The notes beneath the pieces were generated by a model. The model ran no database searches. It saw only the letters and a program-made list of their open reading frames with translations, and was not told the origin of the DNA. Below are positions 1-64,000 of a stretch of 64,000 nucleotides of DNA, piece by piece (the first letter of the stretch is position 1; every line of letters starts with the position of its first letter). Both the position numbers and the translations under genes were made by a program. This stretch comes from Bacteroidales bacterium (GTDB taxonomy: Bacteria; Bacteroidota; Bacteroidia; Bacteroidales; UBA932). The stretch is from positions 1 to 64,000 of the forward strand of contig JAEEQS010000009.1 of the NCBI GenBank assembly GCA_016285455.1, given 5' to 3'.

Positions 1-5
1 GCCAT
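1..5 (-). CDS. rplV: 50S ribosomal protein L22, first bases only (partial)
   Basis: Only the start codon and two more bases are inside the window: ATG is the complement of positions 3-5. It overlaps the rpsS stop as TAATG. The identity is inferred from the universal gene order rpsS-rplV in the S10 operon, not from protein sequence. Confidence 0.5.
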
Positions 6-280
6 TACTTGTTCTCCTTGCGGTTACCTGAGTGGCCTTTGAATGTACGGGTAGGAGCAAACTCTCCGAGCTTGTGGCCTACCATATTCTCGGTTACGTA
101 AACGGGAATAAACTTGTTTCCGTTGTGAACAGCTACGGTGTGGCCTACAAAGTCAGGGGAAATAACGCTTGCCCTTGACCAAGTCTTCACAACGTCCTTC
201 TTGCCAGTCTCGTTCATAGCAAGAATCCTCTTTTCCAGAGCTGCCTCGATATACGGGCCTTTTTTAATTGAACGACTCAT
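5..280 (-). CDS. rpsS: 30S ribosomal protein S19
   Basis: Ninety-one residues, the normal length for S19, which sits in the head of the 30S subunit and forms a complex with S13. The start [12 protein letters not shown] and the motifs [32 protein letters not shown] are typical of the family. It follows rplB by 18 bp and its stop overlaps the next start codon, so it is co-transcribed and probably translationally coupled within the S10 operon. Confidence 0.98.
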
Positions 281-298
281 AATCTTAAATTTATTCCG

Positions 299-1123
299 TT
301 ACTTCTTTCTTCTTTCAATAATGAATTTCTTGGAAGACTTCCTAGGGTTCCTAGTCTTGTAACCCTTTGCAGGAAGACCCTTGCGGCTTCTTGGATGGCC
401 TCCTGAGGCGCGTCCTTCACCACCACCCATTGGATGGTCAACTGGGTTCATCACAACGCCTCTGTTGCGTGGCCTGATACCCATCCAGCGCTTTCTTCCA
501 GCCTTTCCGTGAGATTCAAGATTATGATCCGGATTGGAAACGATGCCCACGGTTGCGCGGCAGGTTGTCAGCACCATTCTGGTCTCGCCTGAAGGGAGCT
601 TCAGAACTGCGTGGCGGCCTTCCCTTGCAACAAGCTGAGCGTAGCATCCTGCGCTGCGTGCCATTGCGGCACCCTGTCCAGGGATGAGCTCAATGTTGTG
701 AACATTGGTTCCGAGAGGAATCTCGCCAAGAGGGAGAGTGTTACCAACCTCAGGAGCAACTCCGCTGCCGGAAGCTATAACCTGTCCGACCTGGATGCCC
801 TTAGGCGCGATAATGTAACGCTTTTCTCCGTCCTGATATACTACAAGTGCGATTCTTGCACTGCGGTTAGGATCGTATTCGATCGTCTTTACGGTAGCGG
901 TGTATTCATCTTTGTTCCTGAGGAAATCGATGATACGGTACATCTTCTTGTGTCCGCCGCCGATATAGCGCATGGTCATATGACCTTCGTTGTTTCTTCC
1001 TCCGCTGCTCTTGCGAGGTTCCAGAAGGCTCTTCTCAGGAACAGTGCAGGTAATATCATCGAATGCGCTGATTACTTTATTTCTCTGACCCGGTGTTACC
1101 GGTTTGAATTTACGTACTCCCAT
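299..1123 (-). CDS. rplB: 50S ribosomal protein L2
   Basis: A full-length L2 of 274 residues, a core 23S rRNA-binding protein needed for subunit association and near the peptidyl-transferase centre. It shows the RNA-binding central motif [17 protein letters not shown], which includes the conserved histidine, and the basic C-terminal tail ending [10 protein letters not shown]. It lies 2 bp after rplW and before rpsS in canonical S10-operon order. No anomaly is seen. Confidence 0.98.
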
Positions 1124-1125
1124 CT

Positions 1126-1416
1126 CTAAATGTTGCTATAGAAATCAATCTTGTCGTCACCGGCGAGGGTTATGTAAGCCTTCTTGAACCTGTTGGTGCG
1201 GCCCTTGAGCAGACCGGCCTTGGTATAGCGGCTCTTTGCCTTGCCATTGTAAGAAACTGTGTTGACATCCTTCACAGTCACATTGTACATCTCCTCTACA
1301 GCTTTGCGGATTTCAACCTTGTTTGCGCTGTAGTCAACGATGAATCCGTAGCGGTTTCTCTTGTCGCCCTCTGCGGTCATCTTCTCTGTTACTATCGGCT
1401 TTATCAAAATACCCAT
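1126..1416 (-). CDS. rplW: 50S ribosomal protein L23
   Basis: L23 binds domain III of 23S rRNA at the polypeptide exit and docks trigger factor and SRP. The ATG at 1416 gives [14 protein letters not shown], the normal family start (96 residues). A longer frame beginning with TTG nine bases upstream exists but is less likely. The motifs [16 protein letters not shown] and KKAYITL are typical. It starts 12 bp after the rplD stop within the operon. Confidence 0.96.
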
Positions 1417-1428
1417 AATTCTCAAGTT

Positions 1429-2058
1429 TTAACGTTTGTACTCTACCTTAAGAGAATCCTGGGCGCCGTCCACGAACACTACGGAATATGCGCGCATAAT
1501 GTCGTAGGTGTTGAGATTGTTAGGAGTAGCAACCTTTACGTTCTCCAGATTGCGGGAAGACAAACTGATGTTCTCATTTCTCTCAGGAACCACGAAAAGA
1601 ACCATACGGTCGTTAACCTTGATGTTCTTGATGATGTTCATGAATTCCTTTGTCTTAGGAGCTTCCATAGTGAATGGCTCAACTACTGCGATTGCATTGT
1701 CCTTAGCCTTGTATGAGAGGGCTGAGAAACGTGCAAGCTGCTTTACCTTCTTGTTGAGCTTGAATTCATAGTCGCGAGGACGAGGACCGTGAGCCCTGCC
1801 GCCGCCAACGTAGATGTTAGCCTTGATGGAACCGTGGCGTGCGCCGCCGCTGCCCTTCTGGCGAATGATCTTCTTGGTTGAGTAGGCAACTTCGCTTCTG
1901 TCTTTGGTCTTGCTGGTTCCCTGTCTATGGGCTGCAAGATACTGCTTAACGTCCAGATAAATAGCGTGGTCGTTAGGCTCGATTCCGAATACTGCATCGT
2001 CCAGAACGGCTTTCTTTCCGGTCTGGGTGCCGTCGATCTTCAATACTGCAATTTCCAT
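1429..2058 (-). CDS. rplD: 50S ribosomal protein L4
   Basis: A 209-residue L4, normal length. It carries the long basic loop that lines the exit tunnel (RQKGSGGARHGSIKANIYVGGG lies around residues 70-92) and the C-terminal globular part ending in NTYDIMRAYSVVF. It is spaced 3 bp from rplC, so it is tightly coupled. In enterobacteria L4 autoregulates its operon; nothing in the sequence shows whether that holds here. Confidence 0.97.
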   Translation of the reverse strand: MEIAVLKIDGTQTGKKAVLDDAVFGIEPNDHAIYLDVKQYLAAHRQGTSKTKDRSEVAYSTKKIIRQKGSGGARHGSIKANIYVGGGRAHGPRPRDYEFKLNKKVKQLARFSALSYKAKDNAIAVVEPFTMEAPKTKEFMNIIKNIKVNDRMVLFVVPERNENISLSSRNLENVKVATPNNLNTYDIMRAYSVVFVDGAQDSLKVEYKR

Positions 2059-2061
2059 AAA

Positions 2062-2688
2062 CTATTCCTCCACAATTACGTATGAACCAGTGGCTCCTGG
2101 AATGGAACCCTTCACAAGAAGAAGATTGCTTTCAGGAATGACCTTGATAACCTTAAGATTCAGAATCTTTACTCTATCGCCGCCCATTCTTCCGGCAAGT
2201 CTCTTGCCCTTGAATACTCTTGAAGGCCAAGATGATGCACCCATAGAACCAGGAGCACGAAGCCTGTCGTCCTGGCCGTGGGTCTGACCACCTACGCCGC
2301 CGAATCCGTGGCGCTTAACAACGCCCTGGAAGCCTTTACCTTTAGAAATACCGGTAACGTCAACCCAAGTGTCTTCGTTTTTGAAAACGTCTGAAACACT
2401 GAGAGAATCACCCAGCTTGAGCTCGCCTTCGAAATCGTTCTTGAATTCAACGAGCTTGCGCTTAGGAGTGGTGTTTGCCTTTTTGAAATGTCCCATCAGA
2501 GACGCGCTGGTGTGTTTCTCTTTCTGTTCGTCATAGGCAAGTTGTACAGCGGCATAACCATCTTTTTCTTCTGTACGAATCTGCGTAACAACACACGGAC
2601 CAGCCTCAATTACGGTGCAAGGGATGTTCTTGCCATCAGCACCGAATACGGAAGTCATTCCGATTTTTTTGCCGATTAATCCTGGCAT
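2062..2688 (-). CDS. rplC: 50S ribosomal protein L3
   Basis: A 208-residue L3, an early 23S rRNA assembly protein. The motifs [13 protein letters not shown] at the start and [16 protein letters not shown] with [13 protein letters not shown] in the tip loop are diagnostic. It is the first gene of the operon in this window: a promoter at 2818-2848 lies upstream and an unrelated LRR lipoprotein gene follows. The usual neighbour rpsJ (S10) is not present here, so the str/S10 supercluster is broken at this point. Confidence 0.97.
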
Positions 2689-2817
2689 TTTACTGTGTAT
2701 GTTTTAATTAAACATCAGCTGCATAGCCATTTGCGGAGGCACTGCTTTTTCCTCAGCGATGAGAGAATCTGCGTTGCGCGCACCTGGATACAGCTCCCTG
2801 CATTTTTTGCGGGGGTG

Positions 2818-2848
2818 CAAAGATATAAACATTTTTTGAACACGCAAA
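2818..2848 (-). promoter_or_regulatory. Promoter of the ribosomal protein operon
   Basis: Read on the minus strand, TTTG (2848-2845) and TATCTTTG (2825-2818) are separated by exactly 19 bp. This matches the Bacteroidota primary sigma consensus TTTG-N19-TAnnTTTG. It predicts a leader of roughly 120 nt before rplC. The leader contains one copy of the dispersed 9-mer at 2752-2760. Confidence 0.75.
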
Positions 2849-2878
2849 CAAAAAATGCTTTTTCCACCACCTGCCAAC

Positions 2879-2910
2879 AAAAAACTCCTGCCGGGATTGT
2901 CTGGCAGGAG
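2879..2910 (-). terminator. Intrinsic terminator after the LRR lipoprotein gene
   Basis: CTCCTGCC (2885-2892) and GGCAGGAG (2903-2910) form an 8-bp GC-rich stem with a 10-nt loop. On the minus strand it is followed by six T residues (2884-2879). It sits about 30 bp past the stop of the LRR gene and upstream of the ribosomal promoter, so it separates the two units. Confidence 0.8.
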
Positions 2911-2940
2911 CTTTTAATATAATGTGGAGTAATGTCGCGA

Positions 2941-5430
2941 TTAATAGTTATTGCTAAATGTCGTATGATACCTCTCATACATTTGAGCTTCTGTCATCAC
3001 ACCTTCGGTGTCATACAATTTCAGGGTTCCGTTGCCGATATTGTCTGACTGAGCTAGTGTGAGAACTACCTGATGGAGGCTGTAGCCTTCACTCTGAGGC
3101 CAGGCCTTCAATGCGTTGAGAAGCGAGCAGTAGTGAATGTCCAGCGTGGAGATACTGCACTCCCTGCAGTCCAATTCCTTCAGTCTGGCCAGGCCGGAAA
3201 GGTCAAGAGAGGTCAGGCCGCTGTTCTTTGAGCAGTTGATGAATACCAGTTCAGGCAGGCCGCTGACATTGATTGAGGAAATCCCGGCTTTCTCGCACTT
3301 CAAAGACTTGAGGCCTCCGTTGCAGGACATATCGAGAGCATTGTTATAGTTGGTAAAGGAAATATTCAGGTCCTCCAGCGCAGGGAAGACATTGAAATCT
3401 CCGGCAGGCCAGGAGATAATCTCCGTGCCGTAAAGATTCAGAGTTTTCAGTTCATCGCATCCTGTCCAGGCAACAGAATTGCTGATTTTACAGTTCTTGA
3501 CAGTAAGAGATTCCAACTTCTTACAGTCGGCACAATTGAAATTATTAAGAAGTGAAAGCCTTTCAATATCCAGAGACGTAACGCCGGAATTGGCGCACTC
3601 GAAATCTTCGATTGGTGCTCTCTCAGCCACCGTGATTCCGGTCAATAACTGATTGTTGCCCGCATCTAGTTTCTTCAGATGTCCCTTGTCGCTCAAATCA
3701 AGTATTCCTTCATAATTGCTGCCGTAAAGATCAACCTCCTCAATGTAAGAGAAACCAGCAAAGTCCTCTGCGGGCCAGGTTGCCAGTTCGGCGTTGCGGA
3801 ACAGGAATTGCTTTATGGCAGGGCAATTGGCCCAGGTTATCGAATTGGAAACTTTAGACTGTCTGAGGTCCAGTTCTTCAAGTTCTGAACAATTTGAGCA
3901 GTTCACGTATGAAAGATATGGCTGATAGGACAGGTTCAGCTTAGTTAACTCGGTGTTGGCGCATTCAAAACGCTCAAGAGCGAGAGTGTTTTCAATATCA
4001 AGCGTGGTGAAGCTGGTGCACTGGCTGAGGTTGATTTTCTTTAGAAGGGTGTTGTTGGTGGCGTTCAGATATTCCAGTTTAGAAAGACCGTAAGCGTCTA
4101 TCTCAGACAGTTTGGTGTAGCAGCTTTCAAGCCCTTCCAATTGGGTGAGCCCTTCTATATTGAGACTTGAAATATCGTTGTAATTCACGACAAGCAGCTT
4201 TAGGGCTGTATTCTGTCTAAGGTCAAGACTGGCAAGAGGGCCTTGAACGGAAGTAGAGCCGGAAACATTCAGAATCTGCAGGTTCTTGAACTCTTCTATT
4301 CCCTTCAGCGATGAGGCATAAATGAGGTCGTATCTATCACTTCCAGAATAATAATACGTGTACTCGTGAGTCGGAGATGCATTGAAGCAATTCATTACGG
4401 TAACGGCCAGAGCCTCGTCTTCGCTTATTTTGCCATCTCCGTCTGTATCAAAGTTCGCCAAGCAGTATGCCTTGAAGGTATCGTCTTCGAATTCAACATA
4501 CTTAAGAGGCTCCAGAGCAACGCTCAAAGCAGCCATACTGCGCCTGACATTGCGGGTTATGGCAACATTGCTGGATGTGCTTTTTACGAATTTGCCAGCA
4601 ACTCCTCCAGAGGTGCCCCTAACGGTAATCTTGAAACCGTTTGTGAAAGTAACAGGAGGAATTACAAAGTTGAATTCAGTGGCTTCTGCGGCTGTTGTTC
4701 CCAATGTAACCGGATTCGGGCAGTTTATCGTTATAGAAGAGGTTCCAGATGTCATTATTTCAACAACAGGCGCAGAACCAGTCACCAATGTTTCTGCAGA
4801 AATAGAAGCAGGGCCGGCAATCAATTCATTGTTATTGCCTTCTATGGTAATGCTTTTGACTGTAACGTCATCTCCATAAAGCTTGAGCCTGAGGTAACCG
4901 CAAACATTCTTGAATTCAAAGTTTGAATCTTCATTTGTTATAGCCCCCCTGACAGCAAGCATATAGTTGGCGCCTGGGCCAAATGAATTCTCACAGTAAG
5001 TTTGAGTGGCCGGAAGTGTCAAGAAAATATCTGCACCGGATTTGTCAACCTCGTTATCTTCTGAATATGGATAGATAGCAAACACCTTGTCAAACTGCTG
5101 ACTTCCCTGGTCTTCTCCTACTTTTTGGAAAATGCCTTCTGAAGTGCCTGGCGTGCCTACGAACTTATACTCTATGTTATACATGTTTTGGTTAAACAAA
5201 GAGATTCTGTCATTTGCGTTCCAGAGAACTTTGAGATTATCTCCCCAGTAGGTTTTGGTTCCTGTCTGTGTATTGGTCTCCGTCTTGGCATAGATAATTG
5301 ATGGAGCCTCATGTTTGTTCAAAGCTGTTTCCTCAGGTACATTCTGGTCTTCTTTGTTGCAAGAAGCAAAGCAGACAGCCGCAAAGGCAAGCAATAATAA
5401 ATATCTTTTCATGGCTGATTGTTTTTTCAT
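2941..5430 (-). CDS. Surface lipoprotein: fimbrillin-like domain, EF-hand, leucine-rich repeats
   Basis: A protein of 829 residues. The N-terminus has a lipoprotein signal with the Cys in CFASCNKED. Residues about 40-300 resemble Mfa-like fimbrillin domains (VLWNANDRISLFN, VFAIYPYSED). Next comes one EF-hand/dockerin-type loop, DTDGDGKISEDEA, near residue 330, which should bind calcium. From about 370 to 800 there are irregular leucine-rich repeats of the LxxLDLxxN/CxxL kind. The start at 5430 directly abuts the stop of the upstream small gene (TAA-ATG); an internal start at 5412 (MKRYLLLLAF) is the alternative. It is probably an exposed adhesin or binding protein; the ligand is unknown. A terminator follows. 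Confidence 0.75.
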   Translation of the reverse strand: MKKQSAMKRYLLLLAFAAVCFASCNKEDQNVPEETALNKHEAPSIIYAKTETNTQTGTKTYWGDNLKVLWNANDRISLFNQNMYNIEYKFVGTPGTSEGIFQKVGEDQGSQQFDKVFAIYPYSEDNEVDKSGADIFLTLPATQTYCENSFGPGANYMLAVRGAITNEDSNFEFKNVCGYLRLKLYGDDVTVKSITIEGNNNELIAGPASISAETLVTGSAPVVEIMTSGTSSITINCPNPVTLGTTAAEATEFNFVIPPVTFTNGFKITVRGTSGGVAGKFVKSTSSNVAITRNVRRSMAALSVALEPLKYVEFEDDTFKAYCLANFDTDGDGKISEDEALAVTVMNCFNASPTHEYTYYYSGSDRYDLIYASSLKGIEEFKNLQILNVSGSTSVQGPLASLDLRQNTALKLLVVNYNDISSLNIEGLTQLEGLESCYTKLSEIDAYGLSKLEYLNATNNTLLKKINLSQCTSFTTLDIENTLALERFECANTELTKLNLSYQPYLSYVNCSNCSELEELDLRQSKVSNSITWANCPAIKQFLFRNAELATWPAEDFAGFSYIEEVDLYGSNYEGILDLSDKGHLKKLDAGNNQLLTGITVAERAPIEDFECANSGVTSLDIERLSLLNNFNCADCKKLESLTVKNCKISNSVAWTGCDELKTLNLYGTEIISWPAGDFNVFPALEDLNISFTNYNNALDMSCNGGLKSLKCEKAGISSINVSGLPELVFINCSKNSGLTSLDLSGLARLKELDCRECSISTLDIHYCSLLNALKAWPQSEGYSLHQVVLTLAQSDNIGNGTLKLYDTEGVMTEAQMYERYHTTFSNNY

Positions 5431-5556
5431 TTACCAAGGAATTTCTGTAGGATCATCTTCTGGTGTTTCTGTCGGGGATTGGCAAACCAACCCTTGTACC
5501 TCCACTATCCATACTTTAGAGTGAGGAGATTCGTAATTTTTTTTCTGTGATTCCAT
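5431..5556 (-). CDS. Small protein, 41 residues, upstream of LRR lipoprotein
   Basis: An ATG at 5556 opens a 41-codon frame that starts MESQKKNYESPHSKVWIVEV and ends in PTETPEDDPTEIPW. Its TAA is immediately followed by the ATG of the LRR lipoprotein, so the two are likely translationally coupled. From memory, Bacteroidales genomes hold many short proteins with this Y-x-x-P ... VEVQG-x-x-C-x-S pattern next to surface lipoprotein genes, without a known function. No signal peptide or membrane segment is visible. Coding is supported by the coupling and the pattern only. Confidence 0.55.
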   Translation of the reverse strand: MESQKKNYESPHSKVWIVEVQGLVCQSPTETPEDDPTEIPW

Positions 5557-5688
5557 AGATATGCGCATTATCAATATTTGCTTACAAATTTCTGTAAATA
5601 TAGTCAATTTTGGTTCGTTATTTTTCAGTATTTAGAGAGGGCTGACAAGGTAAAAATGCACGATTTTTCACTTTTATGGCAGATGCGT

Positions 5689-5696
5689 TAACTTTG
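5689..5696 (+). promoter_or_regulatory. Probable -7 box (TAACTTTG) for the LuxR-type regulator
   Basis: TAACTTTG matches TAnnTTTG and lies 21 bp before the ATG at 5718. No clear TTTG is found at the -33 position, only a T-rich run at 5664-5668. Confidence 0.45.
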
Positions 5697-5717
5697 CAAG
5701 ACTAAATGGAGTTTTAA

Positions 5718-7181
5718 ATGACGAGTTTCAGATTCTATATATTTTTTGTGTTTGCGGCGGCATTTATAGCTGCATGCACCCATCGCGGAGAAGAAAAAAC
5801 AGGCTCAGAAGCCCATATAACGCAGCTGATCTCGGAAGCCTCGGCTGAAGTGGAAAGCCAAAGGTTTGACTCAGCGATGGTAAAAGCGATTCAGGCACTG
5901 GATCTGGCGGAAAAGAAAGGACTGCCTCTCCAGAAAGTGAAGGCTCTGGAGTGCATCGTAGGCATCGACATTATGACCAGCCGCGACTCCGCTGCTTGGG
6001 AAAAAGCCCTTCAGGCTGAGGAAATAGCCCGCAAAGAAGGCTTCAAAGATGATCTTTCCGGCATTTTGATTTCAAAGGCAAAACTGTGCTCATACGCTGA
6101 AATCTCTCCTGAGACTAGCAGAAACGATGAAGGTCTGGAATATGCCCAGGAAGCTCTCACCCTTGCAGAAGAGGCTCAAAGCATGGAAAAACAGGCAGAG
6201 GCCTGCTATGTCATAGGATCGCTTTACATCAACAAGAACCGTTGGAACGACCAGATAGATACGGCCATCTACAATACGGCTGGGCGATATCTGGCCAAAG
6301 GACAGGCTATAGCAGATACCTATGATATACCTAGGCTGAAACGCAACGGCATAATGTTCCGTTCCCGCTGGTTCCAGCAGGGAGACCGCAACGCTGAGGC
6401 CGTACAGTACTTCTCCCAGGTGCTCACAACCCTGAAAGACTCCGACCATCTGACCGCCTCCAGCCTCTACGACCGCCTGGTAAGGCTCTATACACGCTTG
6501 GGAGAAAATGAAAAGGCCCTGGAGTGCCACGATATGTACGTAAGGCACCAGCAACAGTATTTAGCTCAGAAAAACGATGAAATCCTCCAGGAAATGGAGA
6601 CCAAGTTCGAGGTGGAGAAGAAAGAGAAGGCCCTGGTAATTGGCCGTTACCGTACTGCTCTGCTCGTTCTGGCTATAATTCTCGCTCTGGCAGCTCTGGC
6701 GGCCGCATTCCGCAAGATTAGGGCTGTCCGCCATCGCAACGCAGAGCTAGCAAAGAGCAACAGCATAAAAGAACAGATTATCTCCTTCCTGTCTAATTCA
6801 CTCAGAGATCCGGAAAGCAAATACACTTCCGCCTTTGAAGCCCTCGCCGCCGAAGCTCCGGCTTTGACAGAAGAGCAGATAAGGGAAAGGTGCTGCCAAA
6901 TAACAAAGGAAAGCCATTCGCTCAGCGATGATGTTGGCAAATATCTTTCAGACCTTCTGGCTGAAAAGCGGAACAAAATCGCCGAGATGGGACTGTCTCA
7001 AAGAGAAATTGAAATCATACAGCTCTCCGCCCAGGGGCTCAAGGCTTCTGAAATTGCAGAAAAGCTATTCCTTAGCGTACATACGGTGAACACCCATCGC
7101 CAGAGGATCTACTCTAAAATGGAAGTGCGGAACATATCTGATATGCTCCGCAAATCCAAACTCCTGGGTATTATCCAGTAG
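5718..7181 (+). CDS. TPR-TM-LuxR membrane-anchored transcriptional regulator
   Basis: A protein of 487 residues with a four-part architecture common in Bacteroidota. A lipoprotein-like signal (AAAFIAACTHRG) leads. TPR-like helical repeats cover about residues 30-290. A transmembrane helix lies near 310-335 (TALLVLAIILALAALAAAF). A cytoplasmic LuxR/GerE helix-turn-helix forms the last 60 residues (LSQREIEIIQLSAQGLKASE, then HTVNTHRQRIYSKM). The family is thought to sense an envelope signal through the TPRs and bind DNA from the membrane; its targets here are unknown. It is a single gene with a TAACTTTG box upstream. One exact copy of the dispersed 9-mer lies inside (6921-6929). Confidence 0.8.
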   Translation: MTSFRFYIFFVFAAAFIAACTHRGEEKTGSEAHITQLISEASAEVESQRFDSAMVKAIQALDLAEKKGLPLQKVKALECIVGIDIMTSRDSAAWEKALQAEEIARKEGFKDDLSGILISKAKLCSYAEISPETSRNDEGLEYAQEALTLAEEAQSMEKQAEACYVIGSLYINKNRWNDQIDTAIYNTAGRYLAKGQAIADTYDIPRLKRNGIMFRSRWFQQGDRNAEAVQYFSQVLTTLKDSDHLTASSLYDRLVRLYTRLGENEKALECHDMYVRHQQQYLAQKNDEILQEMETKFEVEKKEKALVIGRYRTALLVLAIILALAALAAAFRKIRAVRHRNAELAKSNSIKEQIISFLSNSLRDPESKYTSAFEALAAEAPALTEEQIRERCCQITKESHSLSDDVGKYLSDLLAEKRNKIAEMGLSQREIEIIQLSAQGLKASEIAEKLFLSVHTVNTHRQRIYSKMEVRNISDMLRKSKLLGIIQ

Positions 7182-7213
7182 GAGTCAGTAATCTCTTCAA
7201 TAATCGCTGAGGA

Positions 7214-7921
7214 TTACTTCAGATAGTAGGTAACGGATGTAACAACCCTTACCTTCTTGATGTAATCTGTTGTCTCGTCAAGATCCTCGATGGAGAACTG
7301 GCCCTGGCTGGCAGTCTTGATTTTTCCGAGGCTGCTGCCGCAGTTGTCGGCGAACTGCTGGGCGGCTTCCCTTGCTTTCGCAGTAGCTTCCTTGATCATT
7401 TCCGGCTTCAGGTCGTTAAGGCCGGTGAAATCGTAAGAAGCCCAGTCGCTGATGATAATGTCCTTCTTCAGCATCTCGGATGTCAGAGTTTTTACCAGAT
7501 TCCTGATAGCATCTACCTTTTTGGTGGAAATGGTCATGGACTGGTTAATCTGCCACTTGTAGGCAGGCTTGTTGTTGGAATACCTGTACTGGTCCTCGAG
7601 ATTGCTTACAGATGGTGAAGCCTCAAAGATTTCATCGTCCGTGATACCTGCCTGCTTGATGAAGTCCTTTACGGTCTTGGCGTTGGCGTCAACAGAAGAA
7701 TAGAGAGAGGACAGGTCGTTGCCCTGCCTTCCGAAAGAAACTCTCCAGATAGCCTTGTCGGCCGGAACCTGCTGCTCTGAAAGTCCCTTTACGGTAACCA
7801 CGTTGTCCATAGATTTGAACTTTACGATTCCGCTCCTAAGGCAAAGGCCCAGAGCCAGAAGTCCTACGGCAATAAGCGCAGCCGCAAGAACCTTGTTTCC
7901 TTTTTTCTGATTTTCGGTCAT
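7214..7921 (-). CDS. SIMPL (DUF541, YggE-like) domain protein
   Basis: A protein of 235 residues with an N-terminal membrane anchor (LAAALIAVGLLALGLCL) and a periplasmic SIMPL domain: VTVKGLSEQQVPADKAIW near residue 42 and a C-terminal VTSVTYYLK strand. YggE-type proteins are linked to oxidative-stress tolerance, with the mechanism unresolved. It converges on the LuxR-type gene with only 32 bp between. That gap holds an imperfect hairpin (7187-7218) with a 9-mer copy in its loop. Confidence 0.8.
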   Translation of the reverse strand: MTENQKKGNKVLAAALIAVGLLALGLCLRSGIVKFKSMDNVVTVKGLSEQQVPADKAIWRVSFGRQGNDLSSLYSSVDANAKTVKDFIKQAGITDDEIFEASPSVSNLEDQYRYSNNKPAYKWQINQSMTISTKKVDAIRNLVKTLTSEMLKKDIIISDWASYDFTGLNDLKPEMIKEATAKAREAAQQFADNCGSSLGKIKTASQGQFSIEDLDETTDYIKKVRVVTSVTYYLK

Positions 7922-7991
7922 AGCTTATAAGTATTACGATAATGATTTCCGTTTCTGATGTAAAGATATGCAAAAAGAGTGCAGTTTTTGC

Positions 7992-7999
7992 TAAATTTG
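7992..7999 (+). promoter_or_regulatory. Probable -7 box (TAAATTTG) for eno
   Basis: TAAATTTG matches the Bacteroidota -7 consensus and lies 73 bp upstream of the enolase ATG. No good -33 TTTG is seen at 19-21 bp. Confidence 0.45.
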
Positions 8000-8060
8000 C
8001 GGCGGTTTCGGAGATTTTTTTTGTCCCCGCAATTGCGACAATTTGAAATAAACCATTTAA

Positions 8061-9380
<1,320 letters not shown>

Positions 9381-9401
9381 ATCTTCCTCAGCGATTAGAT
9401 T

Positions 9402-9869
9402 ATGGACAAGAAAGATTTGATGAGAAGAGCAATCCAGCTCTCAGACGAGAGCGTGGAGAAGGGCGGCGGACCATTTGGAGCCGTGATTGCCCGTAATGGA
9501 GAAATCGTTGCGGAAGGAAGCAACAGCGTAACGCTCAACTGCGATCCTACGGCTCACGCGGAAGTTACAGCTATCCGCAACGCCACAAAGAAACTTGGAA
9601 CTTTTGACCTTTCCGGATGCGAGATTTTCACATCCTGCGAGCCTTGCCCTATGTGCCTTGGTGCAATTTACTGGGCTCATCTGGACAAAATCTACTATGC
9701 AAACAACCGGAAAGATGCCGCAAAAATCGGGTTTGATGACGACTTCATCTACCAGGAGATAGAACTCAAGCCTGTAGACCGGCAGAAAAAATCTGAGAAA
9801 CTTCTAAGGAAAGAAGCCCTGGAGGTTTTCAAGAAGTGGCAGGCCAAAGAAGACAAAACGGAGTACTGA
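9402..9869 (+). CDS. Nucleoside/guanine deaminase (CDA fold)
   Basis: A protein of 155 residues with the zinc-binding cytidine-deaminase-fold signature: HAE (TAHAEVTAIRNA) and PCxxC (EPCPMCLGAIYWA). The FDLSGCEIFTSCEPCPMC stretch and the C-terminal region resemble GuaD-type guanine deaminases, which convert guanine to xanthine, more than TadA. A tRNA-adenosine deaminase role is the main alternative. It lies 21 bp downstream of eno and ends inside a strong terminator hairpin. Confidence 0.8.
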   Translation: MDKKDLMRRAIQLSDESVEKGGGPFGAVIARNGEIVAEGSNSVTLNCDPTAHAEVTAIRNATKKLGTFDLSGCEIFTSCEPCPMCLGAIYWAHLDKIYYANNRKDAAKIGFDDDFIYQEIELKPVDRQKKSEKLLRKEALEVFKKWQAKEDKTEY

Positions 9870-9890
9870 TTCAGCACTCCGTTTTTCTTT
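9855..9890 (+). terminator. Bidirectional intrinsic terminator between deaminase and cysS
   Basis: AAAACGGAGT (9855-9864) pairs with ACTCCGTTTT (9876-9885), with the deaminase stop codon in the loop. It is followed by TTTTTCTTTT on the plus strand. The A-rich left flank gives T residues on the minus strand, so it can also end cysS transcripts. Confidence 0.85.
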
Positions 9891-9906
9891 TGTGATTGTT
9901 TCAATC

Positions 9907-11418
9907 TTAAATCTCCCAGGTGGTGGTGCCGTCTTTGTTGTCCTTGAGCTGAATGCCGAGGGCTTTGAGGGTGTCTCTGATCTGGTCGCTCTTGCCCCAG
10001 TCCTTGGCTGCTCTAGCGGCCTTCCTGTCCTCGATGATGTAGTTCATCAGACCGTCAATTACCTTTGCAGAACCACCCTGGCCCTCAGAGGATTGGGCGG
10101 CTTCTTCATCAACGAGGCCGAGAATGTCTGTGACAACATCTTTGAACAAGCTGGTTATTGCATCCTTTTCAGGTTTGGCAACAGAGAGCCTGCCTTCTTT
10201 TATGTTGTTGACAACCTTCACAAGTTCATAAATATAGGAAATTGCAACAGGTGTGTTCATATCGTCGCAGAGGGCCTCAAAAATGTTCTCCCTTATTTTC
10301 TTTATATCCTCAGCGATGCCTTCACTTGACTTTTCAGATTCCTTTAAAGACTCAGCATCCTTGACTGCCTGCATCAGGCGCTTTAGACCTTTTTCCGCTG
10401 CTTGAAGAGCGGCATTTGAGAAGTCCAAAGTTCCGCGATAATGAGCCTGAAGGATAAAGAAACGCACCGTCATAGGAGTGTAGGCCTGCTCCAGGTTAGG
10501 ATTAGAGCCGCTGAAAAGCTCATCCAGAGTGATGAAGTTGCCAAGAGACTTGCCCATCTTCCGTCCTTCTATGGTAATCAGGTTGTTGTGCATCCAGTAC
10601 TTGACGCCTCCGATTCCCCTTTCGGCAAAGTTCTGAGCCATTTCGCATTCGTGGTGAGGGAACATAAGGTCCATTCCGCCGCCGTGAATATCGAATTCCT
10701 TGCCCAGGTACTTTTCTCCCATAGCGGAGCACTCCATATGCCAGCCCGGGAAACCATCTCCCCACGGAGAAGGCCAGCGCATAATATGCTCAGGGCTAGC
10801 CTTTTTCCAGAGAGCAAAGTCTGCAGAAGAATGTTTGTCTTCCTGCCCGTCAAGTTCACGGGTGTTATGGAGCATTTCATCTAGATTTCTTCCGCTCAGA
10901 GCACCGTAATTATACTTCTTGGCGTATTTCTGCACATCAAAATAAACGGATCCGTTGCTGATGTAGGCATAGCCGTTTTCCAGTATCTTCTTGATGAACT
11001 CTATCTGCTCGATTATATGGCCGGAAGCGTTAGGCTCTATGCTTGGCGGAAGCACGTTCAGCTTTGCCATCGCCTGGCGGAAATGCACGGTATATGTCTG
11101 TGCAACCTCCATTGGCTCAAGCTGTTCCAGGCGAGCTTTCTTGGCTATCTTGTCCTCTCCTTCATCCGCGTCGTGCTCCAGATGCCCCACATCAGTAATG
11201 TTGCGAACATAGCGCACCTTGTATCCGATATTCCTCAGCAGGCGCACCAGAACGTCAAAAGTCACGCCTGGTCTTGCATGCCCCAGATGAGGATCTCCGT
11301 ACACGGTAGGACCGCACACATACAGTCCAACTCTTCCAGGGGTTATAGTTTCAAGCCTCTCCTTTCTTCTGGAGAGAGTATTGTAGAGATAGAATTCCCT
11401 TTTGATTTCTTCGCTCAT
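9907..11418 (-). CDS. cysS: Cysteinyl-tRNA synthetase
   Basis: A class I aminoacyl-tRNA synthetase of 503 residues that charges tRNA-Cys. It shows the zinc/Cys-binding [16 protein letters not shown] with its HIGH-like HLGH, the zinc ligands in WHMECSAM and [14 protein letters not shown], and the KMSKS equivalent KMGKS. The C-terminal tRNA-binding region is complete, ending [10 protein letters not shown]. The ATG at 11418 is the only sensible start. It abuts the T-run of a hairpin (11419-11449), so cysS either has a promoter inside ssb or is controlled by readthrough. Confidence 0.97.
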
Positions 11419-11449
11419 AAAAACATCCGGCGTTTTTGTCCGCCGGATG
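11419..11449 (-). terminator. Terminator or attenuator hairpin directly before cysS
   Basis: CGCCGGATG (complement of 11424-11432) pairs with CATCCGGCG (complement of 11441-11449) in a 9-bp GC-rich stem. On the minus strand it is followed by TTTTT (11423-11419), and the next base starts the cysS ATG. It terminates ssb transcripts, or acts as an attenuator for cysS. Confidence 0.8.
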
Positions 11450-11454
11450 CAAAT

Positions 11455-11790
11455 TTAAACATTTTCCGGCAGAGACATTTTCAAAGCCACAATTTCGCAG
11501 GAATATCTCTCCTGCCCGTCTTTGGAAGTGTAGGTGTAATACCTGATCTTTCCTGTAAGTTCCACAAAATCACCTTTTCGGATTCTGGCAAAATCGGGCA
11601 TACCCTTGGTAGACCAGGCTGCCACGTTATGCCAGGTGGTCTCCTCTTTGTACTGCCCGTCTTTTCCTTTGTAAACCTCGTGCGTTGCCAGGGAGAAACG
11701 GATAAGACTCACTCCTCCCTCCATTTCGGTCACCTTGGGGTCAGCGCCCACGTTGCCCCTCAGTTCCACTCTGTTTAATGTTTTCTCCAT
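11455..11790 (-). CDS. ssb: Short single-stranded DNA-binding protein
   Basis: One OB-fold SSB domain of 111 residues: LNRVELRGNVGADPKV, then LIRFSLATHEVY, TTWHNVAAW and FVELTGKIRYYTYTSKDGQ. The normal Gly/Pro-rich linker and acidic DxPF tip that recruit partner proteins are absent; the protein ends KMSLPENV. Such short SSBs are usually second copies, and some serve in transformation or mobile elements. It is upstream of cysS and separated from it by a hairpin. Confidence 0.85.
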   Translation of the reverse strand: MEKTLNRVELRGNVGADPKVTEMEGGVSLIRFSLATHEVYKGKDGQYKEETTWHNVAAWSTKGMPDFARIRKGDFVELTGKIRYYTYTSKDGQERYSCEIVALKMSLPENV

Positions 11791-11974
11791 AAATCACATA
11801 AATTGAATCGGAGACAAATAAAACTCTGAAACTGAAACTCAACCAAATTTTATCCGGATATAAACGATTATAATTGTTTAATTTACGATTACGGAATATT
11901 TGTGTTTTTCTTGTAAACACACATTTAAGACACAATTACGGAAAAAGCAGAAAATCAGGCACAAAATTCTGCGG

Positions 11975-12008
11975 TTTGCTCCTCCAGGAAAACTCTTGAC
12001 TATTTTTG
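11975..12008 (+). promoter_or_regulatory. Probable promoter of the zinc-ribbon gene
   Basis: TATTTTTG at 12001-12008 matches TAnnTTTG and TTTG lies at 11975-11978, a spacing of 22 bp that is a little long. The ATG of the next gene is at 12044. The rest of the 11791-12043 gap is AT-rich with no other feature seen. Confidence 0.5.
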
Positions 12009-12043
12009 AGCCATTATTAGAAAGAGGAAAGAAGGGACAACAA

Positions 12044-12310
12044 ATGACTATCAGGAAGTGTCCGGTATGCGGAAAGAATGTAAACGGACGGAGCGACAAG
12101 AAATTCTGCAGCGATGAATGCCGCATATTCTACAACAACGCGCTGGGAAGAAGACGAAGGGCCAGGAACGGCAAGCAGCTGAATGCCATACGTTCCAACA
12201 TTATGGAAATGGAGAGAGCCAATGCCAAGATTTTGCTGAGGATCCTGTCTTGGATCAGCAAAGTATTCAGAAAGATGAGTTCTCTTAGCCGCGGCAATTC
12301 ACAAGAATGA
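12044..12310 (+). CDS. Small zinc-ribbon protein
   Basis: A protein of 88 residues. The ATG at 12044 gives [20 protein letters not shown] followed by FCSDECR, a CxxC...CxxxC treble-clef/zinc-ribbon like the DUF2116 type. Then comes a basic stretch ([12 protein letters not shown]) and a helical tail. Upstream in-frame codons look non-coding, so this start is preferred. It may bind nucleic acid or ribosomes; the function is unknown. Its 3' end overlaps the 3' end of umuC by 26 bp, tail to tail. Confidence 0.7.
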
Positions 12311-13646
12311 CATCGCGCAGATCTGTGGTGTAGTGTCCGGATAGCCTTTCACGCTTCATTTCCCATTGCTCTTTCCGCTCGGCCACTCCCGTTTTCCCGC
12401 TGCCGGAGAATTCTGTCCTTTTTATCCGGCGGTTGAATATGGCGGATTCTCCCTGCACGGCAAGATGCAGGCTGCTTTTGCCATACCGGTGATTTACTTC
12501 ATCCATCAGGCAGTCCACTTTCCTCATCCTCTCACAATCAGACTTGTAATAAAGGCTTTGCTGAATGTGCCCGTTGGGAACGATTCCGCTAACCGTAACT
12601 CCTGCTTTCTTGTACGCGTATCCGGGCTTGAATATTTCATCCAAAGCGTTAAGGCATCCTTCCACCATATCTATTGTACTGTCTGAAGCTTCCGGAAAAA
12701 CATAAGTTGCCTTGTTGTAATACTGTGGAAGGTCTTCTCTGAAAAAACTCGTCATCAGAAACACGGTGGCATACATCGCCGAGCTGTGCTGGCCTCTTAG
12801 TTTCCGGGCGCAGGAAGAGGCAAAATTGGATACGGCACACCTGAGTTGCGTTAGATCAGAGACAAGCTCCCCAAAGCTGCGGCTTGTGGTTATGGTCTGC
12901 CTCAAAGCGCTGTTGTCCAGGCGTATGACGCTCCTTCCCATAAGTTCCTCGTAAGTTCTTAGACCGCATATGCCCATATTTTGCTTTATCCAGTACGCCC
13001 CTTTGCCCACAAAATCATAGGCCGTGGAAATGCCCAGAGAGGAAAACTTCTTCTCGCTCCTGAAACCTATGCCCCAGACATCCCCCGCCGGAAGCAGCCT
13101 AAGGGCTTTTTCACGCTGCTCGTCTGAATCTATAATGCAAAAGCCTTTGTATCCGGAATATTTCTTGGCAAACTTTGTGGCGGCTTTTGCAAGCGTCTTA
13201 GAGCGGGCGGCTCCCACAGACACCGGAAGCCCGGTCTGTTTCCTCACCTGGAATACGATCTCTCTTCCAAGACGGACAACATCGTCTTTTCTCATTCCGG
13301 AAAAATCTATGAACGCCTCATCTATGGAATATACTTCTATTCTCCCGACCAAACCGCGTAAAACATTCATAGCCCGCCTGCTCATATCCGCATAAAGCGT
13401 GTAATTGGAAGAGCGCATTATCACGTCTGATCTAGGAAACTCCTCATTTATCTTGAAAGCCGGCGTTCCCATCTTTATGCCCAGAGCCTTGGCTTCTGCG
13501 CTTCTGGACACGGCACACCCGTCATTGTTGGAAAGCACGACCACTGGCCTACCCTCCAGCGACGGATCGAACACCCTCTCGCAAGAAACAAAGAAGTTGT
13601 TACAATCCATAACTCCAAGAAACGTCCCGCTATTTTCCACGCACAT
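12285..13646 (-). CDS. umuC: DNA polymerase V subunit UmuC (Y-family)
   Basis: An error-prone translesion polymerase of 453 residues. The palm motif [14 protein letters not shown] carries the first metal Asp, followed by [34 protein letters not shown] carries the catalytic Asp-Glu pair. A HhH region ([11 protein letters not shown]) and a little-finger domain follow. The start at 13646 overlaps umuD by 17 bp, and alignment to the E. coli start region supports it. With umuD it forms an SOS-mutagenesis cassette. Confidence 0.95.
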
Positions 13647-14031
13647 CTTTTATAGAGTAAGTTACTACGCCCCACACCATAAAGTTCTGGTCTGGAGTAA
13701 CTTTTATTTTCTTGTACTTTGGATTTTCCGGCACAAGCCACATCACATCTTTTTCTATATGAATCCTCTTGAGAGTAAACTCCCCGTCCAGAAAGCAAAC
13801 CGCAATGTCTCCGTCAGAAGCCTGAAGGCTTTTGTCTATAACTATCAGGTCCCCGTCATCTATTCCCGCTCCTGTCATAGAGTCTCCGCTAACTCTCCCA
13901 AAGAAAGTAGCCGCGGGATTCTTCACAAGTTCCCTGTTCAGGTCTATTCCGCCCTCTATATAATCCTGCGCCGGAGAAGGAAATCCTGCGCAAATTCCCC
14001 CCTCCGCCACAGGCAAAACCACACTGGACAT
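13630..14031 (-). CDS. umuD: UmuD-type S24 self-cleaving peptidase
   Basis: A protein of 133 residues. The Ala-Gly cleavage site lies in [15 protein letters not shown]. The catalytic Ser is in [14 protein letters not shown] and the Lys in GEFTLKRI, the standard S24 dyad of the UmuD/LexA C-terminal domain. RecA-stimulated cleavage would yield UmuD' for polymerase V. There is no N-terminal DNA-binding domain, so it is not LexA. A 35-codon ORF stops 5 bp before its ATG. Confidence 0.93.
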
Positions 14032-14036
14032 AGGTG

Positions 14037-14144
14037 TTATCTTTCACTTCTGATAACAGAGATGCGGATTTCTTTTTCCTCTGCAATAGTCTCCTCTATG
14101 AAAGCCTCTATCTCGTTGCTGAAAAGAAGATTGTAGTTGTTCAT
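14037..14144 (-). CDS. Possible 35-residue leader protein of the umuDC operon
   Basis: An ATG at 14144 opens a frame reading MNNYNLLFSNEIEAFIEETI and then AEEKEIRISVIRSER. It ends 5 bp before the umuD start and lies downstream of the operon's promoter. It is highly charged and predicted helical. I know no family for it. It is either a real small protein co-expressed in the SOS response or a translated leader. Confidence 0.45.
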   Translation of the reverse strand: MNNYNLLFSNEIEAFIEETIAEEKEIRISVIRSER

Positions 14145-14195
14145 ATCCTTATGTTTTTATTTGTTTTACTTTCCTTTTTCTTTTGTTTGACGATG

Positions 14196-14230
14196 CAAAG
14201 GTATCCTGGCGTTTTGACAGGTTTTGTCAA
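14196..14230 (-). promoter_or_regulatory. umuDC promoter with operator-like palindrome
   Basis: On the minus strand TACCTTTG (14203-14196) fits TAnnTTTG. Ten bases upstream lies a perfect inverted repeat, TTGACA-N5-TGTCAA (14214-14230), covering the place of the -33 element. A palindrome in this position before an SOS cassette is a plausible LexA-type operator. That role is inferred. Confidence 0.55.
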
Positions 14231-14261
14231 CATAAAAATTATTTTTATCTTGATTCAAGTT

Positions 14262-14269
14262 TATTTTTG
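14262..14269 (+). promoter_or_regulatory. Probable -7 box (TATTTTTG) of the SGNH hydrolase operon
   Basis: TATTTTTG lies 33 bp before the ATG at 14303. It faces away from the umuDC promoter, so the 14145-14302 gap is a divergent promoter region. Confidence 0.45.
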
Positions 14270-14302
14270 CTATCTTGCAATTGCATCAGAAACTATAACT
14301 CT

Positions 14303-15037
14303 ATGAAAAGATTATTGCTTATAACTGCTTTTATGATTGCCTTTGCGGCAATGGTTTCCGCCCAGAACACCAAAAAGCAGGACTGGGCTCAATTCTATGT
14401 ATTCCAGAAAGACAACGCAAGAATCGCTGAGATGACAAAAGACACGCCTAAAGGAAAATGCCCAAAGTGCGAATGGAAAAACCGCAAAATCAAGGCAGTG
14501 CTTATGGGGGATTCCATCACTGAACTTTGGTGGGATCTGGATTCCGCCTTCTTCAAGGAAAACAATTTTGTAGGAAGAGGCATTTCCGGCCAGACCACAA
14601 GTGAGATGCTGGTACGTTTCAGAAGAGATGTGCTGGACTTAAATCCTCAGTACGTGTTCATTATGGCCGGCACCAACGACGTGGCGGAAAACAACGGAAA
14701 AATCACTCTTGAAAATATCCTTGGCAATCTCAAATCTATGGTGGAACTGGCCAGGGCACACAAGATCAAGCCTATACTCTGCTCTGTTCCTCCTGCAGCA
14801 GGATTTGTATGGAGAAAGGATCTCAAGCCGGCACAGGACATAATCAAGCTCAACGGAATGATTAATGAATATGCCCAGAGCATAGGAATCCCGTACATAG
14901 ACTACCACTCCATACTCAAAGACGAAAACGGAGGCCTTCCAAATAAGTATTCTAAAGACGGAGTGCACCCTATAATAGAAGGCTATAAAGTTATGGAAGG
15001 ATTATTGCTAGAAAGATTCAAGGAGATAGACAAGTAA
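14303..15037 (+). CDS. Secreted SGNH/GDSL-family hydrolase
   Basis: A protein of 244 residues. The ATG at 14303 gives MKRLLLITAFMIAFAAMVSA, a clean signal peptide cut before QNTKK. The SGNH blocks are all present: GDSITELW (block I Ser), GRGISGQTT (II, Gly), AGTNDV (III, Asn) and DGVHP (V, Asp and His). It should act on periplasmic or exported esters such as acetylated glycans or lipids. The substrate cannot be told. It is first in a run of three exported-protein genes. Confidence 0.9.
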   Translation: MKRLLLITAFMIAFAAMVSAQNTKKQDWAQFYVFQKDNARIAEMTKDTPKGKCPKCEWKNRKIKAVLMGDSITELWWDLDSAFFKENNFVGRGISGQTTSEMLVRFRRDVLDLNPQYVFIMAGTNDVAENNGKITLENILGNLKSMVELARAHKIKPILCSVPPAAGFVWRKDLKPAQDIIKLNGMINEYAQSIGIPYIDYHSILKDENGGLPNKYSKDGVHPIIEGYKVMEGLLLERFKEIDK

Positions 15038-15048
15038 AACTTACGGCT

Positions 15049-15468
15049 ATGAAAAAGATCTTTGCAATATTTGCCTCAGCGATGATTCTGCTGGCTCTGC
15101 CGTCAAAGTCTGACGCGCAGACTATCCGCGACCGCTACGGCGCACAGATAGGCACCATCCAGAGCGACGGCACAATCCGTGACAAATACGGCTCGCAGGT
15201 AGGAAAGATAGACCGCGACAACGCAGTCCGCGACAAGTACGGCGCCCAAATCGGGAAGATTGACTCAGACGGCACCATCCGAGACAGATACGGTTCACAG
15301 GTAGGCCGTGTTTATTCAGACGGAGTTGTGCGAGACAAATACGGGGCCCAGATAGGCAAGGTAGACAAGGACGGTACCATCCGAGACCGTTATGGAGCAT
15401 CTATCGGAAGCGCTAGGGGCGTTCCTGTAACCTGGGCCGGCCTCTACTTCTTCTTCAACCTCAACTAA
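15049..15468 (+). CDS. Secreted repeat protein of the 5-fold beta-flower type
   Basis: A protein of 139 residues with a signal peptide ending SKSDAQ. Five full tandem 17-residue repeats and a partial sixth follow, on the pattern TIRDRYGAQIGKIDSDG. The dominant features are RDxYG, IG and a DG turn. This matches what I recall of Bacteroidota beta-flower proteins, where five repeats close into a ring. The function is unknown. The repeats are 51 bp in DNA and partly diverged. A 9-mer copy lies in the signal-peptide coding region. Confidence 0.7.
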   Translation: MKKIFAIFASAMILLALPSKSDAQTIRDRYGAQIGTIQSDGTIRDKYGSQVGKIDRDNAVRDKYGAQIGKIDSDGTIRDRYGSQVGRVYSDGVVRDKYGAQIGKVDKDGTIRDRYGASIGSARGVPVTWAGLYFFFNLN

Positions 15469-15484
15469 TTTAATCCGCACTCCT

Positions 15485-16150
15485 ATGTACAGATTATATT
15501 TTATGCCTAAAGTATCTCCTATCAGGCACTTTGCCTTGGCTGTTTTGCTGTTTGCCATTTTGATAATCAGCGGATGTTCAAAAGATGAAATAACAAAGAA
15601 AGAAGACCTTCCCGAATACTCCATTAAAATCAACAGAGACGGAAAGCTTATCTATAAAGGAAACCAAACGTATTCCGACTATGGATGGTACACCAGTATG
15701 TCTAAAACCTTCTTTTCGCACCACCTTATTGTTATTCCAAAATACCCTGACAATCCGGATTCAAAAACAGTAGAAACAGTCCTGCAACTCGAAGACGGTA
15801 CTTCTTTCCTTGCAAGCATCCAAGTAGCTGGGGGCGTTTATGAAGGCATAACGGAAGACAGGGAGAAAATTAAGGAAAAGACTTACCCTGTATATCCGTA
15901 TTCAGACAATACTGAACTAGATGGAATAAAGTTCCTGTATCAAGGAAAAACAGATAATGAGACTTGGACTCATATAAATGGGGAACACACTATAACAAAA
16001 ATGTTTATTGTCAAGCAAACAATAAAGGACAGTAATGGGGAAAAGTTTGTTCTGCCTCTCGATTATATTAACGGCGAGTTTGCAATAACATACAAAGACA
16101 AGTCGGGCCAGCATACCATTACAGGACAATACCGGAATCTGTCTATATAA
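15485..16150 (+). CDS. Hypothetical lipoprotein
   Basis: About 215-221 residues. A hydrophobic N-terminus ends in the lipobox IISGCSKDE. The start could be 15485 (MYRLYF) or 15503 (MPKVSP). The body is beta-rich with no motif I recognise. It is the last gene before the structured GC-rich stretch and a terminator. Its base composition is more AT-rich than its neighbours. Confidence 0.6.
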   Translation: MYRLYFMPKVSPIRHFALAVLLFAILIISGCSKDEITKKEDLPEYSIKINRDGKLIYKGNQTYSDYGWYTSMSKTFFSHHLIVIPKYPDNPDSKTVETVLQLEDGTSFLASIQVAGGVYEGITEDREKIKEKTYPVYPYSDNTELDGIKFLYQGKTDNETWTHINGEHTITKMFIVKQTIKDSNGEKFVLPLDYINGEFAITYKDKSGQHTITGQYRNLSI

Positions 16151-16154
16151 GAGG

Positions 16155-16240
16155 TGCGGGGAGGTAGAAAGTCGCGGCGGCGACCGGCCGAGCAGGCCGC
16201 ATACCCCTTGAGGGGTGCTCACTGAGTGAGCGGGGTGACA
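16155..16240. other. GC-rich stretch with tandem hairpins, unexplained
   Basis: Immediately after the lipoprotein stop the sequence turns very GC-rich. It contains ACCCCTTGAGGGGT (16203-16216) followed directly by GCTCACTGAGTGAGC (16217-16231), two tandem hairpins, plus further GGC/GCC pairing around 16170-16200. No reading frame is supported. It may be a structured RNA 3' end or a short repeat. Confidence 0.4.
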
Positions 16241-16250
16241 TCCTACAAAA

Positions 16251-16281
16251 AAGTGATGGTACGTCCATCACTTATTTTTTG
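16251..16281 (+). terminator. Intrinsic terminator, probably bidirectional
   Basis: AAGTGATGG (16251-16259) pairs with CCATCACTT (16265-16273), followed by ATTTTTT. A-rich flanks (CTACAAAAAA at 16243) pair with the T-run, so it can also terminate the minus-strand tRNA transcript. Confidence 0.85.
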
Positions 16282-16355
16282 TAGCGCGGGGCGGGATTGA
16301 ACCGCCGACCTCATGATTATGAATCATGCGCTCTAACCAGCTGAGCTACCGCGCC
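16282..16355 (-). tRNA. tRNA-Met (CAT)
   Basis: A 74-nt cloverleaf on the minus strand. The acceptor GGCGCGG pairs with CCGCGCT (one G-U). The D-arm is AGCTCAGCTGGTTAGAGC. The anticodon stem CATGA/TCATG encloses the loop TTCATAA with CAT, and the T-arm loop is TTCAATC. CCA is not encoded. An elongator Met is most likely; a lysidine-modified Ile(CAT) tRNA cannot be excluded by eye. Confidence 0.9.
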
Positions 16356-16393
16356 ATCACTGTGCCCAGCAGCTGGCTGGACTGTCAGATTTG

Positions 16394-16464
16394 TTGAGAT
16401 ACCCGGATTCGAACCAGGACTAAGAGGACCAGAATCTCTTGTGCTGCCATTACACCATATCTCA
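16394..16464 (-). tRNA. tRNA-Gln (CTG)
   Basis: A 71-nt cloverleaf on the minus strand. The acceptor TGAGATA pairs with TATCTCA, giving the U1-A72 pair typical of tRNA-Gln. The loop TTCTGGT contains the anticodon CTG, and the T-loop is TTCGAAT. The last anticodon-stem pair is A-C, which is tolerated at that position. It lies 38 bp upstream of tRNA-Met, so they are likely one transcript. Confidence 0.85.
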
Positions 16465-16509
16465 ATGTTCCCTGGTGGTTTTGGGGTTGCAAAAGTAAGC
16501 AAATTTCTC

Positions 16510-17031
16510 TTATTCACAAATTTTTTCCACAAGGACAGTGGCATAAACGGCTACGCCCTCTTCTCTGCCCACGAATCCGGCACCCTCCGTAGTGGTGGCC
16601 TTGACAGATATGTCATCTATGGAAGAAGGGTATCCGGCGCTGACGTTGGAAAGTGTTTCAGCGATTGATTTGCGCATCTTTTCTATGAATGGAGCTACTT
16701 TGGGCTTCTGGAGAAGGATGGTAATATCTGCGTTGACAAGGCGGTATCCCTTGTCCAGAACCAGGCGGTAAGACCTTTCAAGAAGGATTTTGCTGTCTAT
16801 TCCCTTGAACTCGACGCTGGTGTCTGGAAAATAATGGCCTATATCGCCGAGAGAAAGGGCTCCCAAAAGGGCATCGCAGAGAGCGTGCAAAGCCACGTCT
16901 CCGTCTGAATGGGCTACGCAGCCCTTTGAATGCGGGATGTGGATTCCGCCCAAAACCAAAGGAAGGCCGGGCGCCAGAAGATGCACGTCGTATCCGTTTC
17001 CTATTCTGAATATGTGTTTGGTATTGCTCAT
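16510..17031 (-). CDS. ispF: 2-C-methyl-D-erythritol 2,4-cyclodiphosphate synthase
   Basis: A protein of 173 residues from the ATG at 17031 (MSNTKHIFRIGNGYDVH); a longer TTG-initiated frame to 17040 is unlikely. It is a MEP-pathway isoprenoid enzyme. Zinc ligands are in GYDVH and the HSDGDVALHAL region. DIGHYFPD and the C-terminal KATTTEGAGFVGREEGV are signatures. The -7 box at 17038-17045 ends six bases before the ATG, which suggests a leaderless or nearly leaderless message. Confidence 0.97.
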   Translation of the reverse strand: MSNTKHIFRIGNGYDVHLLAPGLPLVLGGIHIPHSKGCVAHSDGDVALHALCDALLGALSLGDIGHYFPDTSVEFKGIDSKILLERSYRLVLDKGYRLVNADITILLQKPKVAPFIEKMRKSIAETLSNVSAGYPSSIDDISVKATTTEGAGFVGREEGVAVYATVLVEKICE

Positions 17032-17037
17032 ATGGTG

Positions 17038-17045
17038 CAAAAATA
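17038..17045 (-). promoter_or_regulatory. -7 box of ispF, immediately before the start codon
   Basis: On the minus strand TATTTTTG matches TAnnTTTG and ends six bases before the ispF ATG, so transcription would begin at or next to the start codon. Confidence 0.5.
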
Positions 17046-17066
17046 CTGTTTTTCGGGTATGATTGT

Positions 17067-17074
17067 TATCTTTG
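17067..17074 (+). promoter_or_regulatory. -7 box (TATCTTTG) of the small membrane protein-mutL unit
   Basis: TATCTTTG is an exact TAnnTTTG match, seven bases before the ATG at 17082. With the ispF box it forms a compact divergent promoter pair. Confidence 0.5.
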
Positions 17075-17081
17075 CGCTGTT

Positions 17082-17399
17082 ATGGGATTCAAGTTTTTTT
17101 CTTTGCCAAGTCACAGGGTGTTTGACTACCCTGCAAGATACTACAATAAAGATCTCGAGAAATTCGAGGGCATAAATGCCGAAGCCAAGGCCAGGCAGGA
17201 TGGCTCCAAGTATGTTCCGGGATCTATAGTGTCCAAAGGTTTCCGCAAGGCATCCAAGGAACTGAAAAGGGCCGATGGGGGATACGGAAAGGGCAAGAGG
17301 CTGATTGTATATTTGCTGATAGCGCTGATACTAGTGGCTCTGCTGTATTTTACCAAGGCGCTGCATCTGCTGTTCCAGTCTTATCAGATGACACATTGA
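17082..17399 (+). CDS. Conserved small membrane protein upstream of mutL
   Basis: A protein of 105 residues. The N-terminal half has the pattern FDYPARYYNKDLEKFE, which I recall from uncharacterised Bacteroidota proteins. A basic middle region precedes one C-terminal transmembrane helix (LIVYLLIALILVALLYFT). It is probably anchored with the N-terminus in the cytoplasm. It is 22 bp before mutL and likely in the same transcript. The function is unknown. Confidence 0.65.
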   Translation: MGFKFFSLPSHRVFDYPARYYNKDLEKFEGINAEAKARQDGSKYVPGSIVSKGFRKASKELKRADGGYGKGKRLIVYLLIALILVALLYFTKALHLLFQSYQMTH

Positions 17400-17421
17400 G
17401 GCTTGGGATAAAACAAGGATT

Positions 17422-19197
17422 ATGTTAAAAGTACTGCCAGAACATATTTACAGCTTGATAGCCGCAGGTGAAGTCATCCAGAGGCCAGCTTCTGTTGTGA
17501 AGGAGCTGATGGAGAACTCCGCCGACGCTGGCGCAACTTCCATAATGCTGGTTGTCTCCGATTATGGAAAGACACTTATACAGGTCATAGACAATGGCAT
17601 AGGAATGAATGCGGAAGAGGCTGACATCTGCTTCCTTTCCCACGCTACCTCCAAGATAGATGCGGTGGAGGATCTGCAGAACCTGTCCACTTTCGGTTTC
17701 AGGGGAGAGGCTCTTGCTTCCATAGCCGCCTGCGCAGACGTAACTATGAAAACCCGCAAAAGGGGCGAGGAAACCGGGACGCAGATTCACATTTCAGGCG
17801 GCAAGACTCTGGAAAAGACTGAAATAGCTTGTCCAGAGGGTTGCAATATAGCCGTGCGCAATCTCTTTTTCAACATACCTGCCAGACGCAAGTTCCTCAA
17901 ATCAGACAACAGCGAGTACAGGATGATTGTGTCTGAATTTACCCGTGTTGCCCTTACCCGCCTGGATATTGAGTTCCGTCTGATATCAAACTCCAAGGAA
18001 GTTATAACCCTGCCAAAGGGAAGAAACCTCAAGCAAAGGCTTACAGACCTTTACGGCTCCGCGATGGGTAAGCAGATGGTTGATATCAGCGTAGAAACCA
18101 CCGTGGTAAAGCTCAGCGGAGTGACAGGCACGCCTCAGAGCGCAAAGAAAACCCAGCAGAACACATTCCTGTTTGCCAACGGAAGATATTTCCGTTCACC
18201 GATGCTCCACAAGGCAGTTATGAAAGCCTACGGCAACCTTATTCCGGAAGGAACTTCTCCTCATTATTTCATTTTCCTGGAAGTACCGCCGCAGGAAATG
18301 GACGTGAACATCAGCCCGTCAAAGACAGAAATTAAGCTGGAAAACGAACAGGTAATCTTCCAGATTGTTGAGGCCGCTGTCAAAGAGGCTATTGGAAAGA
18401 ACGCCTTTGCTCCGGCTATAGATTTTGACACGGAAGGCGTTCCGCGGGAAATCACATCCGGAGACGGCTTCACCCTCACTCCAGAAGAAAAGCGCAGTAT
18501 TCAACAGGGCGGAATTCGTCCTCCAAAGACATATTACGATCCCCTTTTCAACCCGTTTGAAGAAAACGGAAGGCTTGAAAAACCAAAATACAACGTTCCG
18601 AGTGCCATCAATGAAACTCTTATGGAAGAAGCTCCGCAGAGGCGCATTCTACAGATAGACAAGAACCTGGTAGCCATCGCCGATGAAAAGGGAGGACTGA
18701 TTGTCTTCAACGTTGCAAGAGCAAGGCAGAGGATTTTTTACGAAAGATACCTCCGCTCCCTTACTGAAAACAAATGCCAGATTCAGGAAGAGCTTTTCCC
18801 TAAAACCGTAAGCCTGGACCATTCGTCTTTTGTGACCCTTATGGACAATGTGGAAAAAGTCCGTTCCCTAGGGTTTGAAATCCGGCAGTTTGGCAAAGAC
18901 TGCGTGGTTGTAAGCGGAACTCCTGCAGATTTCAGGGGAGAGAAATTCTCCGTAGAGGAATGCATAGAAGAGATAGCCCGCTACATAGAAGAAGGAGACA
19001 GTTCTGAGCTTTACCGCAAGGCCGCTTTGGATATTGTCCGCCGTTCAAACTTCTCCTATACAGCCATAATTTCAGACAAGGAAGCTGGCGCGGTAATAGA
19101 TGAGCTTATGCAGTGCAAAGAACCGGCAACATCTCCTGCCGGAGGATATACCTTCCTCAAGATCAGCGCGGAAGAAATCAAAAAGAAACTGTTATGA
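17422..19197 (+). CDS. mutL: DNA mismatch repair protein MutL
   Basis: A protein of 591 residues. The GHKL ATPase motifs are clear: AAGEVIQRPASVVKELMENS with the Mg-binding region, DAGATSI, QVIDNGIGM and TFGFRGEALASIAA. The C-terminal dimerisation domain is present. No obvious DQHA(x)2E(x)4E endonuclease motif is seen; the equivalent place reads IADEKGGLIVFNVARARQRI, so the endonuclease function may be absent or divergent. The stop overlaps the rhomboid start (ATGA). Confidence 0.95.
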   Translation: MLKVLPEHIYSLIAAGEVIQRPASVVKELMENSADAGATSIMLVVSDYGKTLIQVIDNGIGMNAEEADICFLSHATSKIDAVEDLQNLSTFGFRGEALASIAACADVTMKTRKRGEETGTQIHISGGKTLEKTEIACPEGCNIAVRNLFFNIPARRKFLKSDNSEYRMIVSEFTRVALTRLDIEFRLISNSKEVITLPKGRNLKQRLTDLYGSAMGKQMVDISVETTVVKLSGVTGTPQSAKKTQQNTFLFANGRYFRSPMLHKAVMKAYGNLIPEGTSPHYFIFLEVPPQEMDVNISPSKTEIKLENEQVIFQIVEAAVKEAIGKNAFAPAIDFDTEGVPREITSGDGFTLTPEEKRSIQQGGIRPPKTYYDPLFNPFEENGRLEKPKYNVPSAINETLMEEAPQRRILQIDKNLVAIADEKGGLIVFNVARARQRIFYERYLRSLTENKCQIQEELFPKTVSLDHSSFVTLMDNVEKVRSLGFEIRQFGKDCVVVSGTPADFRGEKFSVEECIEEIARYIEEGDSSELYRKAALDIVRRSNFSYTAIISDKEAGAVIDELMQCKEPATSPAGGYTFLKISAEEIKKKLL

Positions 19198-19799
19198 GAA
19201 ACATACCTCCAGCACTCAAGCACATTATCCTCATCAACATAGTGATGTTTATTGCCACCCTTTTCATCGGTGACAAAATGTATGAGATTTTTGCGCTCTT
19301 TCCTATAGGCAGCCCTTGGTTCCAGATATGGCAGCCTATAACCCATATGTTCATGCACGGCGGATTCTTCCACATCTTCTTCAATATGTACACGCTGTTC
19401 TTCTTTGGAATGGCGCTGGAGAGAACCTGGGGAAGCAAGAAATTTGTCCTCTACTACTTTGTAACAGGACTGGGAGCTGCCGCCTGCCATCTTGCAGTTA
19501 TGTATCTTCAAGGCGCTCCGCTGAACGTTCCAACCGTGGGGGCATCGGGTGCCGTTTACGGAGTTCTGCTGGCTTACGGAATGCTATTCCCAAACAGCAG
19601 AATCACTATGGTATTTCCTATTCCCGTTACCCTCAAGGCCAAGTGGTTTGTGCTGATATTCGGAGGAATAGAACTCATAACCGGAATCTTTGACACCTAT
19701 TCTGGAATAGCTCATTTTGCTCATCTTGGAGGAATGATTTTTGGCTTCCTGCTGATACTCTGGTGGAAGAAAAGAAACAGGATGTACACCTGGGAATAG
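19194..19799 (+). CDS. Rhomboid family intramembrane serine protease
   Basis: A protein of 201 residues with about six transmembrane segments. HMFMHGGFFHIFFNMY opens the catalytic core, the Ser is in GASGAVYG and the His in HFAHLGG. It cleaves membrane-protein substrates within the bilayer; the substrate is unknown. The start overlaps the mutL stop as ATGA. A conserved next neighbour, an exo/endonuclease-family membrane protein, follows 3 bp later. Confidence 0.93.
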   Translation: MRNIPPALKHIILINIVMFIATLFIGDKMYEIFALFPIGSPWFQIWQPITHMFMHGGFFHIFFNMYTLFFFGMALERTWGSKKFVLYYFVTGLGAAACHLAVMYLQGAPLNVPTVGASGAVYGVLLAYGMLFPNSRITMVFPIPVTLKAKWFVLIFGGIELITGIFDTYSGIAHFAHLGGMIFGFLLILWWKKRNRMYTWE

Positions 19800-19802
19800 A
19801 AT

Positions 19803-20900
19803 ATGGGAAGATCTAGGCGCAGAAAAGGAGTTCGGAGGTTTTTCGGGATAACATTCCGGATGGTTCTGGTTATTGCCGCAGTATGCCTTCTTCTTGCGTA
19901 TATTTCCTCTTACATAGACCCGGCTAAATTTTCCGTGCCGATATTTTTCGGCTTGTATTTCATTCCGATTCTAGCGGTTAATCTTCTGCTTCTTTTGATA
20001 GCGCTTATTTCGCGGAGCAAAAGCGCCTGGATTACCATTATCGCCCTGCTTCCGGCCCTGCTGTTTGCGGAAAGGTTTGTGCGTTTTGGCGGAGAAAAAG
20101 ACGCAGACGGAACCAAAATCAAGATAGAAACTTACAACGTAGGGCTTTTCCGCCTGTCTAAGAACAGAATGCCCTACAAGGCAACTATGGACAGTATCTT
20201 CTGTCAAATAGGCAACTGCGATGCGGATATTGTCTGCCTCCAGGAGGTTTATCTAGACAGTCTCCAGGCTGCTAAAACACTCCTCCCTCAATACAGATGG
20301 AGAACCTATCATCTGATTTCACACCAAAACGGAAAGAGAAGCGGTAACATCATTTTCAGCCGTTACGAGATAACGAAAGGCGGAGTTATCAAGTTCAAGT
20401 CAAGTACCAACCTTTCTTTGTTTGCAGATATTGTGGTGGAGAAAGACACTTTGAGAGTTTACAACAACCATCTCCAGTCCTACGCCATTTCCCCTACCGC
20501 CCTCATCCAGAAAATAAGAAGCAAGAAAACCTTCTCGGAAGAAGTCAGCAACGAGATTATCAGCGTTCACAACAAGTTCCGCAGTTCTGTCATCCAGCGC
20601 TCCCGCCAAGTGGGTGCAGTACTGGACAACATCAACAAGAGCCCCTATCCTTATGTTGTTTGCGGAGATCTCAACGATATTCCTATGAGCTATACCTATC
20701 ACAGGCTTTCGTATGGAAGAAAAGATACTTTCAAGGAAGCCGGCCACGGTTTTTCCGCAACTTTCTCTGTACTTTGGCCGCTGTTCCGCATAGACTATGT
20801 CTTCATACCTGAAGACTGGGCGGGAGTTAGCCACAAGACTATCAGATGCAATTTTTCAGACCACTATCCGGTAATCGCTGAGTTCAGCACAGGAAAATAA
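19803..20900 (+). CDS. Membrane-anchored endonuclease/exonuclease/phosphatase family protein
   Basis: A protein of 365 residues. Two or three N-terminal transmembrane helices (residues about 15-95) precede an EEP-fold catalytic domain: DIVCLQEVYL (Glu), CGDLNDIP (Asp/Asn) and SDHYPVIAEF (His). It is probably periplasmic or facing the membrane. Nuclease, sphingomyelinase-like or inositol-phosphatase activity are all possible. It shares an operon with mutL and the rhomboid gene, which need not mean a repair role. Confidence 0.85.
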   Translation: MGRSRRRKGVRRFFGITFRMVLVIAAVCLLLAYISSYIDPAKFSVPIFFGLYFIPILAVNLLLLLIALISRSKSAWITIIALLPALLFAERFVRFGGEKDADGTKIKIETYNVGLFRLSKNRMPYKATMDSIFCQIGNCDADIVCLQEVYLDSLQAAKTLLPQYRWRTYHLISHQNGKRSGNIIFSRYEITKGGVIKFKSSTNLSLFADIVVEKDTLRVYNNHLQSYAISPTALIQKIRSKKTFSEEVSNEIISVHNKFRSSVIQRSRQVGAVLDNINKSPYPYVVCGDLNDIPMSYTYHRLSYGRKDTFKEAGHGFSATFSVLWPLFRIDYVFIPEDWAGVSHKTIRCNFSDHYPVIAEFSTGK

Positions 20901-20910
20901 ATTTAATGAC

Positions 20911-21510
20911 ATGGCAAGACATTCGTATAAAATGGATCCCAAGATGCTGACTCAGATAGAGAAAGCTATTGAAGTGCTGAAAAACGGCGGAGTAATCCTC
21001 TACCCTACAGACACCATCTGGGGCATTGGCTGCGACGCCACAAACCCGGAAGCGGTAAAGAAAGTCTTTGCCATAAAGCAGAGAGAAGAGAGCAAGAGTC
21101 TTGTTACTCTGGTCAGCGATCTGGATATGCTGGCACGATACGTAAAGGAAATTCCAGAAGCCGCGATTGATTTGATTGAGGTCAACGATGCTCCTATGAC
21201 TATTATATACCCAGAAGCAGTAGGGCTTGCGCAAAATGTCATAGCGGAAGACGGGAGTGTTGGCATTCGGATTCCGATGAACGAGTTCTGCCGTCAGCTC
21301 TGTTTCAAACTTCGTAAACCGCTGGTTTCCACCTCGGCCAACATTTCAGGAGAGAACCCGCCCAAAGGTTTCAAAGACATATCAAAGGAAATAAAGGATG
21401 CCGTAGATTACACCGTGCATCCGTCTATGGAGGAAAAGACCTCCACTCATAAAGCCTCTCAGATTATAAAGCTCAGCTTGAGCGGCCAAATCCAGATTAT
21501 CCGCAAATAG
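20911..21510 (+). CDS. tsaC: L-threonylcarbamoyladenylate synthase (TsaC/Sua5 family)
   Basis: A YrdC-domain protein of 199 residues that makes threonylcarbamoyl-AMP for the t6A37 modification of ANN-decoding tRNAs. The motifs GGVILYPTDTIWGIGCDA, KQREESKSLVTLV and STSANISGENPP are diagnostic. It lacks the C-terminal Sua5 domain, so it is the short form. tsaE, acting later in the same pathway, lies 3.2 kb downstream. Confidence 0.95.
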   Translation: MARHSYKMDPKMLTQIEKAIEVLKNGGVILYPTDTIWGIGCDATNPEAVKKVFAIKQREESKSLVTLVSDLDMLARYVKEIPEAAIDLIEVNDAPMTIIYPEAVGLAQNVIAEDGSVGIRIPMNEFCRQLCFKLRKPLVSTSANISGENPPKGFKDISKEIKDAVDYTVHPSMEEKTSTHKASQIIKLSLSGQIQIIRK

Positions 21511-21515
21511 CCGTT

Positions 21516-22313
21516 TCATTTCATTGGCACGAAAGAAGGAGCGCTGTGCCCTCTAAGGTGCACAAAGGCCTCCGCATAGTCACACCAGTACTCCATTCCA
21601 CGGAACTTTTCCATCGGGATATGCCAGTTGCCTAAAAGATCAGGCATACCCTGGCTTTCGTGGCAATAACAAGCCTCGTGTTTTTTCTCAGCTACAGAAG
21701 TAATATCCACATAGTCTGTAGGCACAAAGTTCATGCTCTGGTTTCCGCTCATGGCTTCCGCATAGAAGAGATTGAAACTGTAGCCGCTATATCTCCAGGC
21801 GTCATAAACCAATATGGAGCAATTTCTATGATCTCTATGAGTATCTATAGGCCAATGGGTTATGACCAGCTCTGGCTTTTCTTCCTCAATCACTTTAAGC
21901 ATTTCGTCATACTTTTCCTTGTTAATTACGGTAGCACCATCTACCTGTGACATAAATCTGTATCTTGCTCCCGTAACCTTGCAGGCGGCTATGCATTCCT
22001 TTTCTCTGATAGCGGCCGCTTCATCTCCCGAGATTCCTTTAATTCCGGCCTCTCCTCTTGTAAGATACACACACACCACATCCCAACCAGCCTGAAGCAG
22101 AAGAATCATTGTTCCTCCCGCAATCGTCTCAGGATCATCCGGATGGGCTCCAATCACAAGAGCCTTTCTTTTCTTGCCCTTCTTGGAAGACGGAGCAGAC
22201 AACTCTCCGCTCAAAGAAGAAGCGTTTAGGATTGAAGGAAGAGACAATGCCGCTGCAGAAGCTGCTACTCCGGCGGAAGTCTTAAGCCAATTTCTTCTTG
22301 ATACTTTTTTCAT
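21516..22313 (-). CDS. Tat-exported PIG-L family deacetylase
   Basis: A protein of 265 residues. The N-terminus (SRRNWLKTSAGVAASAAALS) is a Tat-type twin-arginine signal. The LmbE/PIG-L zinc motif AHPDDPETIAGGTM and the later HWPIDTHRDH, which supplies a zinc ligand, follow. It probably deacetylates an N-acetyl sugar outside the cytoplasm. It converges on tsaC, 5 bp apart, and is downstream of rsmE by 9 bp. Confidence 0.88.
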   Translation of the reverse strand: MKKVSRRNWLKTSAGVAASAAALSLPSILNASSLSGELSAPSSKKGKKRKALVIGAHPDDPETIAGGTMILLLQAGWDVVCVYLTRGEAGIKGISGDEAAAIREKECIAACKVTGARYRFMSQVDGATVINKEKYDEMLKVIEEEKPELVITHWPIDTHRDHRNCSILVYDAWRYSGYSFNLFYAEAMSGNQSMNFVPTDYVDITSVAEKKHEACYCHESQGMPDLLGNWHIPMEKFRGMEYWCDYAEAFVHLRGHSAPSFVPMK

Positions 22314-22322
22314 ATTGCTGTT

Positions 22323-23060
22323 TTATTTTAAAGACGAAAAGTAGATCTCAGAAACACCTGCAACCGCGGCGGTTTCAACCCTTAGGCGAGAAGGTCCAAG
22401 GGTTACAGGCAAAAATCCTTTCTGAAGAGCCAATTCTATTTCTCGGGCAGAAAAATCCCCTTCCGGCCCTATCATTAGCACAACCTTTAGATTATTGGCT
22501 GTATAATCGCTGAGTCTTTGGCGGATGGTTTTCTTTTCTCCCTCTTCACAGTGGGCTATCAGTTTCAGCACATCTTCCCCTAAATCACTATTAAGAAAAT
22601 CGGTGACAGAAACGGCATCTTCCACAACCGGCAGACAAGACTTCAGACTTTGCTTTGTAGCCGCCAGAACCAATGCCTCAAGCCTTTCTTTCTTTACATT
22701 TGTTCTTATGGAATGTTCTGATATCAAAGGCACTATACTATCCACGCCCAGCTCCGTAGCCTTCTCCACAAACCACTCGTAGCGGTCCATATTCTTGGTA
22801 GGACAAACCGCCATCACAAGATGATAATTCCTCCGCCCTACTCCCTGGCTTTTTTCCAGAACTGCGCACTCCACAACAGCTTCACCCCTCTTGGGCAGAG
22901 TGACTGAAGAAATCTTGCAATTGTAAAGCCCGCCTTTTCCATCGATGATGAAAATGCTGTCACCTTCCTTGTGGCGCATCACCCTGGCGCAATGGTCCGC
23001 CTCCGCCCCAGAAAGAGTTATGATGGATTTCTTTATGTCGGTTGTATAGAATAGTTCCAT
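22323..23060 (-). CDS. rsmE: 16S rRNA (uracil1498-N3)-methyltransferase
   Basis: A SPOUT-fold methyltransferase of 245 residues with an N-terminal PUA-like region (ADHCARVMRHKEGD). The knot motifs MIGPEGDFSAREIELA and LGPSRLRVETAAV are present. The ATG at 23060 (MELFYTTD) is chosen over a GTG two codons upstream. A TAAATTTG box ends six bases before it. Confidence 0.95.
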   Translation of the reverse strand: MELFYTTDIKKSIITLSGAEADHCARVMRHKEGDSIFIIDGKGGLYNCKISSVTLPKRGEAVVECAVLEKSQGVGRRNYHLVMAVCPTKNMDRYEWFVEKATELGVDSIVPLISEHSIRTNVKKERLEALVLAATKQSLKSCLPVVEDAVSVTDFLNSDLGEDVLKLIAHCEEGEKKTIRQRLSDYTANNLKVVLMIGPEGDFSAREIELALQKGFLPVTLGPSRLRVETAAVAGVSEIYFSSLK

Positions 23061-23065
23061 AGGCA

Positions 23066-23073
23066 CAAATTTA
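23066..23073 (-). promoter_or_regulatory. -7 box of rsmE close to the start codon
   Basis: On the minus strand TAAATTTG matches TAnnTTTG and ends six bases before the ATG at 23060, another candidate leaderless arrangement. Confidence 0.45.
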
Positions 23074-23120
23074 CAAAATCAACGATTATTCTCCACCGCA
23101 CTCCATATTAAGTTTTTCGT

Positions 23121-23128
23121 TAATTTTG
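23121..23128 (+). promoter_or_regulatory. -7 box (TAATTTTG) of the acyltransferase operon
   Basis: TAATTTTG lies 20 bp before the ATG at 23149; no convincing -33 element is seen. Confidence 0.45.
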
Positions 23129-23148
23129 TATCAAATATCTTTAACAAT

Positions 23149-24411
23149 ATGTCACAAGCTAAAACCACCCGATATGTCGCACTAGACGTTCTCAGGGGAA
23201 TGACCGTTGCCGGAATGATTCTGGTCAACAACCCTGGCAGCTGGGGGCATATCTTCAAACCTCTCAGGCATGCCGCCTGGGCCGGATGCACTCCTACAGA
23301 CCTTGTATTCCCGTTCTTCCTCTTTGTTGTTGGAGCGGCAATGGCATTTTCTTTTGCAAAATACGGAGAAAGCCTTTCAAAGGCAAGCGTCAAGAAACTT
23401 CTGATCAGGGGCGCGCTTATTTTCCTTGTTGGAGTGGCCCTGAACGCTTTTCCGTTCATCAAGCTGCCTATGGATCCGGACCACGGATTCTGGTGGAATG
23501 TGGCGGAGAAATTCAGGCATCTGAGAATCTTTGGAGTGCTGCAGAGGATTGCTATGTGCTACATTGTTGGCGGACTGCTTGCGCTGTGGCTGAAAAAGCC
23601 TAAGAAGATTGTGTGGGCAATGGTCATTTTCTCTCTGCTGGAAGTTTTGGTTCTGTGGCTTCTCCGCGACGGCCAGGGAGCTTTCCTCTTTGGCGAAACA
23701 GTTAAGGACACGATGGCGGGAAGAGCCAGCGGAGCATTTGACGTGAACTTCTTCAACGCCCTGGGCCTCAACGGAGAAAACCACGTTTACCACGGAGAAG
23801 GCTTTGCCTTCGACCCTGAAGGTTTGATTGGGGTTCTTTCCGGCTGCTGCACTGTTTTGCTGGGGTTCATCATAGGCAATATCTGCCGTACAACCCAAAA
23901 CAAGATTGATGCGGTTGCAAGGCTTTTTGTCATAGGAATGATCTGCCTCGGCTTGGGAATGATTGCCAGCATCTGGCTGCCTATAGTTAAGAAAATCTGG
24001 ACCGGTTCATACGTTCTTTATGCAGGTGGATGGGCAATTCTGATGCTCGGTTTCTTCGCCTACTTCATAGACGTAAAGGGCAAGGAAAAAGCCTTTACGC
24101 CTTTCAAGGCTCTTGGAATGAATCCTCTGTTCGCCTTTGTTATGGCCGGCCTGTTCTCCAAGATTCTAGGCGGTATAATCAAGTGGACCGTTCCCGCACT
24201 GCAGGACGATGGAACTATGGGAGAAAAGACCTACTCCGTTCTCAGCTGGTTCTACCAGAACTGCTGCTGCCCACTCTTCCGCTCAGACTTCTTTGGGGGC
24301 AACAACGGCAACAATGAGTTTGCATCTCTGATGTATGCCATAGTCTATGTAATTGTTTTTACTCTAATGGCTTACGCCCTCTATCGCAAGAAGATAGTTA
24401 TCAAGCTTTAA
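23149..24411 (+). CDS. HGSNAT-like/DUF5009 membrane acyltransferase
   Basis: A protein of 420 residues with about ten transmembrane helices. The N-terminus (RYVALDVLRGMTVAGMILVN) and PTDLVFPFFLFVVGAAMAFS are hallmarks of the heparan-alpha-glucosaminide N-acetyltransferase-like family (COG4299). Members move acetyl groups across the membrane to glycans. In Bacteroidota they often sit in glycan-use loci, but none is seen here. It is first of a small operon with a 78-residue protein and tsaE. Confidence 0.85.
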   Translation: MSQAKTTRYVALDVLRGMTVAGMILVNNPGSWGHIFKPLRHAAWAGCTPTDLVFPFFLFVVGAAMAFSFAKYGESLSKASVKKLLIRGALIFLVGVALNAFPFIKLPMDPDHGFWWNVAEKFRHLRIFGVLQRIAMCYIVGGLLALWLKKPKKIVWAMVIFSLLEVLVLWLLRDGQGAFLFGETVKDTMAGRASGAFDVNFFNALGLNGENHVYHGEGFAFDPEGLIGVLSGCCTVLLGFIIGNICRTTQNKIDAVARLFVIGMICLGLGMIASIWLPIVKKIWTGSYVLYAGGWAILMLGFFAYFIDVKGKEKAFTPFKALGMNPLFAFVMAGLFSKILGGIIKWTVPALQDDGTMGEKTYSVLSWFYQNCCCPLFRSDFFGGNNGNNEFASLMYAIVYVIVFTLMAYALYRKKIVIKL

Positions 24412-24421
24412 CTGTTCGGCG

Positions 24422-24658
24422 ATGAAAAAGATGATAATGATAGGAGGCAAGATGGCAGACGCCATCAGATGGGACGGGGTAAACATCGCTGAGATAAGAG
24501 AACTTGCCAAAGACAAACTCCTGGAACCTCATCTTTGCATGGGGTTCCTATATCTTTTCATCGCAACACAAGACGGCATATCACAGTGCAACGAAGGCGA
24601 CTGGGTAGCAAAAGACCAGGACGGCAATTGCCACGTTCTCAAGGCAGAAGAAATGTAA
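24422..24658 (+). CDS. Hypothetical small protein between acyltransferase and tsaE
   Basis: A protein of 78 residues that I do not recognise as a named family. The C-terminal EGDWVAKDQDGNCHVLKAEEM resembles the end of small phage-type proteins whose motif is GDWI-x-x-G-x-G-x-x-Y/H. It is 10 bp after the acyltransferase gene and 5 bp before tsaE, and normal in codon use, so it is likely a real gene. A 9-mer copy encodes IAE here. Confidence 0.55.
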   Translation: MKKMIMIGGKMADAIRWDGVNIAEIRELAKDKLLEPHLCMGFLYLFIATQDGISQCNEGDWVAKDQDGNCHVLKAEEM

Positions 24659-24663
24659 CAATT

Positions 24664-25119
24664 ATGGCAGAAGGAGAAAACATACTAAAGGCATTCACAA
24701 TCAACAGCCTTGATGAAATAGACAAGGTTGCCGAGGATTTCATCCAGTATATCTCGGAGTCCGACCTTGAAAGCAACATCTTTGCCTTCTATGGCAAGAT
24801 GGGAGCCGGCAAAACCACCTTCATCAAAGCCATATGCAAAGCCCTAGGTGTCAAAGATATAGTCAACAGTCCCTCCTTCACCATTATCAATGAATACAAA
24901 AGCAGCCGCGGTTTTTCTATCTACCACTTTGATTTCTACCGTATAAACAAACTTCAGGAAGCCTATGACATAGGCACAGAAGACTACTTTGCCGGAAGCG
25001 GCCTCTGTCTTATTGAATGGCCTGAAAAAATAGCCGAGATACTTCCGGAAGACCACATCAAAGTCACCATCACCACCAACCCAGACTTCAGCCGCACTAT
25101 AGCAGTTTCACAGGCTTAA
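24664..25119 (+). CDS. tsaE: tRNA threonylcarbamoyladenosine biosynthesis ATPase TsaE
   Basis: A protein of 151 residues from the ATG at 24664 (MAEGENILKAF). A P-loop GKMGAGKTTFIKAI, the motif SPSFTIINEY and HFDFYRI are TsaE signatures, and the C-terminal LIEWPEKI is present. It works with TsaD and TsaB to complete t6A. It marks the end of the core-type sequence before the AT-rich island. Confidence 0.96.
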   Translation: MAEGENILKAFTINSLDEIDKVAEDFIQYISESDLESNIFAFYGKMGAGKTTFIKAICKALGVKDIVNSPSFTIINEYKSSRGFSIYHFDFYRINKLQEAYDIGTEDYFAGSGLCLIEWPEKIAEILPEDHIKVTITTNPDFSRTIAVSQA

Positions 25120-25523
25120 CATCATTGCCTTATAAGAAAAACTACAGAATTGAAAGAAATATATACCACTTAAAAACAACGCACATTCATCAGGGTTTGA
25201 AAAAGATAAACGATGCCTCTGAATTAGCTTACAACTAGCCTGTTGAAAATCTTTAAAAGAAGAAGTAACCTTGCGGCTTTCTATGCCTTCCTAATGAAAA
25301 ATCATTATGTTTGAATAAAGTCTCGCAATCTGTTTCTTCTATACCATTCTCCAATTACCAAACTCAAATAACAAAAAGACAGCTATTTTAATATAATCGT
25401 TTCAAATAAACTATTAATTAAGTTAGGTATAGAGACGGGTTCGTCCTTCTCTTCTTTTTCGATCGAATTATTAATTATAGTGTCGGCCTCTTCAGCACCA
25501 CTATACTATGATTTGTATTAAAC
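25120..25523. other. AT-rich intergenic region, no gene supported
   Basis: About 400 bp, markedly more AT-rich than either neighbour. On the minus strand, 25400-25490 can be read as an acidic peptide in frame with the upstream lipoprotein gene, but three stops intervene and there is no start codon. It may be decayed sequence at the edge of the accessory island. No tRNA, hairpin terminator or att-like repeat was recognised. Confidence 0.5.
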
Positions 25524-26036
25524 TCAATATTGTTCATCCAGTAAAGCTTGTGCGCGATATTCATCTTTTACCAAATCGAAAATCCCTACTAAATTAAATA
25601 CATAATCACTAGAGAACTTCTTATCGCAAAGGATTTCCACATCTTGATAACTGATTTCGTTTGTTCTCTCATTGACATAAACAACGAAAGGCAAATAAAA
25701 CGACTTATCAAGATTCTCTGTTTTGCCAGCTTTCTTCAAGCTTTGACGTACTTCTTCGTCTGCTGATATTTCACAAAGAATCAAATATTTTTCATATCCT
25801 GATGGAGCAGATAATCCTTGCTCATTTCTGATACACTTTATCTCTAGCCTATCCGCTAATAATAATCTCTTGTCAGACTCATGATCTATGTGGAAATAGC
25901 TATAAAAATTATTCTTCTCCATAAACTCACGAGCCAAACCCTCTACGATATCTTCATCCAAGGTGTTTTCAAAAGAACAACTTGAAATAGATATACAAAC
26001 AGAACAAAAACAAAAAAAAGCTAATAATCTTTTCAT
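25524..26036 (-). CDS. Hypothetical lipoprotein in accessory island
   Basis: A protein of 170 residues from the ATG at 26036, which gives MKRLLAFFCFCSVCISISSC, a lipoprotein signal ending in SSC. The longer frame to 26090 adds an unlikely N-terminus. The body is acidic and mixed alpha/beta with no known motif (FVVYVNERTNEISYQDVEI near the C-terminus). It is strongly AT-rich compared with the rest of the window and contains no 9-mer copy. It lies 62 bp after the next gene on the same strand. Confidence 0.6.
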   Translation of the reverse strand: MKRLLAFFCFCSVCISISSCSFENTLDEDIVEGLAREFMEKNNFYSYFHIDHESDKRLLLADRLEIKCIRNEQGLSAPSGYEKYLILCEISADEEVRQSLKKAGKTENLDKSFYLPFVVYVNERTNEISYQDVEILCDKKFSSDYVFNLVGIFDLVKDEYRAQALLDEQY

Positions 26037-26098
26037 GATTCTTGATATTTTAATTAACATAATTGTTGACAGCAGTTGATAATTACACAACTCTCATT

Positions 26099-26725
26099 TT
26101 ATAAACACAGGAATTTCTTGTGGAACAAATGCCAATATGTCCACATTTTCCCCACTGGAGAACTAGGATGATAAACACACATTGCGGGTATTTGTTTGCC
26201 TTTAATATTATATGTCCAAACTTCTGTGCTATCTATTTGATGAGACTTATGATCATATTCAAAAGTATCTATCTCTATATAATTTTCATATCCATCCCAC
26301 CCGGGTAATTCTTGATACAATCTTTTGCCCCAAACGATTATACAATCTGGAAGGTAAGTTTCCAGAACTTCTTTGAAAGCACCTTCATTATCTTCTTTTT
26401 GAGGCAAAAGAGCCTGTCGAGGACCTTTCTGATATTGTTGTATATAGTTATAGAACACTATACTGTTCCAAAAATCAAATCTTTCTTCAGAGCTTAATTC
26501 TTTTCCCATTACCGCTCTTTCAAAACAAAGAAATGTTTGTTGATAATGTTTTCCCCTGTAATCGTTGATGAATTCATCTATGACATCCAAAGTGTCATTC
26601 GAATCTGCCCCCGCGTTTGGTTTATCGCAATAGTGGCTTTCTCCCAAGACAAGGACTTTTTTCCCAAAGATTCCTCCTGTAGCATAATTACAGCCTACCC
26701 ATGGTTTAAACTTTACATATTTCAT
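26099..26725 (-). CDS. Uracil-DNA-glycosylase-superfamily-like protein
   Basis: A protein of 208 residues. Three segments appear in the order seen in UDG-fold proteins: KVLVLGESHYCD near residue 23 (motif A position), LPDCIIVWGKRLYQEL near 128 (the hydrophobic strand plus WG) and CVYHPSSPVGKMW near 185 (the HPSP-like motif B). The catalytic Asp/Asn of motif A is not where canonical families have it; GESH stands there instead. The function is therefore uncertain: a base-excision enzyme, a nucleotide-modification sensor or a defence protein. It is AT-rich and part of the accessory island. Confidence 0.5.
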   Translation of the reverse strand: MKYVKFKPWVGCNYATGGIFGKKVLVLGESHYCDKPNAGADSNDTLDVIDEFINDYRGKHYQQTFLCFERAVMGKELSSEERFDFWNSIVFYNYIQQYQKGPRQALLPQKEDNEGAFKEVLETYLPDCIIVWGKRLYQELPGWDGYENYIEIDTFEYDHKSHQIDSTEVWTYNIKGKQIPAMCVYHPSSPVGKMWTYWHLFHKKFLCL

Positions 26726-26770
26726 AATTTGAGTGTTTCCGACAGAGCTCCGGAGCCGATTTGCTATAAA

Positions 26771-26956
26771 GAAAGTGTGGAGCCCTTCGTTTATCTAGAT
26801 GAGGTTCTGGTAAACCCGACAGAGATAAACAACACTCCACACCGAATATGGTTTGCCCTATTGGTACGACAATCCATACACAGTGAAAGTCATTGCTTCT
26901 TCCCTCTGTCTAAGAAATTTACCAGATTTCATCTAGGGATAAAGCGAAACACTTTC
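26771..26956. repeat. 186-bp inverted-repeat element (MITE-like or structured RNA)
   Basis: The left arm 26771-26822 and right arm 26904-26956 are imperfect inverted repeats. GAAAGTGT pairs with ACACTTTC, ATCTAGATGA with TCATCTAG, TCTGGTAAA with TTTACCAGA, and GACAGAG with CTCTGTC. A second nested hairpin inside the left part pairs GTGTGGAG (26775) with CTCCACAC (26835) and GTTTATCT with AGATAAAC. A separate hairpin, TAGCCGC-TTGCG-GCGGCTA, follows at 26969-26987. No transposase is present, so a non-autonomous element or a structured RNA is possible. Confidence 0.6.
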
Positions 26957-27035
26957 ATCAATATGTCATAGCCGCTTGCGGCGGCTACTTTACAAATATA
27001 GGAATAATTTATGAGTTATCGGGGCGCTTGAACTT

Positions 27036-27072
27036 TTTTAGGGGGGCGGACATAGTCAATTTTACCGTTTGG
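27036..27072. repeat. 37-bp direct repeat, left copy, flanking the toxin-antitoxin module
   Basis: It runs from TTTTAGGGGGG through CGGACATAGTC to TTACCGTTTGG. It matches 27832-27867 except for one extra G and one A/C change. Such GC-run plus GGACAT sequences look to me like ends of a mobile element, but no transposase remains. It may be one end of a cassette carrying the toxin-antitoxin genes. Confidence 0.85.
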
Positions 27073-27097
27073 TTTGGAAAAGGAATATTGGTCACTA

Positions 27098-27105
27098 TAT
27101 ATTTG
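27098..27105 (+). promoter_or_regulatory. -7 box (TATATTTG) of the toxin-antitoxin operon
   Basis: TATATTTG is an exact TAnnTTTG match, with TTTG at 27073-27076 at a 21-bp spacing. The toxin ATG is 38 bp downstream. A second match, TACATTTG (27134-27141), lies only two bases before the ATG and is less likely to be used. Confidence 0.5.
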
Positions 27106-27143
27106 CCTTAAATGGAAAATGAAATATATTTATTACATTTGCG

Positions 27144-27479
27144 ATGAGGAAAATTTATTGGAGCAAAGACTATGAGGATTTCTTCAAGTCAATTGACAAA
27201 AAAGTCCAAAAGAAGATTGATTACATATTGCAAGTTATTAAAACCAAGAAAGTTGTACACTCAAAATTTGTCAAAAAACTTGTAAAAACGCCTTATTATG
27301 AAATGAGAATTTCAGTATGCAAAGAATATCGGGTGATCTTGTTTGCCGCAGACAATCCTGATTTTACAAAAGCTACTGAAGTTTATCTTCTGAATGGATT
27401 TATTAAAAAGTCTTCCAAAGACTATAAAAAACAAATTGCAATAGCTGATAAAATAACGGAAAACCTGTTTAATCAATAA
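27144..27479 (+). CDS. HigB/RelE-type toxin (Gp49-like)
   Basis: A protein of 111 residues with the RelE/HigB fold pattern. A charged N-terminus (KDYEDFFKSIDKKVQKKIDY) is followed by TPYYEMRISVCKEYRVILFAAD, the core strand with the conserved Arg residues, and YLLNGFIKKSSKDYKKQI near the end. It is probably a ribosome-dependent mRNA interferase. It is followed 4 bp later by an XRE antitoxin. The toxin-first order is typical of HigBA. Confidence 0.85.
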   Translation: MRKIYWSKDYEDFFKSIDKKVQKKIDYILQVIKTKKVVHSKFVKKLVKTPYYEMRISVCKEYRVILFAADNPDFTKATEVYLLNGFIKKSSKDYKKQIAIADKITENLFNQ

Positions 27480-27483
27480 TCAT

Positions 27484-27816
27484 ATGAGAAGCAAATATAA
27501 ATATGAGGATATTGTCATTGACAAAAAGAAACTAGCTGGCTTGAAGTCTTTTGATGAACACCTGGATGAAGAATATGGCCCGGTTGGTTCTCCTGCCAGA
27601 GATGAATTTGAGGCAAAAGCCTTGGCTTGGTATTATGCAGAATGTCTTAAAGATGCCAGGAAAAAGGCGGGACTTACGCAACAGCAGGTTGCAGACAGAA
27701 TAGGAAAGAAGCGGACATATGTATCTTTGATTGAACGCGGACAAACAGACCTTCAGTTATCTACATTTCTTCTTATGTGCGTGGCCGTTGGAGCACAGCT
27801 ATCATTTACCTATTAA
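27484..27816 (+). CDS. HigA-type antitoxin (XRE helix-turn-helix)
   Basis: A protein of 110 residues. The N-terminal half (GSPARDEFEAKALAWYYAEC) is the toxin-binding type seen in HigA-like antitoxins. The C-terminal half is a Cro/C1-type HTH (LTQQQVADRIGKKRTYVSLI, then ERGQTDLQLSTF). It neutralises the upstream toxin and probably represses the operon. The pair sits between the two direct repeats. Confidence 0.87.
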   Translation: MRSKYKYEDIVIDKKKLAGLKSFDEHLDEEYGPVGSPARDEFEAKALAWYYAECLKDARKKAGLTQQQVADRIGKKRTYVSLIERGQTDLQLSTFLLMCVAVGAQLSFTY

Positions 27817-27831
27817 CTCCTTATTAAACAA

Positions 27832-27867
27832 TTTTAGGGGGCGGACATCGTCAATTTTACCGTTTGG
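27832..27867. repeat. 36-bp direct repeat, right copy
   Basis: The second copy of the 27036-27072 repeat in the same orientation, 16 bp after the antitoxin stop and about 60 bp before comM. The distance between copies is about 795 bp. The paired copies bound the toxin-antitoxin module exactly. Confidence 0.85.
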
Positions 27868-27925
27868 CATTCGCCTTATTTCTTATCAAGATATATTCGC
27901 CTGAATTATTTTAAACAGGTGAAAT

Positions 27926-29515
27926 ATGTTGTGTAAAGTTTATTGTGCGTGCTGTAACGGGCTGGAGGTTACGACCGTTACTGTGGAGGTAAGCGTGACA
28001 GACGGCATCAGGTTCTTTCTGGTGGGTCTCCCGGACAATGCGGTAAAAGAAAGCCAGCAAAGGATAGAAAGCGCCTTGCAATGCTACGGGTTCCGAATTC
28101 CAGGAAAAAGAATAACCATAAATCTGGCACCCGCGAATATCAGGAAGGAAGGATCTGCGTTTGATGTTCCGATTGCCGTTGGAATTTTATGCGCATCCAG
28201 ACAGCTGGATGAAAGCGTAGGAGAGAAGCTGAAGGATTTTATCATACTCGGAGAATTGGCCCTGGACGGAAATCTCAGGGATATCCCGGGAGCGCTTCCA
28301 ATCATAATCCACGCAATGGAGCAAGGATTCAAGGCTTGTATACTGCCGCCGGGCTCAGCGATGGAAGGGGCTGAGATAGAGGGAATAACTGTTTATTCGG
28401 CACAAAATTTCAGGGATGTGCTGGAGATTCTGATGAATCCGGAAGAAAGCTGCAGCAAGATAATCACATCGCAGAGTATTAAACAAGAAGCAATTATCGC
28501 CGATGAAGACAGCCTCAACTATGATTTTGCACAGGTCAAGGGGCAGATGGCTGCAAAGAGAGGACTGGAGATAGCTGCGGCTGGAGGACATAATATTCTG
28601 CTAAGCGGTTCACAGGGAAGCGGCAAGACTTTTATGGCAAAATGCCTTAGGGGAATTCTTCCGCCTATGTCTAAGGAAGAGGCCATACAAACCAGCAATA
28701 TCTACTCTGTAGCTGGACTGCTTGGAGCGGAATCTTCCAAGGAACATCACAGCGGCGGACTTCTCCGCAACCGCCCCTTCCGCTCTCCGCATCATTCCAT
28801 CACGCCACAAGCGCTGATTGGAGGCGGCAGCAAAGGTCTTCCCGGGGAAATTTCTCTCTCCCATCATGGCGTTCTCTTTCTTGATGAATTCGCAGAATTT
28901 GATCGCAGGTGCATAGAGGTTCTGCGTCAGCCGCTTGAAGACGGAGTGGTGCAGATCAGCCGAGTCAAGGGGAAGCATTTCTACCCGGCCCGTTTTATGT
29001 TGGTGGCCGCAATGAATCCCTGCCCGTGCGGCAATCTCTATGAAGAAGGCGGAAAGTGCAAATGCTCTTCCTCGGCGATGATGCGATATCGGAGCCGAAT
29101 ATCCGGTCCAATTCTCGATAGAATTGATATTCAGCTTGTTGTGCGCGCAGTTAAAGCGGGGGATCTTGTGTTTTCCTCCGGTAGAAAAGAAGAATCCAGC
29201 CGCATAATCGCAGAGAGAGTCAAAAAGGCCCGGCAAATCCAGATGGATAGATACAAGGCAAAAAACGAAAGCTTTTATACCAATGCAGCGATAACACCAT
29301 CTAGGCTTGCGGTCTATTGCAAGCTATCCTCTTTAGACGAAAAACTTGTAGAAGCATTTGTCAACAAGTTTGGAATAAGCGCGAGGGGCTACACCAGAAT
29401 CCTTAAGATTGCCAGAACTGTTGCAGATCTTGAAGGAGCCGAAAAGATAAATACCGCCCATCTGTCCGAAGCCTTCAATCTCCGCTGCCCAGACAAAAAC
29501 GAAATGATGCTGTAG
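27926..29515 (+). CDS. comM: YifB/ComM family Mg-chelatase-like AAA+ ATPase
   Basis: A protein of 529 residues, full length. An N-terminal ChlI-like domain (EVSVTDGIRFFLVGLPDNAV, KRITINLAPANIRKEGSAFD) precedes the AAA+ core: Walker A LLSGSQGSGKTFMAK, Walker B GVLFLDEFAEF, and the zinc-like MNPCPCGNLYEEGGKCKC. In Vibrio and Haemophilus ComM is a branch-migration helicase that integrates transforming DNA. Here that role is a family inference. It is interesting beside the uptake-like 9-mer, a copy of which lies inside. Confidence 0.93.
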   Translation: MLCKVYCACCNGLEVTTVTVEVSVTDGIRFFLVGLPDNAVKESQQRIESALQCYGFRIPGKRITINLAPANIRKEGSAFDVPIAVGILCASRQLDESVGEKLKDFIILGELALDGNLRDIPGALPIIIHAMEQGFKACILPPGSAMEGAEIEGITVYSAQNFRDVLEILMNPEESCSKIITSQSIKQEAIIADEDSLNYDFAQVKGQMAAKRGLEIAAAGGHNILLSGSQGSGKTFMAKCLRGILPPMSKEEAIQTSNIYSVAGLLGAESSKEHHSGGLLRNRPFRSPHHSITPQALIGGGSKGLPGEISLSHHGVLFLDEFAEFDRRCIEVLRQPLEDGVVQISRVKGKHFYPARFMLVAAMNPCPCGNLYEEGGKCKCSSSAMMRYRSRISGPILDRIDIQLVVRAVKAGDLVFSSGRKEESSRIIAERVKKARQIQMDRYKAKNESFYTNAAITPSRLAVYCKLSSLDEKLVEAFVNKFGISARGYTRILKIARTVADLEGAEKINTAHLSEAFNLRCPDKNEMML

Positions 29516-29546
29516 AAGAAAATCTTTTTGTATTTTCGCAATCTAT

Positions 29547-31247
29547 ATGGTTTTCAAGATTGCGGACAACATAATTTCACCTCTGGGAAGGACCTCGGAG
29601 CAGAATTTCCGGGCTGTTAAGTCTGGGAAAAGCGCCCTGGCCTTTCACTCTTTGCCTGGGCTGAAAGAGAGCGTATTTGCTTCCTTGTTCAGTTCTAGTA
29701 ACAGGGAAAGTCTGCGAATTGATGGACTGAGCCGGTTTGAATCTCTAGTTTACCGGTCTGCTTTCCAGGCTCTTGATGACTCTGCTGGAGTTTTTGACAT
29801 TGCTGGAAAAGATGTGGTGTTTGTCCTTGGAACAACCAAAGGCAATATTGAGCTTTTGGATGGCAATGCGGGAGAAGAAGATCTTCTGCCAGGAAAGAGC
29901 GCGGAGAGGATTTGCTCCCGTCTTGGAATTACTACAACCCCTATCGTGGTCTGTAATGCATGCATATCTGGTTTAAGCTCCATTGTTCTGGCATCAAGGC
30001 TTTTGGAATCCGAATTATTCAAATACGCCATAGTCTGCGGAGCTGATGTCCTAGGGAGATTTATTACCTCTGGATTCCAGGCTCTGAAGACTCTTTCAGA
30101 CGAAGCCTGCAGGCCGTTTGACATAGAACGCTGCGGAATGAATCTGGGAGAAGCCGCCGCAACCATTGTGCTCTCTTCCAAGCCTAAGGCAGAAAAGCCT
30201 TGGACCATCGAGGCCGGAGCGGTTAGAAACGACGCTCACAACCCAACTGCTCCTTCTCCAAAAGGAGATGGAGCTTATCTTGCCATATCACAAGTTCTGG
30301 AAGGATACCCAGTTCAGCGATTGGCTTTGGTCAATGCTCACGGAACATCTTCTTTGTTTATGGACCAAATGGAAAGTGTAGCGCTGGAAAGATCCGGCCT
30401 TTTGGATGTTCCTGTCAACAGCCTGAAAGGTTATTTCGGCCATACGCTTGGAGCCGCCGGAATTCTGGAGACAATCATCACGATGAAGGCTCTGGATGAA
30501 GATCTTGTTCTGGGAACAAAAGGTTTTGAAGAACTTGGAGTAAGCTCCCCGATTAAGGTAAGCCATGAGCAGATTTCCGCTGAAGGGAAGAAGGCTTTTG
30601 TGAAGACGGTGTCTGGCTTTGGCGGCGCAAATGCTGCTATTCTAGCAACTTGCGATTCGAATAATTCGAGTAGGACTTTTATCTCCCCGCTTTTGAGAAA
30701 AACCAGAAGAGTGAGGATCTCTCCAGAAGGCGCTTGGGTAGACGGTACCGCCTTAAGCATTCCGGAAGGATTGGGTGGCAAAGAGATTCTCTCGTTGCTG
30801 TATAAGGAAAAGGTGGGCAATTATCCGCAGTTCTACAAGATGGACCTTCTGAGCCGTTTGGGATTCATTGCATCAGAGCTTCTGCTGGAGAATGACAGAT
30901 GTGAAGGAACCGATTCGAGGGCTGTGATTTTCTTTAACCGGTCTTCCTCCCTCAAGACAGACAGAAAGTATCTGGAAACTATTGCTGAAGACTATTATTT
31001 CCCGAGCCCGTCTCTGTTTGTCTATACGCTTCCGAACATAATAACCGGAGAGATTGCCATCCGCAACAAATACAACGGAGAAACGTCTTTCTATATACTT
31101 CCGGAAAGAGACGAAAAGACAATGGAGAGGGTTTTGAGAGCCGCATTCTTAGACAAAAAGACCAAGAGCGCTATCGCGGGATGGCTGGACTGCTGTGGGG
31201 AAAACGACTTTGAGGCAGATATTTACATCGTTAAAAAAGAAGATTAA
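29547..31247 (+). CDS. Beta-ketoacyl-ACP synthase with a C-terminal KS-like extension
   Basis: A protein of 566 residues. Residues 1-370 are a condensing enzyme: active Cys in CNACISGLSS, His in NAHGTSS and His in YFGHTLGAAG, all intact. Residues about 390-566 form an extra domain resembling ketoacyl-synthase-N-like proteins (RAVIFFNRSSSLKTD, FVYTLPNIITGEIAIRNKY). Followed by an ACP and an AMP ligase, it suggests a specialised lipid or polyketide-like pathway, not housekeeping FabF. Confidence 0.85.
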   Translation: MVFKIADNIISPLGRTSEQNFRAVKSGKSALAFHSLPGLKESVFASLFSSSNRESLRIDGLSRFESLVYRSAFQALDDSAGVFDIAGKDVVFVLGTTKGNIELLDGNAGEEDLLPGKSAERICSRLGITTTPIVVCNACISGLSSIVLASRLLESELFKYAIVCGADVLGRFITSGFQALKTLSDEACRPFDIERCGMNLGEAAATIVLSSKPKAEKPWTIEAGAVRNDAHNPTAPSPKGDGAYLAISQVLEGYPVQRLALVNAHGTSSLFMDQMESVALERSGLLDVPVNSLKGYFGHTLGAAGILETIITMKALDEDLVLGTKGFEELGVSSPIKVSHEQISAEGKKAFVKTVSGFGGANAAILATCDSNNSSRTFISPLLRKTRRVRISPEGAWVDGTALSIPEGLGGKEILSLLYKEKVGNYPQFYKMDLLSRLGFIASELLLENDRCEGTDSRAVIFFNRSSSLKTDRKYLETIAEDYYFPSPSLFVYTLPNIITGEIAIRNKYNGETSFYILPERDEKTMERVLRAAFLDKKTKSAIAGWLDCCGENDFEADIYIVKKED

Positions 31248-31253
31248 AGATAT

Positions 31254-31475
31254 ATGAAAGAGAGAATTAGAGAGATTCTGGAAGAAGCTCTTCCGCTTGT
31301 GGACTTGGATTCCGATTTCCTTTTCAGGGAGCTGGATTCTCTTGGAGTTGCCACCATCCTGATGAAACTGTCTGAAGAATATTCCATAAAACTCGACGCT
31401 AAAGACGCCACGCCCAAAAACCTGAAATCTCTGGATTCTCTTGAGGCGATGGTGAAAAGCAAATTGGAGAAATGA
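31254..31475 (+). CDS. Dedicated acyl carrier protein
   Basis: A protein of 73 residues. The phosphopantetheine Ser lies in FRELDSLGVATILMKL, followed by the usual acidic helices. It differs from the housekeeping AcpP pattern (DSLD at the Ser site) by reading DSLG, so it likely serves the neighbouring ketosynthase and ligase. Its stop overlaps the ligase start (ATGA). Confidence 0.88.
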   Translation: MKERIREILEEALPLVDLDSDFLFRELDSLGVATILMKLSEEYSIKLDAKDATPKNLKSLDSLEAMVKSKLEK

Positions 31476-32785
31476 GGCTCGTAGATTATCTTCACCAAAA
31501 CGCCAGGCTTTATCCGGATAAAACTGCTGCTATCTGCGGCGGAGAAAAGATTTCTTACAAGGAACTTTCAAAAAAAGTTCTAGAAAGATCTTCTTCCTAC
31601 AAAAGCGGCCAGGTTGTTCCGTTCAAGTCTTCGCAATCAATTGATTTCCTTATAACTTACTTTGCCATTCATCAAGCCGGAGGCGTAGCCGCACCGCTTG
31701 AGGGCGACATTCCGGAAAACCGGTTCGGGGAGATTTCGGAGATTCTTTCCGCCAGCATAGTTCCAGACGGAACTGCAGATATTCTCTACACCACAGGAAC
31801 TACGGGAAAGTCCAAAGGCGTAATGATAAGCCACAAGACTATCATAGCAGATGCCGAAAACCTGATAGAAGGCCAGGGATTTTCGCACGACCTTCTGTTC
31901 ATAATTAGCGGACCGTTGAACCATATAGGAAGCCTTTCAAAAATTTTCCCTGTTACTATGCAGGGAGCTACTCTTTACATCCTAGAGGGGATGAAGGATC
32001 TTGATAAGTTTTTCCAGGCGCTGGATTATCCGGCAGCAAAAGCCGCAACTTTCTTTGTTCCGGCTACTATCAGGATGCTGTTGATGTTCAGCGGAGACAG
32101 GCTGGCAAAATATGCGGACAAGATAGATTTCATAGAGTCCGGAGCCGCTCCGTTGGCGCACTCAGATATGCTGAAACTATGCGAGGTCCTTCCAAAGACC
32201 AGACTCTACAACACATACGCTTCTACGGAAACCGGTATCATCTCCACCTACAATTTCAACGACGGGCAGTGCATACCAGGATGTCTGGGAAAGCCTATGA
32301 GCCATTCCAGAATCATCATCACCCCAGAAGGGAAAATCTCCTGCACCGGAGATACCCTTATGAGCGGATATGTCAACGATCCAGACCTTACCGCTTCCGT
32401 TCTGAAAGACAATACAATATACACTTCAGACATCGGCGAGCTTGATGAAAGGGGAAGACTTAACCTAAAAGGCAGAGAAACAGATGTAATCAATGTTGGC
32501 GGCTTCAAGGTATCCCCTTCTGAAGTGGAAGATGCCGCGATGTCTTTCCCGGGACTGAAAGACTGCATCTGCATCGGAGTGCCTCATCCAATTACAGGAA
32601 TGGCCCTTAAACTTATCGTTGAACTTGAAAATAGCCGCAGACTGGACAAGTCGAGCCTGGCCAAGTATCTCAAGGGCAAGCTAGAACTGTATAAGGTTCC
32701 TTTGCTATATGAACAGTCTTCGGCAATAAAGCGCACTTTCAACGGAAAACTCGACAGAAAATTTTATAATTCACAAAAAATATGA
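31472..32785 (+). CDS. AMP-dependent acyl ligase
   Basis: An ANL-superfamily adenylating enzyme of 437 residues, on the short side. The P-loop TTGTTGKSKGVMISH, the motif NTYASTETGI and the hinge region KGRETDVINVGGFKVSPSEV are intact, and the C-terminal catalytic Lys lies near RTFNGKLDRK. It probably loads a carboxylic acid onto the adjacent ACP or CoA; the acid is unknown. It overlaps both neighbours by 4 bp, so it is translationally coupled to the ACP and the M13 protease. Confidence 0.88.
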   Translation: MRLVDYLHQNARLYPDKTAAICGGEKISYKELSKKVLERSSSYKSGQVVPFKSSQSIDFLITYFAIHQAGGVAAPLEGDIPENRFGEISEILSASIVPDGTADILYTTGTTGKSKGVMISHKTIIADAENLIEGQGFSHDLLFIISGPLNHIGSLSKIFPVTMQGATLYILEGMKDLDKFFQALDYPAAKAATFFVPATIRMLLMFSGDRLAKYADKIDFIESGAAPLAHSDMLKLCEVLPKTRLYNTYASTETGIISTYNFNDGQCIPGCLGKPMSHSRIIITPEGKISCTGDTLMSGYVNDPDLTASVLKDNTIYTSDIGELDERGRLNLKGRETDVINVGGFKVSPSEVEDAAMSFPGLKDCICIGVPHPITGMALKLIVELENSRRLDKSSLAKYLKGKLELYKVPLLYEQSSAIKRTFNGKLDRKFYNSQKI

Positions 32786-34812
32786 AACTCAAATTTATGT
32801 TATCAGCACTTTGCTTTGCGGCGTTGACAGCCGGATGCACAGGCGGAAAATTATCTTCCGGCCTGAACTTAGCCAACATGAACGATTCTATAGCTCCTGG
32901 CGAGGACTTCTACGAGTACTGCGCCGGCGGATGGATGAAAGCTAATCCGCTCAAGCCTGAGTATGCAAGCTATGGTCAGTTCAACGAACTTGCAGACAAT
33001 AACGAGCTCCAGCTCAAGGAGATGTTTGAGGAATACGCAAACAATCCTCAGGAGAAGGGTACGCTTGGCCAGAAGATCGGCAGCATCTACCGTATGGCTA
33101 TGGACTCCGTCAAGAGGAACGAGGACGGCTACAAGCCTATTATGAAAGACCTTGAGTATGTTCGCAACATCGCAAATCGCGAAGATTACCAGATAGCCAA
33201 TGCAGTTCTTGGAAAGAAGGGCGTTGACATTGCTATGTTCTCCATCTACTGCGACGCAGACCTTTCCGATGCCGAGAACAACCTCGTTCAGACTTATCAG
33301 GGCGGTCTCGGACTCGGGAACAAAGACTATTACCTGAACGACGACGAGGCTTCCAAGAAGATTATGGAAGCATACAAGACTCTCATCTGCAAGCTCTTTA
33401 CTATGGTGGGCTATTCAGAAGACGAAGCTAAGGCCAAGATGGAGAACATCCTTTCCATAGAGTACAGGATTGCAAGAGCATCCAAGAGCAGGACCGAGCT
33501 TAGAGACGTTCCTAACAACTTCCACAAGATGAGCTATGCAGACCTCAAGAAGTATTATCCTGGCATTATGTGGGACGATGTTCTCAAGGGCATTGGCTAT
33601 CCGGAAATAGACAGCATTTCCGTAGGCCAGCCAGATCAGCTTAAAGAGGTTGAAAGAATCCTCAACGAAGTTCCTCTGCAGGCCCTGAAGGACTATGCAG
33701 AAATCGGAGTTATTTATGGTGCCACAAGTATGCTCAGCGATGATTTCCGCGCTGTTGCGTTTGAGTTCAGCCAGGTTATGAGCGGAGCCCAGGAAGACAA
33801 GCCAAGATGGAAGAGAGCCGTAGGCGCAGTCAACGGAGTTCTCGGAATGCCAGTGGGCAAACTCTACGTTGAGAAATATTTCCCTGAAAGCAGCAAGCAG
33901 CGTATGCTTACCCTTGTCAACAACCTCAAGGATGCTCTGCACCAGAGGATTGAGCAGCTCGAGTGGATGAGCGACTCCACCAAGCAGCAGGCTTACGACA
34001 AGCTCTCCAACTTCATCGTGAAGATCGGATATCCAGACACCTGGAGAGACTACTCAAAACTCCAGATAGACGACACACTTTCTTACTACGAGAATATGTG
34101 CAACGCTTCCGAGTTCTACATTGCAGACATGATAGACCGCAAGGTTGGAAAGCCTGTAGACAAGACTGAGTGGCTTATGACTCCTCAGACTATCAACGCA
34201 TACTACAATCCTACCACCAACGAAATCTGCTTCCCGGCAGGCATTCTCCAGCCGCCATTCTTCAACCCGGCAGCAGATGATGCAGCAAACTACGGAGCAA
34301 TCGGAGTTGTAATCGGCCACGAGATGAGCCACGGTTTCGACGACCAGGGCAGCCTTTTCGACAAGAACGGCAATATGCACAACTGGTGGACAGTAGAAGA
34401 CAAGGCCAAGTTCGACGAGAGAACCAAGGTTCTTGCAGACTTCTTCTCTACCCAGGAAGTTCTTCCGGGAGTATTCATCAACGGAAAGCTCACCCTCGGA
34501 GAGAACATCGGTGACAACGGCGGTCTTCACATAGCTTACCAAGCCTTCCAGAACGCTATGAAGCAGAACCCTCTGGAAGAGAAAGACGGCTTCACTCCTG
34601 AACAGAGATTCTTCATCTCCTACGGTTTCATCTGGGCGGCAAACTTCAGGGAAGAGTATATCCGCAACCAGACCCTAAACGACCCTCACTCCAATGCCAA
34701 GTTCAGGGTAAACGCAGCCCTTCCTCACATCGATGAGTGGTATGAAGCTTTCGGCATCAAGGAAGGCGACAAGCTCTACCTCGCTCCTGAAAAGAGAGCC
34801 CGTATCTGGTAA
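32782..34812 (+). CDS. M13 family (neprilysin/PepO-like) metalloprotease lipoprotein
   Basis: A protein of 676 residues with a lipoprotein signal (AALTAGCTGG). The catalytic zinc motif is in VIGHEMSHGFDDQG (HExxH), with the third ligand in LGENIGDNGGL. NAYYNPTTNEICFPAGILQPP is the substrate-binding signature. It acts as an endopeptidase on small peptides in the periplasm or at the surface. Its start overlaps the ligase stop, although the functions seem unrelated. Confidence 0.95.
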   Translation: MKLKFMLSALCFAALTAGCTGGKLSSGLNLANMNDSIAPGEDFYEYCAGGWMKANPLKPEYASYGQFNELADNNELQLKEMFEEYANNPQEKGTLGQKIGSIYRMAMDSVKRNEDGYKPIMKDLEYVRNIANREDYQIANAVLGKKGVDIAMFSIYCDADLSDAENNLVQTYQGGLGLGNKDYYLNDDEASKKIMEAYKTLICKLFTMVGYSEDEAKAKMENILSIEYRIARASKSRTELRDVPNNFHKMSYADLKKYYPGIMWDDVLKGIGYPEIDSISVGQPDQLKEVERILNEVPLQALKDYAEIGVIYGATSMLSDDFRAVAFEFSQVMSGAQEDKPRWKRAVGAVNGVLGMPVGKLYVEKYFPESSKQRMLTLVNNLKDALHQRIEQLEWMSDSTKQQAYDKLSNFIVKIGYPDTWRDYSKLQIDDTLSYYENMCNASEFYIADMIDRKVGKPVDKTEWLMTPQTINAYYNPTTNEICFPAGILQPPFFNPAADDAANYGAIGVVIGHEMSHGFDDQGSLFDKNGNMHNWWTVEDKAKFDERTKVLADFFSTQEVLPGVFINGKLTLGENIGDNGGLHIAYQAFQNAMKQNPLEEKDGFTPEQRFFISYGFIWAANFREEYIRNQTLNDPHSNAKFRVNAALPHIDEWYEAFGIKEGDKLYLAPEKRARIW

Positions 34813-34829
34813 AACATTATTGCTCAGCA

Positions 34830-35345
34830 ATGAAAAAAGTCGGTCTGATATCTGATACTCACGGCTACTTTGGAGCTGAGCTTAAAGATTTTCTCAAAGA
34901 CGTGGATGTTGTCCTTCACTGCGGTGACTGGGGCAACATCCGCACTTTTGAGGAAGTCTCTTCCTTCAAGCCGGTTATAGGAGTTTACGGCAACTGCGAC
35001 GACACCGACATCCGCCTTGAAGTTCCCCTTTACCAGCACTTCAAACTAGAAGATCTGGACTGCCTGATGATCCACATAGGAGGATATCCCGCAAGATACG
35101 ACTACAGAGCCTATCAGCTCATAAACCAAATCCATCCAGACATTTTCTTCTGCGGTCACTCCCACATCCTCCGCGTTATGAACGATCCGCACTATTTCTC
35201 AAAAGAAGAGCCTGAAAGAAAAATGATGGTGATGAATCCCGGCGCCTGCGGGCAGATGGGATTCCACAACGTAAGAACGGCCCTCCGCTTTACTGTGGAA
35301 GGCTGCAACATCTCAGACCTTGAACTCGGCCAGTGGCCCCGCTAA
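34830..35345 (+). CDS. YfcE/MJ0936-type metallophosphoesterase
   Basis: A protein of 171 residues. The metal-binding series is complete: SDTHGYF, HCGDWG, GNCDD, FCGHSHI and NPGACGQMG. It is probably a small cytosolic phosphodiesterase of unknown substrate. A near-copy of the 9-mer with one mismatch lies just before its start. It ends directly against the stop of the convergent NamZ gene with no gap. Confidence 0.92.
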   Translation: MKKVGLISDTHGYFGAELKDFLKDVDVVLHCGDWGNIRTFEEVSSFKPVIGVYGNCDDTDIRLEVPLYQHFKLEDLDCLMIHIGGYPARYDYRAYQLINQIHPDIFFCGHSHILRVMNDPHYFSKEEPERKMMVMNPGACGQMGFHNVRTALRFTVEGCNISDLELGQWPR

Positions 35346-36770
35346 TTATTTGTAGAGCAGGAACGGTGCTCGCTCTTTCTTGAAAGCCTTGACGTCTTTC
35401 TGCCAGGAATCCTGGAGTTCAACAGCAAGCTTGCCGGCATTGCAGCCTTGGTAGGAGGCTTTTTCTATAATGGTCTTTCTGACTTGGGTATTTCCGATTT
35501 CCAGCTCGAACATTCTGGTGAAAAATTCATCGCCCTTGCTTCCGCAGCCAATATATGCATCTATGATGTAGGTAAGGTTGACCTTTCCGTCGTTGATGCG
35601 GTTGATTGGAATATCGGCAAGAGATACTCCCGTACACTCTTTGTCCAGAAGAGGAGGATTCTTGGCGCCGGCAACGCTTCTAGGAGTGAACTTGTATTCT
35701 GCCGGAACCCTGGCGTCTGTTCCATAGGCGCTTCTGCCCTGGAAAGATGTGGTTGCCATATCCGGGGCTCCGTAGATTTGGAACGGAACAGCGGTTCCCC
35801 TTCCAAGGCTAATTTTGGTGCCTTCAAAGTAACAGGTTGAAGGATAAAGATATACACTGCGCATATTAGGAAGATTCGGCGATGGCTTTACAGGAAGGCG
35901 GTAGTGAGAGTCTCGCCTGTAGTTTTTGCACTTGATTACTGTAAGGTCACATTTTAGGCTTGGATCGGGTTCCCAGGTTTCCTTGGAAGGGAAATTGAGC
36001 CAGCCCTTCTCGTTTGCCATATAGGCCAGTTCTCCCATAGTCATTCCGTGGGCTACAGGTATCGGAAGTCCGCCTACTCCGCTCTTGAACTTGCGTTCCA
36101 GCATAGGGCCGTCGGTGAGGAATCCTATAGGGTTAGGCCTGTCCAGAACAATGAAAGGAATGTTGAAAGCAGCGCATTTTCCCATCATCTTTATCATCGT
36201 TACATAGTAGGTGTAGAATCTTACTCCAACATCCTGAAGATCAAAGAGCATTATGTCAAAGCCTTCCATTAGCTCCTGATCTGTCATCTTGGCTCCGTAA
36301 AGAGAGCGGATAGGAATGCCGGTTCTGATGTCTACGCTGGAAGAAACGTGTTCACCTGCATCTGCGGTTCCCCTGAATCCGTGTTCTGGACTCATAAGGC
36401 ACACAACATTTACATCCAGGCTCAGCAGAGTATCCAGAACGTGTGTATAAAGACTCATAGGCACCTTGTCCATAGCGTCTTTCCCGTCGCTGACCAAAAG
36501 TTCCATAGGAATCTCCTTGCCGGCCTTGAGCATAATGCCGGTCTGGTTGGAAAGAAGGCAGACTCTTTTTCCCTGGAGCAGAGGAAGGTATTCGTCGATG
36601 GATGCTGCGCCAGGCTGGATGGTGCCGTCATATGCCCAAAGGTAATCTGGCCTGAATGGATCTCTTACCTGAGAATCAGAAGAATTCTTTATCGCAGAGC
36701 ATCTGCAAAAAAACATAGACACTAAAGCCGTCATTGCCAGCGGCATAAATACTTTAAGGATACTCTTCAT
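35346..36770 (-). CDS. namZ: DUF1343 exo-beta-N-acetylmuramidase (NamZ-like)
   Basis: A protein of 474 residues from the ATG at 36770 (MKSILKVFMPLAMTAL); the longer frame to 36794 starts with TTG. The signal peptide contains Cys residues (MFFCRCSA). The family motifs KRVCLLSNQTG, SPEHGFRG, FDLQDVGVRFYTYY, LDRPNP and SLGRGT are present. It releases terminal MurNAc in peptidoglycan recycling (GH171). It is downstream of waaA in a cell-envelope context. Confidence 0.92.
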   Translation of the reverse strand: MKSILKVFMPLAMTALVSMFFCRCSAIKNSSDSQVRDPFRPDYLWAYDGTIQPGAASIDEYLPLLQGKRVCLLSNQTGIMLKAGKEIPMELLVSDGKDAMDKVPMSLYTHVLDTLLSLDVNVVCLMSPEHGFRGTADAGEHVSSSVDIRTGIPIRSLYGAKMTDQELMEGFDIMLFDLQDVGVRFYTYYVTMIKMMGKCAAFNIPFIVLDRPNPIGFLTDGPMLERKFKSGVGGLPIPVAHGMTMGELAYMANEKGWLNFPSKETWEPDPSLKCDLTVIKCKNYRRDSHYRLPVKPSPNLPNMRSVYLYPSTCYFEGTKISLGRGTAVPFQIYGAPDMATTSFQGRSAYGTDARVPAEYKFTPRSVAGAKNPPLLDKECTGVSLADIPINRINDGKVNLTYIIDAYIGCGSKGDEFFTRMFELEIGNTQVRKTIIEKASYQGCNAGKLAVELQDSWQKDVKAFKKERAPFLLYK

Positions 36771-36790
36771 AACTGAAAAATGGTTGGTTT

Positions 36791-38065
36791 TCAATGCTTT
36801 TCAAGGACAGATACGATTTTGTCCGTAGCGCCGAGATTCTTTTCTACATACTGGCGGCAGCTGCGGCCTCTGAAATCGCGGAGTTCACTGTCTTTTACAT
36901 AGTTATCCAGAACCTGGTAAAGCTCTGAGGCGTTTGAGACGCTGGTAGCGCCATTGCATTCAATTAGATCTATTGCTTCCTTGAATTTCTTGTAATTCGG
37001 ACCGAAAGCCAGCGGAACTCCGTAAACGGCAGCCTCAAGAGTGTTGTGGATGCCCACTCCGAATCCACCTCCGATGTATGCGAAATCTGCATAGCGGTAC
37101 AGGGAAGAAAGGATGCCTATGCAGTCTATCACAAGCACTCTCTTGCCCTCTGCAAAAGACGGGGCGGACTCGCTGACAGTCTCTCTGAGGGCATCGTCTT
37201 CTATTTCAGAATACCTTATGGTTCCGTAAGACGAGTAAACGTCCAGAACCTGATCTATCCTTTCCTTGTGAATTTCGTGAGGAGCAACTATGAGTTTAAC
37301 CTTGGAGAAATTTTTCATCACCTCAGCGATGATTTCGTCATCCGGAAGCCAGCTGCTGCCGGCAACTATAGTAAATCCGTCTTTGGCGAAAGCTGCTATG
37401 ACAGGAAAATCCTTGCTCTGGGAAGCAATCTTCTCCACTCTGTCGAAACGAGTGTCTCCCGCGATTATAACATTGTCTTTAATTCCGATACCCTCAAGGT
37501 TTTTTGCAGATTCTTCATCCTGGACAAAAATCACCTTGATGCACTTTAGCATACCGCGGAAAAAGCAACCCCACCATTTGAAAAAAGGCTGCCAGGAGCG
37601 GAAAATCGCTGAGACAAGATAGATTTCGCAACCGGCTTTCTTTGCCTGGCGGATAAGATTGTTCCAAAGGTCGTATTTAGTGAATATCAGTTTCTTAGGC
37701 TTAACGGCACGGACAATTCTGCGGGCATTGGAAATGGTATCCAGAGGAAGATAGAACACCCAGTCTGCCAGAGAATAATTCTTTCTAAGCTCATAGCCGC
37801 TCGGAGAAAAGAACGTAAGAAGAATCCTGGTTTGAGGACAAGAACCCTTGTACCACTCTATGAGCGGACGAGCCTGCTCAAATTCTCCTACGGAAGAGCA
37901 GTGGAACCATATGACTTCGTCTTTCACTCCGGAGAAAGTTTCTTCTATTTTAGGCACAAGCCCCCTTCTTCCGTTTAGAAAGGCTCGAATCTTCTTGCTG
38001 AAAAGGGAGGCCACCCAAATGCCGGGGAAGGCCATCCACATTCCTATACTGTATAAAAAGCTCAT
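36791..38065 (-). CDS. waaA: Kdo transferase WaaA
   Basis: A GT30-family glycosyltransferase of 424 residues that adds Kdo to lipid A. The ATG at 38065 (MSFLYSIGMW) is chosen because a -7 box at 38084-38091 lies upstream. A GTG frame to 38122 would start before that box. It shows an N-terminal membrane segment, the FHCSSVGEFEQARPLIEWYK motif and the C-terminal FGVGIHNTLEAAVYGVPLAF donor site. It holds two 9-mer copies (37322, 37606). Confidence 0.95.
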   Translation of the reverse strand: MSFLYSIGMWMAFPGIWVASLFSKKIRAFLNGRRGLVPKIEETFSGVKDEVIWFHCSSVGEFEQARPLIEWYKGSCPQTRILLTFFSPSGYELRKNYSLADWVFYLPLDTISNARRIVRAVKPKKLIFTKYDLWNNLIRQAKKAGCEIYLVSAIFRSWQPFFKWWGCFFRGMLKCIKVIFVQDEESAKNLEGIGIKDNVIIAGDTRFDRVEKIASQSKDFPVIAAFAKDGFTIVAGSSWLPDDEIIAEVMKNFSKVKLIVAPHEIHKERIDQVLDVYSSYGTIRYSEIEDDALRETVSESAPSFAEGKRVLVIDCIGILSSLYRYADFAYIGGGFGVGIHNTLEAAVYGVPLAFGPNYKKFKEAIDLIECNGATSVSNASELYQVLDNYVKDSELRDFRGRSCRQYVEKNLGATDKIVSVLEKH

Positions 38066-38083
38066 TGAATAAGTTGCAATTTT

Positions 38084-38091
38084 CAAAATTA
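38084..38091 (-). promoter_or_regulatory. -7 box of waaA-namZ
   Basis: On the minus strand TAATTTTG matches TAnnTTTG and lies 18 bp before the waaA ATG; no -33 element is obvious. Confidence 0.45.
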
Positions 38092-38147
38092 GTGATTTTT
38101 TCCAAATTTCAGTAAATTGCACCCCAAGAGCGATGATTCCTTAGGCG

Positions 38148-38888
38148 ATGAAAGGCACGTTTCAAATAACTGGAGAATATTGGCAGCTGATGCTCAGAGT
38201 TTTCCGCAAGCCGGAAAAGTGGAGCATATTCTGGAAGCAATTCTGGAAGGAATCGCAGAAACTGATCATAGGCTCTTTGGTTCTGGTATTCATCATTTCC
38301 CTGGCAGTAGGAGGAGTTCTCTGTCTGCAGACGGCCAATAATCTGGAAAGCCCGCTGATTCCAAAGTATTACGTGGGAGTAATGGCCAGAGAAAGTCTTG
38401 TTCTGGAATTCTGTTCAACGATGGTTGCCCTTATTCTGGCAGGCAAAATGGGCTCAAGCATTTCTTCAGAGATTGGAAGCATGAGGATTACCGAGCAGAT
38501 AGACGCTATGGAAATAATGGGCGTAAATTCCGCCAATTTCCTTATCCTTCCAAAAATCACGTCCGCCACGGTATTCAGTCCTCTTATGATGCTGATGAGT
38601 TTTATCATTGGCCTTATCGGAGGAGGAGTGCTGATAGCCCTTACTGGAATCATCACTTTAGCCCAGTACATAGAAGGCCTGCAGTATGCCTTTAACCAGT
38701 GGTATATCTTCTACAGCATGATCAAGATGTCTGTGTTCTGCTTCTTGATAACCAGCGTATCAGCCTATTACGGATACTATGCAAAAGGAGGTTCCCTTGG
38801 CGTGGGAAAATCTAGCACCCAAGCTATAGTAACTATCTGCATGCTGATCCTGATATTCGACCTGATACTTACCAAACTCCTGCTCTGA
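38148..38888 (+). CDS. mlaE: MlaE-type ABC transporter permease
   Basis: A protein of 246 residues with five or six transmembrane helices. The coupling region ITEQIDAMEIMGVNSANFLI and ALILAGKMGSSISSEIGSMR are MlaE signatures. With MlaF it moves phospholipids between the inner and outer membranes in Mla-type systems. It is divergent from waaA. It is followed by mlaF at 28 bp, but no MCE/MlaD gene follows here. Confidence 0.93.
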   Translation: MKGTFQITGEYWQLMLRVFRKPEKWSIFWKQFWKESQKLIIGSLVLVFIISLAVGGVLCLQTANNLESPLIPKYYVGVMARESLVLEFCSTMVALILAGKMGSSISSEIGSMRITEQIDAMEIMGVNSANFLILPKITSATVFSPLMMLMSFIIGLIGGGVLIALTGIITLAQYIEGLQYAFNQWYIFYSMIKMSVFCFLITSVSAYYGYYAKGGSLGVGKSSTQAIVTICMLILIFDLILTKLLL

Positions 38889-38916
38889 TTCTGGCGGGCT
38901 AATAGATTCACTGACA

Positions 38917-39669
38917 ATGATAGAAGTTAAGGGACTATACAAGGAATTCGACGGCAAGATGGTACTTGAAGACATAAACATCAAGTTCCAGCCTGGCGAA
39001 TGTTCCCTAATCATCGGAGCCAGCGGAAGCGGAAAGACGGTTTTGCTGAAAAACCTCGTGGGGCTGTATGAGCCTACTAGCGGAGAAATCCTTTACGGCG
39101 GCAGCAACTTCAACAATATGAAGATGGAGGAAAAGAAACAATTCCGCAGAGAAATGGGAATGCTCTTCCAGGAAAGCGCCTTGTTTGATTTCGCCACCGT
39201 TCAGGAAAACGTGATGTTCCCTCTGGACTTCTTTACAGACTGGAGTTTTGAGCAAAAACTTGAAAGGGTGAATTTCTGCCTGCGTAGAGTCAATCTGGAA
39301 AATGTGAACAATCTTTATCCGAACCAGATATCAGGCGGAATGCAGAAAAGGGTGGGTATTGCAAGAGCCATTGCCACAAATCCAAAATATCTGTTCTGCG
39401 ACGAGCCAAATTCTGGCCTGGATCCAACAACATCTATTGTCATAGACCGCTTGATTCAGGAAATTACCAGGGAGTACAAGATTACTACAGTAATCAACAC
39501 CCACGACATGAACTCCGTTATGGAAATCGGAGATCACATTGGTTTTATCCACAAGGGAAGACTTGTCTGGGAAGGAAACAACAAGGAGATAATGGATTCA
39601 GACTGCCAGCCTCTCAACGATTTTGTCTTTGCCAACAACCTGGCCCGGCAGCTCAAGAAAAACAAATAA
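38917..39669 (+). CDS. mlaF: MlaF-type ABC transporter ATP-binding protein
   Basis: A protein of 250 residues. Walker A is GASGSGKTVLL, the signature is ISGGMQKRVGIARA, Walker B is YLFCDEPNSGLDP and the H-loop is NTHDMNSV. SGLDPTTS is typical of MlaF. It energises the upstream MlaE permease. The substrate-binding MCE partner must be encoded elsewhere. It ends 8 bp before the convergent barrel gene. Confidence 0.93.
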   Translation: MIEVKGLYKEFDGKMVLEDINIKFQPGECSLIIGASGSGKTVLLKNLVGLYEPTSGEILYGGSNFNNMKMEEKKQFRREMGMLFQESALFDFATVQENVMFPLDFFTDWSFEQKLERVNFCLRRVNLENVNNLYPNQISGGMQKRVGIARAIATNPKYLFCDEPNSGLDPTTSIVIDRLIQEITREYKITTVINTHDMNSVMEIGDHIGFIHKGRLVWEGNNKEIMDSDCQPLNDFVFANNLARQLKKNK

Positions 39670-39677
39670 GCATTGCG

Positions 39678-40919
39678 CTATTTCAAATGGAAGCGGATAC
39701 CGGCCTGAGCCTCAAACTGAAGAGGATGGTCTGTACGTATGCTTGCAGGAAGATCTGAATCAAAGTAGTAGGTTACGCCTGGCTCAAGATAAAAGCCTAC
39801 GTTCTTGCCTTTTCCAAAACGATACTCCATTCCGGCAACAGCCTTGGTGGAGAACTGGATGCCCTTAACATAGGAATCGCTAGTCTTGCCGTTTCCGGCT
39901 GCTGACTTCATCTGGTATGTAACCTTGACTCCCTTTTCTGCAGCTCCGCCTGCTGCGGCATAGAAATCAAGATTGCCTGAGTTTCCGAGATTGAAATATA
40001 CGTTTACAGGAATGCCTACATAGTGTACGCCTTGCTTGATGTCATAGTATATGCCGTTGATAAGGCCGTTGTATTTGCTGTGAAGGTATGAGTAGCTTAC
40101 GCCTGTTCCAACGGTAACCACATCGCTGACCTTGTAGCTTACGCCAATGGCGAAATTCAGAGGCAGGGAGTATTTAGTCTCCGATATCTGCTGAACCTGC
40201 GGAGCGGAAGAATACTGAATGTATCCGAACTCTGAAGCCACAGCCTTTATCATGCTTGAGGAAGGCCCCTCAACCTTTCCCCTTCCGGAGAAGTTGGATG
40301 AAGCAGAGAAAGCAAATCTGTTGCTCCGCGATGGCGTCTTGTAGTATTCCTTCTCGTATGTCTTCTTAAATGTTGTCTTAGTGTCAGAAACCTTTTTTGA
40401 ATCTGCCTTTTTCTCAGGTTCATTGGCCTGAATTGTTGTTTTAGTTTCAGCCGGAGTTTCTACCTGAGTTTCTTCCGTTTTTGTTTCAATCGTTATGCTT
40501 TCTGGCTCGGTTGGGGTATCAGTAGTCGCCTGTGGTGTTTCCTCCTCAGAAATACCCTGCTGGCCGGACACTTTTTGAGTGCCCGAATAAGCCAGCACAG
40601 GCATCTGAGCCTCCTTCTCCCGGCTTGGGGACTCTGCACTTTCTATAGCCCCGTTCCCGTCTGCAAGAGTTGTAGTTTTTTCAATAGGTTTAATTTCAGG
40701 CTGGAATGGGGATGGTGAAGAGGAAGGCGATCTGAGTAGGAAAAAGGCCGCCACGGCTGCTGCAACAGCTGCCGGAACCGCCCACCAGAGGAATCCTCCC
40801 TTAGGAGCGGCAGAAGGCAGATTGGAAGAAATGCCCTCCCACAGAGAAGATTTCTCATCCTCTGTCAGAGACCATTTCTTGCCGAGGTCCTTTTCCAATA
40901 TGTCTTTAAACTGTTTCAA
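39678..40919 (-). CDS. Anti-sigma-like inner-membrane domain fused to an outer-membrane barrel domain
   Basis: A protein of 413 residues. Residues 1-45 are cytoplasmic and anti-sigma-like (MKQFKDILEKDLGKKW). One transmembrane helix lies near 46-65 (WWAVPAAVAAAVAAFFLL). A Pro/Glu/Thr-rich linker of about 130 residues follows, then a beta-rich C-terminal domain like OmpA-type barrels (GVSYKVSDVVTVGTGVSYSY, then YLEPGVTYYF). The only start is TTG. It is 21 bp after the ECF sigma gene, so it probably regulates that factor. Confidence 0.7.
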   Translation of the reverse strand: MKQFKDILEKDLGKKWSLTEDEKSSLWEGISSNLPSAAPKGGFLWWAVPAAVAAAVAAFFLLRSPSSSPSPFQPEIKPIEKTTTLADGNGAIESAESPSREKEAQMPVLAYSGTQKVSGQQGISEEETPQATTDTPTEPESITIETKTEETQVETPAETKTTIQANEPEKKADSKKVSDTKTTFKKTYEKEYYKTPSRSNRFAFSASSNFSGRGKVEGPSSSMIKAVASEFGYIQYSSAPQVQQISETKYSLPLNFAIGVSYKVSDVVTVGTGVSYSYLHSKYNGLINGIYYDIKQGVHYVGIPVNVYFNLGNSGNLDFYAAAGGAAEKGVKVTYQMKSAAGNGKTSDSYVKGIQFSTKAVAGMEYRFGKGKNVGFYLEPGVTYYFDSDLPASIRTDHPLQFEAQAGIRFHLK

Positions 40920-40940
40920 TTCTCTATAATTTTAGACACG

Positions 40941-41513
40941 TTATTTCATCTTCTTGAGCCTTTCCTGCAACCAAACCCTCGCGCGGCTAAGCTGGGAGCG
41001 GCATCCACCTTCACTCAGAGACAGCATCTGGGCTATTTCCTTGTGGGAATAACCCTCAATGGCATAGAGGTTGAACACCGTCCTGAACCCTTCCGGCATA
41101 GATACAATCAGCTCCATAAGCTTGTCTGCATCCAGTTGGGCCGTCTCCTGAGGATCCAGCTCCAGGGAAGTCTCAGCCTTGGCGGATTCTCCGTCTATCT
41201 GCACCGTTTGCTTGAGGATGTCGTTCTTGCGGATCTGCATAAGGCAGGCGGTAACAAATATGCGCCTTGCCCAACCTTCGAACAAACCTTCTCCGCGGTA
41301 GTCATCCAACTTGGAAAAAAGAGTGATAAAACCATCGTGAAGCACATCTTTGGCTTTTTCCCTTTCTCCCATATAGCGCAGACAAACGGGGAACATCCTC
41401 ATAGAGAGCCTGTCATAAAGCTCCCTCTGCGCCTTTCTGTCCTGCTTGCGGCAGCGTGCCACAAGGTTGGAATAAGGATCCGGCTGTTCCCGTGTCTTTT
41501 TGTTGTCTGACAT
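40941..41513 (-). CDS. ECF-type RNA polymerase sigma factor
   Basis: A protein of 190 residues from the ATG at 41513. Region 2 reads LYDRLSMRMFPVCLRYMGER with DVLHDGFITLFSKLDDYRGE. Region 4 reads MPEGFRTVFNLYAIEGYSHK with a final HTH (LSLSEGGCRSQLSRAR). It is paired with the fused anti-sigma/barrel protein just downstream. The longer frame upstream overlaps the divergent promoter region and is rejected. Confidence 0.93.
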   Translation of the reverse strand: MSDNKKTREQPDPYSNLVARCRKQDRKAQRELYDRLSMRMFPVCLRYMGEREKAKDVLHDGFITLFSKLDDYRGEGLFEGWARRIFVTACLMQIRKNDILKQTVQIDGESAKAETSLELDPQETAQLDADKLMELIVSMPEGFRTVFNLYAIEGYSHKEIAQMLSLSEGGCRSQLSRARVWLQERLKKMK

Positions 41514-41552
41514 TAAGATGCAATTTGCCGCTCTCTTGTTGCAGCGGAAAAG

Positions 41553-41560
41553 CAAATTTA
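41553..41560 (-). promoter_or_regulatory. -7 box (TAAATTTG) of the sigma factor operon
   Basis: On the minus strand TAAATTTG matches TAnnTTTG, 39 bp before the sigma ATG. It is divergent from the box at 41574. Confidence 0.45.
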
Positions 41561-41573
41561 GCACATTATTTGT

Positions 41574-41581
41574 TAATTTTG
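41574..41581 (+). promoter_or_regulatory. -7 box (TAATTTTG) of the TPR-EnvC operon
   Basis: TAATTTTG ends eight bases before the ATG at 41590, giving a very short leader. Confidence 0.45.
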
Positions 41582-41589
41582 TCTCTGTC

Positions 41590-43341
41590 ATGAGACGGTT
41601 GAGTGCAATAATGCTTCTTTGCGTTCTGGCGGGCGCCATTCATTCTGCCCTTTTGGCCCAGGACATCAAATCCATATCCAGAAGCGATTCCTGCATGATT
41701 GCAGCGCAGCTGGCATATACCAACCATCAGGCAGACAGCGTAAAGAGCCTGTGCCGCCAGGCCATTGAGTTCAATCCCCAAAACGACGCCGCCTATTATA
41801 TGCTGGCTAAGGTAGCTTTGGTGGAGATGAACCTTGAAGAAGCCGAAAAAAATCTCACCGCTGCTGTAGGCATAGACTCTTCCAACTATTATTACCTGGC
41901 AACTCTGGGTGCGCTGTATATGCAGAACAGCGATACTCCAGCCGCCATAAAGCTTTTTGAAAAGCTGGTGGAGATGTTTCCCTCCAGAAGCGAGCCTTAT
42001 CTTAGCCTTATCAACCTTTATGTGCCAAGAGGAATGCAGGACAAGGCCCTTGCCCTGGCAGACAAGCTGGAGCAGAAAACCGGCCCGAACGAGGCTGCCG
42101 TTATGACGCGGTTCAGAATTTACTCTTCCCAGGGTAAAGATGAACAGGCTGTCCAGGCTCTCATAGACGCAGACAACAAGATGCCTAATCCGGAGTATGA
42201 AGCCTACATAGCTGACATTTACGCGGGAGGCGGAAAAGACTCTTTGGCTCTCGTCTGGTACAATAAGGCTCTGGAGATGGAATCAGACTATGTTCCCGCC
42301 ATTTACGGCAAGATGCAGACCTACCGCAGGCAGAAAAACTACGGAATGTACCTGATCTATCTGAAATCTTTCCTGGGAAACCGCGACGCTGACGCCGGAA
42401 TAAAGAAGGCCCATCTGGAAGAAGCAATGAAGAATCCAGTATTCTACCAGCAGTATCGCGAGGGAATGGCAGACTGCCTGATGGCTCTGGCAAAGGCCAA
42501 TCCCGCAGACAGCAGCGCCGCCATAACCAGCGCTATCTACCTGTCTCGCAGCGGTGAAACCCAAAAGGCCGGCAAGGTCCTCAGCGATATTCTGGAATAT
42601 TATCCGGAAGACCCTTATCTAAGAGGAAATATGCTGAGTTTCCTCTACAGCGCCCAGAACTGGGAGAGGCTGGAAACTTTTGTTGACTCATCAATGGCCC
42701 TATTCCCGGACCAGGCCCCGGATCTTTTCCAATTCAAAGGAATAGCCCAGTACAATCTCAATAAATACGACGAAGCCATCGCGACATTCCTTTCCCAGGA
42801 AAAGGCTGTAAGGAAACAGAAAGACACATCTCTCCTGCTCCAGATTTATTCTCTGGTAGGAGATATGTACCATAGCAAAAAAGAAGACAAGACCGCTTTC
42901 AAGTATTATGACAAGGCTCTGAAGCTGAACCCTAAAGATCCTGGTGTCCTGAATAATTACGCCTGGTATCTGGCAACGGGAAATCCAGGGAAGATGCCAA
43001 GGGAAAAGGATCTCCAGAAAGCTGTGCGGATGGCAAAGGACGCTGTGGAAAACAGTTCCGGAGAATACCATTATCTAGACACTTATGGATGGGTACTCTT
43101 CCTCTCCGGAGACAAGGAACAGGCAAAGAAATATCTTCAGCAAGCCGTGGCTTACGGCGGGGCGGATGACTGCGGAATTCTCACCCGCTATGCAGACGTT
43201 CTGGCTTCTCTTAGAGAGTTTGACCTTGCCGTAATCTACTACAAGAAAGCCCTTTTGAAGGCAGCGGAAAGCGGAGACCAGGAACAGGTGGACAAGATAA
43301 CGGCCCGGCTGGAAGCCCTTCCGCAAAACAAAACAGACTAA
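41590..43341 (+). CDS. Periplasmic TPR repeat protein
   Basis: A protein of 583 residues from the ATG at 41590, with a signal peptide (MRRLSAIMLLCVLAGAIHSA, then LLAQD). Many tetratricopeptide repeats fill it (for example KTAFKYYDKALKLNPKDPGV and AAYYMLAKVALVEMNLEEAE). It is a scaffold protein, probably periplasmic or outer-membrane associated. It is followed 3 bp later by the EnvC-like gene, suggesting a joint role in cell-wall or division work. Confidence 0.85.
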   Translation: MRRLSAIMLLCVLAGAIHSALLAQDIKSISRSDSCMIAAQLAYTNHQADSVKSLCRQAIEFNPQNDAAYYMLAKVALVEMNLEEAEKNLTAAVGIDSSNYYYLATLGALYMQNSDTPAAIKLFEKLVEMFPSRSEPYLSLINLYVPRGMQDKALALADKLEQKTGPNEAAVMTRFRIYSSQGKDEQAVQALIDADNKMPNPEYEAYIADIYAGGGKDSLALVWYNKALEMESDYVPAIYGKMQTYRRQKNYGMYLIYLKSFLGNRDADAGIKKAHLEEAMKNPVFYQQYREGMADCLMALAKANPADSSAAITSAIYLSRSGETQKAGKVLSDILEYYPEDPYLRGNMLSFLYSAQNWERLETFVDSSMALFPDQAPDLFQFKGIAQYNLNKYDEAIATFLSQEKAVRKQKDTSLLLQIYSLVGDMYHSKKEDKTAFKYYDKALKLNPKDPGVLNNYAWYLATGNPGKMPREKDLQKAVRMAKDAVENSSGEYHYLDTYGWVLFLSGDKEQAKKYLQQAVAYGGADDCGILTRYADVLASLREFDLAVIYYKKALLKAAESGDQEQVDKITARLEALPQNKTD

Positions 43342-43344
43342 AAG

Positions 43345-44604
43345 ATGTCATTGAGGATAAAGGCATATTCCCTGATTTTGGCGGCAGCTGGATTTCTGGT
43401 CCTGGCTGCCCCTGAGTGCTCATACGCCCAGAACAAAACCATCGAGAGCAAAAAAAAGGAGGCCGGAAAACTCCAAGACGACATCAAATTCCTGGACAAG
43501 CAGATATCAGAGACAAAAAAGCAGCGGCAGAATACGCTTTCCGAGCTCAAGCTTCTGAACAAGAAGGTGGAGACAAGGAAAAGACTCATAGACCGCCTGG
43601 AAGAAGACATCAAAGGCCAGGGAATGCAGATTTCAGACAAGACCAAGGCCCTGGAGATTATGAACGCCAAGCTGGACAGCCTGAAGTCTTCCTACAGGAG
43701 AATGATAATGAAGGCCTACCGCAATCGCGATTCCCGCAAATGGTTTATGTACATAATCGCCTCCGACAATGTGGAGCAGGGTTATCGCCGATGGAGCTAT
43801 TTGAAAAAATACTCGGGGTCTCTTACCAAACTTGCTTCTGAAATCAAGGAAGAAAGCAGAAAGATTGAGGCAGAGCGCAGCGAGCTGTCTCACCTGCAGG
43901 CGGAAAAGATTAAAGACCAGCACGAAAAGACAGAAGAGCTCAACCGCCTCAAGCAAGACCAGGACAAGTCAAAGGCCTACGCCAACACTCTGGCTAAGCA
44001 ACAGAAAAAATACACTCAAGAACTCCAGAAGAAAAAGCAGCAGGCCGAGAGGCTGAACAAGGAAATAGAAAAGCTCATATCCCAAGCCATTGCTTCCGAA
44101 AGGAAGAAAGCGGAATCCTCGGCCAAGAAAAGCGGAGGAAAAACATCTTCTTCCTCAACCTCTTACGCGGAAACTCCTGAAAGCGCAAAGCTTAGCGGCT
44201 CGTTTGAAAGCAACAAGGGAAATCTTCCTTGGCCGGTCAAGAGAGGAATGATCGTGGAAGGCTTTGGAGAGCATCCTCACCCTACAATAAAAGGCGTAAA
44301 GCTCCCTTTCAACAACGGTGTAAATATTGCCGCGCCTAAAGGCAGCCAAGTACTCTGCGTCTTTGAAGGCGTTGTAAAGCAGATTATCGTGATTCCTGGG
44401 TACAGCAACTGCGTGCTGGTTGAACACGGAAAATTCTTCACCTTCTACTGCAAGCTGGGCAAGGTCAGCGTAAAGAGCGGGCAAAAAGTTTCTCAAGGCT
44501 CCGTAATCGGAACCATAGACACTAACCAGGAAAGCAGCGAAATGCACTTCGAGCTCTGGATGGGAACCCAGAAGCAGAATCCTGAAAACTGGCTTAAAAG
44601 ATAG
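43345..44604 (+). CDS. EnvC-like degenerate M23 peptidase with coiled coil
   Basis: A protein of 419 residues: signal peptide (ending SYAQ), long coiled coil (residues about 28-255), Ser-rich linker, and a C-terminal LytM domain. Catalytic residues look lost. The usual HxGxDI site reads NNGVNI, the Y-x-H site reads FYCKLG, and the final HxH reads EMHFEL with only one His. It therefore resembles EnvC/NlpD, which activate amidases in daughter-cell separation, rather than an active endopeptidase. It is in an operon with the TPR protein. Confidence 0.88.
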   Translation: MSLRIKAYSLILAAAGFLVLAAPECSYAQNKTIESKKKEAGKLQDDIKFLDKQISETKKQRQNTLSELKLLNKKVETRKRLIDRLEEDIKGQGMQISDKTKALEIMNAKLDSLKSSYRRMIMKAYRNRDSRKWFMYIIASDNVEQGYRRWSYLKKYSGSLTKLASEIKEESRKIEAERSELSHLQAEKIKDQHEKTEELNRLKQDQDKSKAYANTLAKQQKKYTQELQKKKQQAERLNKEIEKLISQAIASERKKAESSAKKSGGKTSSSSTSYAETPESAKLSGSFESNKGNLPWPVKRGMIVEGFGEHPHPTIKGVKLPFNNGVNIAAPKGSQVLCVFEGVVKQIIVIPGYSNCVLVEHGKFFTFYCKLGKVSVKSGQKVSQGSVIGTIDTNQESSEMHFELWMGTQKQNPENWLKR

Positions 44605-44609
44605 ATGTT

Positions 44610-45233
44610 TTACTTGTCTGAGAACAAGCCTCCAAGCTCTGCCTGGATGGCGTCTATGATTGTACTCAGATCTTTAGGGTTGTTCTGGAAATCCAGCTTG
44701 TCTACATCCAGAATCAGAAGCTTGCCGTCTTTATAGGTAGCGGCCCATTCTTCGTAGAGATCGTTCAAGCCTTTGAGGTAATCCAGACGGATTCCTTCTT
44801 CGTACTTGCGGCCTCTTTTCTGGATGTTAGATACCAGATGCTCAATGGAAGAGCGCAGATAAATCATCAGGTCAGGCGGTTGAACCAGAGAAATCATCAG
44901 GGAGAACAGATCTTTGTAGTTGTCATAGTCTCTGGTTGGCATCAGGCCCATCTTGTGGAGATTCGGCGCAAATACGCAGGAATCTTCGTAAATGGTCCTA
45001 TCCTGGATTACGTTGTCGTTGGAGTTGCGGATATTTACAACCTCCTGGAACCTTTTGTTCAGAAAATAAATCTGAAGGTTGAAAGACCAGCGAGGCATGT
45101 CGTTGTAAAAGTCTTCCAGATAAGGATTGTTCTCAACCGGTTCATACTTGGGAGTCCATCCCAGATTCTTTGCAAGCAGCCCTGTAAGAGTAGTCTTTCC
45201 GCTGCCAATGTTTCCTGCGATTCCGATATGCAT
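44610..45233 (-). CDS. Deoxynucleoside kinase
   Basis: A protein of 207 residues from the ATG at 45233 (MHIGIAGNIGSGKTTL, Walker A). It has the dNK signature EPVENNPYLEDFYND, the DRTIYEDSCVFA region (ERS-type) and a lid RGRKYEEGIRLDYL. It phosphorylates deoxyadenosine or deoxycytidine in nucleotide salvage. It converges with the EnvC-like gene and is divergent from pcm. Confidence 0.93.
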   Translation of the reverse strand: MHIGIAGNIGSGKTTLTGLLAKNLGWTPKYEPVENNPYLEDFYNDMPRWSFNLQIYFLNKRFQEVVNIRNSNDNVIQDRTIYEDSCVFAPNLHKMGLMPTRDYDNYKDLFSLMISLVQPPDLMIYLRSSIEHLVSNIQKRGRKYEEGIRLDYLKGLNDLYEEWAATYKDGKLLILDVDKLDFQNNPKDLSTIIDAIQAELGGLFSDK

Positions 45234-45254
45234 AGCTCTTGACTGAAGTTTAAG

Positions 45255-45282
45255 CAAAAATAACAATAATCTTGTAAATTTG
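45255..45282. promoter_or_regulatory. Divergent -7 boxes for the deoxynucleoside kinase and pcm
   Basis: CAAAAATA at 45255-45262 reads TATTTTTG on the minus strand, 21 bp before the kinase ATG. TAAATTTG at 45275-45282 lies eight bases before the pcm ATG on the plus strand. Both fit TAnnTTTG. Confidence 0.45.
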
Positions 45283-45290
45283 CTAGACAG

Positions 45291-46034
45291 ATGGAAGAGA
45301 AAAAAGACACATTGGTTTTTCAGGGCCGCAGGAAACTTCTCGTTGATGAACTTTCAGGGAGCGGAATGTTCTCCCAAAAGGTTCTCAAGGCAATAGGAGC
45401 AGTCCCGCGCCATCTGTTTGTGCAGGAAGGGCTTGAAGATCTGGCCTACAAAGACATACCTGTAGCGATAGACGCAGGCCAGACCATCTCGCAGCCTTCC
45501 ACCGTAGCCCTCCAGACTCAGCTTCTGGACTTTAAGCCGGGAGACAGAATATTGGAAATTGGCACCGGATGCGGATATCAGACAGCTGTGCTGTTTTACC
45601 TTGGAGCGGAAATCTTTTCCATAGAACGGCAGGAAGAACTTTTCCGGAAAGCCATAATCAATTTGGAGGCAGCCGGTTATATTTTCCCAGACGAAGATTT
45701 TTCTGTATCCACGGCTTTGAGGCTGGAATCCGGAAAGATCCATCTTTTTCTCGGCGACGGGTTTGAAGGGCTGACGGACCTTGCGCCTTTTGATGGTATT
45801 ATCGTTACTTGCGGAGCCCCGCATCTTCCAAAGGAACTTATGGCCCAGCTTGCCCCGGGGGGGAAAATGGTAATTCCGGTGGATGAAGACAATGCCGAAA
45901 AAGCGGCCGGAAAAAAACAGATACTTAAAGTCATAACCAGAAAACCAGACGGAAAATTCACCGGACGAGACATCTCCCGAATGAGCTTTGTGCCTATGCT
46001 CCAGGGAGTGGAAAGAATAGACAACATTTTTTAG
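45291..46034 (+). CDS. pcm: Protein-L-isoaspartate O-methyltransferase
   Basis: A protein of 247 residues, slightly longer than usual. It repairs isoaspartyl damage by SAM-dependent methylation. The motifs VPRHLFVQEG, ISQPSTVALQTQLL, ILEIGTGCGYQTAVL (SAM site) and IIVTCGAPHLP are diagnostic. It is followed directly by an MBL hydrolase and uvrA, with overlaps suggesting one operon. Confidence 0.95.
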   Translation: MEEKKDTLVFQGRRKLLVDELSGSGMFSQKVLKAIGAVPRHLFVQEGLEDLAYKDIPVAIDAGQTISQPSTVALQTQLLDFKPGDRILEIGTGCGYQTAVLFYLGAEIFSIERQEELFRKAIINLEAAGYIFPDEDFSVSTALRLESGKIHLFLGDGFEGLTDLAPFDGIIVTCGAPHLPKELMAQLAPGGKMVIPVDEDNAEKAAGKKQILKVITRKPDGKFTGRDISRMSFVPMLQGVERIDNIF

Positions 46035-46035
46035 C

Positions 46036-46710
46036 ATGATAACTGTTAAACAATTTTACTTCAACGAATTAAGAGAGTGCTGCTACGTTCTTTCAGACGA
46101 AAGCGGAGAGTGCGTAATCATAGATCCGGGCATCAGTTCCCAAAAAGAGCAGGAAAGGCTAGCCCAGTACATTTCCCAGAACAGCCTCAAGCCCGTTAAG
46201 CTTCTGTGCACCCACGGTCATTTTGACCACGTAATGGGCAACCGGTTTGTAACGGACACTTATAGCATTCCAACATACATTCATCCGGCAGACAAGGATG
46301 TTATGAAAATGACATCTTCCACCTGCGGACTTTTCGGAATCAAGGTGGAGAATCCTTCTTCCGATACTATGGACATAGCAGACGGAGACATCATAACCTT
46401 TGGAAACTCCAGCCTTCAAGTAATATCCACGCCCGGGCACACCTGGGGGAGTGTGCTGTTCTACAGCAAAGACGAGAAGATATGCATTACCGGAGACACC
46501 ATTTTTGCCGGCAGCTGCGGAAGGACGGACCTTCCAGAGGGAGACAGCAAGGCAATGTGCGAATCTCTGGTAGGCAAAATTGCAAGACAGATTCCTCACG
46601 ATGTTAAGCTTTATCCTGGACACGGTCCTGAAACTACAATGCTGGAAGAGTTGGCTCATAATCCTTATCTGAGACGTGATACCTGGCTGAGATTCGACAT
46701 AGACTATTGA
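46036..46710 (+). CDS. MBL-fold hydrolase (glyoxalase II-like)
   Basis: A protein of 224 residues. The zinc motif THGHFDHVMG (HxHxDH), TPGHTWGSV, GDTIFAGSCGRTDL and YPGHGPETT are all present. It is probably a hydroxyacylglutathione-hydrolase-like thioesterase of uncertain substrate. Its TGA overlaps the uvrA ATG (TGATG). Confidence 0.93.
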   Translation: MITVKQFYFNELRECCYVLSDESGECVIIDPGISSQKEQERLAQYISQNSLKPVKLLCTHGHFDHVMGNRFVTDTYSIPTYIHPADKDVMKMTSSTCGLFGIKVENPSSDTMDIADGDIITFGNSSLQVISTPGHTWGSVLFYSKDEKICITGDTIFAGSCGRTDLPEGDSKAMCESLVGKIARQIPHDVKLYPGHGPETTMLEELAHNPYLRRDTWLRFDIDY

Positions 46711-49538
46711 TGGACAGCATTCAAGTCATAGGAGCAAGAGAACATAATCTCAAGGGGATAGACGTTGAAATCCCCAGGGGAAAGTTCGTGGTAATTACCG
46801 GTCTGAGCGGAAGCGGAAAATCCACCCTGGCCTTCGACACTATCTACGCCGAAGGGCAGAGGCGCTATATGGAAACCCTTTCCGCCTACGCAAGGCAGTT
46901 CATCGGCATACTTGAACGGCCTGCAGTTGAGAGCATAACTGGCCTTAGCCCCATCATAGCCATTGAGCAGAAAACCACCGGCGCCAATCCTCGTTCGACC
47001 GTTGGCACCACCACAGAAATCTATGACTTCCTCCGCCTTTTATACGCCCGGGCTTCAGACGCCTATTCTCCTGTTACAGGAAAGAAACTTGTAAAATATA
47101 CAGCGGAGCAGATAACCCGGCTTGTTATCGCTGAGTATAACAATGAAAAATGCTACCTGTTAGCCCCTCTTGTGGCAGGAAGGAAAGGCCATTACAAAGA
47201 ACTGACAGACAGCCTTATGAAAAAGGGCTTCACTCATGTCAGGATAGACGGGAAAATTTATGAGCTCGCCGATGTTAAGCCGCTAGACCGCTATAAGGTC
47301 CACTTTATAGAACTCGTGGTTGACAAAATCATCCCAACGGATAAAGACGACAAAAGGCTTCACTCTTCCATAAACACCGCACTTGAAAGGGGCAAGGGAA
47401 CCATCGCGATACTGAGGCTGGGAAAAGAAGACGAAGCACTGAGGTATTTCTCGATGCATCTGATGGATGAAGACAGCGGAGAATCTCTGCCTGAGCCGGC
47501 TCCTTTTACCTTTTCTTTTAACTCTCCGCAAGGAGCCTGCCCAAGATGCAAAGGCCTGGGATATATTACCCGAATAGATATGGACAGGATCATTCCAGAT
47601 CCTCATAAAACCATAAACGGAGGCGGAATTGAGCCTATCGGAAAGTACAAAGACTCAGATACTTTCCGCATTCTGGAGGCTATGGCAAAGAAATATGGCT
47701 TCTCCCTGAACTCCCCTATTTCAACTCTCCCGGAAGAAGTGATGAACATGATTCTCTACGGAACACAGGAACTCTTCCGCGTAAGCCTTGCAGACGGAAC
47801 ACTTCTGGCTTCATTCCCTGGGGCGGCAGCCTCTCTCAAAGCCAAGGAAGAAGAGGACCAGGAGGAAGGGAAAAAGATTCTCAAGGAAAGGTACATAGAA
47901 GAAATACCGTGCCCAGAATGCGGCGGAACCCGTCTTAAGAAAGAAGCTCTTTATTTCAAGATAGACGGGAAAGATATCTCCCAGGTGGCAGCAATGGATG
48001 TGGCCAGCCTAAAGGAATGGATTGAAAAACTTCCTAAAGTTCTGGACAGCAGACAGAAACTCATTGCCAGAGACATTATCAAAGAACTTAAAGACAGGGT
48101 GGGATTCCTCAGCGCCGTAGGGCTGGATTATCTTTCTCTGGACAGAGCCACAGCCACCCTCAGCGGAGGAGAAAGCCAGAGAATACGCCTGGCCACCCAA
48201 ATCGGAAGCCGCCTTGTGAACGTGCTTTACATACTGGACGAGCCGAGTATCGGCCTTCACCAGAGAGACAACATAAAGCTTATCAATTCTCTCAAGAAAC
48301 TCCGCGATGAGGGCAACTCAGTTATGGTGGTGGAGCACGACCTTGAAACTATGCTCAGCTGCGACCGCCTGATAGATCTCGGCCCCGGAGCGGGAAGCAA
48401 GGGCGGAGAGCTTCTTTTGAACACTACCATTGAAGAGCTGAAGAAAATGCCTCTGGCCAAGGTCAAAAAACTTGGAAGCCTTACCGCGGAATACATCAGG
48501 GGAGTCCGCAAAATAGCCCTTCCTCCAAAAAGAAGGGAAGGAAACGGCAACTATCTCATACTTAAGGGAGCCAAGGGCAATAACCTCAAAGGCGTGACTC
48601 TGAAGATTCCGCTGGGATGCCTCGTAGGAGTGTCGGGAGTAAGCGGCAGCGGAAAGTCTTCTCTTATAAACCAAACTCTTAAGCCTATTCTGACAAACCA
48701 TTTCTACCGTTCTTCCGAAAGGGCTCTGCCATACAGCGGCATAGAAGGTCTTGAGAATATAGACAAGGTAATTGTTGTGGATCAGGCCCCAATTGGACGA
48801 ACCCCGCGATCCAACCCAGCCACTTACGTGAATGTCTTTTCAGACATAAGGAAACTTTTTGAGAAAACGCCGGATGCGCAGATACGCGGGTTCAAGGCCG
48901 GAAGATTTTCCTTCAACATAAAAGGCGGAAGATGCGAAGTATGCAAAGGCGCCGGAGTTGAGACCATAGAGATGCATTATCTTCCTAGTGTTTACGTTAC
49001 CTGCAAGGAGTGCCGCGGCAAACGCTACAACGCGGAAACTCTGGAGGTAAAATACAAGGGAAAGAATATCAACGATGTTCTGGAAATGACTGTGAGTGAA
49101 GCAGTGGACTTCTTCTCCCAGATTCCTTCTATATACCAGAAACTCAAGGCTATGGAAGATGTAGGCTTGGGTTACGTTAAGCTTGGTCAGCCTTCCACCA
49201 CTCTCAGCGGCGGAGAAAGCCAGAGAGTGAAGCTTGCTACGGAACTCTCAAGGAAAGACACTGGCAATTCTATCTTCCTTCTGGACGAGCCTACCACCGG
49301 TCTTCACTTTGAAGATATAAAGGTTCTTCTGGGCGTTCTCCAGAAAATCGTGGAAAAAGGAAACACCGTGGTGATAATTGAACATAACCTGGATGTTCTC
49401 AAGAGCGTGGACTATCTTGTGGATATGGGTCCGGAGGGAGGAAAAGGCGGAGGTCGGATAATCGCCGAGGGAACTCCAGAAGAAGTTTCCAAAAACAAAA
49501 ACAGCGTAACCGGAAAATATCTTAACTTAGTACTCTGA
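46710..49538 (+). CDS. uvrA: Excinuclease ABC subunit A
   Basis: A protein of 942 residues from the ATG at 46710, which overlaps the MBL stop. It is the damage-recognition ATPase of nucleotide excision repair. Two ABC modules are intact: Walker A GLSGSGKST and GVSGSGKSS, and signatures LSGGESQRIRLA and LSGGESQRVKLA. The zinc fingers CPRCKGLG, CPECGGTRL and CEVCKGAG...CKECRGKRY are present, and the UvrB-binding region is in place. Confidence 0.98.
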   Translation: MDSIQVIGAREHNLKGIDVEIPRGKFVVITGLSGSGKSTLAFDTIYAEGQRRYMETLSAYARQFIGILERPAVESITGLSPIIAIEQKTTGANPRSTVGTTTEIYDFLRLLYARASDAYSPVTGKKLVKYTAEQITRLVIAEYNNEKCYLLAPLVAGRKGHYKELTDSLMKKGFTHVRIDGKIYELADVKPLDRYKVHFIELVVDKIIPTDKDDKRLHSSINTALERGKGTIAILRLGKEDEALRYFSMHLMDEDSGESLPEPAPFTFSFNSPQGACPRCKGLGYITRIDMDRIIPDPHKTINGGGIEPIGKYKDSDTFRILEAMAKKYGFSLNSPISTLPEEVMNMILYGTQELFRVSLADGTLLASFPGAAASLKAKEEEDQEEGKKILKERYIEEIPCPECGGTRLKKEALYFKIDGKDISQVAAMDVASLKEWIEKLPKVLDSRQKLIARDIIKELKDRVGFLSAVGLDYLSLDRATATLSGGESQRIRLATQIGSRLVNVLYILDEPSIGLHQRDNIKLINSLKKLRDEGNSVMVVEHDLETMLSCDRLIDLGPGAGSKGGELLLNTTIEELKKMPLAKVKKLGSLTAEYIRGVRKIALPPKRREGNGNYLILKGAKGNNLKGVTLKIPLGCLVGVSGVSGSGKSSLINQTLKPILTNHFYRSSERALPYSGIEGLENIDKVIVVDQAPIGRTPRSNPATYVNVFSDIRKLFEKTPDAQIRGFKAGRFSFNIKGGRCEVCKGAGVETIEMHYLPSVYVTCKECRGKRYNAETLEVKYKGKNINDVLEMTVSEAVDFFSQIPSIYQKLKAMEDVGLGYVKLGQPSTTLSGGESQRVKLATELSRKDTGNSIFLLDEPTTGLHFEDIKVLLGVLQKIVEKGNTVVIIEHNLDVLKSVDYLVDMGPEGGKGGGRIIAEGTPEEVSKNKNSVTGKYLNLVL

Positions 49539-49543
49539 TAATT

Positions 49544-51235
49544 ATGGAAAAGATAAGAATATACTGCACCAACAACAAGCAATACTATGAGGTGGAGCCC
49601 CGCACTACGCTAAAGCAGCTGCTCCAGATTGTGGATTATGACTGGGAGAATATGGATGTTCTGGCGGCATATGTCAACCACGATCTCAAAGAGCTGGGGT
49701 TTGAGCTCCTTCTTGCTTCCACCGTACATTTTGTCACCTACCGCGACGCAGACGGCAGAAGATGCTACAGCCGTTCTCTCAACTTCCTGTGCCAGAAGGT
49801 GATTGGAGAGCTTTTCCCGGACCGTGTCCTCTGTATGGACTATCATCTTCCGAACGGGCAGTACGGAGAGCTGAGAATGAGGGAAGACTTCACCAAGACA
49901 GTTCCGATGACTGAAGAAGAACTGGGAGCTGTGAAAAAGAAAATGTGGGAGATTGTCAAAAAAGACATTCCATTCATCAAGACCAAAAGGACCAACTCTT
50001 CTGCTTCCTCTCTTTTCCGCAGCCACGGCCAGGAATCCAAGGCCCGCCTTGCCGAGAGTATGGGAGAGTATTTTGTAACCGTTTATTATCTGGATGGTTA
50101 TGGCGATCTGTTCTACGGCCCTCTGGTTTATTCTACCGGTCAGCTGGACCGCTGGAGCATTAAACTCTACAGCGACGGCTTCTGCCTCCAGTCTCCGGAA
50201 CCGTGGCATCCGTACGACCTCCCTCCGCAAAGGTATCAGAAAAAGCTAGCTGAGATTTTCGAGGAGTACAGCAACTGGTGCAACGTCATAGGAGCCAGAG
50301 ACATAGCAACCATCAACGAAGCCATAGAAGAAGGCAAGGGAGCGTTGGGCATTTCGCTTGCCGAAGCGCTTCACGAGCGCAAATACGCTATTATCGCAGA
50401 CAAGATAAAAGAAAGGAGCCGCGACGTGAAACTGGTGCTGATTGCCGGCCCTTCTTCCAGCGGCAAGACCACTACGTCCAAGAGAATAGCCCTTCAGATG
50501 AAAGCCCTTGGTCTCAATCCGGTAGTTGTGGCTATGGACAACTATTTTGTAGACAGGGAACTTACACCTAAAGACGAGAAGGGAGAGTATAATTTTGAGA
50601 GTATTTACGCCCTCAATCTGGATATGCTCAACGACCATCTGAACAAGCTGATGGCTGGAGAAAGCGTTACTCTTCCGATTTTTGATTTCAGCACCGGAAA
50701 GAGTTCTCTTAACGGGCAGACTATAAAGATGAAAAAAGACGATGTCCTGATTATGGAAGGCATCCACGCCCTTAATCCGGAACTGACAGAAAAAATCGCT
50801 GAGGAAAGGAAGTTCAAGGTTTATGCTTCAACACTTACTTCTCTTTCTATAGACGAGAACAACTATATCTCCACAACAGACAACCGTATGCTCCGCAGAA
50901 TGGTCAGAGACAACTACTTCCGCGGATATACCGCAGAAGATACAATCAACCGCTGGCCTAGCGTTATTGCAGGAGAAAGGAAGAACATTTTCCCTTATCA
51001 GGAAAACGCAGACATTATGTTCAACTCCTTCCTGCTGTACGAGCTCCCGATGCTGAAGTACTTTGCAGAACCTCTTCTGAGAAGAATTACCCCTATGAGC
51101 AAGGCATACTCTGAAAGCCTGAGGCTGCTCAACTTCCTGAGCCGCATTATTGCTCTCGGACCTGAAGAGCAAAAAGCCATTCCTCCTACTTCCGTAATGA
51201 GGGAATTCATCGGAGGCAGTGTTTTCACTTATTGA
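49544..51235 (+). CDS. Nucleoside kinase with ThrRS-like N-terminal domains
   Basis: A protein of 563 residues. The N-terminal TGS-like and ThrRS second-additional-domain-like region covers residues 1-260 (VHFVTYRDADGRRCYSRSLN, MGEYFVTVYY). A uridine-kinase-like P-loop domain follows from about 280 (GPSSSGKTTTSKR, VVAMDNYFVDRE, MEGIHALNP). This fusion is common in Bacteroidota and Firmicutes; the substrate is presumed to be a nucleoside. It lies 5 bp after uvrA. Confidence 0.9.
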   Translation: MEKIRIYCTNNKQYYEVEPRTTLKQLLQIVDYDWENMDVLAAYVNHDLKELGFELLLASTVHFVTYRDADGRRCYSRSLNFLCQKVIGELFPDRVLCMDYHLPNGQYGELRMREDFTKTVPMTEEELGAVKKKMWEIVKKDIPFIKTKRTNSSASSLFRSHGQESKARLAESMGEYFVTVYYLDGYGDLFYGPLVYSTGQLDRWSIKLYSDGFCLQSPEPWHPYDLPPQRYQKKLAEIFEEYSNWCNVIGARDIATINEAIEEGKGALGISLAEALHERKYAIIADKIKERSRDVKLVLIAGPSSSGKTTTSKRIALQMKALGLNPVVVAMDNYFVDRELTPKDEKGEYNFESIYALNLDMLNDHLNKLMAGESVTLPIFDFSTGKSSLNGQTIKMKKDDVLIMEGIHALNPELTEKIAEERKFKVYASTLTSLSIDENNYISTTDNRMLRRMVRDNYFRGYTAEDTINRWPSVIAGERKNIFPYQENADIMFNSFLLYELPMLKYFAEPLLRRITPMSKAYSESLRLLNFLSRIIALGPEEQKAIPPTSVMREFIGGSVFTY

Positions 51236-51255
51236 AAACCCAAAAAACAGATGAT

Positions 51256-51879
51256 ATGAAAAAGATTCTTTCACTACTAGCTTCCGCTTTCCTTCTTGCA
51301 GGATGCGGCACTATGGGTTCTTCAGATTCCGGCAACATTCTGGGATCTATCCTCGGATCTCTCGGAAACGAGAATACGGTTACTTCTATTGCTGACCTTG
51401 TAATCGGCAAAATCAGAATTGACCAGAGCCAGCTTGTTGGAACCTGGAAATACCATTCTCCTTCCTGCGCTTTCACCAGCGAGAACCTTCTTGCCAAGGC
51501 CGGCGGAGCTGCAGTGGCCGCGCAGATCAAGACCAAATTGGAGCCAACTTTCCAGCAGGTGGGAGTCAGCGCAAACAACACTTACTTCACATTCACACAG
51601 GACAACCAATTCCAGGCAAAAATCAACGGCATTCCTTGGAACGGAACCTACACTTACGATCCAGAATCTGGAACCCTGAAGATGAAGAGCCTGCTTCTTT
51701 CCAGCACTGCCTTCATCACACGTTCAACCAGAGGCCTCAACCTGAACTTCGAGAGCAAGAAACTGCTCAACATCCTCCAGGTTGCAGGCGCAATGAGCGG
51801 CAACGCCAACCTTCAGACCATCAGCGATCTGAGCAAGAATTACGATGGCGTACACCTTGGATTTGAAATGTACAAGTAA
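51256..51879 (+). CDS. DUF4923 family lipoprotein
   Basis: A protein of 207 residues from the ATG at 51256: MKKILSLLASAFLLAGCGTM, with lipobox LAGC. The LVGTWKYHSPSCAFTSENLL segment is the hallmark of DUF4923, a family found in Bacteroidales outer-membrane lipoproteins with unknown function. It is downstream of the nucleoside kinase gene and ends at a bidirectional terminator. Confidence 0.88.
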   Translation: MKKILSLLASAFLLAGCGTMGSSDSGNILGSILGSLGNENTVTSIADLVIGKIRIDQSQLVGTWKYHSPSCAFTSENLLAKAGGAAVAAQIKTKLEPTFQQVGVSANNTYFTFTQDNQFQAKINGIPWNGTYTYDPESGTLKMKSLLLSSTAFITRSTRGLNLNFESKKLLNILQVAGAMSGNANLQTISDLSKNYDGVHLGFEMYK

Positions 51880-51898
51880 ACTTTTGAAGAACAAAGAA

Positions 51899-51937
51899 AC
51901 CGGTATCAGCCTTTGAGGATGATGCCGGTTTTCTTTA
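51899..51937 (+). terminator. Bidirectional terminator between DUF4923 and rprY
   Basis: ACCGGTATCA (51899-51908) pairs with TGATGCCGGT (51920-51929), with one G-T pair, followed by TTTTCTTT on the plus strand and TTTCTTTG on the minus strand. It includes the last codons of rprY. Confidence 0.75.
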
Positions 51938-52574
51938 TTATCTCGATAGATACATCAGGGTCTGCCTTGAGGGCTCCGCGGAGCTTGTCTATCTGAACAT
52001 CAAGGTTGTGGGAGATGCTGTCGTTATCGTAATCTCCCCAGATTGTTCCCTGTATCTTCTTGCGGTCCACGCACTTGCCCATCTCGCGGCAGAGCATTTC
52101 AAGAACCTTTGCTCCGGTAGGAGTTATACGGGTTTCGGCATCGCCGAGAATAAGTCTTCTGGCTGATGTGTCAAAGGTGAATTTGCCAATTTTATAGGAG
52201 TTGTCGGATTCTGTTCCGATACCTTTCTGCTGAAGAAGAGACTTGATGTTAAGATCCAGCTGCTGAACGTTGAACGGCTTTTTGAGATACATATTGGCGC
52301 CGCTCTGCTTGAGGAATTCCATCTTGCCGGTGAGCACGATTATCGGAATGTCGTTGCTAGACTCCCGAATTTTCTCAATCATCGAGTTGCCGTCCATTCC
52401 GTCTCCCATCTCAAGGTCTGAAACTATTATATCAGGGCGGAAAGAAGCTATTGCCTTCAGGCCTTCCTTGCCGTCAATGGCGGTTTCCACGGTATAGTCT
52501 CCCTGTTTTTCCAGCTTCTTCTTGATCAGGAAACTGAGATTAGTGTCATCTTCAACAATTAGCAGTCTTATCAT
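51906..52574 (-). CDS. rprY: OmpR-family response regulator (RprY-like)
   Basis: A protein of 222 residues from the ATG at 52574. The receiver domain has the DD pair in IVEDDTN, the phospho-acceptor in IIVSDLEMGDG and Lys in YLKKPF. The winged-helix domain follows (TPTGAKVLEMLCREMGKCVD, then SISHNLDVQIDKLR). It is the partner of the histidine kinase 12 bp upstream. RprXY is known from Bacteroides and Porphyromonas, with proposed roles in envelope and sodium stress. Confidence 0.9.
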   Translation of the reverse strand: MIRLLIVEDDTNLSFLIKKKLEKQGDYTVETAIDGKEGLKAIASFRPDIIVSDLEMGDGMDGNSMIEKIRESSNDIPIIVLTGKMEFLKQSGANMYLKKPFNVQQLDLNIKSLLQQKGIGTESDNSYKIGKFTFDTSARRLILGDAETRITPTGAKVLEMLCREMGKCVDRKKIQGTIWGDYDNDSISHNLDVQIDKLRGALKADPDVSIEIIKKTGIILKG

Positions 52575-52586
52575 CACTTTAACGTT

Positions 52587-53873
52587 TTAATCCTTGATAT
52601 CGTACTGGCGGCGGGAAGGGAAACCCAGAATCACCTCGGTGAACAAGCCTATCTGGCTGTCCATCTTCACGTAGCCGCCAAAGAATTGCATAAGCTGATA
52701 GACATAGTTGAGGCCTATTCCGTGGCCGGAAATGCCCACGGTGTTTTCTCCCCTTTCAAACTTTTTGAAAAGGCGTTTGGAAGCCTCTGGAGAAAAGCCG
52801 GATCCATCATCTTTGAGCCGTAGTTCCGTAATTTTCCCGCGTCTTACGCTGCGAACGAGTATGTTAACCGTCTTTCCGGAATACTTTATTGAATTGTCTA
52901 TCAGATTGTCTATGATTTCAGTAAGGTAAAGGCGGTCCGCTATCAGCCATTTTTCCTGACTAAGGTCCGCGGAAAAATTCACTTCTTTCTGAGCCGTTGG
53001 ATAAAGGGCGTCTAGTCTGGCTTTTATGCCGGAAAAGAATTCTTCCAGGTCTATCTTCTCATAGACGAACTTCAGTTTCTTGTTGTCTACTTTGGCAACG
53101 TTGATGACCTTTTCGCAAATGCGGTTCAGATGGCCGCATTCGTCATCCAGAATCTTGAGCTGCTCCCTTGTATCGGGATCAGAATTGATTGCCGAATTGT
53201 CTTTGAAATCCTCAGCGATTATCATTATGGAAGACAGTGGAGTCTTCATATCGTGAATCATCGCGTAGGTATGGTCTTTTCTCAGGTTGTTTATGAAAGT
53301 CACACGGCCCAGGGTGCGGATCATTTTCCAAAGGCACCAGATAACGAACAGCACAAGCAGCAGCGAGAAGATTATCAGCATCTTAATGCTTGGAAGTATA
53401 GCGCTGTAGGGATTTGTAATCTCAGCTGCCACGCCTCTTGAAAGATCCGGGGAAGTTGGAACGATGTGGGTGATCATAGAAGAGAAAGAGGTCTTTTCCA
53501 TAACCGGATCGATGAGGAAATCATCGGCCGTGCGGTAGAAGTTGGTGTCGTTCTGAGTCTCGAACACCTTGAAGCTCAGATTCTGGAGCTCCTTTTCCGC
53601 AAGGTTTTCGGCAAAGGCAGCCCTGATGCTGTCCAGGTTGACGCTGCTTCCGTTCATTTCCAGATAGTCTCTGATTCCCACTAGCGCCCCCGTAGTATCC
53701 AAGCGGCCGAACCGGGAAAGGGACTCCTCTTCCACAGCGTTGCGGAAACACTCGTCAACTGTAGTGTAAAGATTCTTTTCCAGAGAGTTGTAAACCTTCA
53801 AGAGCAAAATCCACTGCAGCGGAAGCAGGGCAACCGCGGCGGCAATGGCTATTATCTTGAAATACTGTTTCAT
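52587..53873 (-). CDS. rprX: Sensor histidine kinase (RprX-like)
   Basis: A protein of 428 residues. Two transmembrane helices (about 7-27 and 155-175) flank a periplasmic sensor. The H-box is MIHDMKTPLSSIM, and N and G boxes are NLIDNSIKYS and GHGIGLNYVYQL. It starts one base after the adenosine kinase stop and shares its operon. It contains one 9-mer copy (53211). Confidence 0.9.
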   Translation of the reverse strand: MKQYFKIIAIAAAVALLPLQWILLLKVYNSLEKNLYTTVDECFRNAVEEESLSRFGRLDTTGALVGIRDYLEMNGSSVNLDSIRAAFAENLAEKELQNLSFKVFETQNDTNFYRTADDFLIDPVMEKTSFSSMITHIVPTSPDLSRGVAAEITNPYSAILPSIKMLIIFSLLLVLFVIWCLWKMIRTLGRVTFINNLRKDHTYAMIHDMKTPLSSIMIIAEDFKDNSAINSDPDTREQLKILDDECGHLNRICEKVINVAKVDNKKLKFVYEKIDLEEFFSGIKARLDALYPTAQKEVNFSADLSQEKWLIADRLYLTEIIDNLIDNSIKYSGKTVNILVRSVRRGKITELRLKDDGSGFSPEASKRLFKKFERGENTVGISGHGIGLNYVYQLMQFFGGYVKMDSQIGLFTEVILGFPSRRQYDIKD

Positions 53874-53874
53874 T

Positions 53875-54864
53875 TTATCCCTCAGCGATAATTCTAGCTA
53901 CTTCTTCCTTTATGTTTTTCCAGGTTGTTCCGTCTAACTTGGTTCCCACAACTTCCACAATCCTGGACGATACGTAAGAGCCTATGCTTCCGCAGATATC
54001 CAGAGGAAGATCCTGGGCAAAACCGTAAAGGAAACCGGCGGCGTAAAGGTCTCCTGCACCGGTAGCGTCTACTGCATTGGCCAGGAAAGGATCTATTCTG
54101 TAAATCTTTTGGCCGCTTTTAACCAGAGAACCTTCTTTTCCCACCTTTACGACTGCTATTTTGCACAGTCTGGAAATGTCTTCCAGCGCCTCCTGCGGCC
54201 CCTTGCCTGTAAAGGCCTTGGCCTCAGTCTCGTTGGCAAAGACAATGTCCACGTATTTTTCAACTATCTCGTGGAGAAAATCATAATTGCTTTCAACTAC
54301 GTTATAGCTTGCAAGGTCTATTGATATAGTCATTCCCAACTGGGCGCAAATCTGAACGGCACGGCGAACAAGATCGTGGTTCTGAACCAGATAGCCCTCT
54401 ATATGAAGAATGTCGTACCCCGCAAAAAAGTAATCTCTCAGATCATCTGCCCCAAGCTCCAGGGCCGCGCCCATATAGTCTGCAAAAGTGCGCTCTGCGT
54501 TTGGCGGAGTTATAAACACTATGGCTCTTCCGCTGGCGTCTTTTCCCGTCAACAGATGCGGACGGATGCCTATGCTCTCCTGGCTCTCCTTGAAAAGGCG
54601 GCCCGGGGCATCGTCTCCAACCATTCCCACAAAGGCGCTGCGCATTCCCAGAATGGCCGCGCCTGCAATGGTATTGGCTGCGCTTCCTCCCGGAACAATT
54701 TGTATCTTAAGGTCTTTAATATCTTCCCATATTCCGTTTGCCGTCTGGCGGTCAACCCATTGCATACTGCCTATAGGAAGATTGTATTTTTTCAGGATGC
54801 TCGTATCCGGCATCACTGCCAGAACATCAGTAAGAGCATTGCCGATTCCTATGATAGATTTCAT
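53875..54864 (-). CDS. Adenosine kinase (PfkB family)
   Basis: A protein of 329 residues. The ribokinase-fold signatures are IVPGGSAANTIAGAA near residue 55 and VDATGAGDLYAAGFLYG near 265 with the catalytic Asp. Adenosine is the likely substrate by overall similarity (GIGNALTDVL start, FANETEAKAFTG). It is first of the operon with rprX and rprY, a link that recurs in Bacteroidales. A 9-mer copy ends the gene. Confidence 0.9.
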   Translation of the reverse strand: MKSIIGIGNALTDVLAVMPDTSILKKYNLPIGSMQWVDRQTANGIWEDIKDLKIQIVPGGSAANTIAGAAILGMRSAFVGMVGDDAPGRLFKESQESIGIRPHLLTGKDASGRAIVFITPPNAERTFADYMGAALELGADDLRDYFFAGYDILHIEGYLVQNHDLVRRAVQICAQLGMTISIDLASYNVVESNYDFLHEIVEKYVDIVFANETEAKAFTGKGPQEALEDISRLCKIAVVKVGKEGSLVKSGQKIYRIDPFLANAVDATGAGDLYAAGFLYGFAQDLPLDICGSIGSYVSSRIVEVVGTKLDGTTWKNIKEEVARIIAEG

Positions 54865-54888
54865 TCTTTTCTAAAATTTGCTCCTTTA

Positions 54889-54918
54889 CAAAGGTATCAT
54901 TTATTTTGCGTAAATTTG
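54889..54918. promoter_or_regulatory. Divergent -7 boxes for adenosine kinase and the flippase-like gene
   Basis: CAAAGGTA (54889-54896) reads TACCTTTG on the minus strand, 24 bp before the kinase ATG. TAAATTTG (54911-54918) precedes the ATG at 54943 on the plus strand by 24 bp. Confidence 0.5.
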
Positions 54919-54942
54919 TTCTCATTCAAAAAAAGAGTTTGT

Positions 54943-55968
54943 ATGGCAGAGGGAAAAACCAAACGGTTTTCCGCAAAATATATAATCCAATATGTCCTGA
55001 TGCTGGCCTTGGCGGTCGTGCTTTTGTATTTCAGTTTCAGGAAAATAAGCTGGGGAGAATTTGTGGCTGGCCTATCCACTTGCCGGTGGGGCTGGATTGC
55101 CGCCGCCGTTGCAACAGGCTTTTTCGAATACCTGATCCGAGGAGCAAGATGGAAGATGCTGCTGGGCCAGATAGATCCGGATTCCTCCGTATGGGCTTCA
55201 TATCACGGCGTTTCCATAGGCAACCTTGCAAATTTTGCCTTCCCAAGAATCGGTGAAGTGGCCCGTTGCGGCGTGGTCAGCACCCTTAAGAAAAACACCA
55301 CATTTGAAGGCGCCGTGGGTACCGTAGTGGCAGAAAGGGCTTGGGATCTGTTCTGCCTGGTTTTGATAGGAGTCAGCTTTGCTTTTCTATGCTGGAACGA
55401 ATTCGGGGAATTCTTCTCCAACCAGATGATAGATCCCGCTTCAGGAAAATTCACATCCTCATCGCTGAGGCTGGTTTTCATAATTCTGGGTTCAGTGGTT
55501 CTGCTTGCCATTTTGACTTACGCTTTTCGTAAAACAATAGCACAGACCAAGATAGGCTCCAAAATAATAGGCTTTCTTTCAAATATGTGGCAGGGAATCA
55601 AAGCCGCCTTCAAGATGAAGCGCAAATGGCTTTTCTTCCTCTACACTATTCTTCTTTGGGGAAGTTTCTATGCTACGAGCTACTTTACGATTGAAGCTTT
55701 CCCTGCTCTGGAGGGATTGGGTTGGAAAGATGCTCTTTTCCTTATGGTTGTGGGCAGTTTCGGCTGGGTGATTCCTGTTCAGGGAGGAATCGGGGCCTAC
55801 CATTTCATCATAGCTTTAGCGGCTTCCGAAGTATATGCCGTGCAATGGAACGACGGCGTTGTGTTTGCCACTATAAGCCATGAGTCCCAGGCTCTTTCAA
55901 TGATTCTGTGCGGCGTGGTTTCTCTGATTTACTATGCCTGGTACAAAAGAAATATTACAAAACAATGA
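54943..55968 (+). CDS. Flippase-like LPG-synthase-TM (YbhN/UPF0104) membrane protein
   Basis: A protein of 341 residues from the ATG at 54943; the longer upstream frame is antisense to adenosine kinase. About eight transmembrane helices are seen. The family motifs GEVARCGVVSTLKKNTTFEG with VVAERAWDL and FGWVIPVQGGIGAYHF are clear. Family members are linked to lipid or polyprenyl-glycan flipping. Its stop overlaps the next start (ATGA). Confidence 0.88.
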   Translation: MAEGKTKRFSAKYIIQYVLMLALAVVLLYFSFRKISWGEFVAGLSTCRWGWIAAAVATGFFEYLIRGARWKMLLGQIDPDSSVWASYHGVSIGNLANFAFPRIGEVARCGVVSTLKKNTTFEGAVGTVVAERAWDLFCLVLIGVSFAFLCWNEFGEFFSNQMIDPASGKFTSSSLRLVFIILGSVVLLAILTYAFRKTIAQTKIGSKIIGFLSNMWQGIKAAFKMKRKWLFFLYTILLWGSFYATSYFTIEAFPALEGLGWKDALFLMVVGSFGWVIPVQGGIGAYHFIIALAASEVYAVQWNDGVVFATISHESQALSMILCGVVSLIYYAWYKRNITKQ

Positions 55969-58145
55969 ACATATACTTCAGAGTAAGAGTCGATACCTTG
56001 CCGGGTGATGAAGTCTATATCACGGGCTCTTCTCCCCTCCTTGGAAAATACTATCCAGACAATGCCTTCAAAATGACGGCCGCGGGCAAGAATCCAGCCG
56101 GGGAAACTCTATGGGAAGCCAGGCTGGTATTTGATTCTCTGAAGGAAAGGGTGCTATTCTACAAGTATTTTGTCAAAAGCCCAGACGGAACCATCAGATA
56201 TGAAGTGGGAGGCGGAAGAAGGCTTGCCCTTAACTCAGCGACGGCAAAAATCGAGAGCATAGACCATTGGCAGGAATATACGGAAGAGGCTCCGTTCTTG
56301 ACGGATCCTTTTGCCCACGTGTTCTACGGAGCCAGGTACAGCCCTTACACCCAAACCCACAACGAAACTCACGAGCTGATAATCAGGGCTGTTGTGCCTA
56401 ATGTGCCAAGAGACTGCAGGATTGTGCTTTGCGGAGAAGGCAAAAGGCTGGGAGGCTGGAAGCCGGAACAAGGAGTCAAGATGGCAAGGCTCAAAGGACT
56501 GAAATGGATAGCCAGTTTCTGCACCCAAGGCCTTGAAGGCCAGACGTTGAAATACAAGCTGGCGATGGTCAACCAAAAGACCGGAGAATACATTTTTGAA
56601 ACTCTTCCAGAGGACAAGGAAAGAGAATTTCTCATTCCAAAAATAGACAGAAACGAAACCGTAATCAAAGAGCACTCCCAGGTAAAATTCCCGCCAGCCA
56701 GCCGCAAGTTTGCAGGATGCAGCGTTCCGGTATTCTCCCTGAGGACAGAATCAAGCAGCGGATGCGGATGCATAGAAGATCTTAAGGCCATTATAGACTG
56801 GGCTTCAAAGACAGGAATGAAAGTGGTGGAAATACTGCCTGTAAACGACACGGCCAACACTTTCACCGGAGCAGATTCAGACCCGTACAGATGCATTACA
56901 TCCTTGGGTATAAATCCTCTGTATCTTTCTCTGGCAACCCTCAGTCCGTTGAAAGACAAGCAGAAAGAAAAAGATGCCCAGAAGGAGATGAAATCGCTTA
57001 ACCGCAGGGCAACCGTAGATTACGAAGACCTCTACTTTTTCAAGAAAAAATATCTGGAAGATCTGTTTGAAGAAAGGGGCAAGACAGATGCGGCCCATCC
57101 GGATTTCTACAAGTTCCTTGGCGAGCACAAAGACTGGGTTTACGGTTATGCTCTTTTCAGCGCTCTAAGAGACACTTACAACACAGCAGACTTTTCCCTC
57201 TGGGGAGGGTTCAGCAAATATTCGGAAGACCTTTCCGTGGCTTTCGGCGGAAGGGTTCTCAGCAAAACGTTTGCGGCCGCCCATTCCGTTCTCGGAAGAT
57301 TCAACTGGGAGACTATAAAGCAAATTCATCAGAAGACTCAGTTCTATATCTGGCTTCAGTTCCATCTTTTCCGCCAGATGGATGACGTAATAAAATACGC
57401 CCATTCAAAAGGCATCGCCATAAAGGGAGAACTCCAGATGAGAGTGCTGAAAAACAGCGTGGACACCTGGAAGTTCCCTCACTTGTTCAAAGAAGAAGCA
57501 AAAGACGGATTCGCCGTCTTCAACTGGAAGGCTCTGGAAGAAGAAAACTTTATGTGGTGGAAAAAGCGGATGAGGGTAATGAGCTGGTATCTCGATATTT
57601 TCAGCATCAGAGAAGAAGATGTCTGCACAGAGGAAGAACGTCCTATCTACAACAAGATGATTCCTCAGCTGGTTGCTGCATCCAACCTGATGGCTTGGGG
57701 CAATGGCTGGGAAAGCCTGAGGCTTCTGCCACTGTCAAAAGCGGAGGACAATCCACAAACTCCTTACCTTGGCGCTATCTATTCTTCCACTCCACAGTCC
57801 AAGACTCTCAGGATGTGGCTCGGTGAAAGAATCAAGACAATCAGCTTTGCCTCTCCAGACAAAAAGCAGACATATTTCGACGCTACAGAACAGGAATGCG
57901 CTGCTGAGATAGAAAACATCCTGGGGAAAGACAGCATGTTTGCCCTTGTTTCAATTCAGGACTGGATGAGCCTGGATTCCAAACTCAGAAGCCGCTTCCC
58001 TTATTCAGAAAGGATAAATGATCCGAAATCCAAGGATCAGGTCTGGAAGTACCGGATGCATATAACGGCAGAGAGCCTGCTTGGGGCAGACTCTCTCAAT
58101 GCTCTTATCTCCAAACTCATATCCAATTCAGGCAGAGCGGAATAA
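55965..58145 (+). CDS. GH77 4-alpha-glucanotransferase homologue lacking catalytic residues
   Basis: A protein of 726 residues, shorter than the roughly 890 typical of Bacteroidota MalQ. Two N-terminal CBM20-like starch-binding domains cover residues 1-245 (GDEVYITGSSPLLGKY). The C-terminal part is clearly GH77 (IQDWMSLDSKLRSRFPYSER, WKYRMHITAESLL). The catalytic motifs are missing. RIDH is replaced by SIREED after MSWYLDIF, the acid-base EDLG block is not found, and the THDxxT site reads SSTPQSKTLR. It is probably a starch-binding pseudoenzyme. It overlaps the flippase-like gene by 4 bp. Confidence 0.8.
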   Translation: MNIYFRVRVDTLPGDEVYITGSSPLLGKYYPDNAFKMTAAGKNPAGETLWEARLVFDSLKERVLFYKYFVKSPDGTIRYEVGGGRRLALNSATAKIESIDHWQEYTEEAPFLTDPFAHVFYGARYSPYTQTHNETHELIIRAVVPNVPRDCRIVLCGEGKRLGGWKPEQGVKMARLKGLKWIASFCTQGLEGQTLKYKLAMVNQKTGEYIFETLPEDKEREFLIPKIDRNETVIKEHSQVKFPPASRKFAGCSVPVFSLRTESSSGCGCIEDLKAIIDWASKTGMKVVEILPVNDTANTFTGADSDPYRCITSLGINPLYLSLATLSPLKDKQKEKDAQKEMKSLNRRATVDYEDLYFFKKKYLEDLFEERGKTDAAHPDFYKFLGEHKDWVYGYALFSALRDTYNTADFSLWGGFSKYSEDLSVAFGGRVLSKTFAAAHSVLGRFNWETIKQIHQKTQFYIWLQFHLFRQMDDVIKYAHSKGIAIKGELQMRVLKNSVDTWKFPHLFKEEAKDGFAVFNWKALEEENFMWWKKRMRVMSWYLDIFSIREEDVCTEEERPIYNKMIPQLVAASNLMAWGNGWESLRLLPLSKAEDNPQTPYLGAIYSSTPQSKTLRMWLGERIKTISFASPDKKQTYFDATEQECAAEIENILGKDSMFALVSIQDWMSLDSKLRSRFPYSERINDPKSKDQVWKYRMHITAESLLGADSLNALISKLISNSGRAE

Positions 58146-58934
58146 TTACTTGTGGGCTGAATACTCAGACGCAAGTTTTACAAGATGCTGGAAGATTGGC
58201 AGGAACTCTTTTTTGCCGGCATACACGAATCCTTCCGGATGGAACTGCACACCATAGAACTTTCCGTCCGGACTCTCGATTGCCTCTACGATTCCGTCAG
58301 AAGACTTTGCGGTAACCTTGAACCCAGGAGCAATTTTCCCGCAAGCCTGATGGTGGAAGGAATTAACTGCAACCTCTCCGCTTCCAAGCAATTTCTCCAT
58401 AAGCGACCCTTTCTCAATCATTATGGTGTGGCTGCCGTAAGAGCGCGGACCTGTCTGGCGATGCTGGATAGCATCCTTTACTTCAGACGGTATGTCCTGG
58501 ATCAAGTCTCCGCCCATTGCAATGTTCAGGCACTGTATGCCTCGGCAAATTCCTAGAACAGGAATACCTTTCAGAACGGCTTTCCTGATAAGCGCAAGGT
58601 CATATGTATCCCTTTCTGGAACAACCGTTCCCAGGAAAGGGCTAGGCTCCTGCCCAAAAAGCAGTGGACTAACATCCTCTCCTCCAGTCATTAGCAGGCC
58701 GTCTATACGGTCCAGATATTCATCAATCTCTTTGTCTGATGTTGTAATCGGAATGATGAATGGGATACCGCCGGCTTTACGGACGCTTACAACATATGTC
58801 ATTCCAACTTCAACGGTTGTTCCGTCTATGGAACAGGATATTCCAATAACCGGCTTCTTCTGGGTTTGTGCCATAACCGGAATGCTGAGCAGCAATGCTG
58901 CCAGCAGCATTATTGAAGAGTAAAATCTTTTCAT
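58146..58934 (-). CDS. Exported gamma-glutamyl hydrolase-like class I GATase
   Basis: A protein of 262 residues with a signal peptide (AALLLSIPVMAQTQ). Peptidase C26 signatures are present: the nucleophile in LGICRGIQCLNIAMGGDLIQ and the His-Glu in VQFHPEGF. Cytosolic relatives (PuuD) cut gamma-glutamyl-GABA; an exported form probably acts on gamma-glutamyl peptides in the periplasm. It is 12 bp after the serine hydrolase gene. Confidence 0.87.
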   Translation of the reverse strand: MKRFYSSIMLLAALLLSIPVMAQTQKKPVIGISCSIDGTTVEVGMTYVVSVRKAGGIPFIIPITTSDKEIDEYLDRIDGLLMTGGEDVSPLLFGQEPSPFLGTVVPERDTYDLALIRKAVLKGIPVLGICRGIQCLNIAMGGDLIQDIPSEVKDAIQHRQTGPRSYGSHTIMIEKGSLMEKLLGSGEVAVNSFHHQACGKIAPGFKVTAKSSDGIVEAIESPDGKFYGVQFHPEGFVYAGKKEFLPIFQHLVKLASEYSAHK

Positions 58935-58946
58935 ATCTGTCTTCTT

Positions 58947-60599
58947 TTATTTCCTTGTCCAGCCGCCAAATGCCTTCTCCTCGCCTTCTCCGAACTCCTG
59001 GTCAAATCCTGTAACCTTGCCGTCTTCCATCCTGAAAGTCAGCTCAAAGCCGTGCCCGTCTGAACGGAATACATAGGTTGTGCCGCTCTTGTGCTTGAGT
59101 TCTTTCTTCCACTCTTTCTTGTCTGCATACTTCACAGGAATGCGGTAAAGTTTTCCTTTCTCGTATGTGATGATAATGTCTCCGAACGGAGCTTCCTTGG
59201 TGTAGGTTCCGGCAAAGATGCTCTTGTCGGCAACTTCCGGAAGAACCTCAGGTTTCGGCTTTGCTTTCTGCTCGGCGATGGCCTTGTCTCTGGATGTGGT
59301 GTAGTCTTTCCAGTACTCGGCGCTGTAGTCTCTGAGAGGCTCCTTGGCTCCTCTGACAAGGTCAATCACCCTTCTCATAATAGCATATCTCGGATTTGCT
59401 CCAACCTCGCAGTTGAGCAGCACGCATCCGGCCAGTTTCAGTTCAGGAACATAGTAGCAGATGGCTGTTACTCCCCAGGAAGTTCCCGTGTGGAAGTAAA
59501 GCTTGTAGTCGTGGTTCTGCTCTATGAACCAGCACATTCCGTAAAGTCTCATCATCGATGAGTCTTGGCTTACAACTGTGTATCCGCGGTGCAGAGGAAG
59601 CATTGCCCTTCTCGGCATCACGAAAGTTGTATCAACCACATTACCGTTACCGTCGCGATTGACAACATAACCGTTGTTGCAGTGGAACTGGGCATACCTG
59701 ATCAGGTCTTCCACATTGGAAACAAGGCTGCCGGCCGGACCGATCACTGTCAGCCAGTTGAGAGCCTGCTCGTCTCCGTAAAGAGGAAGCACGGCAACCT
59801 TTCCGCCTCCTGCATAGGTGTAGTCGTGAGGAGTAACCACATCCTTTGCAGCAGCAAAGCCGTCTGCATTCATCGTGGATGATTTCATTCCCAGAGGCTT
59901 GAACACTCTTTCACGCACATTGTCTTCCCAGCTCTTGCCGGTGTATTTCTCTATCAGCTTGGAGCATACAACAAATGTGATGTTGTTGTAGTCATAGCCG
60001 CTGCGGAAACTGAATCCAGGTTTCAGGAAGCCCAGAAGCTTGTAGGTGTCTTCCCTGTCATAGCCCAGGTTTCCGAAGTAGGTTCCGGCTTCATCCACAA
60101 GACCTGTTGAGTGCAGAAGGGCGTCTCTAACGAGCATGTTGTTTGAAACATAAGGATTGTCCTTGAACATCTCAAAGTCCGGCAGCAGTTTCTTTACTGT
60201 ATCTGTCCACTTGAACTTGCCCTCGTTAACCAGCTGAGCCATCACCGTTGCCGTAAAGGACTTTGACACAGAGGCTATCTGGAACATGGAAGAGGTCTTT
60301 ACCGGGTCTCCCGGCTTGTTGACAACAGGCTTCACTCCGGCCTGTGTGAACTTGCACTCATCGTACTTTACTCCTGCAAAGCCCACTCCGTCCGCAGGCC
60401 TGAGTTCCTTCACTCCGTAAGCCTTCATAAAGACAACCTTGTTGTCAACCGACACGGCAACGGAAGCTCCCGGAATTTGCCAGGTTTCCATCACCTGCTT
60501 TACGTAGTTGTCAACCTTGTTTGCAAAATCAGAGTCCTGTGCGGAAAGTGGAGCCATAAGGCCCAGCACTATCGCTGAGAAAAGAAATAATCGTTTCAT
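58947..60599 (-). CDS. Secreted beta-lactamase-family serine hydrolase
   Basis: A protein of 550 residues with a signal peptide (LGLMAPLSAQ). The SxxK motif is in IASVSKSFTATV and the YxN motif in SGYDYNNITFV; HTGTSWG stands in the third-motif place (KTG-like). A C-terminal DUF3471-like beta domain follows (IFAGTYTKEAPFGDIIITYE). It is probably a D-Ala peptidase or esterase rather than an antibiotic resistance enzyme. It is first of a two-gene unit with the GATase. A 9-mer copy lies in its signal-peptide region. Confidence 0.88.
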   Translation of the reverse strand: MKRLFLFSAIVLGLMAPLSAQDSDFANKVDNYVKQVMETWQIPGASVAVSVDNKVVFMKAYGVKELRPADGVGFAGVKYDECKFTQAGVKPVVNKPGDPVKTSSMFQIASVSKSFTATVMAQLVNEGKFKWTDTVKKLLPDFEMFKDNPYVSNNMLVRDALLHSTGLVDEAGTYFGNLGYDREDTYKLLGFLKPGFSFRSGYDYNNITFVVCSKLIEKYTGKSWEDNVRERVFKPLGMKSSTMNADGFAAAKDVVTPHDYTYAGGGKVAVLPLYGDEQALNWLTVIGPAGSLVSNVEDLIRYAQFHCNNGYVVNRDGNGNVVDTTFVMPRRAMLPLHRGYTVVSQDSSMMRLYGMCWFIEQNHDYKLYFHTGTSWGVTAICYYVPELKLAGCVLLNCEVGANPRYAIMRRVIDLVRGAKEPLRDYSAEYWKDYTTSRDKAIAEQKAKPKPEVLPEVADKSIFAGTYTKEAPFGDIIITYEKGKLYRIPVKYADKKEWKKELKHKSGTTYVFRSDGHGFELTFRMEDGKVTGFDQEFGEGEEKAFGGWTRK

Positions 60600-60621
60600 A
60601 AAGATTGCATTTTGCTTTTCA

Positions 60622-60649
60622 CAAATATAACCATTTTACGTTATATTTG
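60622..60649. promoter_or_regulatory. Divergent -7 boxes for the serine hydrolase and radA
   Basis: CAAATATA (60622-60629) reads TATATTTG on the minus strand, 22 bp before the hydrolase ATG. TATATTTG (60642-60649) precedes the radA ATG at 60669 by 19 bp. Confidence 0.5.
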
Positions 60650-60668
60650 TCTTGGGAAGATAATAGTT

Positions 60669-62045
60669 ATGGCAAAGGTCAAGAAAGCGTTTTTCTGCAA
60701 CAACTGCGGTTATGAGAGTCCGAAATGGCTGGGGCAGTGCCCTTCCTGCGGACAGTGGAACACTATGGTGGAGGAGGTGATAAGCCGCGGCGAAGGCCCT
60801 TCTTCCAAGAGTTATGCTGCTCCTGGCATTAACGCAAAGCCACAAAAACTGTCTGAAATCGAGGCCAGCGGCAATGAGGAAAGGATTTCTTTCGGCTCTC
60901 TGGGCGAGCTGGACCGTGTCCTTGGCGGAGGTATGGTAAAAGGCTCCCTGGTTCTGGTCGGGGGAGAGCCGGGCATCGGAAAATCCACCCTCAGCCTGCA
61001 GATTCCGCTTTCCAACCCTAACCTTAAAACTCTCTATGTATCAGGCGAGGAGAGCGCCCGCCAGATAAAGATGAGGGCGGAAAGGCTTGGCGGTATCCAC
61101 GACGGCTGCTACATTCTTCCTGAAACCTCCCTTGACAACATAATAGACCAGGCAAAGGCAATAAAGCCTGAGCTGATAATCATAGATTCCATACAGACCA
61201 TCTTTTCCACAGCTGTGGAATCATCTGCCGGTAGCGTATCCCAGGTTAAGGAATGCGCCGTTTCTCTCCTGAGGTTTGCCAAAGAGACCAACACCCCTGT
61301 AATCATCATCGGCCACATCACCAAAGACGGCACCATTGCCGGCCCTAAGGTTCTGGAGCATATAGTAGATGTTGTTCTCCAGTTTGAAGGAGACACAAGG
61401 CATTCCTTCCGCATTCTCAGAAGCATCAAAAACCGCTTCGGGGCTTCTGCCGAACTGGCTGTGTACGAGATGACTGGAACTGGCCTCAGAGAAGTCCTCA
61501 ACCCTAGCGAGATGTTCATCTCCACCCACGAGGAAACCCTCAGTGGCAGCGCTGTTGCCGCAATGCTGGATGGCACCCGCCCGTTCCTGATTGAGGTGCA
61601 GGCTCTTGTCTCAACCGCCGCATACGGCACTCCTCAGCGTTCCGCCACCGGCTTTGATGTCAGAAGGCTCAATATGCTGCTGGCAGTCCTGGAAAAGAGA
61701 GTCGGCTTCAAGATTGGCGCAAAGGATGTCTTCCTGAATATTGCCGGAGGCATCAAGGTTGCCGACCCGGCCTGTGACCTTGCCATCATAATGAGCATTC
61801 TGTCTTCCAACTTTGATGTTGCCATAAGCCAGAAATATACCTTTGCGGCAGAAGTGGGCCTCAGTGGAGAAATAAGACCTGTTTCCCAGATAGAGAGAAG
61901 AATCGCCGAAGCGGAAAAACTCGGTTTCGAGAGAATCTACATCTCCTCCTACAGCCAGAAAGAAGAAAAGCAGCACAAGAAGATCAAAGTCATCCGCGCC
62001 TCTTCAATTCCTCAAATCGTAAGAGATATTTTCCAGGAAGACTGA
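60669..62045 (+). CDS. radA: DNA repair protein RadA/Sms
   Basis: A protein of 458 residues from the ATG at 60669. The C4 zinc finger is CNNCGYESPKWLGQCPSCGQ. The RecA-like ATPase has Walker A GGEPGIGKST and the RadA-specific KNRFG, followed by a C-terminal Lon-like domain (FLNIAGGIKVADPACDLAII). RadA is a branch-migration helicase used in recombination repair and, in naturally competent bacteria, in integration of incoming DNA. Confidence 0.96.
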   Translation: MAKVKKAFFCNNCGYESPKWLGQCPSCGQWNTMVEEVISRGEGPSSKSYAAPGINAKPQKLSEIEASGNEERISFGSLGELDRVLGGGMVKGSLVLVGGEPGIGKSTLSLQIPLSNPNLKTLYVSGEESARQIKMRAERLGGIHDGCYILPETSLDNIIDQAKAIKPELIIIDSIQTIFSTAVESSAGSVSQVKECAVSLLRFAKETNTPVIIIGHITKDGTIAGPKVLEHIVDVVLQFEGDTRHSFRILRSIKNRFGASAELAVYEMTGTGLREVLNPSEMFISTHEETLSGSAVAAMLDGTRPFLIEVQALVSTAAYGTPQRSATGFDVRRLNMLLAVLEKRVGFKIGAKDVFLNIAGGIKVADPACDLAIIMSILSSNFDVAISQKYTFAAEVGLSGEIRPVSQIERRIAEAEKLGFERIYISSYSQKEEKQHKKIKVIRASSIPQIVRDIFQED

Positions 62046-62049
62046 TTAT

Positions 62050-62922
62050 ATGAAAACCGCACGCCACATACTGCTGTCTTTCATTGTAACAATTGTTTTT
62101 GCTGTCTGCTCCAAAGCTCAGACAAAGGAAGGGTTTACTACACTTATAGAAATCTTCCGGCAGGCAGAAAGAATCAATGGTCACTATATCCCAAAAGATC
62201 TGGAGGACGCTGTCAGATGTCTGGATTCCCTGCTCACAGATGAAGAAAAAGACGCTTTTGGCTATAACGATATAATTGATCAAAATGGCATGTGGTTAAG
62301 AAACAGATGGCTGTTGTGGTGGAATTCACGTCTGGCTGTCTATTTTAAAAGCATAGGTGTGAGGGAGCCTGAAAACATGTCCTGGATTATCGAAGAGGCT
62401 TATCATAACTGGAAAAAGAACAAAGATATCGGGCTGGAAAGAATTAAAGAGGATAACAGAAACCATATCCTTCCGGATGATTTGAAAAAGAAATATGAGA
62501 AATTTGAAAATATGGGATTAAGCAATCTTTGGGACGACCGCGAACTTGAGTATCATGGAAACCGCAACCGTCCCATATTTGAAAAAGAAGGGCTGAAAGT
62601 GGGGACCCGGCTTTATTACATTTTTCCTTTTGGATGCACAACTGAAAAAGAAGAGAATATCCTGCATAGAACCGGTTCCTACAAGGATATGACGGAAGGT
62701 ATTATAACCGAGATTCAGTATTTCCCGCCCAGGATCAAAGTAAAACTGACTAAATCCACTTCAAGGCATGGAATAATAGTCTTTGATGAAAACGGTCCTT
62801 TTGACAATCTGCACAAAAGCCGGGATTTCAAAATATTCAATGTCAAAAGCCGCAATATATATCTGCTCGGTAAAGGCAAAGAATTCTGGTTCTCCTTAAA
62901 AGGAGCCTGGGAGGTATATTGA
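62050..62922 (+). CDS. DUF6794-domain exported protein
   Basis: A protein of 290 residues with a signal peptide (MKTARHILLSFIVTIVFAVC). The region YIPKDLEDAVRCLDSLL, then GMWLRNRWLLWWNSRLAVYF and ENMSWIIEEAYHNW matches what I recall of DUF6794, whose function is unknown. The C-terminal half is beta-rich and lysine-rich. It is 4 bp after radA and more AT-rich than radA. Confidence 0.65.
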   Translation: MKTARHILLSFIVTIVFAVCSKAQTKEGFTTLIEIFRQAERINGHYIPKDLEDAVRCLDSLLTDEEKDAFGYNDIIDQNGMWLRNRWLLWWNSRLAVYFKSIGVREPENMSWIIEEAYHNWKKNKDIGLERIKEDNRNHILPDDLKKKYEKFENMGLSNLWDDRELEYHGNRNRPIFEKEGLKVGTRLYYIFPFGCTTEKEENILHRTGSYKDMTEGIITEIQYFPPRIKVKLTKSTSRHGIIVFDENGPFDNLHKSRDFKIFNVKSRNIYLLGKGKEFWFSLKGAWEVY

Positions 62923-62938
62923 TCTAATTGCTATCATA

Positions 62939-63838
62939 TCATAAGTCTCTCCTCGAAAAGGCAAAGCGGCTGCGGCCGGAAAGGTCTTCCAGGATGCTTA
63001 TATTCTGGAAGTTTTTCTTTTTCAGCATCTGCTCTATTTTATCGGCGAATAGAGGGTTGATTTCAAAGTAGAGAAGGCCGCCTGGCGTGAGGAGTTCTTT
63101 GGCAATCTCGGCGATTTTATCGTAGAACAGAATCGGATTGCTGTCCGGAACAAATAGGGCTTCCTTTGGCTCGAAGTCCAGCACGTTTTTGTGCATCAGT
63201 TCCTTTTCTTTCTCAGCGATGTAAGGAGGGTTGGAGACGATTACATCGAGTTTTCCGATGAAAGACTTCAGTGCAAGGAAATCACCATTCAATACATCAT
63301 ATTTAAAGAACATCGGCCAGCGGCTGGAGTATAGGAGTTTTTGACTCTTGGCGTATTGAAGGGCCGTGTCTGATATGTCACATCCGTAAGTTTCAAGAGT
63401 AATGGTTTCAGAGAGCCTCTTGTGGAGAGTCCAGGCTATGCAGCCGCTGCCCGTGCAGATATCGAATATCTTGAACGGAGCAACTTTAGGTTTGTTCTGA
63501 GTATTCTTCAGATCTTTCAAATCGCTGAGGATATGAGTTACCAGTTCCTCTGTTTCAGGCCGTGGAATCAGGACTCCGTGGCCGACCTTGAACTTTTCTC
63601 CGCAGAAATACTCAAAGCCGGCAATATACTGGACCGGTTCACCGGAAGCCAGACGCTCAATGACATCAGAAGGGTTCAAAGCGGCAGGAATCACTTCTTC
63701 CGGATATGTGAGCTGATGAGTGCGGGAGATGTTGAAGATGTCTTCAAGAGCTCTTGATGCAAGAGAGGCCGCTTCCTCTTTACCGTAGAGCGGAAGCAGC
63801 CTTTTCTTGCAGTCATCTATGAACTCTCTGATTGTCAT
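62939..63838 (-). CDS. prmC: Release factor glutamine methyltransferase
   Basis: A protein of 299 residues from the ATG at 63838 (MTIREFIDDCKK), which overlaps the stop of the upstream gene (ATGA). It methylates the GGQ glutamine of RF1/RF2. The motifs IPRPETEELV, IFDICTGSGCIAW (SAM site) and VSNPPYIAEKE (NPPY) are complete. Two 9-mer copies lie inside (63212, 63521). Confidence 0.95.
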   Translation of the reverse strand: MTIREFIDDCKKRLLPLYGKEEAASLASRALEDIFNISRTHQLTYPEEVIPAALNPSDVIERLASGEPVQYIAGFEYFCGEKFKVGHGVLIPRPETEELVTHILSDLKDLKNTQNKPKVAPFKIFDICTGSGCIAWTLHKRLSETITLETYGCDISDTALQYAKSQKLLYSSRWPMFFKYDVLNGDFLALKSFIGKLDVIVSNPPYIAEKEKELMHKNVLDFEPKEALFVPDSNPILFYDKIAEIAKELLTPGGLLYFEINPLFADKIEQMLKKKNFQNISILEDLSGRSRFAFSRRDL

Positions 63839-64000
63839 CCAAGTCTCTTGAGCTGGACGGTGAAGTGGCGCATCAGAGGAGCTTCCCATTCAATGGCAAC
63901 GCCTCTTGTGATGGTCTTGCGCCTGTCGTAAACGTTCTTCAGGGCAGCGGCTATTACCTTCATGTGGTTGTCTGTGTAAACCCTTCTTGGAATTGCCATA
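63835..64000 (-). CDS. Tryptophanase/tyrosine phenol-lyase-like protein, C-terminal end (partial)
   Basis: The last 54 codons are inside the window: AIPRRVYTDNHMKVIAAALK, then a basic stretch, and APLMRHFTVQLKRLG. The PRRVYT-x-x-H and RHFT motifs match the C-terminus of PLP-dependent tryptophanase and tyrosine phenol-lyase. Its TGA overlaps the prmC start. The active site lies outside, so substrate (Trp or Tyr) cannot be told. Confidence 0.75.
   Translation of the reverse strand, partial: MAIPRRVYTDNHMKVIAAALKNVYDRRKTITRGVAIEWEAPLMRHFTVQLKRLG

Follow-up and report, generated by a model that had tools for sequence, protein, structure and literature searches.

The word CTCAGCGAT recurs throughout a stretch of a Bacteroidales genome, and this raised the question of whether the 9-mer is a DNA uptake-like signature, as an original prediction had it, or is abundant for other reasons. 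The host is an uncultured rumen-type bacterium with a genome of 2.15 Mb, and the window (i.e., the whole stretch of DNA that was analyzed) is 64,000 nucleotides long. Self-recognition uptake sequences have so far been described for Neisseriaceae and Pasteurellaceae.

Results

Abundance of the motif in the window and the genome

As shown in Table 1, the window contained 24 exact copies of CTCAGCGAT (13 on the plus strand and 11 on the minus strand), compared to 0.69 expected on the basis of 100 dinucleotide shuffles, the largest of which had 4. The excess was as predicted, and the exact figure was not, as 23 copies (12 plus and 11 minus) had been reported. The over-representation was real and genome-wide: 625 copies were present in the whole genome, the reversed-motif control was present once, and an order-3 Markov model applied to 448 kb yielded 3.4 expected copies versus 140 observed. 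The genome-wide count, which had been proposed as a check, was far above expectation. Rfam matches in the window consisted of two tRNAs only.

Table 1. Positions of CTCAGCGAT copies and associated genes
Feature	Location	Strand
Copy, between ORFs	2752..2760	+
Copy, LuxR-type regulator ORF	5870..5878	+
Copy, same LuxR-type ORF as copy 5870	6921..6929	+
Copy, between ORFs	7203..7211	-
Copy, between ORFs	9387..9395	+
Copy, coding	10309..10317	+
Copy, coding	14423..14431	-
Copy, coding	15075..15083	+
Copy, coding	20874..20882	-
Copy, coding	22506..22514	-
Copy, between ORFs	24485..24493	-
Mg-chelatase/ChlI-type ATPase gene, one copy inside	27926..29515	+
Copy, in Mg-chelatase/ChlI-type gene	28354..28362	+
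Copy, M13 peptidase gene	33733..33741	+
Copy, coding	37322..37330	+
Copy, coding	37605..37613	-
Copy, TPR protein gene	42580..42588	+
Copy, uvrA	47127..47135	-
Copy, coding	50795..50803	-
Copy, coding	53211..53219	+
Copy, in 329-aa ORF 53875-54864 (minus), ORF removed by overlap filter	53881..53889	+
Copy, coding	55461..55469	-
Copy, beta-lactamase-fold ORF	60571..60579	-
Copy, prmC-type gene	63212..63220	+
Copy, same prmC-type gene as copy 63212	63521..63529	-
HHH-barrel protein gene (this genome)	C9:183954-185555	-

The signal had also been described as sharp, with one-mismatch variants near expectation. This was not the case, because exact copies and one-mismatch variants in the window together numbered 59, compared to 15.4 expected. 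In 448 kb, most of the variant excess was at position 4 of the motif (observed/expected: G, 61/2.1; C, 33/2.9; T, 28/3.7), a lesser excess was found at positions 1, 5, and 9, and there was almost none at positions 2, 3, 7, and 8. CTCAGCGAT is a degenerate motif, with a graded spectrum of near-consensus words and a rigid core.

Distribution and turnover of the copies

Regular spacing was sought and the intervals proved random (CV of 0.96 versus 1.02 simulated; p = 0.24); since spacing was no more regular than chance, even spacing was rejected as a sign of selection. The predicted limit of about 6 kb between copies held in the window, where the largest gap was 5.8 kb, but not elsewhere in the genome, where one gap reached 22.8 kb. 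Among 162 copies in four contigs of 64 to 200 kb, there were 7 close pairs (<150 bp), 5 of them in opposite orientation, and no pair had starts less than 48 bp apart.

In the window, 19 copies were within the ORF set and 5 were outside. Because the copy at 53881 is inside an ORF that was dropped by the filter, 4 of the 5 are clearly intergenic; the prediction had placed copies in at least 18 genes and three intergenic gaps. One of the coding copies is in a Mg-chelatase/ChlI-type ATPase gene, which may belong to the ComM/YifB family, a family with a role in transformation.

The copies were not clearly conserved in place. In the comparison with G004, 6 of 20 copies were kept (control 9-mers, 28%), which was not above background. 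The share was higher relative to G021 (4 of 9; control 9-mers, 20%), a figure based on nine copies only, and 2 of 16 copies were kept in eleven smaller, partly overlapping loci. Positional conservation was rejected on these figures.

Motif dialects in the genus and beyond

Comparison with relatives had been proposed as a further check, and the genus genomes indeed carried related but shifted motifs. At least 100 copies of CTCAGCGAT were found in 11 of 37 genus genomes and at least 200 copies of TCCCGACAR in 13 of 39, and there was no overlap between the genomes strong in one and those strong in the other, i.e., the main dialects were mutually exclusive. Further genus genomes favored TCCCGATRG, TCGCGATR, or ACAGCGATRG, and those without a clear dialect were G002, G015, G020, G031 (weak TCCCGACAR excess), G033, and G062. 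Most dialects shared the layout TC-N(1-2)-CGA-Y, and the dialect changed along a quick ComEC tree of the genus genomes. Outside the genus, in 888 kb from the 68 loci with sequence remaining after masking, CTCAGCGAT was in 1.8-fold excess, and the ratios of the other dialect words ranged from 0.7 to 2.2. The shifted motifs in relatives are the strongest sign of a recognizer that may have coevolved with the motif.

Alternative explanations for the motif

A polar signal for a recombination or segregation motor, such as Chi or KOPS, would also be short, frequent, and nonpalindromic. However, when polarity was looked for inside the four long contigs, none was found: plus/minus counts were 30/27, 23/16, 17/25, and 13/11, which sum to 83 and 79, and the earlier argument from equal orientation therefore stood. 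Strong TCCCGACAR genomes were likewise balanced (e.g., 373/366 and 449/473), although whole-genome totals alone are compatible with polarity. We consider a Chi- or KOPS-like role very improbable. Constraint on proteins or codons, for example through repeated LSD or IAE peptides, would fit the majority of copies that are coding and the dominance of codon phases 0 and 2, which were the only phases used in the window. The claim that all three phases are used held in 668 kb, where coding copies numbered 173 compared to about 5 from codon usage. Specifically, in each of the five stop-free frames on the two strands, copies exceeded the number predicted from codon usage by 22- to 96-fold, the fifth frame with 2 copies versus 0.09 expected. 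In addition, 14 of 187 copies were outside ORFs (9.8 expected), the 14 being a maximum, given that some real genes were lost to the ORF filter. Constraint of this kind was rejected owing to the enrichment in every stop-free frame, as the prediction had maintained, and its probability is negligible. A highly iterated motif resembling HIP1, which a DNA methyltransferase or a chromosome-organizing protein would recognize and which would be dense for reasons other than uptake, deserves more weight, since copy number, coding location, and absent polarity would be identical. It would also fit the turnover of copies, which was close to background in the comparison with more copies (G004), as well as the palindromic subclass ATCGCGAT, which is within the spacer-1 class, had 39 sites versus 2.2 expected in 668 kb, and might be a signal separate from the main motif. 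The main motif, however, is nonpalindromic; it can have a spacer of one or two bases and varies in small steps between related species, as uptake dialects do. On balance, an iterated motif of the HIP1 type seems unlikely, though a serious competitor.

If the motif is an uptake sequence, its specificity might be determined by an operon that encodes an outer-membrane protein with a CarboxypepD_reg domain, a DUF5689 lipoprotein that weakly matched an OB fold, and two nucleases that are secreted. This operon was present in 15 of 39 genomes, 14 of which had an excess of CTCAGCGAT or TCCCGATRG; the fifteenth was G062, which has no assigned dialect. In contrast, the outer-membrane protein was missing from 13 of 13 strong TCCCGACAR genomes, and its relatives were found without a strong motif in 69 loci outside the genus (drawn from the best 80 of 347 relatives, with membership judged from 57 to 63% identity). 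For these two reasons the operon is an improbable determinant; its role may be accessory or nutritional, or it may contribute to uptake without conferring specificity. Six additional genomes had longer DUF5689 proteins in another layout, and three of the six were strong TCCCGACAR genomes (G012, G018, and G022). The 9-mer CCAGTCCCA from the 69 loci was rejected as a candidate motif, as it was conserved coding sequence, mostly in one peptidase gene adjoining the locus.

Competence proteins and a candidate receptor

ComEC and DprA were each present in 38 of 39 genus genomes. Both were also matched in Bacteroides ihuae, and because they are so widespread they weigh little as proof. In the case of the type IV pilus/secretion ATPase (PF00437), none of the 39 genomes had a match over the cut-off, and weak partial matches were observed in 31. 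Given this lack of a pilus ATPase match, we tentatively propose, as a possible receptor for motif DNA, a protein that appears to have a signal peptide and that combines a ComEA-like helix-hairpin-helix (HHH) domain with a predicted outer-membrane barrel. This HHH-barrel protein was fast evolving and present in 38 of 39 genus genomes. The HHH match of the protein in this genome scored 24.6 bits in one search (Pfam cut-off, 27) and 29 bits in another. PDB searches gave weak matches, the best of which was ComEA (E = 0.37 for the protein of this genome; E = 0.004 when the family profile was used), and NCBIfam comEA weakly matched 8 of 27 HHH-barrel proteins. Amphipathic 10-mers after the HHH domain numbered 23, compared to 16.1 in shuffles, and 4 of 1000 shuffles had as many.

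The barrel alignment covered 27 of 30 loci (L301, L325, and L327, which were cut or lacked a usable full frame, were omitted), and eight further genomes had barrel-protein matches but no locus for alignment. A [DG]GLH[ND]T loop was present in 9 of the 27 aligned proteins, six of which were from strong TCCCGACAR genomes, and was missing in 16, none of which were from such genomes. G013, which is of mixed type, and G062, which has no assigned dialect, had a divergent form, and the loop was not a clean dialect marker. The barrel tree and the neighboring-gene tree were discordant for two genome pairs, namely our genome with G004 and G017 with G027. In both pairs, spacer preference went with the barrel rather than the neighboring gene (Fisher p = 9e-8 and 0.011, respectively, from raw site counts that include background). 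This contrast, counted by sites, is suggestive that spacer preference tracks the HHH-barrel protein; it is modest and partly post hoc, as it was picked after our genome and G004 had been viewed, and covers two discordant pairs.

Discussion

The results presented here suggested that CTCAGCGAT is probably (at roughly 0.65) this species' dialect of a candidate Bacteroidota DNA uptake sequence that would function without the known pilin receptor. The original prediction of an uptake-like signature was supported as a candidate: neither near-Markov counts nor strong strand bias, the outcomes it had set against itself, was seen, and relatives carried shifted motifs. We found no earlier report of such a system in the open-access literature. 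In the proposed mechanism, a sequence-specific receptor on the cell surface would bind extracellular DNA that bears the motif, and the bound DNA would cross the inner membrane via ComEC, be handled by DprA and RecA, and then recombine. Tagged alleles would build up in the genome because tagged DNA would be preferred in uptake, and a change in the receptor would let the genome drift to a new dialect.

Several known systems offer comparisons. HIP1 of cyanobacteria is a highly iterated short palindrome in coding DNA; the main motif is likewise iterated in coding DNA but is not palindromic. Pasteurellaceae USS have weak T- or A-rich flanks and are taken up by pilus-based machinery. The 9-base core, the hundreds or more copies, and the weak T- or A-rich flanks are shared with our motif; the sequence differs, and no pilus ATPase was found here. 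Copies of DUS and USS often form inverted pairs near gene ends, whereas CTCAGCGAT showed few such pairs. The receptor for Neisseriaceae DUS is reportedly ComP; in our genus, the pilus ATPase was not found in 39 genomes, and a role of the motif in uptake is predicted.

In the sections of Frye et al. (2013, PMC3630211) available to us, Neisseriaceae DUS are described as very abundant short motifs with a conserved core and species dialects, as in this genus. The same sections report that two dialects can occur in one genome and that wadDUS has a base insertion, to which the one- and two-base spacers seen here are comparable (PMC3630211). Our motif differs in sequence and phylum and has fewer copies (625 versus 943 to 5918). 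Within Bacteroidota, Riemerella anatipestifer has ComEC, DprA, and an HHH protein, a likeness at the domain level, and a CarboxypepD_reg/DUF5689 gene pair is essential for its transformation, according to the available part of that study (PMC8459023). The pair is common to both groups, with homology judged by domain names, and the same part mentions no uptake sequence in connection with the transformation genes (PMC8459023).

A broader scheme, which we regard as speculative and somewhat doubtful, is that Bacteroidota without type IV pili have evolved their own uptake-sequence system. Its receptor, and also its gate, would be a fusion of a ComEA-type DNA-binding domain with an outer-membrane barrel. 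An exchange of this single gene between species would shift the dialect of whole genomes, and differences in dialect would limit mating between rumen species. If CTCAGCGAT is an uptake sequence, such sequences would have originated independently once more, in a phylum abundant in the gut and rumen, which would mean that DNA self-tagging arises repeatedly. Several dialects in one genus in which the pilus ATPase was not found would provide a natural series for tracing how DNA enters through the outer membrane in Bacteroidota, and the dialects could predict gene exchange between rumen species.

Abundance and structure of CTCAGCGAT

The original prediction described the nine-base motif CTCAGCGAT as strongly over-represented, and our counts confirmed and extended this. 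The window contained 24 copies (13 plus, 11 minus) when 0.69 were expected from dinucleotide shuffles (largest shuffle, 4), and CTCAGCGAT ranked first among window 9-mers by excess; with one mismatch allowed, 59 sites were found versus 15.4 expected. Across the source genome (G000; 2,151,071 bases, 25 contigs), there were 317 forward and 308 reverse copies, compared with one copy of the backwards-read control, indicating that the excess was not local to the window.

In 448 kb of the source genome, 140 copies were observed versus 3.4 expected under an order-3 Markov model. Single-base variants showed a strong excess at position 4 (observed/expected: G, 61/2.1; C, 33/2.9; T, 28/3.7); positions 1, 5, and 9 had a smaller excess, and positions 2, 3, 7, and 8 almost none. 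Weak information was also carried by the T-rich bases preceding the motif and by the base that follows it. Of the 187 exact copies in 668 kb, 173 were scored as coding; all five stop-free frames were 22- to 96-fold above codon usage (49/1.47, 35/0.51, 2/0.09, 65/2.69, and 22/0.23). The 14 copies scored outside open reading frames (ORFs) (9.8 expected; p 0.18) represent a maximum, as some genes were dropped by the ORF filter. The palindrome ATCGCGAT was also enriched by itself (39 sites versus 2.2; 668 kb) and may represent a separate signal instead of a variant in the spacer.

No strand polarity was detected in four contigs between 64 and 200 kb long (30/27, 23/16, 17/25, and 13/11). Spacing was random (CV 0.96 versus 1.02; p 0.24) and close inverted pairs were rare; the predicted spacing limit of about 6 kb held inside the window only, since the largest gap was 22.8 kb. 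Positional conservation of the copies was not clear: G004 retained 6 of 20 intact (control 9-mers, 28%), G021 retained 4 of 9 (control, 20%), and 2 of 16 were intact across eleven smaller loci that partly overlapped one another. This pattern is compatible with drive plus turnover and also with other explanations.

Related motifs within and beyond the genus

We counted CTCAGCGAT in 61 genomes, 37 of the genus and 24 from other families of the order. At least 100 copies were present in 11 of the 37 genus genomes, 40 to 76 in five, and fewer than 25 in 21. Unsupervised counting in five CTCAGCGAT-free genus genomes yielded a second motif, TCCCGACA, which was weak in one of them (G002). TCCCGACAR reached at least 200 copies in 13 of 39 genus genomes (hereafter, strong genomes), from 922 in G010 down to 219 in G022, with the strands about equal. 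None of these 13 belonged to the 11-genome CTCAGCGAT set, and the source genome had 18 copies (control, 38); the excess was only weak in G002, G015, G020, and G031. TCCCGATRG reached at least 95 copies in 12 of 39 genomes (G010, 390; G034, 249; G061, 216), TCGCGATR was the dialect of G024 and G036, and ACAGCGATRG was that of G008, in which ACWGCGATR occurred 235 times (control, 12). Some single genomes, such as G010 and G034, carried two motifs, and G033 and G062 had no assigned dialect. In G035, ACTGCGATAG occurred 5 times in 80 kb (0.04 expected); its whole-genome count of 61 was not outstanding, as G020 had 70.

When all TC-N(1-2)-CGA-[TC] words were counted, one shared layout was observed, with the spacer and last base varying; G008 and G035 were first-base misfits. 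In loci of these two genomes (L030-L033 and L034-L037), AC replaced TC before the CGAT half (ACAGCGATRG and ACTGCGATAG). ACCGGCGATG was also in excess in G008. Two further over-represented words, AGTGCTCATG in G012 (L022-L025) and CTGCGTGGAC in G025 (L026-L029), resemble independent repeats, either dispersed or local.

The CTCAGCGAT genomes grouped together in a quick ComEC tree (30 genomes, midpoint rooting) and adjoined TCCCGATRG genomes, mixed genomes, and the TCCCGACAR pair G034/G001; the remaining TCCCGACAR genomes lay across the root. Read from this tree alone, dialect change would have been stepwise; its direction, too, is read from it.

The 24 genomes of other families, which were mostly larger, had 0 to 39 copies of CTCAGCGAT. 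Several exceeded the reversed control (e.g., 31 versus 4 and 29 versus 2), and a mild excess beyond the genus is possible. We also examined 69 loci (888 kb) of other gut or rumen Bacteroidales, obtained via a neighboring gene family and probably outside the genus, judging by identity. Observed/expected counts were 12/6.5 for CTCAGCGAT (187/4.9 in the source genome), 52/24.2 for CTCBGCGAT, 30/26.3 for ACWGCGATR, 11/15.0 for TCCCGACAR, 9/12.9 for TCCCGATRG, and 34/43.0 for TCGCGATR. One apparent 9-mer in these loci was rejected as a signal because it was conserved coding sequence.

Copies of CTCAGCGAT and ratio of two-base to one-base spacer excess
Genome	Copies	Ratio	Sample for ratio
G000 (source)	625	2.23	
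G028	543	0.87	~23 kb
G011	407	1.94	~23 kb
G032	376		
G021	338	1.52	60 kb
G029	329	2.08	~23 kb
G004	326	1.0	
G017	322	2.26	200 kb
G027	289	1.24	200 kb
G003	263	0.41	~23 kb
G014	168		
G036		0.17	60 kb

Candidate uptake proteins

ComEC and DprA were each found in 38 of 39 genus genomes, and both also matched in Bacteroides ihuae, a control genome. For the pilus/type II secretion ATPase family, none of the 39 genomes had a match above the cut-off; 31 had weak partial matches. In the window, uvrA and a Mg-chelatase/ChlI-type gene, which we take to be of the ComM/YifB family, each contained one CTCAGCGAT copy, and mutL contained none.

Loci described in the text
Feature	Genome	Coordinates	Strand
HHH-barrel gene	G000	C9:183954-185555	minus
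Nuclease/CarboxypepD_reg/DUF5689 operon	G000	C9:64389-70620 (L133:4389-10620)	
Gene set beginning with DUF5689	G020	L144:8847-16434	
Gene set beginning with DUF5689	G022	L149:8516-16068	

The operon encoded two secreted-type nucleases, one a DNA/RNA endonuclease and the other of the endo/exonuclease/phosphatase family, together with an outer-membrane-type CarboxypepD_reg protein and a lipoprotein of the DUF5689 type. In Riemerella anatipestifer, genes for a CarboxypepD_reg/DUF5689 pair are described as essential for transformation (PMC8459023). The operon's outer-membrane protein was found in 15 of 39 genus genomes and had 347 relatives, the best 80 of which came from gut or rumen Bacteroidales. 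Because it was missing from all strong TCCCGACAR genomes and present in loci beyond the genus that show no strong motif, it does not determine specificity on its own. G020 and G022 had a different gene set, in which the DUF5689 gene was followed by genes for a long carboxypeptidase-regulatory-like outer-membrane-type protein and a BACON-like surface protein (both named by eye).

A search for ComEA-type helix-hairpin-helix (HHH) domains led to a candidate receptor with a predicted outer-membrane barrel, present in 38 of 39 genus genomes. The source protein (533 amino acids) had an apparent signal peptide, judged by eye, and an HHH domain at residues 56-117 (E 2.8e-5; 24.6 bits versus a cut-off of 27, and 29 bits in another search). 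The remainder had no membrane-helix window and contained 23 amphipathic 10-mers versus 16.1 in shuffles, a number reached by 4 of 1000 shuffles. The barrel protein diverges fast: the source and G004 proteins were 54% identical over the matched part, compared with 91% for the operon outer-membrane protein.

Among 27 aligned barrel proteins, a [DG]GLH[ND]T loop was present in nine (six strong TCCCGACAR genomes and three weak), and divergent in two (G013, of mixed type, and G062); the 16 proteins that lacked it included none from a strong genome. Among CTCAGCGAT genomes, the barrel tree had two supported groups, G000/G017/G032/G021/G011/G029 (support 99) and G003/G027/G004 with G028/G033/G036 (support 98; a long-branch effect may underlie the joining of G028). 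The spacer contrast between these groups was picked after G000 and G004 had been inspected; G017 and G027, added later, served as the test, 22 kb of G027 having already been seen. Fisher tests on raw site counts separated genomes of different barrel groups (G000/G004, p 9e-8; G000/G027, 3e-5; G017/G027, 0.011; G017/G004, 2e-4) and not those within a group (G000/G017 and G004/G027, 0.25 each). Nucleotide identity to the source genome was 84.9% for G027 (121 kb), 81.9% for G004 (74 kb), and 81.2% for G017 (60 kb, a different region). The gene adjoining the barrel gene, located for 11 of 16 genomes, paired G000 with G004 (96) and G017 with G027 (90), and the ComEC tree likewise joined G000 and G004 (96). 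The case for the barrel protein as the putative specificity factor rests on two contrasts, which favor it.

Interpretation

The reading of CTCAGCGAT as an uptake signature was supported as the best available, with a probability of roughly 0.65; it is a candidate member of the uptake-sequence class, for which preferential uptake would be predicted, and the pilus-based receptor of known systems was absent from our search results. In the open-access literature, judged by titles and abstract openings with hits partly covered and most subscription papers outside the scope, there was no report of an uptake sequence in Bacteroidota. The closest description was that of eight DUS dialects in Neisseriaceae, which includes one genome with two dialects and one dialect with an inserted base (PMC3630211).

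The quick trees of ComEC, the barrel gene, and its neighbor disagreed, which may reflect recombination between species. CTCAGCGAT itself is a candidate that would work like an uptake sequence.
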